Below, one piece after another: positions 1 to 64,000 of a stretch of DNA of 64,000 nucleotides (position 1 is its first letter; every line of letters begins with the position of its first letter). The notes beneath the pieces are model-generated. The model had not been told where the DNA came from. It saw nothing but the letters and a program-made list of their open reading frames with translations, and searched no databases. Source of the DNA: Siphonodentalium dalli. Taxonomy: Eukaryota > Mollusca > Scaphopoda > Gadilida > Siphonodentaliidae. Made by a program: the position numbers and the translations under genes. The stretch covers positions 258,581,863 through 258,645,862 of the forward strand of contig CP136064.1 in NCBI GenBank assembly GCA_032622095.1, read 5' to 3'.

Positions 1-288
1 TCATAGCAATTCAGCAGGACCCACCATCATCATAGCAATTCAGCAGGACCCACCAGCTTCATAGCAATTCAGCAGGACCCACCAGCTTCATAGCAATTCA
101 GCAGGACCCACCATCATCATAGCAATTCAGCAGGACCCACCAGCTTCATAGCAATTCAGCAGGACCCACCATCATCATAGCAATTCAGCAGGACCCACCA
201 GCTTCATAGCAATTCAGCAGGACCCACCATCATCATAGCAATTCAGCAGGACCCACCATCATCATAGCAGGCAGGACCACTTAGCCTA
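1..288. repeat. 30-bp minisatellite
   Basis: Nine 30-bp units contain AGCAATTCAGCAGGACCCAC and alternate between two endings (CATCA and AGCTT types), followed by a truncated tenth unit. The array continues beyond the left edge. It lies in the intron after exon 10. Confidence 0.95.
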
Positions 289-540
289 TAACCAGGGGTG
301 GCAATTTAGAGGTGCCAAATCAGATCGGTCATCTAACTAACTGGATGTATCGGGTGTACTGAGATATATGATAGAACTAACGTTTAAAGATTCCCGGTAT
401 TATTTAACACAAAATTTTGCATACCGCATATACCATTATTATGGCACACTGAAATGAGTTATACTTGCTACCACCATCATTCGTACTGCACAGGTATAGC
501 GAAAATCCACAAAACTACCCATTTGTAATACCAAACTGCA

Positions 541-803
541 AGGCAGAGTTCTGTCCCCTCGCTATGCTGGTCTGGCCACTGCCATCACTTATATATACAT
601 AATTAAATATATCATTTTTTATCCAAGAGTTTTGCCGATTATAATTCATTCTGGTTCTACTAGCCAATTTCCAAATGAATATGGATAGTTCGGGATCTCA
701 AAAGTCAAGTCCTAGCTAAAAAAATGCTTTCCTCACATTATGTGTATGTGGTGTTGGGCCAATCGTGGTCAGGCCAGCGAATCAGGGACTGAACTCTGCA
801 TTA
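541..803. mobile_element. Foldback MITE, GGCAGAGTT family
   Basis: The left end AGGCAGAGTTCTGTCCCCTC is matched in inverse by GGGACTGAACTCTGCATT at the right end, with further inverted similarity inside. Other members are at 12768-13740 and 32907-33300, with arm fragments around 17570-17660. No coding capacity. Confidence 0.75.
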
Positions 804-849
804 CAATTTGAAGTAGTATGTCGAAAACGATCGAACAATCTCATAATTA

Positions 850-1030
850 AGAATGCTCTTTGTTATCTACTGCTTTTGGGCAACAGAATCATCAACGCTC
901 TTTATCAGAGATGATCATCAGAATTTTTGCTTGGCTGAGCCTGACACAAAAAATTCAAAACGTGTTGAAATTCGTCCTTTGAAAGACGATATTTGTCCAT
1001 CAAGGCCTTCTATTACGGTATGTTCATACT
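850..1030. repeat. Dispersed repeat, second copy near 55000-55170
   Basis: The stretch from TCTTTGTTATCTACTGC to AAACGTGTTGAAATT is similar in order and wording to 55010-55170 (CTCTTTATTATCTACC to AAACGTGTTAAAATT). The 73-codon open frame here is therefore repeat-derived and is not called as a gene. Between 1031 and 1500 I see nothing else. Confidence 0.5.
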
Positions 1031-1500
1031 CTGGCATTTTCTCATATAAAACCCTATATGGTGCCAGAATATGAACGGCAACATACACATCAAATGTATA
1101 TTCACAAAGCTAACAACACGAGAAGTAAAATTTTGATAGTTCCACAATGTAACGGTGCTAATAACACACTGCCTTAAAGTACCTGTATTATACTATTATT
1201 CATCCTTGCGAGATAATTGCATGCTATTGACAAGCAAATTTTGATAGCATCGCTACAAGTACCAGACTAATAGTGGAACTACATAGTTTTTTGTTACTTC
1301 TCATGTAGTTAGTTGTGGTATGGTACGGACACTGGTACGGATGCTTTTTTTATAAGCATTTTTGCCTTTGATTTCTGGCATATTGCAGCTATCTATACTG
1401 TTATGCCTGCAAAATAATGCATTGCACACTTTCCAGTATAAGAATGTACCCATAACCATTTCATGACTGAAGATTCCTGAATTTTTGCGAAAACTCTGTG

Positions 1501-2824
1501 CCAATGCATTCTCGTATATATGCGAGTCGACCATAGGTCGCCTCGCATATGTAAGAGAATACATTGGCCTAACATATAATTTTTTATAATTGTTAAAATG
1601 TAAGAAAAACTGAAAAAAAAAAGGGTCAAAGAATGTAAGAAAAAATGATAAAAATTGTTGAAGAATGTAAGAAAAAATGATAAAAATTGATAAAGAATGT
1701 AAAAAAAAAATGATAAAAATTGTTAAAGAATGTAAGAAAATATTATAAACAATGTTGATAAAGAATGTAAAAAAAGAATGATAAAAATTGTTAAAGAATG
1801 TAAGAAAATATTATAAACAAGAGCACGCCGTCGGGGCGTGGTATAATATGCACGTTTCTGGAGTAGAGTGGGGCAAGGTTTAATTCATTTGTTTGAAACC
1901 TTTGACTTAAGACGAAAGAATAACTAAAACACAATAACTTCAAGTGTGGTATTTTTGACTGGAAAACCAAAAATAATTTTAAAATATTTATTTTCGGCTA
2001 TTTTCAGACAAAAAAATCCTATAACTCCGGCAAAAATGGTCCGATCGGACTCAAATTTGAACTTGACCTGCAAAATCATGTAGACAGAACCCATATTTGA
2101 ACTTGATCTCTATACCAAATTTGGTTCATTTCACTCGATTCAATCTAAAGTTATCATCTGGAAACCGCATATCAGGTCAAATCTAAGTCAAATAAGGGGC
2201 ATAACTCAGTCAATATCATGCGGACGAAACCCATATTCAAACTTGATCTGTCTTTTGGGGTGGTAAACTAATATACCAAATTAGGTTCAGTTCACTTGAT
2301 TCAATCTAAAGTTATCATCCGGAAACCACAAATCAGGTAAAATCTAAGTCGAAAAAGGGAGATAACTCAGTCAAAATCATGCGGACGAAACCCCTATTCG
2401 ACATTGATCTGTATTTTGGAGTGGTAAACTAATATACCAAATTTGGTTCAGTTCACTTGATTCAATCTAAAGTTATCATTCGGAAACCGCAAATCAGGTA
2501 AAATCTTAAGTCGAAAAAGGGGCATAACTCAGTCAAAATCATGCAGATGAAACCCATATACGGACTTGATCTATATTTTGGTGTGGTAAACTAACATACC
2601 AAATTTGGTTCAGTTCACTCGATTCAATCAAATTAAAGTTATCATCCGGAAACCAAAAGTGGATGGACAACGGATGGACATACGGCGGACGGACGACCCA
2701 TTTACATAATACGACCGTTTTTTCAAACGGGCATATAAAAATGATAAAATTGTTAAGCCAATGCATACTCTTATATATACAAGGCGACCTATGGTTGACT
2801 CGCATATATAAGAGAATGCATTGG
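1501..2824. mobile_element. Composite element bounded by two inverted 67-bp hairpins
   Basis: The hairpin modules 1501-1567 and 2758-2824 are in opposite orientation (CTCTGTG outside the left, GGCACAGG outside the right). The interior holds an A-rich degenerate tandem stretch (AAAGAATGTAAGAAAA units, 1600-1820) and a pearl-like 161-bp array (about 1860-2700). It uses the same terminal modules as the shorter copies at 7048-7485 and 13268-13547. Confidence 0.7.
1860..2705 (+). repeat. Pearl-like tandem array, about 161-bp unit
   Basis: CAATCTAAAG recurs at 2141, 2302 and 2463, a spacing of 161 bp, with a fourth diverged copy near 2630. Units include ACCAAATTTGGTTCAGTTCA and AAAATCATGCGGACGAAACC. 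The array ends in GGATGGACA...GGCGGACGGACGACCC. Core units of about 160 bp followed by a GGAC-type tract are the hallmark of bivalve pearl elements, which are non-autonomous and Helitron-like (family knowledge). Confidence 0.75.
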
Positions 2825-2829
2825 CACAG

Positions 2830-4168
2830 GATATTTAATGTCGCGCCAGCGCAGCTCCAGTCATGAAAGGGTTAAGTGGACTCATAGGTCTGATATAATT
2901 ATTTTATAGCTAATAAAACATACATATCGCAGTAGTATGTGGTGTTCTTGACAGGGTTCACGCTGAAAATAATTCACATTTGGCAAAAATATTTTCATTT
3001 GGCAAGTCACGTATTAATTCATCAAGAAAGTTGAAAAATATTTGGTCAATCAATACCATTCTTTTCAGGAAACTCTTACAATATAATTATATTAGTGGCG
3101 TAGGAAAAGTTAACACCTCTGTTAAAATGCAGTTAATATGATAGCTATTAGTAATGAGGGATTGGAGGGATTAACCGTATATAGTGTTGTGGTTGTGTTT
3201 ACATAGCTAATCCTCTTGTGATGTGCCCTTCTGATGAAGCAACCCTTCGACAATTTTATTGTTCGGTGATTAGTTTATTTTTGTATGATAAACCAAAGTA
3301 GAGATTGAGAATAATTATTAACTAATTGCTTTCCTATCGATATAAAAAGTCGTTCAAACCACGAGTGTCGAAACATAAGACTCAATTGAGGTTACATAAA
3401 ATGGTACTATCGGGATAGCATTTGGCAAATTCGAAAGCAATTTGGCAAAAAATATTTTCATTTGGCAACTTATTTGGCAAAAATAAATTTCGGTCCAGCG
3501 CAAACCCTGGTTCTTGATTGTTCCTGAGCGACAAGTTACCAACAAGTCTGAGTTTAGTGTGCCTGTCATTTGCAGAATGAGGTCCCCAGAGGGTGAATTT
3601 GGTGATGCTAGCCCGCTATATGGGACAGCATCACTATCATCTGCTATGGGAGACATAGACTCAGATTGAAGTTTCCAAATGGTGAATATTGTTTGTGATG
3701 TACACCCATTGGGAACCTCGATTATGCAATGTGGCATCTGCCAATTTGGGTATATAGAGAAACTAAACTAAATAAGATATAGAATCTATGTGAAGAAGTT
3801 TCTATAGAAATTTTATAATAAATAAACTTTCCAGAGAAGATGAGGCCTAAGCAGAATGGGGTCCCCAGAGGGTGAATTTAGTGATGCTAGCCCGCAATGC
3901 GATTCTGTAAATAACAAGTAGCAGAGGACGTGAAAACCTCATACCATCTCGCTTTGTGATGCCTATTTTCAATCGTAAAATGTATTTCTTCTCCAGGTGA
4001 TCATATATGCGTCCAGGGCAAAACCATAGTACCTTCCAGAAACGAAAGGGCTTCTAGAGAAAAAAAACAATATTAGCCAGATAGGCGGCCGTTCAGACCA
4101 AGAGGCAGCTATGTCGACCAGAGAGGTGTCAGATCGAATAGTATACAGTAATAAGTATACAGTGATAG
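2830..4168. other. Intronic, with fragments of the hAT-like foldback family
   Basis: Fragments with GCAGAATGAGGTCCCCAGAG occur at about 3570-3625 and 3855-3895 and belong to the family seen complete at 33617-33870. The motif CATTTGGCAA recurs several times (2980-3490). I see no coding exon, and the 127-codon open frame at 3354-3737 overlaps the repeat. Confidence 0.6.
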
Positions 4169-4169
4169 G

Positions 4170-4308
4170 AATAACACACCTACAGTAATGCCCTAAATAA
4201 TTGACTCCATAACCACAGCAGAATTATGGGTAAATTCTGAAAAATTACCCATAATTCTGCTGTGGTTATGGAGTCGATTATTTAGGGCATTACTGTAGGT
4301 GTGTTATT
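4170..4308. mobile_element. Near-perfect palindrome built on a CAGTA-type MITE arm
   Basis: Arms of about 64 bases run from AATAACACACCTACAGTAAT inward to AATTATGGGTAA, with a short spacer, and then repeat in inverse. The MITE arm (CAGTAATGCCCTAAATAATT) is shared with 5137-5349, 15634-15846 and 29662-29846. Here the pairing continues about 11 bases beyond the element ends into flanking DNA. Confidence 0.85.
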
Positions 4309-5136
4309 CTTATCGCAATATGGTTGCATAAATGCCTGTGTGTTAAAGTTCAATTCAGTTGTCATGTTTTATTTTACAAGTGGAACACTGATTTAGGGAC
4401 TCCAAATATACCACATGTGACACTAATATATAACAATTTCTTTGATCTATATGTTGGAAGAAGGATGTTGTTATGCACTTTGAAGATATGATTCCTCTGT
4501 GTGGACGAGATAAATATGAGATCATCTTCCGTTGGAACAGTTTCAAGGACAAATCACTTTCATTAAGCTAATTGCGCTCTTCCTACCCAGGCCCAAGTGT
4601 TTTTACTTTGCATTTCCACCCACATGAAACCCACCATTTAAGTTGAAGCAATTCTGCATTTAGCATATTAAGTAGGTGGCGGGGCGGTGAATAAACCCAC
4701 ATTCGAGTGTCCTGAATAGACTGGAATGACTCATATTGACACCAAATATAAATTTAAAATTTTACATGGTCGCGAAAAAATAACAGAATTAAAGGAACCC
4801 CTGTCACAGATTCCAATTCCAACTCGATGTTTACAGACACATTATAACTACTAAAATGAATGTATATGTTCAGCTTGGCTTATACACTGGACCAATATAC
4901 TATAATCAAGAGAATGGGTTTTTCCCAGACCAATATTTGTTCTTTAATAACACAATATTTTTTTTGTCTGGTTTCTGGCATGGAAAATAATGCATTGAAA
5001 ACAAAAGCAATGTTTTCATTGTTGTTGACCTTCAATGTGATGCCAATGTCAACCCATTAAATACTTCTAGCACTTTAAATGGTAAGGATATATTTCCTGT
5101 ATAATTGTATGATGTACATCCGGCCATGGGTAGATA

Positions 5137-5349
5137 CAGTAATGCTCTAAATAATTGACTCCTTAACCACAGCAGAATTATGGGTAACTTTTCAGGATTT
5201 AGTCGGAAATATGGCTTGTTGCCATTCATCAGAAAGCTCTCAGCGAGAGCTTTCCGATGAATGGCAACAAGCCATATTTCCGACTAAATCCTGAAAAGTT
5301 ACCAATAATTCTGCTGTGGTTAAGGAGTCGATTATTTAGGGCAATACTG
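5137..5349. mobile_element. CAGTA-type foldback MITE with TA flanks
   Basis: 213 bp with long inverted arms (about 105 bases each) starting CAGTAATGCTCTAAATAATT and ending in its complement. TA dinucleotides flank both ends, as expected for Tc1/mariner-derived MITEs. The centre is AAAGCTCTC...GAGAGCTTT. Confidence 0.85.
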
Positions 5350-5351
5350 TA

Positions 5352-7047
5352 GGTATGGCATTTCTGGGTCCTACTCATATAATAAAAGCTGAGTGATCTC
5401 AAATGAACGTATATGACCTGATTGTAAGTTGATGCACATTATTACAAAATATAAAGTACTCATATTTGTGGGAATAACTACTTTTTATTTCAGGATTCCC
5501 ATTTCTGCCATTGAAAACAACACATGTATGATTTCATGATTCCCGTTTCTGCCATTGAATAGAATACATGTATTGTATCCATGTGTTCCTCAATATCCTA
5601 TTGGTTATTGGAACAGACTGCAGATGGAAAATTGTGTGATGAAAACTTAGAGTGTTCATCCATTTCGTCATCTAGTAGGGGCTAGTCCCCACATTAGATA
5701 ATTCCTTGCTCTGCATGCACATATTTGTCGCATATATACTGGTGATGCAGGTAAACTGTGGATATGGATGCTCAATATGTTTAATGAGAAAGCGTTGAGA
5801 GATTTCTCCACCTTGAAATTTCTATGCAACTGCACTTATTTGAGCTGGTCGAAATTCCATTTCCACCCCATTGCCACTGGGATGGAAATTTCCAACTGGT
5901 ATTTCAAACCTCAAACTTTCCAAATGTTGGAAATTTGCAACCAGAAACCCAATAAGGTTGAATTATTTCCAACTGATGGCCATTTTACTCCCATATTTTG
6001 ATCAAAGGTAGGAAATTTGTCACTGATGTAAAATCAAACTATGAAAACAATATAAAATATTATTGTGTGAAATTTCCAAATAATATTGTATCAGGCATGA
6101 AATTTCCAACTGTATAAAATGTTTACCAATGTTGGGGAGGTGGGGTGACACTCCCAAACAGACCAATCCCCCCTGTTGCCACCTCCCTGTATGCAGTAGA
6201 TAGTTAATACATGTAAATACTTACTGGTATATTAATTATGTATACACCGCAACAGGACATGCATGCGCAAAACTGTGAAACCATGAAACTGCTAGCTTTA
6301 ATTTTTGTTTGAACACAATATATCGCTTTAACTCTCAATTTACAACACTGTCATCCATGCATTTCGTTATAGACACCACAAGTGTTAACTATCAACTTAC
6401 AACACTGTCCTCCATGCATTTCGTTATGGACACCAAAACTTCAGTTTTCGTCTGCCACAACATCTTCAAAAAATCGTCCACAGTATCGACAGTTGGACCT
6501 GCAATGAAACCTGAACATTAAAGAGGGTATCATACACCCCCCCCAGGAACCAGGAGTGCTGTATTTATTGTCGTAACTGGGGGTCTCGAACCCCAATGCA
6601 TCTTTAACTTTATCTACAGTAGCACTTGCAATAAAACCCAAACATTAAAGGGATACTATACTCAAATGTTGTTGTTGGTTTCTATAGTCTCTGGGTCATA
6701 GAAAAAGGTAACCATTTTTCCATTATTTGAAAGTTTGTTGAGTACGAAATAATGTTACAGATAGCAAATTAGTCGGAATGCGAAAATCCAAATTGTCTGT
6801 GAGTGGCTTGAGTTTACTCCCCGTATCAACATACTGTTTTACACGATCATGTGTGCCATGCGTTTACCAATCCACTATCCCTCAATTAATTTGATTACGT
6901 CTTGTACACGGAAATTCGTAATTTAATTTATGGATCCAGCCATAAATTAAATTTATATCAAATTATTAACTTTTATTTTAAGATAACCGATTAAACTGAT
7001 CGTTCACAGAATACGTCTTCGACTCAAATTACACATTTTTCTATATA
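5352..7047. other. Intron without recognised gene
   Basis: The motif GGAAATTTCCAAC and variants recur at 5850-6120, as they do at 11400-12080 and once near 62700, suggesting a degenerate repeat family. A short local duplication is at 6330-6430 (CATCCATGCATTTCGTTAT type). I see no exon, and open frames of up to 77 codons here lack support. Confidence 0.5.
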
Positions 7048-7485
7048 TGTGACCCGCCATATCAAATCCAGTCGTAAGTCAGGATTTTTTTACCCTGTGC
7101 CAATGCATTCTCCTATATATACGAGTCGACCATAGGTCACCTCGCATATATAAGAGAATGCATTGGCCTAACAATTTTTTACAATTTTAATAATTTTTTC
7201 TTGTGTTCTTTAACAATTTTATAATTTCACCCATACAGAGCCCCAGACAAACATGAGCAGACAACACTCTTCTATATGCTTCTATATATAAGTGGGGCTC
7301 CCTGCAGGGTAATGGATGTTTTTTATTTTATGTCCTAAAAATTGTAAGAAACATTTATTAAAAAAAAATGATAAATTGTTAGGCCAATGCATTCTCTTAT
7401 ATATGCGAGGCGACCTATGGTCGACTTGTATATATAAGAAAATGCATTGGCACAGGATTGACTGGATTTGATATGGCGGGTCACA
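7048..7485. mobile_element. Double-hairpin MITE, copy 1
   Basis: TIRs begin TGTGACCCGCCATATCAAAT and contain, just inside, a 67-bp hairpin (7100-7166 and 7384-7450). The interior has CAGAGCCCCAGACAAACATG and CTCCCTGCAGGGTAATGG. Copies 2 and 3 are at 46093-46518 and 61597-62040 (there in inverse order). The flanking sequence is TA-rich (TATA on both sides), so the exact target duplication is uncertain. Confidence 0.85.
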
Positions 7486-8772
7486 TATTATCGATATTAG
7501 ATCGTTGTTATTACCGGGAATTTATTGAAAATGGCGTACAATACCCCTTTAAAGCATATAGATCCACATTTGATGAAATTCTTTATATTTCAAAATGGAT
7601 TGTCTCAAAATCTGTCTAAACATCTTTTTGAGCTTAGATCATGTGACTAAATGTGACATAAAATTTATGAACCATCAATCAGTTGAAAATAATAATCTCA
7701 CTCTCTGTTTTTATGAAACTAATATGTTTAAATTTTAATTGTGTTCAGTTACCATACCAAGATCTTCAGCAAAATGTCACCTTTTCATGTTCACGAGTGC
7801 AATGATCATATCTCAAGGTTATGAGAGGGAACTTATTTTTTCTTTATTCAAGAAATTTAATTAGTTATCTTCAAGGTGAGGAATCACGTGGTTTCAAGTT
7901 GATGAGTATCACGCATTCAAACGTGACCAGAAACGAGGAAAAAGGTAATAAACTATCATATGATAATGATATATTACATAGTATTTTGGCAGCTACGACC
8001 ACATGCTATACTATTTTATCAAACAAGTTGATATACTTCATTTGTGTCCAAACTCACAGTTGTTTGCTCTAACATTCTAACCAAAGTTCTCCTTGATGTA
8101 TAGACTTGTGTATTCCACGAACCTTCGACTGACAACTTTGGTCAGAATGTTATAGAAAACTACCAAGTATTTCCGAACAAGTAAGGTATCAACCTGTTTT
8201 AAATATAAACTTGTATATGCTGGTAACAGTCAAAATATTAAGTTTTGTGCCAGTTAATTCCTCATATATTATGTTTTTGTGTGTTTGCACATTTTGAATG
8301 CATGGTACTCACCAATCTCGAAACCGCGTGGTTCCCCCACCGTGATTTTCATTTAGAACACAACCAGACATACATGCATAACTCATTAACCGATTCATCG
8401 CCACTTATAAATCATGCCATGAATCTCTACTCTGCATGGCTAAGCAACGAGACCATTTATGTCGTAAAACTGTGATGTCACCGGTCCTGTCAAACTTTCC
8501 AATCGATGTACTTTCTGCCATTTTAAGGGGTATCCAATCTCCAAAATGTTATATATTCACGTCGCCACGTTGTAGTGTATGGGTAACTAGACCCCACTGC
8601 TTCTGAATTTAATCAAGCAACCGTATTTAAACGATAATAATATATTCTTTTCAAAAATGCATATTTTCCATTCCGGAAGTTCCATAATACAAAACTCAAG
8701 GGACATTACTAGCTTCGATCCATGTCAAAATAAAATAGAGTTATTCCTCCTTATTGAAAATGATATAGTACA
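7486..8772. other. Intron, nothing recognised
   Basis: AT-rich sequence without clear repeats. The inverted pair AACATTCTAACCAAAGTT (8072) and AACTTTGGTCAGAATGTT (8129) makes a small imperfect hairpin. Open frames at 7821-8072 and 8245-8475 show no domain or splice support. Confidence 0.5.
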
Positions 8773-9009
8773 GTCATCAACAGATCTACCCTAAGAAATC
8801 CAGATGATATTACAAATGCATGGGCCGATTACAATGAACGCTTATATTCTCTATTGGAATCAAACACCTTCGACAATGCTCACTACACATACCGGTATGT
8901 AAATTCATATGTTGACAAACTAGTATCAAATAATTATAATGTTTCTTATTCCACTGCGCATAAGAGATCATATCCCACCAGTACAAAACCTGGGAACTTT
9001 TTGATGTGA
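8773..9009 (+). pseudogene. LINE ORF2 fragment (linker before reverse transcriptase)
   Basis: A 79-codon open stretch ending in TGA reads DDITNAWADYNERLYSLL, then FDNAHYTYRYVNSYV. The pattern AWAxYxExLY, FDNxHY, VxxxV resembles the segment between endonuclease and reverse transcriptase in CR1/jockey-type LINEs common in molluscs. There is no start codon and no RT core follows. It is a dead fragment, on the strand opposite to the host gene. Confidence 0.5.
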
Positions 9010-9835
9010 CAGCACAGGGAAGTGAATAACATCGAAAAAACAGTGCAGGTAATCGAGTTCATAGTTATTAACTGTTCCTTAATTAATAATGTACTTCATT
9101 GTATGTAGGTGAAGGTCCCCAACTTGATATTGCACAATTTAGTGATTTTGCTTTGCATCGGTCACAGTTATGGAATTTCTCCCGGGTAATTAATTCAATG
9201 AACTTGCCACCGAGCATTTAGAGAACTTACCTTGGGCTGAGATGTAAGTCTGGTCCCGCTCATATCCCTACAATAAAGTTGTTTAAAGACTGGTTATTGT
9301 AAACCATATTACAGCCTGTAGCATGATCATGAATAAATTTCACACAAGGGCCGTAAAACAGACTGAAACACAACAATTCTATCATAACAAACACCCTTGT
9401 GATTTAATTATGGAAAGGTTGGGGGTAGGGGGGGTTGGGGGGGAAATCGAGGCAAATATGTATATGAATAATTTGGTCAGATAGTTTCCTGCCCATGAGC
9501 CCGAGTTTAGTGTGTCACTTGCAGAATGAGGTCCCCAGAGGGTGAATTTAGTGATGCTATCCCGCATAGCCTAGGCCTCATCTTCTCTGGAAAGTTTCTT
9601 TATTATCAAATTTCTATAAAAACTTATATGGTAACTAATGCCGCGAAAACCTGTTTACATTAATAATTAAGTATGCTGCGATTGGCTGATGAAATATCAT
9701 AATTGGCCAATAGCAGCACGATTACTATAGTCTATATAATGCGAATCGTGGAAGTAGATATAGTGATAGACCATCTTTAAATATTTGACGCAAAATTTTT
9801 GAACTCCCCTCCCAGGCCCACCCCCCACCTACAGC
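9010..9835. other. Intron with a hAT-like repeat fragment
   Basis: 9500-9570 carries GCAGAATGAGGTCCCCAGAG and GTGATGCTATCCCGC, a fragment of the foldback family at 33617. A G-rich stretch is at 9418-9448. Nothing else was recognised. Confidence 0.6.
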
Positions 9836-10030
9836 ATTAACGTACCTTTATATAGTTTATGTACCACCCCCTAAACCCCCCCACCGTACTCCACTGATGT
9901 ACCTTGATATAGTTTGCATTTATGTACCGCCCCCCACCATACACCATTATCGTATCTTGATATAGTTTGCGTTTATGTACCCCCCATATACCATTAACAT
10001 ACCTTGATATAGTTTGCGTTTATGTAGTCT
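9836..10030 (-). repeat. Tandem copies of the exon 10 end plus 5' splice site
   Basis: Read on the minus strand, the last 22-24 bases of exon 10 (ACGCAAACTATATCAAG) and the following donor recur four times, with boundaries at 10003, 9956, 9903 and 9846 (spacings 47, 53 and 57). The junctions are AAG/GTATGT (true donor), AAG/ATACGA (GT lost), AAG/GTACAT and AAG/GTACGT. Spacers are G-rich on the minus strand (C-rich on plus) and of unequal length. In the exon frame an in-phase TAA follows the true junction after GTA TGT, so use of the distal donors would stop translation at once. Confidence 0.85.
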
Positions 10031-10076
10031 GAATGGAGATTACTAGACGAAGTCAGAACAACTCTGGAATGATCGT
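10003..10076 (-). CDS. Exon 10: PTP domain, DYINA motif (last exon seen)
   Basis: The acceptor GGCTTTATTTTCTTCAG and donor GTATGT bound 74 nt (phase 1 to phase 0; residues 1486 to 1510). With the base carried from exon 9 it reads YDHSRVVLTSSSNLHSDYIN then ANYIK, the second conserved block of classical PTPs. The next block would be GY followed by FIAxQGP. I searched 1-10002 on the minus strand for that block and for the WPD loop and found neither, so the remaining catalytic exons should be left of the window. The 3' end of this exon and its donor are copied in tandem in the intron just downstream (9836-10002). Confidence 0.92.
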
Positions 10077-13000
10077 CTGAAGAAAATAAAGCCAACAAGA
10101 AAATTATGGATTGTAAAGTGATGTGGACAGGGTTCACGCACTGTCGGTGGGCAAATTGGCTAAAGGCAATTTTTTTTGGAAAATGGCCTAATAAAATTTC
10201 ATTTGGCCAAAACTTGTAAAGGCTATAAATCTTTTTTTTTTATAGGAGACTGGGAGACTCACATATATAAGATAATGCACTGGCACAGCTGGGATCTTTA
10301 ATGGTGCACTGTGCTGTGCGGCTCCCATCATGAACCCCGTGATAATACTGTTTGTGGGGAATGGAGGTTTGTGTAAGAATTTGTCTTCAAATTCACTGTC
10401 TTTGTATACAATTATACAAATAAATATATTTCAATAAAATCGAACAAACTTCCTCGTCATTTGGTGTGGGGGTTAGCAATGCCAGACGATTGTGTGTTTA
10501 TATAGAACGCTCAAGGAAATACATTTATATACATGATATACACTTACAAGCACAGCAGTCAGCGTATCTGTTCTTAGAGAAATTCTCTGGCTTCTGTGCT
10601 GCTCGACAATCCTTCGTCAATCCCGCTGGCAGATTCTGTGAAGTAAAACTAGAGGCATGACTTAGGCTGCATGACAATATAGATGTATGTCTGTTTTTAT
10701 GGGACTAAAGTAGGTATAAGGTCAGTTGTAAAGACACACCACAGCGAACTTAGGCTATATACATGTATATATAAGGGGTAGCCCTATAAACATATTTCCA
10801 ATTCGAAAACGGGAATATCTCTGCTAAAATAAGTATGAAAAACCTTGCTCACAAACACCCAGGTGCACATGCTATAAACTATAATGTTTAAAGGCTTTAT
10901 ATTGCACAATGTCACTGAAAACTATATCGAAAAGACATCATGATTGTAATTAAGACGACCCAAGTCCAATTCCGATGGCATAATAAATAAACCAGAAAAT
11001 AATTAAATAATACTACTATCGGTTCTTCGGAGAGAGGCTTAACTCCGATGACGTCAAAAGAGTTGGACAAATTAAAAACACAAATTCGGAGCCTCAGATG
11101 ACATCATTGAAGTCAGCCAATTTATTTGTCAAATATGAAAACAATAATTGACTGCGAGTGCCGTGGGTCCTTCTAAACACAGTAACAACCAATAATCGAA
11201 TTGAACACACACTCCCCAATTCCGAATTGGCTCACAAATTTGTGGGGCTGAAGCCAGGGAACTTCCAATAAAAAAGTTTAAAAGCACATTGTAACAGTTA
11301 CACCCCATCCACCACTTATCGCATTCAATGATTCATATCCATCAGTATTTATTAAGAAAATTAGCAGGGACTTGGGTTTGGGGGGGGGGGGGGGGGGGGT
11401 GTCTCCGCAACTTTGGTCAAAATTTTCAACAGTTGGAAATTTCATACCTGACACAACATTAGTTGGAAACTTCACACCAACAATAGGTTGAAAATGTTCT
11501 TGTAGATTGATTTTCAAACAATTTATTGCGGGGAATTTATTGTTTCTGGACCAATATTTGCATATTTTCCTTCTTTTGGTAAAATTTTTGGACTGAAATG
11601 GCCATCAGTTGGAAATTTTCCCTACCTTAGGGGGGTGTCAGGTTGGAAATTTCCAACACTTGGAAAGCTTGTGTCCTGGTCCCTCCCCCGTAGCCAGTCA
11701 AAAACTGCTAGTTAATTTATGAAAACAAATTGGCCTACATTTGGTCAAAATTGTCACTGGAATTGTCATCAGTTGGAAATTTTCCAACCTAAGGCGGGGT
11801 ATCAGGTTTGAAATTTCCAACTCTAGGAAGGCTTGAGGCTAGTCTAGATGCTAGGATTTTGCAATTTTCTTGTTCAGATTTCAAAAATTTTCACACACCG
11901 GGCCCAACCATGGTCGGCCCGGTGTGTCCTGGTCCCTCCCCCATAGCCAATACAAAACTGCTAATTAGTCTAAGAAAACAATATTTTACATTTGGTCAAA
12001 ATTGTGGACTGAAATGGTCAAATAGTTGGAAAATTTCCAACCTAAGGGTGAGTATTGGGTTTGAAATTTCCAACTCTAGGAAAGTTGAGGTCAATCTAGA
12101 TGCTAGGATTTTGCGATTTTCTTGTTTAGTTTTCAAATTTTCTCACACAGGGCTGAGCAATGGTCGGCCCGGTGTGCCCTGGTCCCTTGCCTTGTAGTCG
12201 TGAGCATTTGTCTGGAGTTTGACCACTAGACGTTAGGATTTATGCAATTTTCAGGTTCAATTGGAATTCCCCAAGGTGGACAAGGAGATATCATATTCCA
12301 CCAGTTTTTGAAGGCCTGACGTGGAACTTTATAACATCGAAACAATAACACAGGTACTATATATTTCAGTATATACATGTATCTATAGATACTGGTCCTC
12401 ATTAATGTACTTGACATCAGATGAAGCTCTGCAGCTCAAGATTTCATGATTTATGTGGCTTTTGTGAACCAATTTCACGATAACGTGAATTGGTTAGCCC
12501 GGGGAAAACTGTATGATCGTAAATGATGCAAAGCAAAATCGCATCACAAAAGCATCTAAATAATGTAATTTAAAGCTGGCCTTTGAAATAATGTGAAATA
12601 CATTATTTATGAAGTGGTATTTAATAAGAAATATATACCCGCGCTATTTATTCAATGTTATAATGTTTCCCGTCAGATCTTTAAAAAGTTCCCATGTTTT
12701 GAACTGGTGTAATATGATCTCCAACAGCATAGCCATATTGTCGAGATTCATGGCGTAAACCGAACAGAGGCAGAGTTCAGTCCCCTCGCTATGCTTGTCT
12801 AACTACTGCCACCACGTATACATACATAATTAAATCTAACATATTTTATGTAAGAGTTTTGTCGGCTACAATTCATTCTGATTTGATCTAGCCAATTTCC
12901 AAACGAAAAAATAATAAAATTGTTAAAAGTATGTAAAAAAATAATAATAAAAATGTAAAAATGTTAAAGAATGTAAGAACACAATTATAAAATGATAAAA

Positions 13001-16000
13001 TTGCTAAAGAATATAAGAAAAAATTATAAAAACTGTTATAGAATGTAAGAAATAAAATCTAAAAAATGATCAAAACTGTTAAAGAATCTATGAATAATTG
13101 ATAAATAACGATAAAAAATTGTTAACCAACAAACCGGCCAAAAACGCCCAAATAAAGCTTCAACAGCCTAAAATATCTTCGGTTTGTCTCAATAACACCA
13201 TACAAATATGGATATCATTGGAACCGGTTCATTGACCACATTGTGATGGTTACAGTTATGCCCTGTGCCAATGCATTCTCTTATATATGCGAGTCGACCA
13301 TAGGTCGCCTCGCATATATAAGAGAATGCATTGGCCTAAAAACATTCTTATTTTAACACTTTTTACCATTTTTTCTTACATTCTTAAACAATTTTAGAAT
13401 TTTTTCTTACATTTTTTAACAATTTTTATAATATTTTTCTACATTCTTTGACAATTTTATCATTTTTAATATGTGTTAAGCCAAAGCATTCTCTTATATA
13501 TGCGAGGCGACCTATGGTCAACTCGCATATATAAGAGAATGCATTGGCACAGGGTCTTTAATAACACACATGTTGACTTTTCTGACACAACAGTACTCAG
13601 TGGACAGTTCTGTTTCTCAGAATAATGCAAAATGAATTGCAACCGACAAAAGTCTTTAATAAAAATGTGAGATTTACTCACATTATGTGTATATGATGGC
13701 AGTGATCAGTTCAGCGTAGCAGGGGACTGAACTCTGCATTACCATTTGGGCATGATCTAGCTGAAATGTCGCAAACTGAATCTACCTCAAACTCCTGTTT
13801 GAATGTCCCCATCGCCTTCATCTTGAGCACGTGATGCCAGAGATTGGATAACTCGATGGCAGTCGAGTCACCTTTAAATGTGGAGACTGGGGCAGGTTTG
13901 TCGTCGCCGAAGATCGTTTCCAATTCATCATCGAAGTGGTTCTGTTTTCTCGACCCCGGAGTCAGGGGCATGCTATCTGCAAATCGATAGGAAAATCACA
14001 TATAGGGATTGCATTGAGGTGATCATGTGGTCTTTATTTGGATGGTGAATGCCACTGTTATAGGCATGGATACATTTTCAAAGAGTACAAATCATAAGTT
14101 TGGTACATTCTGCTTAACCCTTTCAGTGCCAGGGGCCGATCTCATCGGCCCTAATTTACGGTCTGTAAAATCGGCCCTAAAAAAATAAAAAATAAAAAAC
14201 TTTTTTTTTATATAGATTTTAAAAAAATTATTAAAATTGTAAAAAATTGTAAAAAATAATAACAAATGATGAAAAATTGTTAGGCCAATGCATTCTCTTA
14301 TATATGCGAGGCGACCATGGTCGACTCGCATATATAAGAGAATGCATTGGCACAGGGTATATGGGTTGATACAAAAATCGGACCTGGCACTCAAAGGGTT
14401 AAACAGTAAAGACATGGAAACACTTCTATAATTTAATATTGATTTTATTTAGAATTTTCTGGTATGTAACCATCAATTGTGACAAATTAAGGCTAGCGTT
14501 CATTTGGCACGTACCATGCGTGATAAATCTATCTAAATATAGTAACAAAAAAATGTCACAATTGATTATCGCATAATATAAGAAAATATCGACATACAAT
14601 CGATATTAATTGATAGATGGGACTTATATCTATAATGTTGTACCAGGAAAAATATAAAACGTGTTTAGGAAGAGAAGGACTATATTTAACATGTTTATAA
14701 TGCAGCAAACAACTGGAGCAGTTGCTGAATGGTAAAACAGCTCTGTTAGTCATTATGATTTGATTGACAGCTGTGGATAGATCTATTATGCATGCAGGAA
14801 AGCAAAGAGTTTTACCAATTTTGTTGATGGTGTCAAAGCTTTTTGACTCGACGTATCCCAATTCGCTTTTGTCTCCAGAATACATCATCTTTGATCGTGA
14901 TACCTTGCGGCTGTAATGATATGGAATTAAAGGGAATCAGTAACAGTGAAATATTCAAATAAAGCGAATAGTTTCACAATTTCTTGCAAAAGTTTCTCTA
15001 CACCACACATCCTATACATGCATCATTTACAAGGCTACAAGCCTGGATATAGTGTGTCTGAAATTTGCAGAATGAGGTCCCCAGAGGGTGAATTTAGTGA
15101 CGCTATCCCGAACAAGTAGGCTAGCATCACCAAATTCACCCTCTGGGACCGCTCAAAAACTGCTTAGCCCTCAATTCCTTGGGATACTTAGAATCAGATT
15201 GAAGTTCCCCAGTTGAAGTTGGTGATGTCCGCCCATTAGTCACCTTGATTGTGCAATTTATCTTCTGCAAATTAGTGAATATAGAAACTGAACAGAATGG
15301 AAAAAGTATTAAACTAAAACATTGTTAATTTGAAACTAGATACTTCCCAGAAGATGAAGCATAAGCCTAATGTGGTTCCAAGATATGAATTTGGTGATGC
15401 TAGCCCGCTGGGCTGGATAGCGTCACTAAATTCAACCTCTGAGGACATCATTCTGCAAATGAAACTTTACATATACCTGCTAGGAATGATTGCAAAACAA
15501 TAAGCAAATAAATTGGTGACTCTGTTCATAAATGAAATGGATCGTTTGAACATCCAACATTATGTATAAGTAATCGCATGGCCACAGATACAGTTTCGGA
15601 GGAAGTGCATTGTGCTGTTCCAATATAATGGTACAGTAATGCTCTAATTAATCGACCTCTTAACCACAGCAGAATTATGGGTAACTTTTCAGGATTTAGT
15701 CGGAAATATGGCTTGTTGCCATTCATCGGAAAGCTCTCCCCGAGAGCTTTCCGATGAATGGCAACAAGCCATATTTCCGACTAAATCCTTAAAAGTTACC
15801 CATAATTCTGCTGTGGTTAAGAGGTCGATTAATTAGAGCATTACTGTAGTTCCTTTCTGTGTTAAAATTCGGACCCATGTTCAGACTGATACGCTTCCCA
15901 ACCCTTGATGAAAGGGCTTTCTTTTTTAAGGTTGTCCCTGTAGCTGAGATGGTTATAGGTCGTGTATAAGATCATCGTAGTCGATCTGACCTATAGACAA

Positions 16001-19000
16001 GGTTGGTGTGGATTCTAACCCTGACATGGGCGAAAATTGGGACCGATTTCAAGTTTGATCTGAATTGAGGGTCTCAATATGCCCTTCCGATCGATACATG
16101 TCCATTTGATAAGAATGATAATTTGTTCACAATCACTGAAGCAAGCACATTTGAAGCAATGGACTCTCATACATACTGAGTCCATATGCCTCCATGCATA
16201 ACTCTGGAATCTGTAATTTGGAAGGAGACGATAAGTATACATGAAATATCCATCTACATATATACACTGAAGAAACATGCCAAAGTCATAACAGGTGTCC
16301 GCTGTCTTCAATATTTGTAGAGCAGAGTGAGAAATTTAAAACGCTCTTTATTTCTCACCATATCATGAACAGACTAACAAGGAACGCTCTAAGGCCAAAA
16401 AAAAAAAGGGTTCTGATTCTCAGGCAATTGTTTTTGAGAATCGATGAGGGAGCGAGGGTTTTATTTTTATTTTTTATTTTTGTTATGGGGATAATGCCCA
16501 TAGTTAGCATGGGTTATTATACCTTCCCAGGTTAAGAAAATGTATGGAGAACATTGTTTTGATATAAACTAATATATTCCACAAGAATGACCAATTATCA
16601 CATTTTCTCAGTGGGTTTCTCATCCCACACTGGCAGTTCGCCGATAAACAGCTTTTTCCTGAGCTGGCCTAGGGTAAGATCTTTCTCAACGTTGTAGATG
16701 GACAAGTCTACTGACGTTTTATCACCTGTTGTCACATTTAATGGGATGAGCCTATTTGAATTTCTAATATTGTTTCGTAACAACCATGTTTAATAACAAC
16801 AAACAGAACTAAATACCCGGTTCAATTACTCAAATAAAAATACGGAACGTGAATACAATCGAAACGAAAAGATATAGTGATCTTCATAGAAAGTCTAGAA
16901 TGACTTATTCTGCCGTATCTGAATAAGTTTTATGTACCTCAATACATGCTAGCCATAAAAACTTCAAATACTATTATATTAAACCAGCATACACATCGCC
17001 AATACGCACCATATTTCTTTCCGGTTTGCATTCCCGAAATTGGAAATCTCAGAATTGTTTACCGCACGAAAAGTGGGTTATCTACCTTTCGAATTGATAA
17101 AATGCCGAAATATTTGAACACATTTGACTTAATAAACTTGGGGTTTGGGCAGCTTTTGGTGACAATATACCTGGTAGTTATCGTTGCCTAGTGTCTGTTT
17201 TGAATACCAACACATACACCATTGTATGTCTATCATATTCGATGTTTGAAACATAACTAATTTCTGTTTTCTAGTTTCCTATTTTCGTGTTATCATTTGA
17301 CAGCTTCGGTCAAATTGAAAATCATAATAAAACGGTTCAACGCGGGCCTTTTTTCCAGACGCGGCTATGCCCGAGAATCAATACCCTTTTTTTTTTGGCC
17401 TAATAATAACTATTTTTTTTATTTTAGAGTTTGCTCGGTCACAACTCATTCTGCATTATTCTGAGAAACCGAACTGTCTATATTCATATTTAAATTAATT
17501 GGCTAGATCAAGCCAGAATGAATTGTATCCGACAAAACTCTTGAATAAAAAATGTTAGATTTAATTAAATGTATACTGTATATACATGATGACAGTGGTC
17601 AGACCACCATAGCGAGGGGACTGAACTCTTCCTCGCATTTTGCTCTGACAACTGCCATCACGTATACAAACCATAAGCCGATCTTACATTTTTTATTTGA
17701 CCTTTGACCAAAGTTAGGGGGACCTGTCGCCATGTCCCTGTTTCTGAAGCATCGACATCTCTCTTATATTATCACTTACCAAATAAAGAATATAATGCAG
17801 GCGAGTACGAGAAGGAACAGAATCCCTCCAGCGGCGGCGGCGATGATTGTGTATTTAGGAGACTTGGTGTGACCCTCATCCTCAACTTGTCCTGTTAAAA
17901 TTACAGTAATCTTCCAATTAAATTAATGAAAAATATAAAAACTAATTGTGGTAGCAAGAATTATGTTCCTTTATTTTATGGCTTAAACATGTGATTGTGA
18001 TGCAAAAATGTCCGAAATAAGAGATTTTCGGAACCATGGGACACAAAACAAGATGGCTTTTAGCATGACTATACCACTGTTGGCTAAAACGTAAAAGAAC
18101 AATGTTTCCTCGTACAAATATAAAAAAGTTCGTCACCATTTTGGATTTAAAATAAATCGGTTTTCGTAAGATGAAAAGTTTTATTAGCCAAGATGTCATT
18201 TCAGTATCTAGAGACACTGTTTTGCAGAAATCGCTACTGCCTGATGTGGTTGGTGTCACTTTCACCTGAAATTGTTTTTTTTCAAAACTCAAAGAGATCC
18301 TATAAATATCCACATGTTCAAAACTAACCTTCTCTCAAAAACTGGTACTCTGTTATAAAAATATACAACTGCTGATCATTCGAAACAGTAGAATGTGATC
18401 GTATATCGACAAAACTCACCTGATGATATGCATGCACCATCCATGTCACATTTCCCTCCACCACAGCTGTCACTACAAGTGGAATTACAGAATTCACCGA
18501 AGAAACCATCAGCACAGCCTCCGATACAGGACCCGGTTACTCCATTACAAGCGACCTTGCAATTCTTTTCACATTCGTGCTGGCATTGTGGACCGAAATA
18601 TCGATCGATGCACCCATTTGTGCACATACCATCCATTCCCGAGCAACTTGATGGTCCGTTGATACCGGCGGTGCAACCAGGACTGCAATCAAATGCACAC
18701 TTAAGACCAAACTTTCCATCAGTACATCCAACCAAACAATTGCCGTTGTTCCTGGCGCAGATTTGTGTCCCGTTAATTCCAGTCGCACAGCCATGACTAC
18801 AATCGAGTTCACACTCAATACCAAACTTTCCACTGATACAGCCTGCCAAACATGTGCCATTGTCCCTGGCGCAACTCATTGTTCCGTTAATGACGGCGCA
18901 CCCAAGACTGCAATTGAGTCCACATTTGAGACCAAACTTTCCATCAACACATCCTTGTAAACACGTGCCGTCGTCCCTGGCACAGATTGGTGTCCCGTTA

Positions 19001-22000
19001 ATGGCAGCACAACCAAGACTGCAATCGTGTCCACATTCAAGACCATACTTTCCACCAATACAGCCTGCCAAACATGTGCCATTGTCCCTGGTGCAGCTCA
19101 ATGTCCCGTTAACGATGGCACACCCAAGACTGCAATCATGTCCACATTCAAGACCAAACTTTCCATCAATGCAACCTTTTAAGCAACTGCCGTCGTCCCT
19201 GGAGCAGCTCGGGGAGCCATCTGTAGTTAGAATGCACCCGGTGTTACAATCCATATCACAAACTGAGCCATATGTGTTATTCTTGCATCCGGCTTTACAT
19301 TCCCCATCATTTTGTGCACAAATGCCATCTATGCAATTATCACTACATGCCTGATCACACAAATCACCAAAATAACCATTCATACAAGTATTGCATTTCA
19401 TATCAGTATCAGATACACCATCACACGACTGACACGTTTGTGGGCATGAGTTGTTGCAAAATGCTCCAAAATAACTCACATTACACCGGAGACACACCGA
19501 GCCGTCCTTATCACACTCGAGGCAATTGGGATTCAAGTCAGTACAACTGTCGTTACACTGGTCTCCATAATAAGCTAGTTCGCAGTCATTATTACATGCA
19601 CCATCTATAGGACAACTGAAGTTTCCGAGGCAATGACGCTCGTTGCAGTCAGACGAACATATTGGGTCATAAGCATCGTTATTACAAGAAAGACAGTCTC
19701 CAGTTGTCATGTTACAAGTTTTGCAATTGTCGCACTGATTAGAACAGTCTATTCCAAACACACTATCTGCGCATGACAAGCATTTACCAGAATCCTTATC
19801 GCAAGTTTCGCACAAACATTCCTCTGTACAATCTGGGGAGTACCATCCATTTTCACAAGTGTCGCACTCTCCGTCCATAGAACACGTGTCGTTACTGAGT
19901 TTGCAGTGTCTATATGAACAAGGCGTGTCACAAGATGGGCCGTAGAACTCTGATCTGAGGCAGGATGAACATATTCCTGTGTCTCGACCACAAGTGACAC
20001 AATCGTCGCACCTCTGATCACATCTCATGTCAAAGAATCCGTCCTTACATTGTTGACACACACCACTATTTTGGTAACAACTGAGGCATTTGTCGGGACA
20101 CTTTCGCATGCAGTCAAACCCATACCATCCTGGTTGACATTCACCTAAACAGGAACCATCCATGTTGCAATTGTCATCGGGGATTGCACAATGCCTCTCT
20201 GAGCAATTCTTGGAACAGTCGAATCCGTATGAACCATTATTGCATGCGATGCACGTGCCATCGACCTTGTAACATGTAGTACAAGGGTCACATGAATTGG
20301 CACATTGATCGCCATAGAAACTAGGTAAACATTCCTGACACACTCCATCAGTTTGGTTGCATTCAACGCAAGATTTTGGACATTCACTGGAACATGTTAT
20401 TCCGAACCATCCGGGCTGGCAGTGATCACAGCGACCATCCATTGAGCATGCATCGGTTGCATTGTCCAAGAACATGCAGTGTCTCGCAGTGTTGTTGCAG
20501 AGGAAGTCGCAGTCTCTACCGTAAAGGCCACTGGCACATGTATCACATGTTGCAGTATCCTGATTACATGACTCGCAGTTCAGAGGGCAAATGTGTGTAC
20601 AGCTGAATCCCGTCCAACCATCGTGGCAACCGGAAAGGCAATTTCCAATATCATCACAGTCTGATTTGTCGGTGCAATGGCGGCTTTCGTTGTAACAGTT
20701 GAATGTGCAATCTTTGCCATAATATCCAACTGAACAGACATCACAATATCCCATAGATTGTGAGCATTGTTTACAGTTTCCGAAACATTCCGCTGAACAA
20801 TTTAGTCCCCAATAACTCGATTCACAGCCACTGAGACATGAACCTTCCAAGTCACATTCACTCTTATCCAAGCAATGTCTGTCGGTTGAATTACATACAT
20901 ATTGACATGAGTCTCCATAGTAACTGAGTTGACACCCGAGGCAGTCGCCGGTCACTTGGTCACAAGAATCGCAATTGACATCACATGGTAGAGAACAGTT
21001 TTTGGCATACCAACCATCCGTGCAGTTTCCATGACAAGAGCCATCGTTCATACATGTTGATTGGTCGGCACAATTATAGGCAGTGCTGTTGCAGAACTGA
21101 TCGCATTTGCTCCCATAGAGACCATCAGTGCAATCTTTACAATCTCCGGAAACTTTATTACAGGTGGAGCATTTCGAATCACATGACGTCATACAATCGA
21201 CTCCATAGTAGCCATCGACACAGACTGCACAGAATCCGTCATCGGAACATGCAGCACTCCGAGTAGCTTTACAATGTCTGTCTTTGCAACGCTTAGAACA
21301 TCCAGTCATTAAGTCGAACATACCACGAGTACATGCCATACATTGCTGTGTTACTTGGTCACATTCACGACAACCCGTGCCGCATTTCTGTGTGCAATCT
21401 ACACCCGTCCGCCCAGATATACAACCAAACTCACATGTCCCATTTCGATCACATGTATTGGTCAGAATTGAGCATTCCCGATCCTCGCAATCAGCAGAAC
21501 AGTCCGGTCCGTATAATCCAGGCATGCATTCTTTGCATTCCAGAGTGCCTGGATCACATGATTTGCACCGATCTTTGCACTGAACTGTACAATCAATCCC
21601 ACTCCACTGATCTGCGCAGCCGGTCGAACAGACTCCGTTGTATTTACATGATGCGATGTTCTTGGAACAATGTCGAGAAATACACTCACGTGTGCAATTG
21701 CTTCCATAAAATCCAGATAAGCATCCTGCAACATAATGAGTTTTAATAGAGTGTGTTCTGTATTAAAGGCACGGGCGGCGTTCATTGCAGAAATATTCAT
21801 ATTTTTTCAAATCGCCATCAACAGAAGGAATATTAAAATATATATTGTTTTGTTCATATGCCAAACATAATCAGCGCGTAAATATTATATTGTCGTCAAG
21901 ACGTACGATGGTGTACGTAAACAAGAGCCTGCTCGTGTTACAGAAGTTGTGCTTCTGTTTACATAACACAGCGCAATTCTATTGGTTAATCACATACAAA

Positions 22001-25000
22001 TGATATAACGCTCTTTATTATTTCCATATCAGGAAAACAGTAACAAATAGCGCTCTTTATGTTTACCATATCCGGATCTAAACAAAAGCCAGGTAATGTA
22101 ACGTTGTTTGCTTTTGTATAAGAACAAGGTCTGTCTATATTTTACTATTCTTTCTGTTTATGGCGGTTTTTGACGGAGGTGAATATTTTAACAGCAAACC
22201 CACCGCCATGCAACGCCGCCCGTATCTTTAATGGCAGCATGATCAAATTTTACGCATATCATATAGTCCAGGGTTCACCCTGTCATAGGCCAAATATTTG
22301 GCCAAAATTTTTTACCCCCAAAATCGGAAATCTAATTAAAAAACCCAAATTCATTTTGTAACGGGATAGGTGATACAGCGTAATTGGTAATGAAAGATAC
22401 TCATGGCAGTGCACTATCAAACAATGGGCAACCAAATACAATGAAAGTGTCAATGACACTGTAGCTCAACTTGAAAAAGGAATAATTTCATGTGTTACAG
22501 TCAATAGAGTGATTAGGAATGTGGAAAGTTGAAATGTCTAAGTAATACTAGATTATCAACATGAAGAGATATATATAAAGTAAAATCCAAGATGGTTGCT
22601 GGCGGCTATGTTTTCAAATGAAATTCAAAAACATATGATAGCTTCCATCCAGTAGATCAATATCAAGATTAATATGAAGTTTGGAGATGACTGGCTGAGG
22701 GAAGTGGACTGTAAGATGTGCCAAAGAATTTCCTCATGCAAAGAGTTAAATCAAAGATGACTGCCAGCGGACATGTTTTACACCCCAAAATGACTCGTTC
22801 CCATCTTGCATGTCAATGCTATCAGCCATGACAAATTTCATAATGATCGGACCAAAGCTACGACTTGTAGCCCATGCCAAAGGATTTAGTCATGCAACGA
22901 TTACAATCAAAGATGGCTGCCAGTGGCCATGTTTTATGGCCGAATGACCCCAAAATGACTCGTTCCCATCTACATGTCAATATTTACATGCATACAAATT
23001 TATTGATGATCAGGCGAACATTTCGGCCTGTGGCCCGTGCTAATGGATTGAATTTTGAAATCCAAGATGGCCACTGGCAACCTTGTTTTTTTTCCCGAAT
23101 GACCGCAAAATGACTCGTTTCACATCTACATGTCAATGTCAACAGCCATGACAAATTTCATAATGATCCGACTAAAGGTACGACCTGTAGCCCATGGCAA
23201 AGGATTTAGTCATGCAAAGAGTAAAATCCAAGAATGCTGCTGGCGGCCATGTTTTATGGCGAATGACACCAAAATGACTTGTTCCTATCTGCATGTCAAT
23301 ATTAACATCAAGAAAAAAACTCCGGCCTGTAACCTGTGCTAATGGATTGAATTTTGAAATCCAAGATGGCCACTGGCAGCCATGTATTTTTGCCAAATGA
23401 CGCCAAAATGACTCGTTCCCATATACATGTCAATGTCAAGAGCCATGACAAATTTCATAATGATCCGACCAAAGGTAGACTTGTAGCCCGTGCCAAAGGA
23501 TTTACTAGTAGTCATGCAAAGAGTAAAATCCAAGATGGCTGCCAATGGCCATGTTTTATGGCCGAATGACCCCAAAATGACTCGTTCCCATCTATATTTC
23601 AATATTAAAATCCATGACAAATTTCATGATGATCCGACCAAAGGTACGACCTGTAGACCATGCCAAAGGATTTAGTCATGCAAAGAGTAAAATCCAAGAT
23701 GGCTGCCAGCGGCCATGTTTTATGGCCAAATGACCCCAAAATGACTCGATCCCATCTACATGTCAATATTAACATCCATGACAAATTTCATGATGATCCT
23801 ACCAAAGAATTTAGTCATTCAAAGAGTAAAATCCAAGATGGCTGCTGGTGGCTGCTGGTTCTGGCCGAATGACCCTAAAATGATTCGTTCCCATCTACAT
23901 ATCAATGTCAACGCCCATGACAAATTTCATAATGATCCGACCAAATGTACGACCTGTAGCCCGCGCTAAAGGAAATTGTTGATGAATCACACACACACAC
24001 GGACGACGGATTCCAAGCCATGGCAATAGCTCAAACTTTTTTTATAAAATGACCAGAATAAATTTCATTTTTTGGCCAAATTTTTTTTTTACCCAAAAAA
24101 ATCGGAAATCTAATTAAAAATCCCAAATTGATGAAACTGGTTGATATTCTCTTTTCAGCATCCAAAATACTTAATATGATGAATCAAACTGTAGTCTTAT
24201 GAAAGTATGAGTGAGTGATGGTCAAAAGTATGGTAGTGTATGTGAGGGAATTATTACATTATTTACACTTAATTGTCTTGTGAAACATGTTTAGATATGT
24301 GCGAATGTCATCCTTAGAGTAGCATCCAGGGACTTGATTTTCAGTGACTTCCCTAAATATCTTTCTAGTCCCTTTTATTCGTTACATGTAGGTGAGAAAT
24401 TATAAAGGGGAAATAAAAAATAATCCTAAGATAAACAGGGTAGTTTAATTTTTAATTCAATAGAAATTAGGATTTCATATTACAATAGAAGTATTATCTC
24501 AATAAACATATTTAAAAAAAAAACTATATATCTGCGAAACTTCATATAGTGATTGGATCCATATTCTGACTGAGATTAATTCGACATAATGAGAACAAAT
24601 GTTGCCATATTTATACAAATGTAAAATGTAAAATATTATGCCACATATCTATAGAAAAAATGGAACACCTCGCCCCAGATGGCTGCCAAAATGGCAGCCT
24701 AAACTCGAAAATTTGAAGTTTTTGCCTAATATCTTAAAGATCAATTCCTGTTTTTTGATAATGGTTCAGACCGGCGACATTGATTAGTCATATTCATGTT
24801 AATTCAGCATTGGAGCAATAATAGATACCATAAATGGGGTCCCAGACTCATCTACACCCTCAAAAATTTGATTTTACAGAACGCGGTATAAAATTGCACA
24901 AAAATCGCCATTGGGATTCCAGTCATATATCAACAAGAAATGGACAGAACTGTACACTGTAAGTTGGGCATACCATTATCTATAAATACTCCAATTCAAT

Positions 25001-28000
25001 GAAACCCAAATTGGCGCTTTGTCTTAAAATGGCTGCCAAAATGGCGGTCAAAATATGGAAAATGGCAGATATTTAGAATGGTCGTCAGAGGGTTAGACCC
25101 AGAAGGAATTGGTAAAGAAGCGGTTTTGTTGTCATTCGACACGGGAGAATCTCGTGTATAACATATCCAAAATCCGCTAAAATCCGCTTTGGGGAAAATA
25201 CAGAATTCAAGATGGCGTCCAACATGGTCGCCAATAATAATGAAAATGGCAAATATGTAGTTATTCACGAAAACCCATTCGACAAAACGCCAATTCGGCA
25301 CCAATACACATCATTGATTGAAATCAGAGTTTTTTGTCGGTATGAGTAGCCAATCACGATTCAAAATGCTAAGATGGCTACCAAAATGGCCGCCGAAAAT
25401 TGTCGAAATTTAAGATCTGCTCAGAGGAAAGCCGAAACAACACTTCGGTTGTGAGCTAACGATGACATACATATTAAACATGTTGCCAATAATCTACTAC
25501 CACAATCAGTTCAGCCCGTAATGTTCCAACTAAGCAGTATCTACTGCAGGATCCAACACGATGTCCACTTATTACGAGGGACTATCTGGAAATTAATTAA
25601 AAAGAAATTAAATTGCTACGAATCTAGATTATTTGAAAACACAGTGTCAATATTTCTACTTATAACGACTATTCGGAACATCAAATATATGGGCATCAGT
25701 GGTAGTCCGGAAGCATCAGGCTATAATGGGTTTTCCAGTGATGGCGAAAGTCAGGAGGAGGTGGGCAAGTTGGTTATCGGAGCTGGGGGGTTTTAAGTAA
25801 AATTATTTTCTTCAATATCAAGATGAAAAATGAAAATTTGCACGTACATTGTATACCCTTCACACTCCATGTGACAATTCCGTGTCATGCGATTGTGGGT
25901 ATATACATGTGGATAGAAACATTCTAGTAAATATATAGACGCACTAATATCTTCTACACATTTAGTGAATTTCATCAATGATATGTAGACACAATGTGCG
26001 CCACGACTGGATCTGACCCGTAGACATAAATGTATCAACCATTTAGCTTGATGAACTGGTATTTCAAGGTTGTCATTGGATAGAAATGCCACATGAACAT
26101 GGTGATTAACAACATGTTTGTCTAAGAAATGTGAACAATGAACATGTTATTTTCCGGATGCTAGACAATCAAACTGCCACATAAGGCGTTTATCCATGCT
26201 CATCAGAGCACGAAATATGTGCAAATTAATGACACGAAAACTATTTCATGCGGACGACGTACTCAGACCTACATCCAACGTCATTTCCTATTAACTTTTA
26301 TTGTTTGTACGGACGGTTTCGAGGTTTGAAAATCCCGCTTCTCCAAGAAAACCTCCACATACTTACGGAGTCGATGTCTATACAATGTATGGGGATAGTT
26401 TCTTCATACATATATGTATTTGGCACACGTATTTTCTAGAACATAAGAGATCACCATTTACCGGAGAGTTGATATCTGGGAAGAGATCAGAGTAAAACTA
26501 CTTTTCTTACATGTCGAAATGGGGAATCCATGGGCTATATTTAGTTGCAGCTTGAAACTTGAAAATGATGGCCGAGCCTGAATAGTTAATATTTCGTCGC
26601 ATCAGTGCTATAATGTAACCCAAATTTTCAACTTTCCGAGAAAATGAAGGTTGAAGTTTTTAGACAACATTTCTCCTAATGTTGACAAAGCATGGCGTAT
26701 TGTTGTATTTATCCCAATGAAAACTGACATTAGCTGTTCATTGAACCACATATTGTTTTCTGTTTACTCCCTTGTTTTCTTTTAAAAAGCAATAGCTTGT
26801 TTGGAGATATGACATTTTGCGTGTGCCAGCGACGATTCGTTTCCATGCTATAATAAAGTTGTGCTAATAAATGCATATTAAGCTAAATATGGTGGCAATC
26901 ACATGTGTCTATGAACTAAAAAGTGCCTATTCTACACTATGAAAATTCACCCATGTGCATCATCATACAGAAATGTGTGGAACAATCACAAAATTTAAAT
27001 CACCAAATGATCACGTGACTAACATGGAGATACTACCATATAGCACACATTTTAGAATTCACAAACACAAAACAGAAGTCACGTGGACAACCTGAAGCGT
27101 TTGATTGGCTGCTGTTGGACATACGACCTCATAGCACGAATAATTGTAAAGATCGCTGGAGATACGACATTTGCTTCACTGGTTTGTGCGAATATTTGTC
27201 ATCCAATGCAAAGACAGTTTGGCCCATCGGATTGGATTTGTTCTCACGATTCGAATGGTATCAAATACTCATTTCCCGCCATAATGGAGATACGACATTA
27301 TAGCACTGATGCGTCGAAATTTTGTCAACCCGCGGGAAGCCACCAAAAGATTGAAAATAATTAGTTTTGATGTATATGAGCCACATACATGTATATTAGC
27401 CAACTATCAACTGCATCCACCCCTCACAACTTCCAGTATATGATAAGCTGGGCAGAGTCTACCATTTTTGTTTTGGAAGGCATATTAGATAAAATTTATT
27501 GTTTCTTTTGGTCTATTTGAGATGGAATGTTCACAAATAAAAGAAACGATCAATTATTTTGTAGACAAGATCTGCTCATCCCTAAATATCAAATGTGACC
27601 AGAACCCCAAAGTCGATTTTGGTTAAATTTCATACCGCATTCGTTATAACTTATTAGTGAAGGACCGGAGTAAACTATGATCTAATCGATTAGACATGTC
27701 ATTGCTGTAATGATCAGTTGACACAATCATTGAAAGAATATACCCATTGTTTCCCAGTTCAGAGAGCAACAAGTGATAGAAAATAGTATTTTTCACATCG
27801 GGTGGCCATTTTGGCAGCCATTTTTGGTACTGATTTTTAAGTTTTTACATAGAGCTAGCATAATGGCATCATAAAGAGGTATACATTCGTATTTATTTAG
27901 TAAATTTTATTCATCAACCACTACTTATAATGGATTGAATGACACTGTGATCAATATCCGCCAATTTCCATATTTTGACAGCCATTTTGAGACAAAGCGC

Positions 28001-31000
28001 CAATTATGGTTTCATTGAATTGGAGTATTCATAGATATTGGTATGCCCAACTTACATTGTACAGTTCTGTCCATTTCTTGTTGATATATGACTGTAATCA
28101 CAATGGCGAGTTTTGTGGAATTTTATACCGCGTTCTGTAAAATCGAATTTTTGAGGGACCCCATTTATGGTATCTTTCATTGCTCCAATGCTGAATTAAC
28201 ATGAAAAAGCCTAATCAAAGTCGCCAGTCTGAACCATTATCAAACAACAGGAATTGATCTTTAAGATATTAGGCAAAAACTTCAAATGTTCGAGTTTAGG
28301 CTGCCATTTTGACAGCCATCTGGGACGAGGGGTTCCATTTTTGCCATAAACAGGTGGCACAATATTTTACCTTTGCAAAAATGTATACATTTGTATACAT
28401 ATGACAACATTTGTTCTCACTATTATCAAATTAATATCAGTCAGAGTATCTTTAGACTACGGCAGCCATGTTGGACGCCATCTTGGATCCTGAATTTTGC
28501 CCAAAGCGGATTTCAGCGGATTTTGGATATGTCATACACGAGATTCTCCCGCGTCGAATGACACCAAAACCGCTTCTTTACCAATTTCTTCTGGGTCTAA
28601 CCCTCTGACAACCACACTATATGGGGAACTTACTGAACTTACTTATGTATTATTATGGGGAACTTACTTATGTATTATTATGGGGAACTTACTTATGTAT
28701 TATTATGGGAAACTTACTTATGTAGTAGTTATATGGGGAACTTACTTTTACATAATTTGAGGTGTTTATGCAAGTATGAACATGTTTACTCACTGTAAGC
28801 CATGGCCTCGCAAAACTGAAGTTGTTTCACTCCTTGTGTCTGGATGACCATATACCGACCAGAGATCACTCCATGATCACATTGAACGTCATATAACCTT
28901 TTGCCTTTAGCCCCGCCAGGGTTTGTATAGCAGACGGCACTGTTTACACCCGGCTTGCCCCAATCACTGGGAACTGTACTGTTCGATATGATGACTTTGA
29001 AATTTGTCAGTAACGTAAGATCTGAAAATAAATTGCGAGAAAAAACTGACAAATAAAACAATAAATTGTAATGGCCAAGATGCACATTTTGCATAAATAC
29101 AGGCAAGCCATTGTATCCCTTTTTTTATAACATGATCCTACCTTTATTCCATTCAATAAACCCATTCTTTATATTGTGAAATTAAACGTTCGTTTAATAA
29201 CAGTAAATAGTGCCAGGTGACCTTTGACCCGGTTTGTCGTCTGTTTGCATACCGTACGCTCCATCTCAAAATAGTATGGCTTCCAATATTTTTCCAACAA
29301 ACAATAAGGAACGAAGAGTTTGAAAAGTTATATCATTAAATATACGCCATTAAATATGCCAAAAAGTCTGGAACTATTTCTTTACGCGGGCAAACAACAC
29401 ATAGTTACGCAAAACGACATTGCATGCCTTATAGAAGAATGTTAGTTTCGCGTCCCATTTGTTGATTTAAGTATGTTTTGTCGAGGTTTTGGATAATGTA
29501 ATAAAATATAATCTACAACTCGTCCCCAGTTTATAGCGAAATTTAAAAAACTCGTTTAGTACATTAGGTCCGGACCTCGCCAAAGGCTCGGTCTAAACCT
29601 AACTTACTGGACTCATTTTGTAAATTCCGCTATAAAATGGGGACTCGTAGTAGATCCTCTACAGTGATGCCCTAATTAATCAACTTCTTAACAACAGCAG
29701 AATTATGGGTAACTTTTCAGGATTTAGTTGGAAATATGGCTGAGAGCTTTCCGATGAATGGCAACAAGCCATATTTCCGATTAAATCCTTAAAACTTACC
29801 CATAATTCTGCTGTGATTAAGGAGTCGATCATTTAGGGCATTACTGTACGCTGTTCAGGATGGGTTTGGTTATAGATCCATTTTTCATTGACGTGAACAT
29901 ATAGCACATTATTTATGAGTGGTTGTCTTTCTAAAAGCTAATAATTAGGAAATCCCTTGAGTAAAGAAAAATTAGGTTCCCTCTCATGATCTTCAGATTT
30001 ATAAACAGCACACGTGAAAAAGTTCTTGATACCAGTAACTACAGAATAAACGATAGGTGCGAATGATTGATTGTTCTTGTGATATCGGTTGGTTTGGTGC
30101 TGTTTTGGACCGAGTCCTGTCTGATTACTCTTATATAAAGACTTTATGCCCAGAATTGTGGGCGGGAGTTATGTGGCTTGTATGTCTTCGGATTACGTAA
30201 ATGGTCGTGTATATATATATATATATTTGGGTATATATATGAACATAGAGGGCAGCCTTTGCCAAATATGATGATAACAAACATATGTATATCAGAGGTC
30301 CGTTGAATGTCAAAGCAATGATATTTGTAAGAAAACAAAGCCTTGTTTACCAGAGATTTTTGATTTGGCGCTATAAGAAAGTGTACGTGAACAAGATAAT
30401 AAACGATCGTATCATCACTTTAATTAATTAATTAAATCGTGAAGATGTCAGATAATTATTCGTATTCAGGGGTTCACGTGAATGTCCAGTCTCCATGTGT
30501 AAATGTAGTATGTCTTTTCAATGAAAGTTATGTTATAGAAGACTAACGCGATGGGACTCGGTCCAACACATCATCAACCCAACCGATATCCCGAGCTATT
30601 GCGGACTGAGAATACTTGGTCTATTTAATCAATTGACATTGTACCAAATTTAAAAATGAAATTACAAACAGATTTTGAAATAAATCCACTTTGAAATATC
30701 GAGAAATTTCAAACAAACTGTGCGTGACTGTGAGATAAACATGGATGATAAGGGTGGTTGAACAATTTTGTCAACATGAAAAGACACATTTAAAATGGAA
30801 CTATATTGTTTCTTGAAGGTGTCTTTACTTCCTCATTGGTTATGATAAGGAAATCTATATTAATTTTGTTTAACCCCAGCCGTTTTGAGATTGTTTTTCC
30901 TTGCTAAAATGTGATTATGTGATAAAATTGATCTCAAATTTGTCACAATGTTATACGAAAGCTTGGCTCAAATCAAATTTAGTGCACTCGCTGTTAATAA

Positions 31001-34000
31001 ATTTTGCATAGAGTTGCGACTCATTAGAGATCCACCAGTTAACAAATACACGCACTAAGCTCATCTTATGAAGCTGTATGTTATCACATTTTATCCACCG
31101 CTCACTACGTCTATTGACTACACAAAGCCTGCCTAATAAACGTTACGTTTATTACGTCAATGTAGCTTTATTAGGTCAACGTAGCTTTATTAGGTTAGTA
31201 CTACTTTTATGACGTAATTTGATATGCAAATTGCGCAGGTAACGAGGGACGTCAACCGGCCTTAATGACGTAATTGTGATTTCAGAACGTTTTTATCGTG
31301 TATAATTCACAAAAATAATTCGTAAAATGATATATGTTTTAGCTCTAAAACATCTATAAATCATCAGAACACGGTCTGCTTATACTAAATGTAAAAATGC
31401 CAACGAACTATTTCGCTCTAAGCTGCACTCCGTTTTTCCCACGTCATGAATGCTAATTGGTTTGCTTGACCTAATAAATGTAATGGCGTCATCGAAGTAA
31501 TGAATGTAAAACTGAGGAAAACTAGAATGCACTCAGAGAGATGCCAACGTGCGCAAAAATGTAATAAACAATAATTAAAAAAATAATTTCACTGTATTTT
31601 TGTATTTTACTTAATTTATTTAATTTAATTTAATGATAGCAAAAAAAGACAATTACCATTTCTCATTTCATCACAGATAAAAGGCAAATTACTATATTAA
31701 TCATTTAAGTAATTAAAACCAATTCCATGTTGCCGAAAGGATGAGACTTTAATATCGATTAATTTTTTTTCAGCGGCATATTTTCATTTTCATTTTCCGA
31801 TAGTCAAAGTTGACCAAAGGAGCAATTATAAGAAATAATTAATACTATTTGTGTAAATATTGATAGCAGCCAATATTCAACAATAAATATCAATAATTAA
31901 TCAATAATTAATCAATAACGATCATTTTATGTAATAATAAACTCTTCAAACGGTGTTTGTGTCAACAAATGCGTTTTGTTTTGTGTTACGTCATTCGTCG
32001 TATTTGACCCGGAACTCGGCTGAAGGTTAGGCTATTCAGCCTAATTGCGTCGAATTACGAAATCGCGTTTTGAATGTCTCTCACGATAAAAAGAGGTCTC
32101 TGCACGAACCAAAAAATGATAAAACTTCCCAATTATAAGTAAAAATACCCAAACGAAGGAGTCTATGTCATATGTAGGTATATGTAGGTCCTGAAGGAGT
32201 CTATAGACTCTTTGGTGTAGAGTTCTGATGGAGAAAATGTAGGTCGATCTATTTTTGTCATAACTCTGACGTATTTTGACCTGGGAGAAAAAATCAAAAT
32301 CAAGGCTCACTACGAGCATGCCAGTTTTAAATATAGAAACAGGGAATCCGGACAAATGGCGATATCGGCGACAAACAAATAATCGAAAACAACACATAAG
32401 ATAAACAGCAAAAACGCGGCACAGTAAAAATGTCAGAACGCCACGAGGTTTTACGTCGTTTTTGGTAACGTCATGGGGTGAAACGGAGTAGGGTGACACC
32501 AAGCTACGTACGAATCTGTCTGATCGCCATACTGTTGCGCGAGCGCACGTAATGACAGATTAACCTCACAAAAGGCAAGTTTTTGTGCGATGGATAAATA
32601 AACTATGTAGCTAATGTTGTCGCTTAAACTGTTTATGTCCGCTCGGGGGATTTGGCATCTATTGGACTCGGCAGAGCCTCGCCCAATAGATGCTCAAATC
32701 CCCCTCACGGACATAAACAGTTTAAGCGACAACACCAGCTACATATTCTATATATATAAACACTCTTTTGTCAAACTATCACTTTCGCTTTTATATTGTA
32801 CATCTTCTGCTGCCATGTTAGTCTTATTAGTTGGTTTTAAACTCAACATGTTTGGGTGTTCCTCACAAAAGGGAAACGAGCAATCAACTATATCCAACTG
32901 CAAGCCATGCAGAGTTCTGTCCCCTCGATATGCTGTTTGGACCACTACAATCATGTTTAGAATGTAGGCTTTTCTTCCAATTTGTATTAAAGACGTAAAT
33001 TTGGTTACATACAGTTTGGTTTTCATGTTATTGAGAAACTAAACTTGTTCATATTCAATTGATAAAATTAGTCAGAAATAGTAGCCAAAAATAGTCCACC
33101 TGACAACTGCTACGCAGATTAGCCAACATTTTATAAAACGTGTTTTTGGATAAATCCTCTAAACATTTTAAACTCGTAGGAATGACGCAATTGTATGGTA
33201 TGACATGAATGTAGTGATTGGCATTTCCTATTCCAAATATAGACAGTAGCACATGATGGAAGTGGTCTTACCAGTGTAACGAGGGGACATAACTCTGCCT
33301 TGGTGTTAATGTTTACATAGCCCGTCTAAATCCTGTTCGGTGATTGGTCAACTGCCAATTAGGTCACACGTTTCATACCTCAATAACACACAGACCGTAA
33401 CACGAACACGACATCACAAATTGTTGACCTAATCTTTTCAAATTCAGCCGAAATGCATCTGAAGCCAGTTATTTATATTGATCACATTACCATTCCTAAG
33501 CACTTGGAAATCTATTACTAGGCTGATTTAATGTGTTGCATGGGCTAGTAGTCTCAAATCATCGGTGCTGTGGTCGTTGTGGCATATTTAGTGAGAACCG
33601 ATTCGTGGTTCACCTGCAAGCCTTGAAATAGGGTGTCTGTCATTTGCAGAATGAGGTCCCCAGAGGGTTAATTTTTTTATGCTACCCCGCATAGCGGGCT
33701 AGTGTCACCAAATTCACCCTCTGGGAACCTCATTCTGCTGAGGTGTAAGCAGAATGAGGTCCCCAGAGGGTGAATTTGGTGATGCTAGCCCACTATGCGG
33801 GGTAGCATCACTAAATTCACCCTCTGGGGACCTCATTCTGCAAATGACAGACACCCTATTTCAAGGCTTGTTCACACAATGTGCCCCAATGACCACACAT
33901 TGTATCCCCCAATAACTAACCCACTATAATCATTTCATAAGTAACCTGCCTTTCAGACTGTATATCCTGAGGAACCATACAGGCGTTACTTTTTTCATGT

Positions 34001-37000
34001 CGACGTACCACCACGGATCATCCTCGACTAGAGTCTTAATGCAGCTCGTTGTTCGTCGTCGTGTTGAACCTTCCACAGCTAATTTACTCACAAAGTTAGA
34101 ATCCGTTGATATCATGTTAGTTTTTTTCTGCCGGAGTAAGTTTCCTACAAAAACAATAATGCAACTACAATAGAGACATTTCGCAAAATCACTATTACGA
34201 TTACGCGGGAGGGTTATTTGCTAGTAAGGTGGACACCATCACAAGTTCCCATATGGTGGTTAATTAGTGAGCCGGCATATGCCAGTTACACATATATTGG
34301 ATGGAAAAGTAATGTGTGTCTCTCACCAAGTCTTGAAATAGGGTGTCTGTCATTTGCAGAACGAGGTCCCCAGAGGGTGAATTTAGTGATGCTAGCCCAC
34401 TATCTCTGGGAACCTCAGTCTGCCGAGGTGTAAGCAGAATGAGGTCCCCAGAGGGTGAATTTGGTGATGCTAGCCCACTATGCTACCTCATTCTGCCGAG
34501 GTGTAAGCAGAATGAGGTCCCCAGAGGGTAAATTTGGTGATGCTAGCCCGCTATGCGGGGTAGCATCACTAAATTCACCTTCTGGGGACCTCATTCTGCA
34601 AATGACAGACACCCTATTTCAAGGCTTGTCTCTCACACGGATCATGTAATCATGTTAGAGCATATGCAAGCGGGACCGGTGGCACATCCTAGGATTTAGT
34701 CGGAAAAATTACCCATAATTCTGCAGTGGTTAAGGAGATGATTACTTAGAGCATTACTGTATGTCTGGGCTGATTACGAATGCACAATATCACATCGTGC
34801 GCTTGTGCCAGTCCTACAGGCCTAAGCTTCCACATGGCGTTTCCATGCGTATCTCGTTTTCTATGGCGATGGTTTTATCTGCAGTGACAGCTTTTTTGCA
34901 GTTTTTCATGTTTCCATTGATATCATGGTTGCATTGTTATTCGCCTATTTTTGCATAAATTGACTGCATGGTGAAGCGATGCACAATCACAGTCCAAAAC
35001 TGACCTGAACTGAAAATTGCTGTGCATCCAGTGTCTTCGTTCTATACCGTCACTGCAAACAGAGGAATTTACTAAACAAAAACATGCGGTGCTCATGATA
35101 CGCGTGTCACTACATTGCCGGATTAGGAAACCCATGTAATCCCGAGGCAGCTTTTTCTGCGATGCCACCGACATCGCACGTTGTGTGCAGCACCCAATGC
35201 AAACAGTGTGTTCTAAGTCGGCATACCACAAACGCTGTGTGTAAGGCCTTACATATCACCCGTCATTTCACAGAGGAAGCTAAAGATTCTCAGTGACATC
35301 ACATGGATGACGAAACATGTAGTTAGGGCCTCACTCCCCAATCATTGGCTAATTTTCAACAGTTAGACAGTTGAGAAAAATGATGCGAGTGAATCAAAAC
35401 ATTCAGCATAGCTTGTATATGTCATCATCTATACCAATAACACTGTGAGTCTACACACACGGTTCTTTGATTTAGAACTGGCGTCCACATTCAGTGGTGT
35501 TTGTTGTTCAGAGAGTTGTACAATTTGTTTGTTAATTCAAGTTGAATATTTGTCTCTGAAACACGCATTGTGATTAGACGATAGCTGCTAACTTTAGTTT
35601 TCGATTAACCAGCATCGGCAGCTGAACGGAGTACAATTTTTAATGGAGCACAGTGTCATTGACAACATGCGTAAATTACGTTGCCGTGCTGCCAGGAGTC
35701 GCGTAATAGAGTCATCCAGCCGGAACTTTGACTTTGTTTTCAATATATATATAAACATGATTAATAGTAAGTTGTTCTGGTGATGTTACGAATAAAGCTG
35801 CTTGCACAGACCTTCGGTGGATGCATGCGGCTATCGTGTTAGGCGCAATGTTTCAATATCAATGGCTGTTTCACAGTTAAATGAAAACGATAACTGCATC
35901 AGTCGCAACTCCAGTGTTATGTATGGTTGCAACGTTGCACCTAACCCGATAGCCGCATGCATCAGCTGCATGTCTGTGAAAGCAGCTTAACTCCACGAAA
36001 CATGCCATAGATTTGATCACCAAAAAAGATCTCTCACTTGATGGATTGAATTACTGTTTTCATTCTCGAATCCCAGAATATCCAACTCCACAGTACATTT
36101 ATCTCCTATTAGTCGGTCTGCAGGGGTCACTCACACCAACTCCACAGTACATTCATCTCCTATTAGTCGGGCTGCAGGGGTCACTCACACCAACTCAACA
36201 GTACATTCATCTCCTATTAGTCGGGCTGCAGGGGTCACTCACACCAACTCAAAAGTACATTCATCTCCTATTAGTCGGGCTGCAGGGGTCACTCACACCA
36301 ACTCAACAGTACATTCATCTCCTATTAGTCGGGCTGCAGGGGTCACTCACACCAACTCCACAGTACATTCATCTCCTATTAGTCGGGCTGCAGGGGTCAC
36401 TCACACCAACTCCACAGTACATTCATCTCCTATTAGTCGGGCTGCAGGGGTCACTCACACCAACTCAACAGTACATTCATCTCCTATTAGTCGGGCTGCA
36501 GGGGTCACTCACACCAACTCCACAGTACATTCATCTCCTATTAGTCGGACTGCAAGGGTCACTCACACCAACTCAAAAGTACATTCATCTCCTATTAGTC
36601 GGGCTGCAGGGGTCACTCACACCAACTCCACAGTACATTCATCTCCTATTAGTCGGGCTGCAGGGGTCACTCACACCAACTCAAAAGTACATTCATCTCC
36701 TATTAGTCGGGCTGCAGGGGTGACTCACACCAACTCCACAGTACATTCATCTCCTATTAGTCGGGCTGCAGGGGTCACTCACACCAACTCCACAGTACAT
36801 TCATCTCCTATTAGTCGGGCTGCAGGGGTCACTCACACCAACTCAACAGTACATTCATCTCCTATTAGTCGGGCTGCAGGGGTCACTCACACCAACTCCA
36901 CAGTACATTCATCTCCTATTAGTCGGGCTACAGGGGTCACTCACACCAACTCCACAGTACATTCATCTCCTATTAGTCGGGCTGCAGGGGTCACTCACAC

Positions 37001-40000
37001 CAAAACAAGACAGTCAATGACTGTGGAGACGCTCACCAGACTGTAAAGACTAGGAAGACAGGGACTCGGAAGACCATAAGAGTTAGTACTTGTCATATTC
37101 ACTTAAAAACAAGTAGTCCTAAAGAGGGACATAGCCTAGAGGGTCTCCGTTGAATAGTGGGGTGTCCACCTTGAAATATGGTCTAGATCCCCCCACCCCA
37201 CATAGTCCATAGTCTGCTCCCTCTCAACTGAAGCAAACACACTCCCAAGTTCGTAAAATTCCTTTGCAAATGTTGGAATATTATAACTGATACTTCAAGC
37301 TTTCTTAACTGTGGCAAAGTTACAACCTGACATGCTCCCCTTTTTTAATGGTGGACCCCATTCAAACGAATTTTTATCCCAACTCTCCATAGGCCATTTA
37401 CACCAAATGCCATTTCTTGATTGGACGAACCCATTTTAACAAATATGTAACCCAGTCCCAAGTAACACAAGGACCCTCCATACTGGTTACTACATATAGG
37501 CTAAATAGGACTGATGGCTCTTGAGGAGCGCCATTTTAAGAATTACTTTGGGGGAAAAGTTATGTCCATGGTCGCACCCCTATTTGACCTGGTGAACCCA
37601 TTTCAACAAATCTGAACCCAGTCACCCAATGACTCTCTATACCAAATATGTCAAATGGTTCTTGAGAAGATGTTTTAAAAATAACTGATGAGGGAAAGAA
37701 TTATGTCATTGGCTCTGACCAATTCTGAATCAAATCTGAATCCTAGTCACCCATACCAAATATAAGCTGAATAGGCCTGATGGTTCTTGATAGGAAGAAA
37801 TTTTAAGAATTACAATGGATGGACAAGTTACGTCCCTGGCTCCGCCTTATTTGACCAGGTGACCTCATTTTAACACATCTGTATCCCTGTCACCCAAAAA
37901 CCTTCCATACCAATTATAAGCTAAATAGCCCCGATGATTCTTGAGATGTTTTAAGAATTACTATGGATGGAAAGAGTTAGGTCCCTAGATTCTTGAGAAG
38001 ATGTTTTAAGAATTACTATGGATGGAAAGAGTTAGGTCCCTAGCTATGCCACTTTTTTGACCATGTGATCCCCATTTGAACAGAACTGAATCCCAGCCAC
38101 CTAGGGACCATCCACACAAAATATGTCTCAATTCTTCATCTCAGGTACACATGTAAGCTAAGAAAAATGCCTCCATCTTCTCATACAGTTTCCCATATGT
38201 AATCGCCTGAGAAAACAGGTATTTGGTTTTACTGGCCTAACTGTCAGATTCATCATTCACACTTTGCCTTGGGAGTGGAGTTTGTTATCATAAGCAGGGT
38301 CATTTATATACAAACTCTCTAACAGGCAGAGAAATTTAGGCTATTAATCAAAGCTGTCATTCCAAACAGATTTTGTTAACACTGCCATTTCATTTATTAC
38401 TTTATAATCAATGTGACTTCTATATGGTTTAAGCATGTTCTTGATTTTAGACAGATTTAAATTTGGTTGAGTCACCCTGGTGGATGTTATAATGGTGTTA
38501 TTTTTTTTTAAATTGAGCAAGAAATCTCAATTAAAATAAAAAAATTAATTTGAAGGAAAATAAAATCAATTATTATGGGTTTTGTTTTGTTTTGTTAAAT
38601 TGAACAAGGTGTTCAATGTAAAAAAAATTCGTTCAATCGTTTTTTAAGAGTTGTGTCCCTGGCCCCCCCACATTTGACCCAGTGACCTCATTTGAACAAA
38701 TCTGAACCCCAGTCACCCAAGGATCCTTCAAACCAAATATGAACCCATTTGGCCTGATGGTATTTGAGAAGAAGATGTTTAAAAGAATTGCTATGGAGGG
38801 AAAGAGTTATGGCTCTGGCTTCGCAAATATTTGACCCAGTGACCTCATTTGAACAAATCTGAATGTGAGTCACCTAGGGAACATCCATACCAAATATGAA
38901 CCCATTTGGTCTTACGGTTCCAGAGGAGAAGATGTTCAAAGAATTGTTGACGGATGGACGGACGGACGGACGGATGGACGGACGACGGACGAGGAGTGAT
39001 GACTATAGCGCCACCGGAGACTTTGTCTCAGGTGAGCTAAAAAGTGCTCAAGTGTACACAGGGTTTGAAAATGTGCTGAAGGGTATACACAGGGTTTGAA
39101 AATGTGCTGAAGGGTACACAGGGTTTGTGATCGGCACTAACACCATTATTTAAACTGTGTTTCTGAAAGTCTGGCGCCCATTAGCAGCTTGTTTTCAGTT
39201 CATTTTAATGTTCATTGGAACGTAAACAATTATTCTCTAACCGAAATCATGGCAGATACGAAATCTAAATGTCATTTAGAACGAGATTTAAAAACCTGTG
39301 TACCTTTCAGCACATTTTCAAAACCTGTGTACCCTTCAGCACTTTTTGGTGAGAGTGACCCCTTCAGTATTAGTCGGAACCACCCAGTCCATCAAATAGA
39401 ATATTGGCAAAGTAACTCACGCATTTGACAGGTAGGGCCAGCATAACCCGTCCGGCATAGATTCTTCTGACATGTACCGCTCTGTTCATCACACTTCATC
39501 TTTGGCTTACAATTACACTTGTAACACTTGTCGTGTGATGTGCTCTTGAACAATCCCTCGCTACAATTGAATCCATCTGGAAAATGAATGAAATTGGAAA
39601 ATAAATGCAATGGTATACTGCAGGTAGGATCATGCAAAATGCAAATTTTGATCGAATCAAATCGACAAAATCGAATCGTGTGTTGCATTAAATGCATTCT
39701 CAATTATGCAAGTTTTGTCAACAATTAGATGATTTGTGAAACATTCTATGAACTTCCATGAAGTTCCATCATAACTTATGTGGCGATCAACCGTCGTTGG
39801 CGATAATACAACTTGATAATTGTCTACAATGTCGAGAAAAAAAACCCAGATCACGTCACAACGATTAATATATAACCCCCAAACGGATTATCGGAACTGA
39901 AATGTACATGCAAAATTGCAATCGGCATTCAAAAACACCCATTGCAATAACAGTCGCAAAACAAGACCGGACATAAGTTCCATAATGGCATAACCCACAT

Positions 40001-43000
40001 AAATTTTTGAGAATCATATCCAAATGCATGGTTCAGGTACTAGAACTAGAAGTCCAAGTGCAGTGGAAGGGAGATAACTGAACATCTCAATATCAATCAT
40101 TTCTTGAGATGTTCAGTTATCTCCCATACACTGTTCTTGGACATAACACACCCATTTACCCAGCAATTAAAACATGTTCTACACAATGCATGTGCATGCT
40201 TGTCATGTGGGGAAAGACCAAGGAGATCGGTATCTGTATGTTGTTCGGTGTAGGATCCTTGATTTGGCTGTAGGTGCACCATTGGACGACTTACTAGTAA
40301 GCTGTTAATGTTGTTATGGATGTTATATCACATGCGCTGTCCATGTCCTCCAGGTGGTTCCATTCGATGATTGTTTTGACAAAGAATGAGTTCTTATATT
40401 GAGCCGTATTTGTCCTTATTGTTTCATAAGAAAGTGAGTTGGTACACTCATGTGACTCAATAATGTTTGTTGCCTCAAATCCTTGGAATTTTTTAGCAGT
40501 GATTTTTCGTTTGTTCTTGCTCCTTGGTGTTAGTGTGACAGTGTAATTTAGCCCTGGTATACATATATAATACAAGTTAATACTGACAACTAGCAACTAA
40601 CATATTCATCCAAATCACCGGTATTTACGACATTGTGCTTTACCCTCTCACTTCGCTGTAACCCATCTGCCCCTGTCTCATTACTGTTACTTCAGCCCAA
40701 TGATAACGCTATAGTACCGGTAACGTCGCTTCAAAAGCACAGGTAAGCTCACTGCTGATTGGATGACACACAGTTGCGCGCAAATGGTCAAAGGTTAATT
40801 ATATTTCGCAGGCTTTCAGACTGGCTTTTTACTGTTTACATGTGGTCGGTCGGAAAGTTATTGTCTTCAAGCTTCTGGTTATTTTGTCGTTAAGATGTCG
40901 TCAAGTTTAGACTATGGTTGAACGCAGATTATCCTGACATAGTGGCCTATGTCCCATTGAACTGGTATGTTCACAGTTGCTATATTTTATCGTTATAATC
41001 ATGTTTTTATAACAACTTTTGTCTTCAAGTAAATCAGTGTTTGTCCCGTTTTGACATAAAGTATATACGGCCCAATAGTTAGGAGTATATTTCCTATTTT
41101 ATCTATATTTTAATGTGGTTACCTTTGTGAGGTTATCTCTTGATAGTCTGAGATGACAGTTTGTAGATATCTCAATTAGATAGTTAATTATAGATTGGAT
41201 ATCTGGCATCTCTGGTGTATGCAGGAACTCCTCAAGTGCCTTTAATATATTTCTGTATGCAAATATGTGTGCTTATTATATATGCAAATGGTTGTATATT
41301 TGCATTTGGTTGCCGGGCCAGTGAATGAGTATGAGATAGTGTTTATTTAAATTTGTATCCAGACTATGCTAGTCTGTGGATTCGGATGTTGTGTGATGAC
41401 TGTCTGCATTGATGTGGAGTCGTGATGTTAAAGACATATTATGTACTTATTCGGGTGCGTGGAACTGATAAGTTAGTATTCAGGTGCTATGCCAACTGGA
41501 GGAATATAGCATTCTACAAACATCACCAAAAATCTCAAGCAAATCGACCGTCCCAATCCATAGAAAAAATCCATACGCTAAAATTGTAAATATTTACTAC
41601 TCGAATCGGGACGCATCTATCGGCGATAAACTAACGAAAACGATTTCGCCATCGACCGTCACTGCATTTAATTAATATATAAGAATTAAGAAATGACAGT
41701 CTGTGTTGTCAATTTAGATATAATATTTGTAAAAATAACTACTTTGAGCAAGTTTATTCAATTTCTCCATTTCTATTTGATCACCCTACCGGAGTGTTTC
41801 ACATCACTTTAACTAGAGAGATGTGCTATTCTTATGATGAATAAATAAATGCTATATGAAGACATATAAGGTAATATGAACTTTCCATAGACCCTGCCCA
41901 CCAAAAGAATTGTCAGAGCCCATACTGCCAAGGCTTTTATAAATTTAATGTCGAGGCTAAAGGACATTTTATAATAGAAATTGACCCATTAACACCTTTT
42001 GACATCAATAAGTCATGTGTATGGATAGGCGGAACCAACGCCTCTACTATCTTCCTAAACAGTGACATCCTTTTCTTTTCTCTTCTTATCTTCATTGGTG
42101 TTAACCCAAGGTTCTATCTCCATCATGGCTGTAACTACACCTATATCTCTGTCATATATGGGATGACCAGGTTAGGTTGTTGGTACTAGTAAAAGTGAGT
42201 CCTAGATATGGTTTTTCATCTACTGACTGGAGGATATGGTTGTCTAGTTGGTATAAGTGGGTTGATTTGTTCTTTGTAGACATGGTGTAGCATTTTGAAT
42301 TGACCCATTTTTCTAACAGGCCAAATAAGAGTAGGCCTAGATGTATTATATCGTGAAAGTCGATGGGCCGTTGTCCTAGATGCTTGCGATTTATACACCA
42401 TATTGCATTCATCAAACGTGTAAGTTCCTGCACTGCCTGCAGCTTTATCATGCTTAAAATAAACATCAATAACGGACGAAATATTGTCAAGCGTCAATTA
42501 AGGAACCCTCCGAAACTGAAAGTCCAACTTCAAAAGAAAACACTGCATACTCGTTGGGCTGAATAGGTCATTGTCGAATGGTTTCGAGCAAAAAGACACC
42601 CAGGATCCCCCAAACCGGCAAAAAGACACCCACGGTGTCCCAAACAAGCAAAATGACACCCAGGATCTCAAAGTCTCACCAAATAACGTGAATTTTGTTT
42701 AGTCGTCTGCTATTAATATTGGTCAAATTATCAAGGATACGGAACTGCGCTGCCATTTAAATTTCGTTGATATTTCACTCCGATCACAAACAAATAATTA
42801 TCATAATATTAATAGCAGACTAGACAAAATTCCCGTTGTTAAACTTGTTTGGTGTCAATGGTGAGACTTTGAGATCCTAATTCCTATGTCACACTCACAG
42901 TATGTCACTATGTGTCATTTTGCTCGTTTTGGGACACCCTGGGTCACAGGGTGTCTTTTTGCCCGTTTGAGAGATCCTGGGTGTCTTTTTGTTCGAAACC

Positions 43001-46000
43001 ATGCGACAATGACATATTCAGCACTAGTTGGTGGACCCAACTTTTCAAACAGAGCTAAACGCTCTGATAATAAACGTCAGGTTTACGGACTAACCGCATA
43101 CAAGCACTTTTCGACGCCGGAAACACGTGTTGTTTACATTTTCAGCGATATTACATAACGCGGAATCTGAGACGGAGAGCCGGCGGATAGCCGGCGGATA
43201 ACGCGAGCGGTTGCTTATTACGCCCTCTATGGGTGTTTTTTGGCACTGCATTATGCAATAGGCCCGTAAATTTGCGTAGGTCCCACCGTAATCCCCTCTT
43301 TATATATAGAGATTATCACTTCACTGTAGTAATAATATGTTTATTATATGACCAATTGAACTTAATTCTTACAAACAACTATTGAAATTATTATTTTTTA
43401 AAAGGGGATCAGTTGAATTCAAATTTAATTAACAAATCGCAACAATTTAATCAACAACAATTTAAGATTAAATTTCTCAATTGAAAATAGTCCAGGAGCC
43501 TCGTTCTGATTCAGACACACATGATCTGGAATCGGATCACGATACTATCATGATCCGATTTATCGGAAAACCATCACCAAACGATAGTGGTATTTAGTGA
43601 AAATAATGACAGTCATATAATAAAGATAGCAGCTCGTCTGATCTGGGATCTCACCTTCTCAACTCGGCGTGATATGGAGACTCAGATCACTTCACTGTAG
43701 TGATAATCTCTATATATCTTCATGTTGATAATCTAGTATTACTTAGACCTTTCAACTTTCCGCATTCCTAATTGGTCCATTGACTGTAACATATGAAATT
43801 ATTCCCTTTCCAAGTTGAGCTATGTGTACAGTGTCATTGACACGTTCATTTTAAAACGTCGGTGTTTTTCTGCCTTGGCGAGGTGTGCATATAACAGTCC
43901 TGATCTTTATGCATAATAGTTCACATCTTTTAGTTATTTTGACCGATAGGTTTGACTTTATATTCCTTGGATGCATTAGACTATATTTAATTCTTGAGGA
44001 AATTAAAGGAGTTGAATTTATCATTGGTGGGAAAATTTAAATGTTCAGATACCAAGTTCAACAAACGACCTATATGTTAATTTTGTTATTGAATAAAACG
44101 GTGTGGAATTGATATGTGAACGAACGTGCAGCAATTAGAACTCGGATCATTGGTAAGGTGTCAAATGTACCGTATGGTCATGGTGACATACGGGGCAATA
44201 ACAGCCAGATACTTCAGACCGAATATTTGTTGAGATTGCACCGATAGTTTGACTTTCCGCCATTCTTTATAATATAATTATGTCGTTTTAGATCGAGATT
44301 AGAATATTTTCTTCAAGTTTCGTTTGAGATAAATAAGATAAGATAAATTTATTGACAGATACGCCCACTCGAGGCCGATGTCAAAACAGTTACATAAACG
44401 GAATTTGTGACGTGGACTTTTCCATCTATTGGAAAACGTAAGGGATTAGGTGGATAACTACAACTATAGAGGGGTACACATTGAGTTTTTTATATTGTGA
44501 ATTTTGATCTGCGAGGTGTAATTGGAAATTACAACTTTGTCCAAAAAAAAGATAAATAATATTATTATATGAAAACAAACTTTTTACTCAAAGTCTACTG
44601 AATGATATGGAAAATGGGTTGATAAATCATGATATCTACTGGATTGTCTATTAAATAGGACAGATGCATATATGGGTTAATAACAAGATCACGCGACGTC
44701 ATGAGTTATAATAGGAAATGTAATCCTGTTTATTAAATTTTGACTTCTTGAATCACATTGTTGTGCATTTGATGGATCCATGTACATATATACACGGATC
44801 AGTAAGATATTTCGAGCCTAACATTGGCAGCTCATATAATAAAACACTTATTCCATTGTTTCGAGGTTGACATGAGGATTTATCAACCCTTGGAAGTTAA
44901 TATTCACCGCGGCATGCAGTTCGGTGAATATTAACTTCCTCGGGTTGACAAATCCTCATGTCAACCTCGAAAAAATGCAATAAATGTATAATAATGTTAC
45001 TGATCAGTTGTAAATCTTCTGTGTATTTTTTTCTTATCTTCTAAGCCATGCATGGCGGGGGGGGGGGGGGGGGGGGCACGGGCGGGTCACAACTGCTTCG
45101 ACTTTGGTGGAGTCGCGCTTAGGCAGGCTCTCTTTCGGTGTCGGTTCATATCCAGGTCATATTTCTTGGAGAGACACTCATGCGGTAACTGACAATATCT
45201 ATGTGTTGAAACACTGAATTTTTATTATTTTCCAACAGATACTTGCTAATGAGTTCACTTGGAGTCAACTTTTTATAAATATCTTATTATCAAGGGGCCG
45301 TGTACCACACCTTGTGGTTCCATTATATATATAAATGTTAATTTAATATTCATGTTTGTCCATTTATGACAATTTTCATTTATGGAGGAAATAAAATGTA
45401 ATAATAATTGTAATACAACTGGTTTCACTACAGCTCTAATCATGACATGTTTAACAAATTAAGTTTGTATGTAACGGGGAATTCGTTCATTTGTTTCTAT
45501 TGCAAATATAGCTATTTGATGTTACTGTGCGGGCGTTATCATGCCTCGTGTGTTGTCCGAGTGTTACCAATATTGCATTTGAAGGCACAGAGGGTGGATA
45601 GGGGCGCAGAATTGCAAGATATATTTTGAAGATTATGCAGGAATATGTTTCTCAATTTTTGTCTAAATAAAGCTCTGATGCTTCTTACTGGTGAAATTGG
45701 GATAAATGTGTTGGCGCTATCAATAAAAGCCACCAGCGCGTAAATGGGCGAAAAGTAAGAGATTGAAATTTGTGCGAGGCATCAGCTTTATACGGGACTA
45801 TATCTATAAATGCGGGTTAATGGACACAAGAAGTGTTAAAGTTCTTCTTTTGCTAATATAGCACAACAGGAATATTTGTTGTTTTCGAGAAATAATAATC
45901 GGAAGCGATCGAGAATTAGCGATTTGTTATGAGTGTTTCGTTACGCATCACTTGACCGAGTTTAGTGACCCTGAAAATGTTCACCACTCGTGATATTGTG

Positions 46001-49000
46001 GTTTTAACTGCTCGCCAAAAGGATCCTCCATGCATGGTTAAAACCTCAATTCCACTCGTGGTAAAAAGTTGGTATTCTCGATGTATTCTATATGTGACCC
46101 GCCATATTAAATCCAGTCGTAAGTCGGGATTTTTTTTACCCTGTGCCAATGCATTCTCTTATATATGCGAGTCGATCATAGGTCGCCTCGCATATATAAG
46201 AGAATGCATTGGCCTAACAATTTTTTATCATTTTTTTTAAATAAATGTTTCTTACAATGCATAAAATAAAAAACATCCATTACCCTGCACGCAGGGAGCC
46301 CCACACATATATATAGAAGCATATAGAAGAGTGTCGTTTGCTCATGTTTGTCTGGGGCTCTGTATGGGTGAAATTATAAAATTGTTAAAGAATACAAGAA
46401 CAAATTATTAAAATTGTAAAAAATTGTTAGGCCAATGCATTCTCTTATATATGAGAATGCATTGGCACAGGGTAAACAAAATCCCGACTTACGACTGGAT
46501 TTGATATGGCGGATCACACATAGCTTCGTCGTGCGCACCTGCAAGTCATAACGTCCGAATCAGATATATTCCGACATGTATAGCAGCGTTTATTTTGCGA
46601 TTTGTGTTGGATGAAGTATTCGAATCCCGGATGCATATATACGTTCACGTAGGATGTGTAGATGTCAGTGTCACTCTGCTTTAGTAGCATTGCATTGCTT
46701 TATTTCATTCAATCATTACACGCGCCGCGTGTATACTAATGTAGAGATTCTTGTTTCGTCTGGGCGCATGGGGGTTTTATTTATAGAACTGGCAATTTTT
46801 GGGAGGATTAAAAGTCGAACTGCGAACAAGAGGCCGAGTCCGGTGAAAGGTGTAGTTGGGAATTTCAATTTCGTTTATTGCCGTTAACATTATGTCAGTA
46901 ATGTTGATTTTTGGTTCGTGATAAGCTATATGCCAATTACAAATAAAAGAAATGAAAAAGATAATTTGTAAGTCTTATATTCAACTTTTATAGACATTTT
47001 TCGTTCTGCAGCCGACTGGGATTTGTGGTCGAGTCGGCCGCCGGTTCGTTAATTAGGTGCTGGTTGTTATCGTTATTTTAACGGAATTCTGAGTTGGTCA
47101 TTCGCGAAACCAATATATTTTATATTCTATAATTACAATCATGGGTATATCATATATGATTTTGAGCGCGTTACCATTTCTGACATTGGTTTCTTGTAAT
47201 TGTTAGGAAATACAGAGTGAACGTATAGAGCTATGTGCAAAGTATTAGTATATGACCGTTGCGTTCGGCGGTCATCGCCCACTGTCGTCATCATCATCAT
47301 CATCGTCGCCATAATTTCCATCATCGCCATCGTCATAGTCAGCATCATCATTTTCATCGTCAACACCATCAGCATCATAATCATCGTAATCACCATCGTC
47401 AGTGTCATCATCATCGTCAGCATCGATATCATCATCATTGACATCGTCATTATCGTCGTCATCATCGTATGTCAACATCATCATCGTCGCTATCATCGTC
47501 ATCACCAATAGCATCATATTATCATCATCAACGACGTCATCAACATCATAATCATATTAAAGGTACTCAATCCGATAAAACTCCTCTCAATTACTATTTC
47601 AATGGCTTCGGGGGTCAAAAATATTTGATTCGAGTCGAGGAAGTCACCCATCAAAGCTCAGATTTGTTAGATATCGATTTTAGAAATCTATTATTTTTCA
47701 TTATCGGGAATACTAACTGGCCCAGAACTCAGTCAAAATTGCGTTAAAATTACCACTTGATTTTAGAGTTATCCATCCTTGTCTGTTTGAATAGATTTGG
47801 AGTACACATCCAGAGCAGATTACGGCAGTTGTTAGTACTCATCTCGAGTTAATAACAAATTTCAAAAATCAATATCTAATAACTCTGAGCTTTGTTTGAT
47901 GGGTTCCTCGACTCGAATCAAATATTTTTTACCCCCAAAGCCAAAGAAATAGTAATATAGGACCCTCTGATCGGATTGTTGTTGTTGGAATCTGTTGAGA
48001 TGGGGACCCTCTTTACGGTGTGAGTACCTTTAAGTGACGCGGAAGGGATGATTATCCGTAAGTTGTTCGTAGCGCACCCTGGTGGTGTGTATTATTTTGT
48101 TCCGACCGGGAAGAAATAACCACACCCATTTTACAACCTGAAAATATTTTTACTCTTCTAACTAAACATTTTGTAATTATAAATCAGAAAGTTATTTTAT
48201 TCAGCAAAGTACACTCACACAGTCACACAGTGTTACTTACAGTCTAATTAAAATCAGAAAATCAGAAATTCAACAAGTTACACGTTACAAAGTCTAAACG
48301 AGCTCACTATCATTTATATTACCGCCGCTATATTTTGAGGGCAACCCCTGCAGTATGACGTCACAACGTACGAAATAGTTTTACGATTGACAGAATATCT
48401 CCTTTCGGGTTTTATTTGTTGAAATTATTGGAAATACTTAATGCTTTATCCTATATAAATAGAGGATCTCACATGAGTTTCTAGTTTATACGGAATTTAT
48501 CAACCGAGTTCACTAAATTCGATTTGAGCCGAGGTTTACCGAGGCTCAAATAGAATTTAGAGGACGAGGTTGATAAATTACGTATAAAATAGGACGAGTG
48601 TGAGATACCTTTTATCACATGATCAAATAAACCCGAAGCAACGCGCAATATTCATCGAAAACAACAATCATAAACAGCGATCGCAAGTTATTTGAAGAAC
48701 GCCGTGACGTCATCGCACGCGCTGATATTAAACGTGTCTATTACCGATAATTATGAAACTGCTTTTATGGCCAAATTATGTGATAAAATTTATTAATGTG
48801 TGCATCATAATACTGTACATAACGTTATCCTATCATATATAATATATTCTATTTGCATCAAAATACACAGCGTTATCCTATCCTATATAATTTATTCATG
48901 TGTGTATTATAATACATAACGTTTCCTATATCATATATAATTTATTCATATGTGCATCAAAATACACAGCGTTATCCTATCCTATATAATTTATTAATGT

Positions 49001-52000
49001 GTGCATCATAATACATAGAGGATATCCACACTTTTTCAGTGGATATGGGTTATATCTCATGAGTGATGACAAAACATTGAATTTCCACGAGTGGCTTCAC
49101 CCACGAGTGGAAATTCAAATGTTTTGTCATCACGAATGAGATTTAACCCATATCCACTGAAAAAGTGTGGATATTCTGTTTATTATATACTTTAGTTACT
49201 TGCCTATGGCCCCCAATGAATGTCAATACATCATAAATTTCAAGCTGATATCACTCACTAGTGGGATATCACTTATATCTCACTGCTAAAACCTTATAAT
49301 TCATGGGCAAGTATATAATAAATAACGTTATCCTATCATATATAATATATTCACATGTGCATCAAAATACACAGCGGTATCCTATCCTATATAATTAATG
49401 CATGTGTGTATTATAATACATAACGTTTCCTATCATATATAATTTATTCATGTGTGCATCATAATACATAACGTTATCCTATCCCATATCATTTTTTCAT
49501 GTGTGCATAATAATAATAATCCTTAACGTTATTCTATCCTATATAATTTATTCATGTGTGCATCATAATACATGTTATCATATCCTATATAATGTATTCG
49601 TGTGTGCATAACACATAACGTTATCCTATCCTATATAATTTTAAGCCTAGCTTGTACAAGCAAAATAATTTTATTGCAAAACACCTATGCAACATTGGAA
49701 AGAATCGAAAATAAACGGAATCATTGCAAACGATACCTAGTATAATTGCTAGAATTATACTAAAACATTCCTTAGAGATATTTACCAATGGCCCATTGGC
49801 AATGATAACAATTTGCTGAGAGCGTTTTTTCCCTATCCCATGTACACATGCATAGTGTATATAATACACCCCGATTACACTGTTATTGCTGGAGCCATAT
49901 GGCAGGCGGACACTTGAGATGGAATTTGAAGACGCGGGTTATGTTTATGATATTTCCTGAATTTATCGGTATGTTGAGAGGTACAGTGAATCGGTATTCG
50001 GCGCCCATGTGTCGACTTCATCGTGAAATGGATGATCATCTTCCCATTCCACTACAGATATGTTTGGATTTCCGCGTGTCCTGTATGGTCCGCGTTAACC
50101 CGTCGACCCCCGCCCGCATCCTGGTCCGCGTTAACCCGTCGATTCCCCCCGTGTCCTGGTCCGCGTTAACCCATCGATCGCCCCTTGTCCTGGTCCGCGT
50201 TAACCCGTCGATCTCCCCCGTGTCCTGGTCCGCGTTAACTCGTCGATCTCACCCGTGTCCTGGTCCGCGTTGAACCATTGATCTTACAGATATGTTTGGA
50301 TTTTGCCGTGTCTGGTTCGCGTTAAAGATGCATAATCCGAATTAGCTCTCCTAAAGTACTATTTCTTTGGCTTCGGTCGTAAAAAATATATGATTCGAGT
50401 CGAGGAACCCAACCATCAAATCTCAGAGTTATCAGATATTGATTTTTGAAATATGTTATTTTTCAGCACCTGGAGTATTTGGCGGCCTGGCAAATATTCG
50501 ACGAGTGCCGATCGACATACGCTCGATACCAAATTACTTTGAACAAAATGTTGATATATAACACTTTTTGGGCAATTTTAAACTATAGTTGACAAGGTTA
50601 GCATTATTTTTTTGGCAATTAATCAATTGTGATAACTGAAGCAGCTTTTCAAGAAATGTTGTTGTTAGAATCTGATGATCTGGGGGCCATCGAAACAGAT
50701 TGTCTACCTTTAACCCGTCGATCTCAACTAATTTGTAGTACTATAAATCCATTACTCGAATCAATTCAGGAACACTTCAATGTGAATATTCTTAGACCGA
50801 GGTACTCTTCAATTGTCTGGGCGAGTATTAAACATGCCAATGGGATGTGCCTCTTGGAAGCGCGGTCTGTCTGTTAACACTCATATTGTTGCACTTGTAT
50901 AATTATGTACCTCACCGCATTTGTATGTACACGAATGCATAGAGAAGTATTTTCCCTATATCTGTCCATAAACGTATTAGGCCAACATTGTATATACAAA
51001 TACAGGAATTTATGCTACCTTAAATGGCCACTCAAATGACTCGGTAGATGACCCATAGAATAAGCATTTGTATAATGCTTTATGTCAGATCCCTCGATCA
51101 AATATATCTAGCATCTTTATAAATCTTTCAGTATGCGCCATTGTATATGTTGGATAAATAAATATTGTGTGCACTAATTATTTTTCTATTATGTTAGGAA
51201 TTTTTGAGAGAACTGTCCAGTACTTTATTGCCTGTGTGTGTGCGTTGATTAACACTTTCCATGGAATTTGCAAGGATGTTCAGGAAGTATGAGCAGACTA
51301 CAGGTAATAGAATGTGCAGAAGAAATCCTATTTATTGGTGGGAAATGTTCAGATAATAAGTTCAACACAAATTGTCGTTTGTTAAACTTATTATCTGAAC
51401 AGTTCATATGGGATAACTACAGAAAGGGTAACCAAGTCCCGATCTGTGCTAACACATAGATTATATCATCAGTTCAAAAATATACATTGGAATACTTCAT
51501 TGTTGTCTTTAGGAAGTTTAGGGACGTTAAGACAATATAAGCAGGCCACAGTTTTGGTCCGAGTTGGAATAGGTCAACCGCCCCACTGCGAGGGGTGAGA
51601 ATCCCCTAATGTTGCACCCTGTTTGTTGTGGGTGTATCACACGAGGGTGGTGTATGAGTTCTGGTGGTACTAAGGCGGGTTCTATCATATGAAGCATCAC
51701 ATGAACCACCTGATTGTGGGTATGGCTTAGTTATTGGTCCATTGCTGTCCTATATGTACATCTATTTAAGGCTGATAGATGATTTGACCTCGACTCAATA
51801 AATCGGCTACTCGCGCCTCTTCAGTGTATCATAATACATTATTATTACGCCACCGTAGTGTGGTGTTTCTAGCTTTTGGTTTTTTGATATCGCATGGTCG
51901 ATCGATAATTCACTGGGTGATTGTACATTCGGCAAACCTCGTCAGATTCCGTCACCGTTTCATCGTACCGATAATTACGAGAGTACAACTAAGATTGGCA

Positions 52001-55000
52001 CATGTGTTTACGTCACCGGTGTAATTGTGGGGACATGCTTCTATTATGAAGGTTTGCTACCCCGAAGGTCCGCTATTCCGAAGGTTCTCTATTCCGAAGG
52101 TTTTTGTTATTTTTAGGTTAATTCTATATTTTAAAGTATTGAGACTAATTTCAGAGGGTTCATTTTCACAAAGATTCTTTATATGGAGTGTGCGCTCACA
52201 TCCGAACTGATCATGCGCGCACACCGATACAGATACAGGAGGAAATAACTTAACTTAGAACATTAAATGTGATTTTGTTTTGTTTTCGCTGGTTTTCTTG
52301 AGATTTTATGTCATTACGTGGGCCCATACCTTTGAATTCTTGGCATATACTATGAATGTTGTGGTATATATGGACCCTCCCGCATTGGGACATGACATAG
52401 GTTCAGTTGACTTAAGTGGTGTTCTGTGTGTGCTCCAATTTGAAGTTCAATATTTTAAGGGCCAAGTTTAGAATTTTATGGGTCCATACCTTTGAACTCT
52501 GGGCATATAATATGAATATTGGGGGGCATGTCTCTATTCCGAAGGTTCACTATCCCGAAGGTCCACTATTCCGAAATTTCTCTGAATGTTCGCTATTCCG
52601 AAGGTTCACCAATCCGAAGGTTCGTTATTCCGAAGGTTCTGTGTTCCAAAGATTTTTTTTATTTTAAGGTTAATTCTATATTCTAAAGTAACGAGAGGGT
52701 TCATTATCACGAAGATTCTTTTTATGAAGGAAATAACGTAAAACATTAAATGTGATTTTTTTTTGTTTTCGAGGGTTTTCTTGAGTTTAATGTCATTACG
52801 TATGACCTTATTTCTCATTACATATTCACGCCAAGGAGCCCACACAATTGCTATGTTACGATGCGATTTAATGTGATTATGTGTGACCTAATATCTCAAT
52901 AATCTGAGGCAAGAGTACGCCTGCTAAAGGCGAATTATAACAGTTGGGGTTATAACGCTCAATAAATACTGGAGGCTATAACAAACTGTGCAGCAGAATA
53001 TCGCCGAATGGACGAGTATGAGATGAGCCTAAATGCAATTGTGACTTTGTTTAAAGGCCCACTTAATTTTCGAGTCATTAATTTTTTATAGTATATACGG
53101 TTTTAATAACAATTTATGCCATAAAATTTGAATAAACTACTATAATTCATCACCATTTGAAAGGCAGAATACTTCTATCTCCTAGTTTGAAACACCTTCA
53201 AAATACCGCGTCGTATATCTAGCAATTAGCAACCAACATGTCCTCCTCGGCTTTCCATAGAATTCAACGTAATTTGATACTTATGGGTATTTGTGTCCGG
53301 GAAGTGTTTTGAACGGGTCAAATCGTGACCCCGACCTGACCTTGACCATTAAAACTGTCAATGCAAGGTCAATTTGGGTAAAACGGACAAATTTCGGCGA
53401 AATTTGATACCTAGGGATACTTTGGTCCGAGGAGAGTTTTGAACGGGTCAAATCGTGACCTCGGCCTGACCTTGACCTTCAATATGGCCAATCAAAGGTC
53501 AACTCGGATAAAACGGATAGATTTCGACGAAATTTGATACCTATGGGTACTTTTGTCGGGGGGGGGGGGTGTTTTGGACGGGTCAAATCATGACTCTGAC
53601 CTTACCTTGACCTTCAAAATTGTTAATTAAAGGTCAAGTTGGGTAAAACGGACGGATTTCGACGAAATTTGATACCTATGGGTAGTTTTCTACGGGTGGG
53701 GGGTGTTTTGGACTGGACAAATCATGACCCTGACCTGACCTTGACTTTCGAAATAGTCAATTGAAGGTCAAATCGCACCTTTCACCGGAAAGCAGATGGG
53801 AAACAGCCCGGGTGAAGTCGGGCCTATCAGCTTGTGTAATAAAGAAGACAGTTTGATGAAAGTAATGTATATATGCCACGAGAAACGGGAAAACTTGAAA
53901 TATGGAAGTACGCAAATTTCCCGCATAAAATTTGAAAGCTAGTTTATAGAATAATTGTATTATTATTTATATTTATGGCTAATAATACGATCTTGGTGGC
54001 GTTACCATTTCTGACTATGGTTTTCTTGTTATCTTTTGCGTATTGGATCCCTGTTGTTTTGTTTTGTCATTCTGCATTTTGTGGTTTCATATTTGATGTT
54101 TATCTCACGTTAGATTGGCTTGCATTTCGTCTTTGTTGGTATTAAATTTGAATCAACTCTTGTTCACGACTGTGTCACAATGTAGAGACCTATATATATA
54201 TTTTCCCTACCACAAGATAACATATATTTGCAGAACAAATAAATAAATATAAGCCTTAGATTTGATTCCTCTTCACCACCACCCAACAACCATGTTGTCA
54301 ATATAGTTTAGCTGCTTGGGTCAGGTTACTACGTTTTCATATTTTTGCAGCTTTCGACCAGGAACCAGTCTATTCGACAAGAGACATAATTATAGTGCGC
54401 GTAAATAAAAAAAACATGAGAATCTCAAAAACAATGACATCTAGATAGGAATTTTCATTCTCTGAGCAGTTATATCAACTTTGGGACGAAAGTCATTCAT
54501 TAAAATCTACATTTACTTCCATGAACTAAATATTTAGAAAGTTGTTGTCGAATGTCGTGCGATAGACTGGGACGGATACGATAGGTCGATATATACATGA
54601 AATGTTGATATATACCGGCTACATATATGCTAAAAAGTAGTTGCCAAAGTCACAGCCATTTTCAATCCGTTTTAAAATTTTCGTCATAATTCAGTCAAAC
54701 GCTCTTTATTTTACCATATCAGGAATTGACTAACACCGAACGCTCCTTTTAATAATATCATGTGGATTTTGGAGCACAAACCTCCAAGTGGCTTAAACCA
54801 ATATTATGAACCGATTTAAAGATCCAGGGTCCGTTTTGACAACAAATTTATTTATTGTGTGTTAATTTTGAGTTCACTCGGCGAGCGAACAATGAAAAAT
54901 ACCTGATAATACCCGCCATTCGTATGCCACATGCAAAGGCGAAAGACACAACAGAGTCCGTCATTTGATATCGAAAACGAGTAGGCCTACAAACGTTCAT

Positions 55001-58000
55001 AATTGATAACTCTCTTTATTATCTACCCCTTTTGGGCGACGGAGGCATGGACGATCTTCATAAGAGGCGATCGCTGGATTTGTTGATTAGGATTTTTTTG
55101 CTGGGCTATAACAAAAAATCAAAACGTGTTAAACAAAAAATCAAAACGTGTTAAAATTTCAAAGAAAGTCGATATCTGGCCATCGAAACCTAATATATAT
55201 TAATGCCGATCGGGTCATTGCCACAAGGCTCCTGTCACATCATAGCCAGCTATTTAAATCGATCACTAATGTAGCCAGCTTTTCACCGGCGATCACATTG
55301 CTAGCCAGCTTTTCTAATTTCATGACTCCATGCAGGGTTTACCTCCCTTGATGACTCGGTGACTGCTGCGCTGAATATGTGATCGGGGGAGGGGGCTAAT
55401 CCGGGATGGTCGAAAGCGCCAAATTCAAATTCAATTAGTTTATTCTCATTCATCATCATGATATGATATATAGATATCACAAATATACATGTAATACAAT
55501 ATACATAAAAGAGGTATGGCGTTGATACTAACAAATAAGTACATATCTTCTAACGTTTACATATCAGGAATATGGTCATATAGGGAAGGATCGTGCTGTT
55601 TAAGTTACTCAAAAGGGGGGTTGGAATGGGTTGTGTTGTGTTGGGAGCGGTGAACTCGTAAAGTGGACGTTCGTCTTATATAATCGCTTATATCGCCGAT
55701 ATGCCCATTTCCTTCACTTCTCGGATTGGTGCGCTCTGGTAGAGATTGGCTTTATATGGCGCGAAATTTGACCTCATCGCGTTCGTGACTAAAATGTCGA
55801 ACTCATGCTCCAAAACTGACTTCGTTTAATGTCAACTTATATTAGAATATAATTCGAGCATTCTAAGACATTGATCGGAAACCTCATGTTATTAGATGAA
55901 CTGATATCAAAATTCAAATTCAAATTCAAATCCATTAACTCAGAAAAATGAGATTAAAGTGATGTGAAACACTCCGGTATGGTGATCAAATAGAAATTGA
56001 TAATAATCTTGCTCAAAGTAGTTATTTTTTACGAATATTAATACATATATATTGACGATACACACCGTCTTTCTTGTGTATATTAATTAAATGCAATGAC
56101 TCTCGATGGCGAAGCGAAATCATTTGTGTTAGATTATCGCCGATAGTTGCGTCCCGAATCAAGATGTAAATATTTATAATTGGGCGTAGTTCAGGCGATA
56201 TTTTCTATATATGGAGTGGTTTGGTCGATTTCTTTGAAATTTTCGGGGATGTTAGTAGAATGCTACATTCCCCAGGTTGGCATAGCGCCTGAGTACTAAC
56301 TCATCAATTGCACGCCCCCGAACAAGTCCATAATATGTCTTTAACTAATCCTGTTCATTGAGGCTCGCATGAATATGAAAAGCTGGCTACAAATGTGACC
56401 ACCATAGAAAAGCTGGCTACATTTGTGATCGATTTAAAAAGCTGGCTACGAATGTGATCGATGCCTCGTGACAAGGACCCCATCATCCCTATTAATGGGT
56501 TCATGTTTCCGCTCTAATTATTTTATGGTATAGAAAACGAAGAGATGGTGCTTTTATATCGTCAAAATGGACAGGGAATCTTTCATAAATGAGAAATAGA
56601 CTCTAATGTTTTGTGGAAATTAAATGTCCTTGCAAATATGTGAAACATTTTACAGATTCCCTAAACTGGTACATATTCAGCATACATTAATTCACACACC
56701 ATCGTGCATAAAGGCGCCAGATCAACCGCAATCTAAGGAGATAGTTGACAGAAACTTCCCCAAAATATTAGGGAGGGGGTATAGTATACATCCTTGCCTG
56801 ACGTCTCAGTCAAATCGCCCCACGTTATAAAATTAAGGACATTCCGAAGACAAGCCGCATGGTCTGCTCAACATATGTAGAGCCAATTTACTACATTCTA
56901 ATGGGCTCTTATATATGTATAATCTTACTTTGGAACTTTGGTTTACGTTTATTCCAGGTATATACTAATTTACAATTATGTCAGTAACTATTCCTTTGCA
57001 TTAATTGCAACAAACTCTTCATATGACCAAAGTTAATATGTATTTGCCAGACAACTGCCCGACCGACAGAAGCGCTACATGGAGTATTTGGGGGGGGGGG
57101 GGGGGAGGGTGTCACACATCTACACCCCAACAGAATGTACGGCACTGTGCAAGATATAAGGAGATAGAACAGAAATCGTGTTCTCTGTGTTTATTTAGAT
57201 AAAACTTCTGGTACTCAAAGGTTCCAGAGATAAATTATCAGAAACTCGAAACTACTTGTCAAATGAGTATAAAAAAATCACAACATGCATTCTCCAATAA
57301 GCCATAAAATCGTTTTCCCATGTCCGCGTATATGAAATGCATATCCTCCAGAATCGTTTGAACGATCAGATAAGAGAGACATGGTTTCGATCTGGTTTTG
57401 TGAGATAGAGAAATATTCACTCAGTTCACAAATTCTTTTAAGAACACGCTCTGCGATATCTGCAAAACGAATTATGTAAGCCATCGCCAATGATGCAAGG
57501 ACAACCAAAGGTCGCTACTCCCTCGTATGTTTCGAGTCATGCTAAATTCTTGTTGACAAGTCTTTTGATATTTCCTCCGCGAAAATAAGATATCTTAAGG
57601 TGGCGCTGAGGCGACAAATGTTTCCACCTGGTTCGCATTGCGTTAGATATACACATTTATTACATGATTTATAAATTTCATTATAAAATGGGGACTCGTT
57701 GTAGATCCTGTATATATTATGTAATCCGGACCAGATTAAATCTTAATTAATATACTAACACGACACCAGGGGACAAGTGTGAGCGGTTATATATATAAAA
57801 ATTAAATCGCATATCTACACTAATCATGATTCCATGAAGGGTGGTAACTCTATAAAAACGTACTTTGACTTAATAACTGAGATTCGTTTGAAAGAATTTT
57901 CAAAACCACAAGTGATCAACTTTGATCATGTATACATAAGTAAAATTTACCTATTGGTGCCTGGGTGGGACACACAGGACTCGCTCAGCAATACCGCAAC

Positions 58001-58614
58001 TACACAAAACATTAAAGGGACACCCACACCCCGTATTAAAGCTCTTGGGCTCTTCCCCATAAATCATTCGATTCAACTTTTGCCGCGTTCGGACATGACG
58101 ATTTTCTATGTTCAGATATCCTCAAAACAACAAATCGTGGGGTGAAGGAGAAGATCACTCGATCTTTTCGACCACCCCGGGCGCTTCGCGCCCAACCACT
58201 GTCCTCCTGCCTTGGTGGGTTTGGTGGAAGTTATGGAAATATTCTTTAGAAACACTTCTTTAAATATTCACCGTTATTAAGTCAATGTTATCCTAGATTA
58301 CTCTTTAAAACACTTCTTCTCAGTCAATTTTAAAACTCGATGAATCCTAAGATCAATATTAACATATCTTGATTTAAAGACATATCATGTACTCGTTCCG
58401 GTGCGAAAAACTGGTAAGTTAGTACTCAGGTGCTGTGCCAACTGGAGGAATGTAGCATTCTACTAACATCACTGAAAATCTCAAGCAAATCGACCGTACT
58501 AGTCCATAGAAAACATTGTCTGAACTACGCTAAATTGTAAATATTTACTACTCGAATCGGGACGCTTCTATCGGCAATAAACTAACGAAAAGAGAGAGAG
58601 AGAGAGAGAGAGCG

Positions 58615-58689
<75 letters not shown>

Positions 58690-61600
58690 TTAAAAGAAAA
58701 TACAACAAAATCTATGCTAACCCATCTGGGATAACTATCCACCAGATGGGCTGAGTGCGCCTTGCCTGGGGAGGGCATATCCAATAATTGGCTGTCTTAC
58801 TGCCCACCCCAACTAGTCATTAAAATAGCACTCTGCTCTGTCTGGAAGCTGCGTGGACCATGGTATATTATATAGAATAACTGTGGTCAATTATAAAATA
58901 TACAATTTGTGTATAGAATCATTTAGAAATGAATTAGAAATCATGGCAGCTATCCAAACGCATGAAGCGGCGACGGTTTAGAAATTACATTAGTGACGTA
59001 GGTTCCTGAACGTCAGAAGCGACGGTTTAGATATTACATTAGTGACGTAGGTTACTGGCCCTGATCTTCACAGCAGGAAATTCAACATATTTCATGCAAT
59101 TCATGCATTAATTCATAGATATAAACTAGATATGTTTTCTGAACTGTAGACCCAGATATGTACTGCTGAATTTCAAAGAGAGAGAATCATGATTCAGCAT
59201 TAAAGGCCCACTTAATTTTTCGAATGCCCAGATCACATTATACACAATCTTTTCCATATTATATACCATTTGGAAGAGGAACCAAATATATATATATTCC
59301 ACTAGGATACGGAACCGCAGTGTCCATCAAGTGTTAGAGATTCTCAAATTCACCCCAAGACTTCTCACGTTTTTTACCCCACAGGGAGCCTGTATGCGGG
59401 AGCCCATTATATATAGATAAAAATGGGCACGAAGCGCATAGGGGCCACATAGAGGGCCCTCATATAGGTAGTGCTCACAGAAAGGGGCCACAGAGCATGT
59501 TTCTGTTAGTATAGTAAAAGGCAAGTTATGTTGATTTTATTGCGTTCCATATGCGCATGCATATATATGTCGGGTTGTAAAAATACAGTTCTCAGTGTTA
59601 TAAAGTGTTCCCACGCCACCAGTGACCAAAAAAAAAGAAGTAGCATTGCCGTTCCATTTCTCTAATAGAAATAAGAATTTGTTCAAGCCCGCGAACACCA
59701 GAAAGTAATAAGGAACATGTATTTACCCGTAATGTTTGACGGACAATCACCTAGTTTTCATTATAATTACCATGTTGTTTGCATCGTTCATAGATCACAC
59801 GAGTGTATTTAACACTAATCCATGACTCAAATTCATTCAGTTGTTGCATACATTGTTGAGTATAAAAGGAGATGGTCCCATAAATGGTCGGATTTACTGT
59901 ATAGTCGCCCTTTAATTACTCTAGATTTTCAATAAATCGAATTGTTTGAAGATGTATCCTTGGTATATTGGAAGATTTAGTCTTTGAAAAAGAATTGTTA
60001 TGGCCGAAACATACAGAAACAGGCCATCGAGACCACCTTAAACACAGCATCTGATATTTTAAACACACATTTTTCTCAATCTCTTGAAAACGGAATTCTG
60101 AGTGTGCTGGGATACTAATTATCGACTTTATTGCTTTGATATAATGTGCTTGTTATTTTTCGGCTGTCATTGTGGAATTTGTAATGGCGAACTAACTGCG
60201 TATGTCACTAATTTGCTGTTAAAGGCACGTGAGGCCTTAATTGTCGAAAATATTCATATTTGTTCCAAACACCGTAAACAGAAAAACATTAAAACGCATA
60301 CAGTTTCGTTCAGATATACCATGACCATCGCGTAAACAGCATGTTATCATAAATACCTACTATATTTTACCTAAGCAAGAGCCTGATTGGGTTACAGAGG
60401 ACAACACAATGCTACTGGCTAATCACACACAAATGGCATAAACGCTCTTTATTAGTTCCATATCAGGAATTCACCAACAAAGAACGCTCTTTGTGTTTAC
60501 CATCATAATATAAACAAACACCAGAAAGGTAACTTTTTATGCGTTTGTTTACATAACAATGGTTAACATATGAGAATAACATACTGTTTATGCGATATTT
60601 CTTATTTATATACGGACAAAGTCTGTCTACATTTTGATGATCTTTCTGTTTGTGGCGGTTTTTGACGGGTGGAAATATTTTCACAGGATACCCACCGCCA
60701 AGACCAACCGTACCTTTAAATGTGTTTTTAGCAAACAGTATCATGCTGTCACTTAAATATGTTGTTAAATGGTATGAATTATGTCGCTGAACTAATTATG
60801 ATTACACAGTCCTCAGACTGCATTGTGTAACGAACACACCACAAATGGTCCAAATGGTACCAACCAACAGCCACATCACAAAATACCAAAATTGTATAGA
60901 ACTACAAGAACACCGGGCAAAAATATATAAAACAGGATATACATGTACTTGGGAATTATATATTCGAGGAAAGCTTAAAGGTACTCAATCCGTAAAGAGG
61001 GTCCCCATCTCAACAGATTCCAACAACAACAATCCGATCAGAGGGTCCTATATTACTATTTCTTTGGCTTTGGGGGTAAAAAATATTTGATTCGAGTCGA
61101 GGAACCCATCAAACAAAGCTCAGAGTTATTAGATATTGATTTTTGAAATTTGTTATTAACTCGAGATGAGTACTAACAACTGCCGTAATCTGCTCTGGAT
61201 GTATACTCCAAATCTATTCAAACAGACAAGGATGGATAACTCTAAAATCAAGTGGTAATTTTAACGCAATTTTGACTGAGTTCTGGGCCAGTTAGTATTC
61301 CCGATAATGAAAAATAATAGATTTCTAAAATCGATATCTAACAAATCTGAGCTTTGATGGGTGACTTCCTCGACTCGAATCAAATATTTTTGACCCCCGA
61401 AGCCATTGAAATAGTAATTGAGAGGAGTTTTATCGGATTGAGTACCGTTAATGTGTCGTTGGCTTTGCAAACATTGTGATCGAGAAAAGGAATATCGAAC
61501 ATTGGTGGAAAATGTCACAAAAATGAAGCCGGTATTGATATTTGGTCGATAAATACATTAATTACTCATATTCTGACTTATATTCTATTCCTGATATGTG

Positions 61601-63916
61601 ACCCGCCATATCAAATCCAGTCGTAAGTCGGGATTTATTTTACCCTGTGCCAATGCATTCTCTTATATATACGAGTCGACCATATGTCGCCTCGCATATA
61701 TAAGAGAATGCATTGGCCTAACAATTTTTTATCATTTTTTTAAATAAATGTTTCTAACAATTTTTAGGACATAAAATAAAAAACATCCATTACCCTGCAG
61801 GGAGCCCCACACATATATAGAAGCATATAGAAGAGTGTCGTCTGCTCATGTTTGTATGGGCTCTGTATGGGTGAAATTATAAAATTGTTAAAGAATACAA
61901 GAAAAAATTATTAAAATTGTAAAAAATTGTTAGGCCAATGCATTCTCTTATCTATGGTCGACTCGCATATATAAGAGAATGCATTGGCACAGGGTAAAAA
62001 AAATCCCGACTTACGACTGGATTTGATATGGCGGGTCACATATATCAAAATTAATGAGTGTTTATCTCACTTCTGCGCGAACATTCGAAAACAGCTGGGA
62101 AAATATCCATGACATTGGCAACTGTGTTAAAGGGGGACTGCACACTAAATCCGGCCATTATGGGACCATCTCCTTTATACTCAACATAATATATGCAACA
62201 AAAGAATGGATTTGAGCCATGGATTAGTGCAATATACACTCATGTGCTCTATATGAACAATACAACAGCACGGTAATTATAATGAAAATGACACGAATCA
62301 TAAACTCATTTTCATTATAATTACCGTGTTGTTTTACATCGTTCACAGAGCACATGAGTGTATTTTTGCACAAATCCATGACTCAAATTCATTCATTTGT
62401 TGCATATATTCTGTTGAGTATAAAAGGAGATGGTCCCGTAAAATGACCGGATTTTGTGTATATCACCCATCTAAGAGTATATACAGCCTATATACAAATC
62501 GGTACTTTGTGAATTTATAGATTTGTCGACTTATTATTCCTTCAGAATACCAATTTCAGTCTAATTTGCGATTGAAGGGAATCTTGGTCTGAAACGACAT
62601 TTTTTTTACACTAAATATTGGTTGGAAACTCTCACTATTGGAACAGTCCTATTTTGTCTTAATTTGAATTGAAAACTGTTGCTTATTTAGTCAAGAAATT
62701 TCCAACTTTTGAAAATTTGGTTCAATGTTGCGTGTAAAAGATACCAAAGCCCACTGGTTTTAGTTTAAACATATTTTATTGTATCATTTATGTACAAATG
62801 GGATTGGGGCACAAGTTATACAACTTAGATAGCCCCTCTCCCCACTGGTATGACGTAGACGACGAGCGTGGGGAGTCAGCAAAACAATTCAGGATACAAG
62901 GTTGAATTTTTGGCTTTCTAAATTTTGGAACCCACGAACGCATTTTGTTTGCAAGGGAAATTGGGATCCACCTCAAAGTTGAAAACAGCAGGGCAAGGCA
63001 GACGGATCCACCCCTTGATATTGTTATAAAAGATCAAATATTTGGTAAATATTGAAACTGGGAACCCTCTTCATTTGATTAATGCTCTATTTTGTCCCAG
63101 TTTATAAGCCTAAACATTTATACTCGTTTTAGTAGTCATAATTTGTCTTTGAACATGGATTTGGAAAAACATTTATCCATGGCATTTCAAGAATCTGCGA
63201 TTGGGGCCTCAGTCATACCCACCCACATGAACCTTGTGCCGATGCATTCTCTTATATAAGCGAGTCGAAAGCAAAGCATTTCCTTTAAGTTCAGACTGGT
63301 ATATGTTTTACCAACCATAGATTCATGGTCACTAGTCCATTAGCAATGTCAAACCTCCATATATTTCTGAGGACAGCTTTAACAATATACCAATTCAGGA
63401 CATTCAGCATACTTGTTACCATTGTGTGAGTTTGACTCCTTGTGATTTGAATCCATGTAACTCGTATTCGTTCCTCAACCAATCTCTGATTAATATCATG
63501 TATAACGTATTGCATGCACAGTGTACTCAATACATAAAACATGGATCAATGCTATGTCATTCTTGTTACTAGTGTCTTTATTCACACAGTCCATACTCTT
63601 AAAAAAGAACATAAATAAACCCAAATTATAAAGCCATTATTGGAATTTTGCACTACTCAAAACCAAATCCTATATAGTTGAAAATGTTATTAGACCAAAT
63701 CCTATATAGTTAAAATGTTATTAGACCAAATCCTATATAGTTGGACATTTTATGGTCTCACCCCCAGTTGGAACCCCCTAGCAACGCCCTTGAAAATATG
63801 GTATGGTATGGTAAAACGGATATCCACTCACTTGTTGTCTGCCCAAACGTGAGATCAAAACTCAGCAGAAATAATCCAGATAGAAGAAAGAAAGTAATCA
63901 CTGTTGGTGTCCCCAT
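10003..63916 (-). CDS. Receptor-type protein tyrosine phosphatase with discoidin-like and multiple EGF ectodomain (10 exons, 3' part off window)
   Basis: Ten exons join in one frame (85+156+195+228+3306+112+95+191+88+74 nt = 1510 codons) with phases 1,1,1,1,1,2,1,0,1,0. The product reads: signal peptide, EGF-like module, F5/8C or fucolectin-like domain, a roughly 1100-residue EGF array, one membrane helix, an acidic juxtamembrane segment, then the N-terminal part of a PTP domain with KNRY and DYINA motifs. Phosphatases of this class remove phosphate from tyrosines at the plasma membrane; the ectodomain should bind ligand or matrix (inference). The rest of the catalytic domain, including HCSAGxGRTG, is not in 1-10002 as far as I can see. 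Extra phase 1-1 exons could hide in the long introns without breaking the frame. No symbol is assigned because the ectodomain architecture matches no named vertebrate PTPR that I recognise. Confidence 0.85.
10077..10547. other. Intron between exons 9 and 10
   Basis: It contains a half hairpin module near 10255-10284 (CATATATAAGATAATGCAC) related to the 67-bp family. No exon was found. Confidence 0.6.
10548..10635 (-). CDS. Exon 9: PTP domain, KNRY motif
   Basis: The acceptor TTACTTCACAG and donor GTAAGT bound 88 nt (phase 0 to phase 1; residues 1457 to 1485 plus one base). It reads NLPAGLTKDCRAAQKPEN then FSKNRYADCCA. The order FExLPxGLT, PEN, KNRY is the first conserved motif block of classical tyrosine phosphatases, where KNRY forms part of the phosphotyrosine-recognition region. 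The exon is too short to show up as an open frame with its own methionine. It was found by searching for PTP motifs between splice sites. Confidence 0.9.
11160..12250. repeat. Degenerate tandem duplication of about 250 bp
   Basis: CCTGGTCCCTCCCCC occurs near 11671 and 11929 with a diverged copy near 12178, and GCTAGGATTTTGC near 11848 and 12100, a period of roughly 250 bp. Units contain TTGGAAATTTCCAAC-like motifs and a GC-rich hairpin ACCGGGCCC...GGTCGGCCCGGT (11896-11921). A G homopolymer of about 18 bases is at 11381-11398. Confidence 0.65.
12768..13740. mobile_element. GGCAGAGTT-family element with a nested hairpin element
   Basis: The left end AGGCAGAGTTCAGTCCCCTC is matched by GCAGGGGACTGAACTCTGC at the right end. 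Inner arms match around GTCGGCTACAATTCATTCTG and its inverse near 13630. The hairpin element 13268-13547 sits inside, so it inserted later. The right end lies about 45 bases from the donor of exon 8. Confidence 0.75.
13268..13547. mobile_element. Short element bounded by two inverted 67-bp hairpins
   Basis: Modules 13268-13334 and 13481-13547 are inverse to each other, with CCCTGTG and CACAGGG outside. The interior is A/T-rich (TTTTTCTTACATTCTTT units). It is a third size class of the family (280 bp, against about 440 bp and 1.3 kb). Confidence 0.8.
13786..13976 (-). CDS. Exon 8: acidic juxtamembrane region and N-terminal PTP wedge
   Basis: The acceptor CGATTTGCAG and donor GTAGAT bound 191 nt (phase 1 to phase 0; residues 1393 to 1456). 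The first part is polar and acidic (FDDELETIFGDDKPAP). The second part, IELSNLWHHVLKMKA then GTFKQEFE, follows the helix pattern that precedes receptor PTP catalytic domains (LxxxVxxMKxxG-F-xEEF) and leads directly to the LPAGL of exon 9. An open frame runs past the donor into the intron, but the splice site and the match with exon 9 argue that it is not used. A foldback repeat starts about 50 bases beyond the donor. Confidence 0.85.
14100..14405. mobile_element. Inverted-repeat element with one central-type hairpin module
   Basis: The ends AACCCTTTCAGTGCCAGG (14114) and CCTGGCACTCAAAGGGTT (14383) are inverse repeats. One 66-bp hairpin module lies at 14285-14350, with A/T-rich sequence between. 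Confidence 0.7.
14816..14910 (-). CDS. Exon 7: stop-transfer and juxtamembrane segment
   Basis: The acceptor ATCATTACAG and donor GTAAAA bound 95 nt (phase 2 to phase 1). Its first base completes the TGC cysteine codon begun in exon 6, and the following RKVSRSK is a basic stop-transfer signal. The rest reads MMYSGDKSELGYVESKSF and on to NKI (residues 1362 to 1392). Two tyrosines in polar contexts could be phosphorylation sites (inference). The phase match to exon 6 is what selects this exon over the exon-like ORF at 16598, which does not fit the frame with a convincing acceptor. Confidence 0.8.
15045..15465. repeat. hAT-like foldback family fragments
   Basis: GCAGAATGAGGTCCCCAGAG (15068), AAATTCACCCTCTGGGA (15129) and diverged pieces at 15370-15455 belong to the family seen intact at 33617-33870. 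They lie in the intron between exons 6 and 7. Confidence 0.7.
15634..15846. mobile_element. CAGTA-type foldback MITE with TA flanks
   Basis: 213 bp, nearly the same layout as 5137-5349, with arms CAGTAATGCTCTAATTAATC and inverse. TA lies on both sides, and the centre AAAGCTCTCCCCGAGAGCTTT is a perfect turn. Confidence 0.88.
16391..17403. mobile_element. Putative 1-kb element with inverted ends around an exon-like ORF
   Basis: The left end AAGGCCAAAAAAAAAAAGGG followed by TTCTGATTCTCAGGC is matched in inverse at 17367-17403 (GCCCGAGAATCAATACCC then TTTTTTTTTTGGCC). Inside is a minus-strand open frame (16598-16783). No transposase was recognised. The structure is inferred from the ends only. 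Confidence 0.5.
16598..16783 (-). CDS. Unassigned exon-like open frame
   Basis: The minus-strand frame ends in TGA and contains GDKTSVDLSIYNVEKDLTLG then QLRKKLFIGELPVWDEKP, a natural-looking mix of charged and hydrophobic residues. A TGACAACAG precedes GDK and could be an acceptor, but its phase (1) does not fit exon 6 (phase 2). An AATAG acceptor a little upstream would fit phase 2 but has no pyrimidine tract. It could be an alternative last exon giving a receptor without phosphatase, an exon fragment carried by the element 16391-17403, or chance. I do not recognise a family. Confidence 0.25.
   Translation of the reverse strand: MLRNNIRNSNRLIPLNVTTGDKTSVDLSIYNVEKDLTLGQLRKKLFIGELPVWDEKPTEKM
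17780..17891 (-). CDS. Exon 6: transmembrane segment
   Basis: The acceptor TTTTAACAG and donor GTAAGT bound 112 nt, entering in phase 1 and leaving in phase 2. The peptide is GQVEDEGHTKSPKYT followed by a hydrophobic stretch IIAAAAGGILFLLVLACIIF and FIC (residues 1339 to 1361), a single membrane helix preceded by a polar stalk and followed in exon 7 by RKVSRSK. The orientation is therefore type I: EGF array outside, phosphatase inside. The GC-rich alanine codons stand out against the AT-rich introns. Confidence 0.88.
17892..18419. other. Intron between exons 5 and 6
   Basis: About 530 bases with no repeat or exon that I recognise. The 123-codon minus-strand open frame at 17942-18313 lies wholly in this intron, has no domain signal, and is treated as chance. 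Confidence 0.6.
18420..21725 (-). CDS. Exon 5: giant single-exon EGF-like array
   Basis: The acceptor TTATGTTGCAG and donor GTGAGT enclose 3306 nt with no stop (1102 codons, phase 1 at both ends, residues 222 to 1323). The sequence is an unbroken series of cysteine-rich EGF and laminin-EGF-type units of the MEGF/SCARF kind, with motifs such as GLYGPDC, CDQVTGDC, GWYGFDC and recurring RHC. Two zones are visible. The N-terminal two thirds has alternating units that pair into supra-repeats of about 60-70 residues. The C-terminal zone (about 18600-19240) has roughly seven closely related units of about 38 residues (GKFGLECGHDCSLGC type), most with NGT sequons. Overlapping open frames on both strands here are by-products of the cysteine-rich composition. 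The role is presumably extracellular adhesion or ligand binding (inference). Confidence 0.92.
21770..22210. repeat. Dispersed element, second copy at about 60200-60730
   Basis: Shared blocks include TTAAAGGCACG, AACGCTCTTTATTA, CCATATCAGGAA and TTTCTGTTTATGGCGGTTTT. Both copies contain CACCGCCA near the end. It lies just upstream (minus strand) of the EGF exon acceptor. Related GCTCTTTATT fragments occur at 16340 and 54700. Confidence 0.65.
22270..24140 (+). mobile_element. Pearl-like element with about 160-bp units and direct flanks
   Basis: From about 22740 to 23985 some eight units repeat GTAAAATCCAAGATGGCTGC, AAAATGACTCGTTCCCATCT and CATGACAAATTTCATAATGA at roughly 160-bp spacing, ending in ACACACACACGGACGACGG. 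A block with AATCGGAAATCTAATTAAAA lies on both sides (22321 and 24101) in direct orientation. Open frames in the units are repeat-derived. Confidence 0.8.
24530..25340 (+). repeat. Left arm of a large inverted structure
   Basis: Blocks such as CTAAACTCGAAAATTTGAAG, ACATATCCAAAATCCGCT and GGCGCTTTGTCTTAAAATGG recur in inverse at 27790-28620. Block order is circularly permuted between the two arms. Confidence 0.75.
26586..27319. mobile_element. Putative TIR element of 734 bp
   Basis: CGTCGCATCAGTGCTATAAT at the left is matched in inverse by ATTATAGCACTGATGCGTCG at the right, both followed by AAAT/ATTT. Related inner motif ACGACATT(A/T) repeats. No ORF of note. It lies between the arms of the larger inverted structure. 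The adjoining 25341-26585 and 27320-27790 show nothing I recognise. Confidence 0.6.
27790..28620 (-). repeat. Right arm of the large inverted structure
   Basis: Inverse copy of the blocks at 24530-25340, starting (minus strand) with GTCAGAGGGTTAGACCC and running to GGCGCTTTGTCTCAAAATGG. It ends about 170 bases from exon 4. Four short direct repeats of GGGGAACTTACTTATG follow at 28622-28747. Confidence 0.75.
28794..29021 (-). CDS. Exon 4: C-terminal half of F5/8C (discoidin/fucolectin-like) domain
   Basis: The acceptor TTTATTTTCAG and donor GTGAGT bound 228 nt (76 codons, phase 1 at both ends; residues 146 to 221). After joining it reads DLTLLTNFKVIIS, then SAVCY, DVQCDHG, ISGRYMVIQTQG and LQFCEAMAYS. 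This follows the family pattern of a strand near LxNFxV, two cysteines, a GRYVxVQ strand and a closing LxLCEVEVYG. Together with exon 3 it makes a domain of about 140 residues, normal for F5/8C modules that bind glycans or lipids in other proteins. Ligand specificity cannot be read from the sequence. Confidence 0.85.
29509..29657. mobile_element. Foldback element, 149 bp
   Basis: Arms CTACAACTCGTCCCCAGTTT and AAATGGGGACTCGTAGTAG are inverse, with TAGGTCCGGACCT near the middle. A single related arm lies at 57676-57710. It is followed directly by the CAGTA-type MITE at 29662. Confidence 0.75.
29662..29846. mobile_element. CAGTA-type foldback MITE, shortened
   Basis: TA-flanked, 185 bp, same arms as 5137-5349 but with one arm missing part of its middle. 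It abuts the foldback at 29509-29657. Confidence 0.8.
29850..32600. other. AT-rich intron stretch
   Basis: Contains a TA microsatellite (30210-30227), TTAATTAATTAATTAA at 30421, short direct repeats of GTAGCTTTATTAGGT (31161-31197), and several TGACGT/ACGTCA half sites (31150-31280). A 153-codon minus-strand open frame at 32041-32502 has no recognisable domain. No exon of the host gene was identified. Confidence 0.5.
32604..32743. mobile_element. Foldback element, 140 bp
   Basis: Arms GTTGTCGCTTAAACTGTTTA and TAAACAGTTTAAGCGACAAC pair, continuing through TGTCCG...CGGACA and GGCATCTATTGG...CCAATAGATGC with a small mismatch. No coding content. Confidence 0.85.
32907..33300. mobile_element. GGCAGAGTT-family foldback element
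   Basis: GCAGAGTTCTGTCCCCTCG at the left is matched by CGAGGGGACATAACTCTGC at the right, with weak similarity between. Same family as 541-803 and 12768-13740. Confidence 0.75.
33617..33870. mobile_element. hAT-like foldback element, copy 1
   Basis: Inverted ends CAAGCCTTGAAATAGGGTGT run on through GCAGAATGAGGTCCCCAGAG. A central direct repeat of the same block (33750) gives three block copies. It lies 80 bases downstream of exon 3 (minus strand). Confidence 0.88.
33950..34144 (-). CDS. Exon 3: N-terminal half of F5/8C (discoidin/fucolectin-like) domain
   Basis: The acceptor TTTTTGTAG is followed by 65 codons starting in phase 1 (residues 81 to 145). The motif string NLLRQKKTN, then FVSKLAVEG, TTSCIKT, DDPWWYVDM and FLRIYSLK matches the usual run NLALxKPA, ASxAVDG, TxSC, DPWWxVDLG and IxIYNR of mollusc and echinoderm F5/8C-like domains. 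The reading frame into exon 4 requires the exon to end at 33950 in front of GCAGGT, a GC donor. The nearby canonical GT at 33945-33944 would leave phase 2 and break the frame. The exon sits between two hAT-like foldback elements (33617-33870 and 34327-34628). Confidence 0.78.
34327..34628. mobile_element. hAT-like foldback element, copy 2, with 8-bp target duplication
   Basis: Ends CAAGTCTTGAAATAGGGTGT and inverse, with internal block repeats. The octamer TCTCTCAC stands at 34319-34326 and again at 34629-34636. An 8-bp duplication is the signature of hAT transposition (family knowledge). It lies 182 bases upstream (minus strand) of exon 3. Confidence 0.9.
34688..34759. mobile_element. Single arm of a CAGTA-type MITE
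   Basis: AGGATTTAGTCGGAAAAATT leading to GAGCATTACTG and TA matches one arm of 15634-15846. The other arm is absent. Confidence 0.75.
35788..35990. mobile_element. Foldback element with ATGCATGCGG arms
   Basis: GATGCATGCGGCTATCG (35819) pairs with CGATAGCCGCATGCATC (35948), with further pairing GTTAGGCGCAA to TTGCACCTAAC and outer AAGCTGCTT to AAGCAGCTT. The stretch 34760-35787 shows no gene or clear repeat. Confidence 0.75.
36083..37005 (+). repeat. 54-bp minisatellite, about 17 units
   Basis: Unit: CAGTACATTCATCTCCTATT, AGTCGGGCTGCAGGGGTCAC, TCACACCAACTC plus two or three variable bases (CA, AA or CC variants). Because 54 is divisible by 3 the array stays open in two plus-strand frames (236 and 108 codons). 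The resulting peptide is a pure repeat and no gene signal surrounds it. Confidence 0.95.
37360..39010 (+). mobile_element. Pearl-like element with diverged, about 160-bp units
   Basis: GTGACCTCATTTGAACAAAT recurs near 38681 and 38841 (160 bp apart), with older copies at 37590-38060. Units include AAATATGAACCCATTTGG. The array ends in GGACGGACGGACGGATGGAC and a tail with GCGCCACCGGAGAC. It has the same architecture as 1860-2705 and 22740-24010. Confidence 0.75.
39040..39350. repeat. Short tandem and inverted GGGTTTGAAAATGTGC repeats
   Basis: CACAGGGTTTGAAAATGTGC occurs twice (39057 and 39087), with a partial third at 39116, and inverse copies near 39305-39345 (AGCACATTTTCAAAACCTGT). It lies just left of exon 2. 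Confidence 0.7.
39421..39576 (-). CDS. Exon 2: single EGF-like module
   Basis: The acceptor TTTTCCAG precedes the exon and the donor GTGAGT follows it; both ends are phase 1 and the length is 156 nt (52 codons). The peptide begins NGFNCSEGLF once joined to exon 1, contains CYKCNC and CDEQSGTC, and closes with GYAGPTCQM, the cysteine and glycine spacing of an EGF-like fold. It contributes residues 29 to 80. In multi-EGF receptors with an F5/8C-like module it is common for one EGF to precede that module, which fits the order here. It is separated from exon 1 by 24 kb in which other symmetric 1-1 exons could be hidden, although I saw none. Confidence 0.8.
40052..40142. repeat. Precursor-like hairpin with a perfect 22-bp stem
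   Basis: GGGAGATAACTGAACATCTC at 40069 pairs without mismatch with its complement ending at 40125, and pairing resumes outside (GTCCAAG/CTTGGAC, CAGTG/CACTG). The loop is 13 bases. It could be an inverted duplication of a common repeat or a small-RNA precursor. Confidence 0.6.
40294..40596 (-). pseudogene. LINE ORF2 C-terminal remnant
   Basis: The minus-strand frame reads QYKNSFFVKTIIEWNHLE near its end. The pattern YxNSFFxRTIxxWNxLP is the conserved C-terminus of CR1/jockey-like ORF2 proteins. Upstream part NYTVTLTPRSKNKRKI is diverged. It belongs with the piece at 41900-42497, so the element was broken by later insertions. Confidence 0.6.
41430..41880 (+). repeat. Dispersed element, copies at 55940-56344 and 58370-58590
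   Basis: Blocks GCCAACTGGAGGAATATAGC, CTCAAGCAAATCGACCGT and ACTACTCGAATCGGGACGC recur at 58437-58565 (plus) and in inverse at 56140-56300. The 3' part with GGAGTGTTTCACATCAC recurs in inverse at 55960. It inserted between the two LINE remnants. Confidence 0.75.
41900..42497 (-). pseudogene. LINE reverse-transcriptase 3' region, degenerate
   Basis: The minus-strand frame contains LEKWVNSKCYTMSTKNKS, then QLDNHILQSVDEKPYLGL and NNLTWSSHI. This is the familiar RT thumb pattern WxxxxNxxKCxxM, xGxxLxxVxxxxYLGxxxxxxLxWxxHI. Further down, RKIVEALVPP resembles the next block. Frames shift and stops intervene, so it is not functional. Together with 40294-40596 it marks one decayed element. Confidence 0.65.
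42559..43022. mobile_element. Foldback element, about 460 bp
   Basis: GTCATTGTCGAATGGTTTCG at the left mirrors CGAAACCATGCGACAATGAC at the right. Inner arms contain repeated AAAAAGACACCCAGGATC and inverse, and AGTCTGCTATTAATATT near the centre pairs with AATATTAATAGCAGACT. Confidence 0.85.
43023..44867. other. Intron, small inverted pair only
   Basis: AGAGATTATCACTTCACTGT at 43310 has an inverse partner at 43685-43715 (CACTGTAGTGATAATCTCT), giving a possible 410-bp element. A short palindromic CGGATCACGATACTATCATG stretch is near 43533. No exon was seen. Confidence 0.5.
44868..44975. mobile_element. Palindrome, arms about 50 bp
   Basis: TTCGAGGTTGACATGAGGAT pairs with ATCCTCATGTCAACCTCGAA, continuing through TTATCAACCC and GGAAGTTAATATTCACCG to a short centre GGCATGCAGTT. 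A G homopolymer of about 20 bases lies shortly after, at 45057-45076. Confidence 0.88.
46093..46518. mobile_element. Double-hairpin MITE, copy 2
   Basis: TGTGACCCGCCATATTAAAT to its inverse. Hairpin modules lie at 46146-46212 and 46432-46466, the second having lost its loop and upper stem. The interior is as in 61597-62040. Confidence 0.88.
47278..47555. repeat. Imperfect CAT/CGT trinucleotide microsatellite
   Basis: About 280 bp of ATC/GTC-type triplets give open frames on both strands (runs of Asp, Met, His, Ile). It directly abuts the TTAA-flanked MITE at 47561. Confidence 0.92.
47561..48029. mobile_element. TTAA-flanked foldback MITE, copy A
   Basis: 469 bp with ends AGGTACTCA and inverse, and long inner inverted blocks around AAATATTTGATTCGAGTCGA and CTCGACTCGAATCAAATATT. 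TTAA stands at 47557-47560 and 48030-48033, a piggyBac-like target. Copy B (60979-61447) is inverse and nearly identical. A half copy is at about 50325-50480. Confidence 0.88.
48455..48610. mobile_element. Foldback element, about 155 bp
   Basis: GAGGATCTCACATGAGTTTC... and ...GAGTGTGAGATACCTTTTA pair imperfectly, with inner arms TTTATCAACC and GGTTGATAAA and a tight centre GAGCCGAGGTTTACCGAGGCTC. Confidence 0.7.
48790..49640. repeat. Tandem array (ACGTTATCCTATCCTATATA) split by inserted palindromes
   Basis: Units of roughly 55-60 bp containing GTGTGCATCATAATACATAA and CGTTATCCTATCCTATATAA occupy 48790-49018 and 49320-49640. The 300 bases between are two unrelated foldbacks. Confidence 0.85.
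49018..49325. mobile_element. Two adjacent foldbacks nested in the tandem array
   Basis: The first: GGATATCCACACTTTTTCAG (49020) pairs with CTGAAAAAGTGTGGATATTC (49158) around ACGAGTGG...CCACTCGT. The second: GTATATAATA/TATTATATAC ends with ACTTGCC...GGCAAGT arms and a centre CTCACTAGTGGGATATCAC. Confidence 0.75.
50085..50275 (+). repeat. CCGCGTTAACCCGTCGAT minisatellite
   Basis: Six units of about 30-36 bp share GTCCTGGTCCGCGTTAACC and CGTCGAT with C-rich linkers of varying length. It is GC-rich compared with its surroundings. A related single CCCGTCGATCTC is at 50715. Confidence 0.85.
50323..50480. mobile_element. Truncated relative of the TTAA MITE
   Basis: TTCTTTGGCTTCGGTCGTAA, GATTCGAGTCGAGGAACCCA and AGATATTGATTTTTGAAAT match one arm of 47561-48029. 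The other arm is missing. 50481-51340 shows no supported feature. Confidence 0.75.
51340..51405. repeat. Short hairpin
   Basis: TGTTCAGATAATAAGTT (51347) pairs with AACTTATTATCTGAACA (51386) with a loop of about 22 bases. The arm also resembles AAATGTTCAGATACCAAGTT at 44039. Function unknown. Confidence 0.6.
52022..52830. repeat. About 480-bp duplication with ATTCCGAAGGT clusters
   Basis: Two blocks, each with several CTATTCCGAAGGTTC units (52055-52110 and 52532-52645) followed by TTTTAGGTTAATTCTATATT, AGAGGGTTCATT and TGTTTTCG...GGTTTTCTTGAG. The second block is the more decayed. Confidence 0.8.
53260..53780 (+). repeat. Tandem array, about 130-bp unit
   Basis: AAATTTGATACCTATGGGTA recurs at about 53271, 53403, 53532 and 53670. 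Each unit carries GACGGGTCAAATC, TGACCTTGACCTTCAA and GGTAAAACGGA. Four units. It lacks the GGACGGACGG tail of the pearl-like arrays but has a similar style. Confidence 0.85.
55940..56344 (-). repeat. Inverse copy of the 41430-41880 element
   Basis: TGATGTGAAACACTCCGGTA and GGTTGGCATAGCGCCTGAGT are inverse to blocks at 41800 and 41485. Near-complete length. Fragments AAAAGCTGGCTAC (three times, 56377-56450) follow, with inverse GTAGCCAGCTTTT pieces at 55240-55320. Confidence 0.75.
58370..58590 (+). repeat. Truncated copy of the 41430-41880 element
   Basis: AAAGACATATCATGTACTCG to AATAAACTAACGAAAA matches the 5' half. The copy stops where the GA microsatellite begins. Confidence 0.8.
58589..58685. 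repeat. GA microsatellite
   Basis: About 48 GA dinucleotides with one GCGAGCGA interruption. The minus-strand Ser-Leu open frame across it is spurious. Confidence 0.97.
59745..59915 (+). repeat. Single arm of the 62141-62460 palindrome family
   Basis: TTTTCATTATAATTACCATG, ATCCATGACTCAAATTCATT and GAGTATAAAAGGAGATGGTC follow the same order as the right arm at 62306-62440. Confidence 0.8.
60200..60730. repeat. Dispersed element, second copy of 21770-22210
   Basis: Shares TTAAAGGCACGTGAGGC-like start, AACGCTCTTTATTAGTTCCA, GAACGCTCTTTGTGTTTACC and TTTCTGTTTGTGGCGGTTTT with the copy beside the EGF exon. Confidence 0.65.
60979..61447. mobile_element. TTAA-flanked foldback MITE, copy B
   Basis: 469 bp, inverse to 47561-48029 and nearly identical to it. 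TTAA stands at 60975-60978 and 61448-61451. A 61-codon stretch is the same in both copies, as expected for recent copies of a non-coding element. Confidence 0.88.
61597..62040. mobile_element. Double-hairpin MITE, copy 3
   Basis: TGTGACCCGCCATATCAAAT to its perfect inverse. Hairpin modules lie at 61650-61716 (full) and 61935-61986 (left arm shortened). The interior has AAACATCCATTACCCTGCAG and GAAGCATATAGAAGAGTGTC. Confidence 0.9.
62141..62460. mobile_element. Large palindrome, arms about 150 bp
   Basis: AAATCCGGCCATTATGGGAC pairs with the region ending ATGACCGGATTT. Inner arms include GACCATCTCCTTTATACTCA and GAGTATAAAAGGAGATGGTC, and TAATTATAATGAAAATGA and inverse, around a 16-base centre. 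A single arm copy is at 59745. Confidence 0.9.
62461..63831. other. Start of intron 1
   Basis: Mostly unremarkable. A half hairpin module is at 63238-63268 (GATGCATTCTCTTATATAAG), and three direct repeats of CCAAATCCTATATAGTT with TGTTATTAGA are at 63663-63743. No further exon was recognised. Confidence 0.6.
63832..63916 (-). CDS. Exon 1: start codon and signal peptide
   Basis: The peptide MGTPTVITFFLLSGLFLLSF continues as DLTFGQTT, a typical signal peptide with a long hydrophobic core and a probable cleavage site near FG/Q. The exon ends with one base of a split codon at a GTGAGT donor (phase 1). I chose the ATG at 63916-63914 because it has G at -3 and G at +4 and puts the hydrophobic core close to the N-terminus. 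A second in-frame ATG at 63946 would add ten residues in a weaker context. Only 84 bases lie upstream, so the promoter and the 5' end of the transcript are not visible. A TTCTCAG just upstream could be an acceptor if a 5' leader exon exists. Confidence 0.75.
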
Positions 63917-64000
63917 GACGTGAGTCTGAGAACATGCAATCCCCATCAATGCGGGATGGTGGCAGATGCGTTTATATGAACTACAACATATGAGGACTAT

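Follow-up and report, generated by a model that had tools for sequence, protein, structure and literature searches.

Here we report a predicted gene on the minus strand of contig C4 of the scaphopod Siphonodentalium dalli (G000; assembly of 2.23 Gb in 9 contigs), which begins within the 64,000-nucleotide stretch of DNA that was analysed (hereafter the window, G000:C4:258581863-258645862) and ends to the left of it. The spliced model comprises 23 exons over ∼82.5 kb, with 6,036 nt encoding 2,011 residues and a single stop at the end, and its introns are GT-AG in 21 of 22 cases and GC-AG in the other. In order, the predicted protein consists of a signal peptide, one EGF-like module, a NedA-type galactose-binding (F5/8C-like) domain, ∼1,115 Cys-rich residues, one membrane helix and two protein tyrosine phosphatase (PTP) domains. 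We consider it likely, with a probability of about 0.85, that the gene is complete and encodes a receptor tyrosine phosphatase of the MEGF/galactose-binding-domain type with two phosphatase domains.

A preliminary description of the window had linked ten exons into such a receptor without listing their coordinates, which we obtained by an edge search followed by splicing. All ten were recovered as a linked series on the minus strand from 63916 to 10003, with matching phases at every junction, no internal stop and splice signals throughout, the donor being GC for the exon at 34144-33950 and GT elsewhere. The ten exons are thus present, but they do not make up the whole receptor, as PTP coding continues past 10003 through two more exons in the window and eleven to the left of it (Table 1).

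Table 1. Exons of the predicted receptor phosphatase gene and the tandem unit within its array exon; positions are those of the window unless a contig is named.
Feature	Position	Strand	Description
Exon 1	63832..63916	-	Start codon, then hydrophobic N terminus resembling a signal peptide (MGTPTVITFFLLSGLFLLSFDLTFGQT), judged by eye; out phase 1
Exon 2	39421..39576	-	One EGF-like module, from its Cys pattern alone; phase 1-1
Exon 3	33950..34144	-	First half of galactose-binding (F5/8C-like) domain, found by motif, with domain match; phase 1-1, GC donor
Exon 4	28794..29021	-	Second half of galactose-binding domain; phase 1-1; relatives 65% identical at C5:73620636 and C5:74011308
Exon 5	18420..21725	-	MEGF array, single 3,306-nt exon; phase 1-1
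Tandem unit	18669..19210	-	111 bp (37 residues), 4.9 copies, within array
Exon 6	17780..17891	-	Transmembrane helix; phase 1-2
Exon 7	14816..14910	-	Juxtamembrane; phase 2-1
Exon 8	13786..13976	-	Juxtamembrane and start of PTP region (IELSNLWHHVLKMKAMGTFKQEFE); phase 1-0
Exon 9	10548..10635	-	PTP D1, KNRY motif
Exon 10	10003..10076	-	PTP D1, DHSRVVL...SDYINANYIK
Exon 11	9231..9267	-	PTP D1, GYERDQTYISAQ; beyond the range of the preliminary description
Exon 12	6401..6498	-	PTP D1, GPTVDTVDDFLKMLWQ...; beyond the range of the preliminary description
Exons 13-23	C4:258580757 down to 258563253	-	Left of window; end at stop codon

The least secure parts of the gene model are exons 1, 2 and 3, for which no homologue was confirmed: the 1.5 kb before the exon 4 counterpart at the nearest paralogs held no relative of exons 1-3, and exon 2 matched array units only. 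The same paralogs confirm exon 4 (29021-28794; 65% identical, with the same starting residue) and the array exon. Exon 20 (-13305 to -13433, negative positions lying left of the window) ranked top of 18 splice-flanked candidates with a score of 42, the next that was not an overlapping variant scoring 30 and the highest in four control stretches of ∼5.5 kb scoring 31; a YFP-containing stretch at -10991, considered as the missing D2 exon, was dropped in favour of this better candidate. An acceptor-like candidate at 16725 was also dropped, as the phase does not need it. For exon 16, three copies of its start were seen (-6904, -6817 and -5450), of which the one that continues into a full exon was chosen.

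Short local direct copies that include a splice border were observed at four exons (three donors, one acceptor), at 9877-10026 and 6328-6435 in the window and at -6817, -5450 and -8378 to the left of it. An enrichment of tandem duplications at exon borders was ruled out, since the four borders in local repeats, among 44 from 22 exons with the outer ends of the first and last included, are close to the background of 10.8% of bases in this DNA, which is rich in repeats. Between exons 2 and 3 the window also contains an intronic 54-bp minisatellite (36082-37003; 97% matches over 17.1 copies), which gives rise to long plus-strand open reading frames because 54 is a multiple of 3. A repeated palindromic element with ATTCTCTTATATATGCGAG arms (13275-13327, 13488-13540, 14292-14343, 46153-46205 and others) looks like a small inverted-repeat transposon, and exact matching gives 13 copies of the arm across the window. 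A remnant on the minus strand at 42152-42493 (..KPYLGLTFTSTNNLTWSSHI) resembles the tail of a LINE reverse transcriptase by eye, with nothing above cut-off in Pfam; of six other open reading frames in the window, three had no Pfam match and three had matches under cut-off only.

When spliced, the F5/8C-like domain (34144-33950 joined to 29021-28794) is matched by the NedA-like galactose-binding family of Pfam, PF22633, with an E value of 1.6e-5. The alignment takes in positions 2-88 of the 91 in the profile, and its 25.8 bits fall a little short of the curated cut-off (27.8). The match to PF00754 is weak, with 16.8 bits against a cut-off of 28.2. The EGF-like stretch holds 198 Cys in 1,115 residues, mostly from the array exon, with recurring CxxGxxGxxC-type motifs. 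Against Pfam EGF-type families the array had no match at cut-off (EGF_TEN 17.8 bits, cut-off 65; DSL 17.3 bits, cut-off 24.2), so that the label “EGF-like” rests on the Cys pattern and motifs. Neither the array (E up to 0.001) nor the second galactose-binding half (E up to 5) had a match in sequence searches of the PDB, and an NCBIfam search of two proteins likewise returned none. The window array aligns with the arrays of its paralogs over 951 of 1,101 codons, and is probably longer because the 111-bp unit has expanded, four units by eye amounting to 148 residues.

Between the array and the phosphatase region, hydropathy identified one phase-consistent helix exon, the sole candidate in the 40 kb scanned. 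The array exon ends in a phase-1 donor, which is compatible with the phase-1 acceptor of the helix exon 528 bp on. Classical receptor PTPs are marked by the active-site motif HCSAGxGRTG, the WPD loop and KNRY. Extension to the left, proposed in the preliminary description as the way to find the WPD and HCSAGxGRTG exons, located both, and exons in the same region also encode KCEQFWP. The first phosphatase domain (D1) has intact KNRY, FTAWPDHGVP and HCSAGIGRTG motifs, the last across the junction of exons 14 and 15 with an intron between HC and SAGIGRTG; the corresponding motifs of the second domain (D2) are WPE and HCMNGADRCG, from which D2 looks degenerate. The spliced PTP part (535 residues, without exon 20) matches PF00102 at 399 bits in three stretches and PTPRF (6kr4) at 238.3 bits in the first stretch, and its identity as a phosphatase is therefore not due to chance.

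The best PDB sequence matches of the PTP region are PTPRF/LAR, PTPRS and PTPRA. LAR-type (R2A) phosphatases such as PTPRF and PTPRS are likewise single-pass proteins with tandem PTP domains, but differ in that the D2 of the window gene appears degenerate; their ectodomains are built of immunoglobulin and fibronectin modules. The phagocytic receptors MEGF10, MEGF11 and Draper resemble the window gene in combining a long Cys-rich EGF-like array with one helix, but their tails are short, with tyrosine motifs, and are not known to hold phosphatase domains. The statement in the preliminary description that vertebrate receptor PTPs mostly use other modules agrees with a review of receptor PTP ectodomains, in whose main text, by term search, “EGF” is absent (PMC10815196).

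Relatives of the array exon occur at many places in the genome (at least 89 matches, with 42 of 238 candidates scored). We merged 43 of the 89 into 37 loci, leaving out those that we took for additional fragments of loci in the set, and related them to 149 PTP matches from at least 152 (150 of 344 candidates scored) within a limit of 120 kb that we chose. Among the matches listed, a PTP lies downstream on the same strand within this distance, with no array locus between, at 15 of the 37 loci (window included), and with another array locus between at three, while 19 have no downstream PTP. A PTP on the opposite strand within 120 kb was found at one of the 37, and one upstream on the same strand at 10, a count confounded by tandem arrays, again among the matches listed. 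Such a tandem array of family loci lies at C5:43.8-45.3M, and one member, at C5:44.2M, has a TM-like segment after the array exon. By eye, the order galactose-binding domain, array and PTP on one strand recurs at C5:43.82M and C5:242.38M (150 of 215 galactose-binding candidates scored). The same order is found at C5:80.54M, where, however, array and PTP are separated by a second galactose-binding match (80643161), which makes the link doubtful, and the PTP may belong to another gene. Galactose-binding and array matches with no listed PTP within 120 kb occur at C3:247.66M, C3:248.75M and C3:224.93M. In a set of 49 PTP matches drawn from at least 82 (81 of 231 candidates scored), which are exon places and not gene counts, the catalytic exon is covered in 47, including the window gene itself and two matches with long open frames (C9:171.6M and C1:245.7M), and borders lie near those of the window gene's exon in 39. 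No PTP neighbour of the window gene on C4 was present among the matches listed.

The nearest relatives of the ectodomain are at C5:73.62M and C5:74.02M, where, among the matches listed, the arrays are 68% identical to that of the window gene; both loci also show 65% identity to its second galactose-binding half, for which no other match was obtained at E up to 0.001 with all 27 of 27 candidates scored. By the Nei-Gojobori method, pairwise dN/dS of the window array against these two paralogs is 0.173 and 0.174 at a dS of 1.06-1.08, with synonymous sites near saturation, and the low values are consistent with purifying selection on the array sequence. Between the two relatives dN/dS is 0.364 at a dS of 0.026. 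The arrays of these MEGF/galactose-binding loci (C5:73622828 and C5:74019065) are 97.8% identical to each other.

At neither relative was a PTP present among the matches listed (81 of 231 candidates scored), and the 40 kb downstream at C5:73.62M held no PTP match and no helix exon of the right phase, whereas the same scan finds exactly one helix exon in the window gene. Array and PTP therefore need not go together, as judged from these matches and this 40-kb interval. The same observations would fit a model with two adjacent genes, in which exons 1-5 encode a MEGF/galactose-binding protein, either secreted or in the membrane, and the exons from the helix onward belong to a receptor PTP of its own with another upstream exon. 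We regard this as improbable, since the array donor and helix-exon acceptor agree in phase across 528 bp, 14 other loci among the matches listed have array and PTP linked on the same strand, and the same fusion has been annotated in Biomphalaria sudanica (PMC12297450). Slightly less probable still is that the gene is a decaying duplicate, open in appearance yet either not expressed or without function. Although local tandem duplications touch four of its splice borders, such a proportion (4 of 44) is near background, no internal stop interrupts the 6,036 nt of the reading frame, D1 retains its catalytic motifs, and dN/dS of the array is 0.17.

The complete receptor phosphatase gene thus remains our preferred reading, and a further suggestion concerning its relatives is more tentative. 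One ectodomain type, galactose-binding domain plus long MEGF array, might be carried on different ends within this genome, with a phosphatase in the window gene and neither phosphatase nor helix found so far at its nearest relatives; we think this unlikely. If true, it would parallel, in an invertebrate, the paired or decoy receptors of immunity, with one recognition head that either dephosphorylates inside the cell or serves as a soluble or otherwise signalling partner.

The preliminary description was correct on the type of receptor, a PTP with a MEGF and discoidin/galactose-binding-type ectodomain whose catalytic exons have now been found, but its view that the role of such proteins is not described is outdated. 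According to the sections of the article used here, Pennance et al. (2025) describe MEGF, galactose-binding domain, single helix and tandem PTP as a clustered family in B. sudanica, with a link to schistosome resistance from a GWAS (PMC12297450). In their SudRes1 region, MEGF domains are encoded by 10 of 23 genes, three of which combine extracellular MEGF and galactose-binding domains with one helix and an intracellular PTP; 14 further such genes were annotated in B. sudanica, 13 of them clustered nearby, and both of the validated resistance variants are intronic, in two of the MEGF/GBD receptor PTP genes (PMC12297450). Those authors propose ligand-controlled phosphatase signalling for the snail receptors, and alternatively that resistant snails, having lost EGF domains, might lack a host molecule needed by the parasite; they leave causality open (PMC12297450). 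Parts of two other molluscan studies touch on similar proteins. In the eastern oyster, more than 40 receptor PTPs were reported higher in circulating agranulocytes than in granulocytes, and 20 transcripts of the PTP category were higher in circulating than in mucosal agranulocytes, several of them named as EGF-like-domain proteins (PMC13070813). In a vent snail genome, MEGF and fucolectin are named among the expanded immune families, and the abbreviations given for the same figure include PTPRK (PMC7895826).

Taking the snail side from its published description, the window gene has in common with the SudRes1 receptor PTPs the extracellular MEGF and galactose-binding domains, the single helix and the tandem PTP, and clustering of paralogs is also shared, here by the family (C5:43.8-45.3M). 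The SudRes1 region also holds other MEGF and MEGF/GBD genes (PMC12297450). An antistasin-like gene lies beside each of the three SudRes1 receptors, whereas none of 44 PF02822 matches fell on C4 or C5 (150 of 180 candidates scored), and a neighbouring antistasin gene was rejected on this count as a common feature; it does not define the SudRes1 type of receptor. Several antistasin matches at G000:C3:68632574-68714997 and C3:68779316-68782123 precede by ∼64-147 kb a MEGF array locus with no listed PTP within 120 kb. The genome analysed here is represented by 9 contigs, and the B. glabrata assembly used in the snail study by 18 chromosomes (PMC12297450). As described in the sections cited, the architecture and its proposed immune role are already known, and the window contributes a complete additional member; the gene looks like a complete representative of a known but barely studied family.

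How such a receptor might act can be outlined. The ectodomain would bind glycans or glycoproteins, whether on microbes, on other cells or in the matrix, and ligand binding or clustering would alter the access of D1 to phosphotyrosine substrates, with D2 as a putative regulatory or docking domain. The receptor could in this way tune kinase signalling in the cell that carries it, which may be an immune or adhesive cell and most plausibly a haemocyte. A coupling to phagocytosis or adhesion, as in the preliminary description, is a conjecture.

Schistosome resistance in a vector snail was linked to this architecture in 2025 (PMC12297450). An intact member in a second large genome, together with many related loci, would show that it is not a peculiarity of Biomphalaria. 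The complete gene model, and a change in array length by units of 37 residues, provide a basis for testing whether these receptors are recognition molecules.
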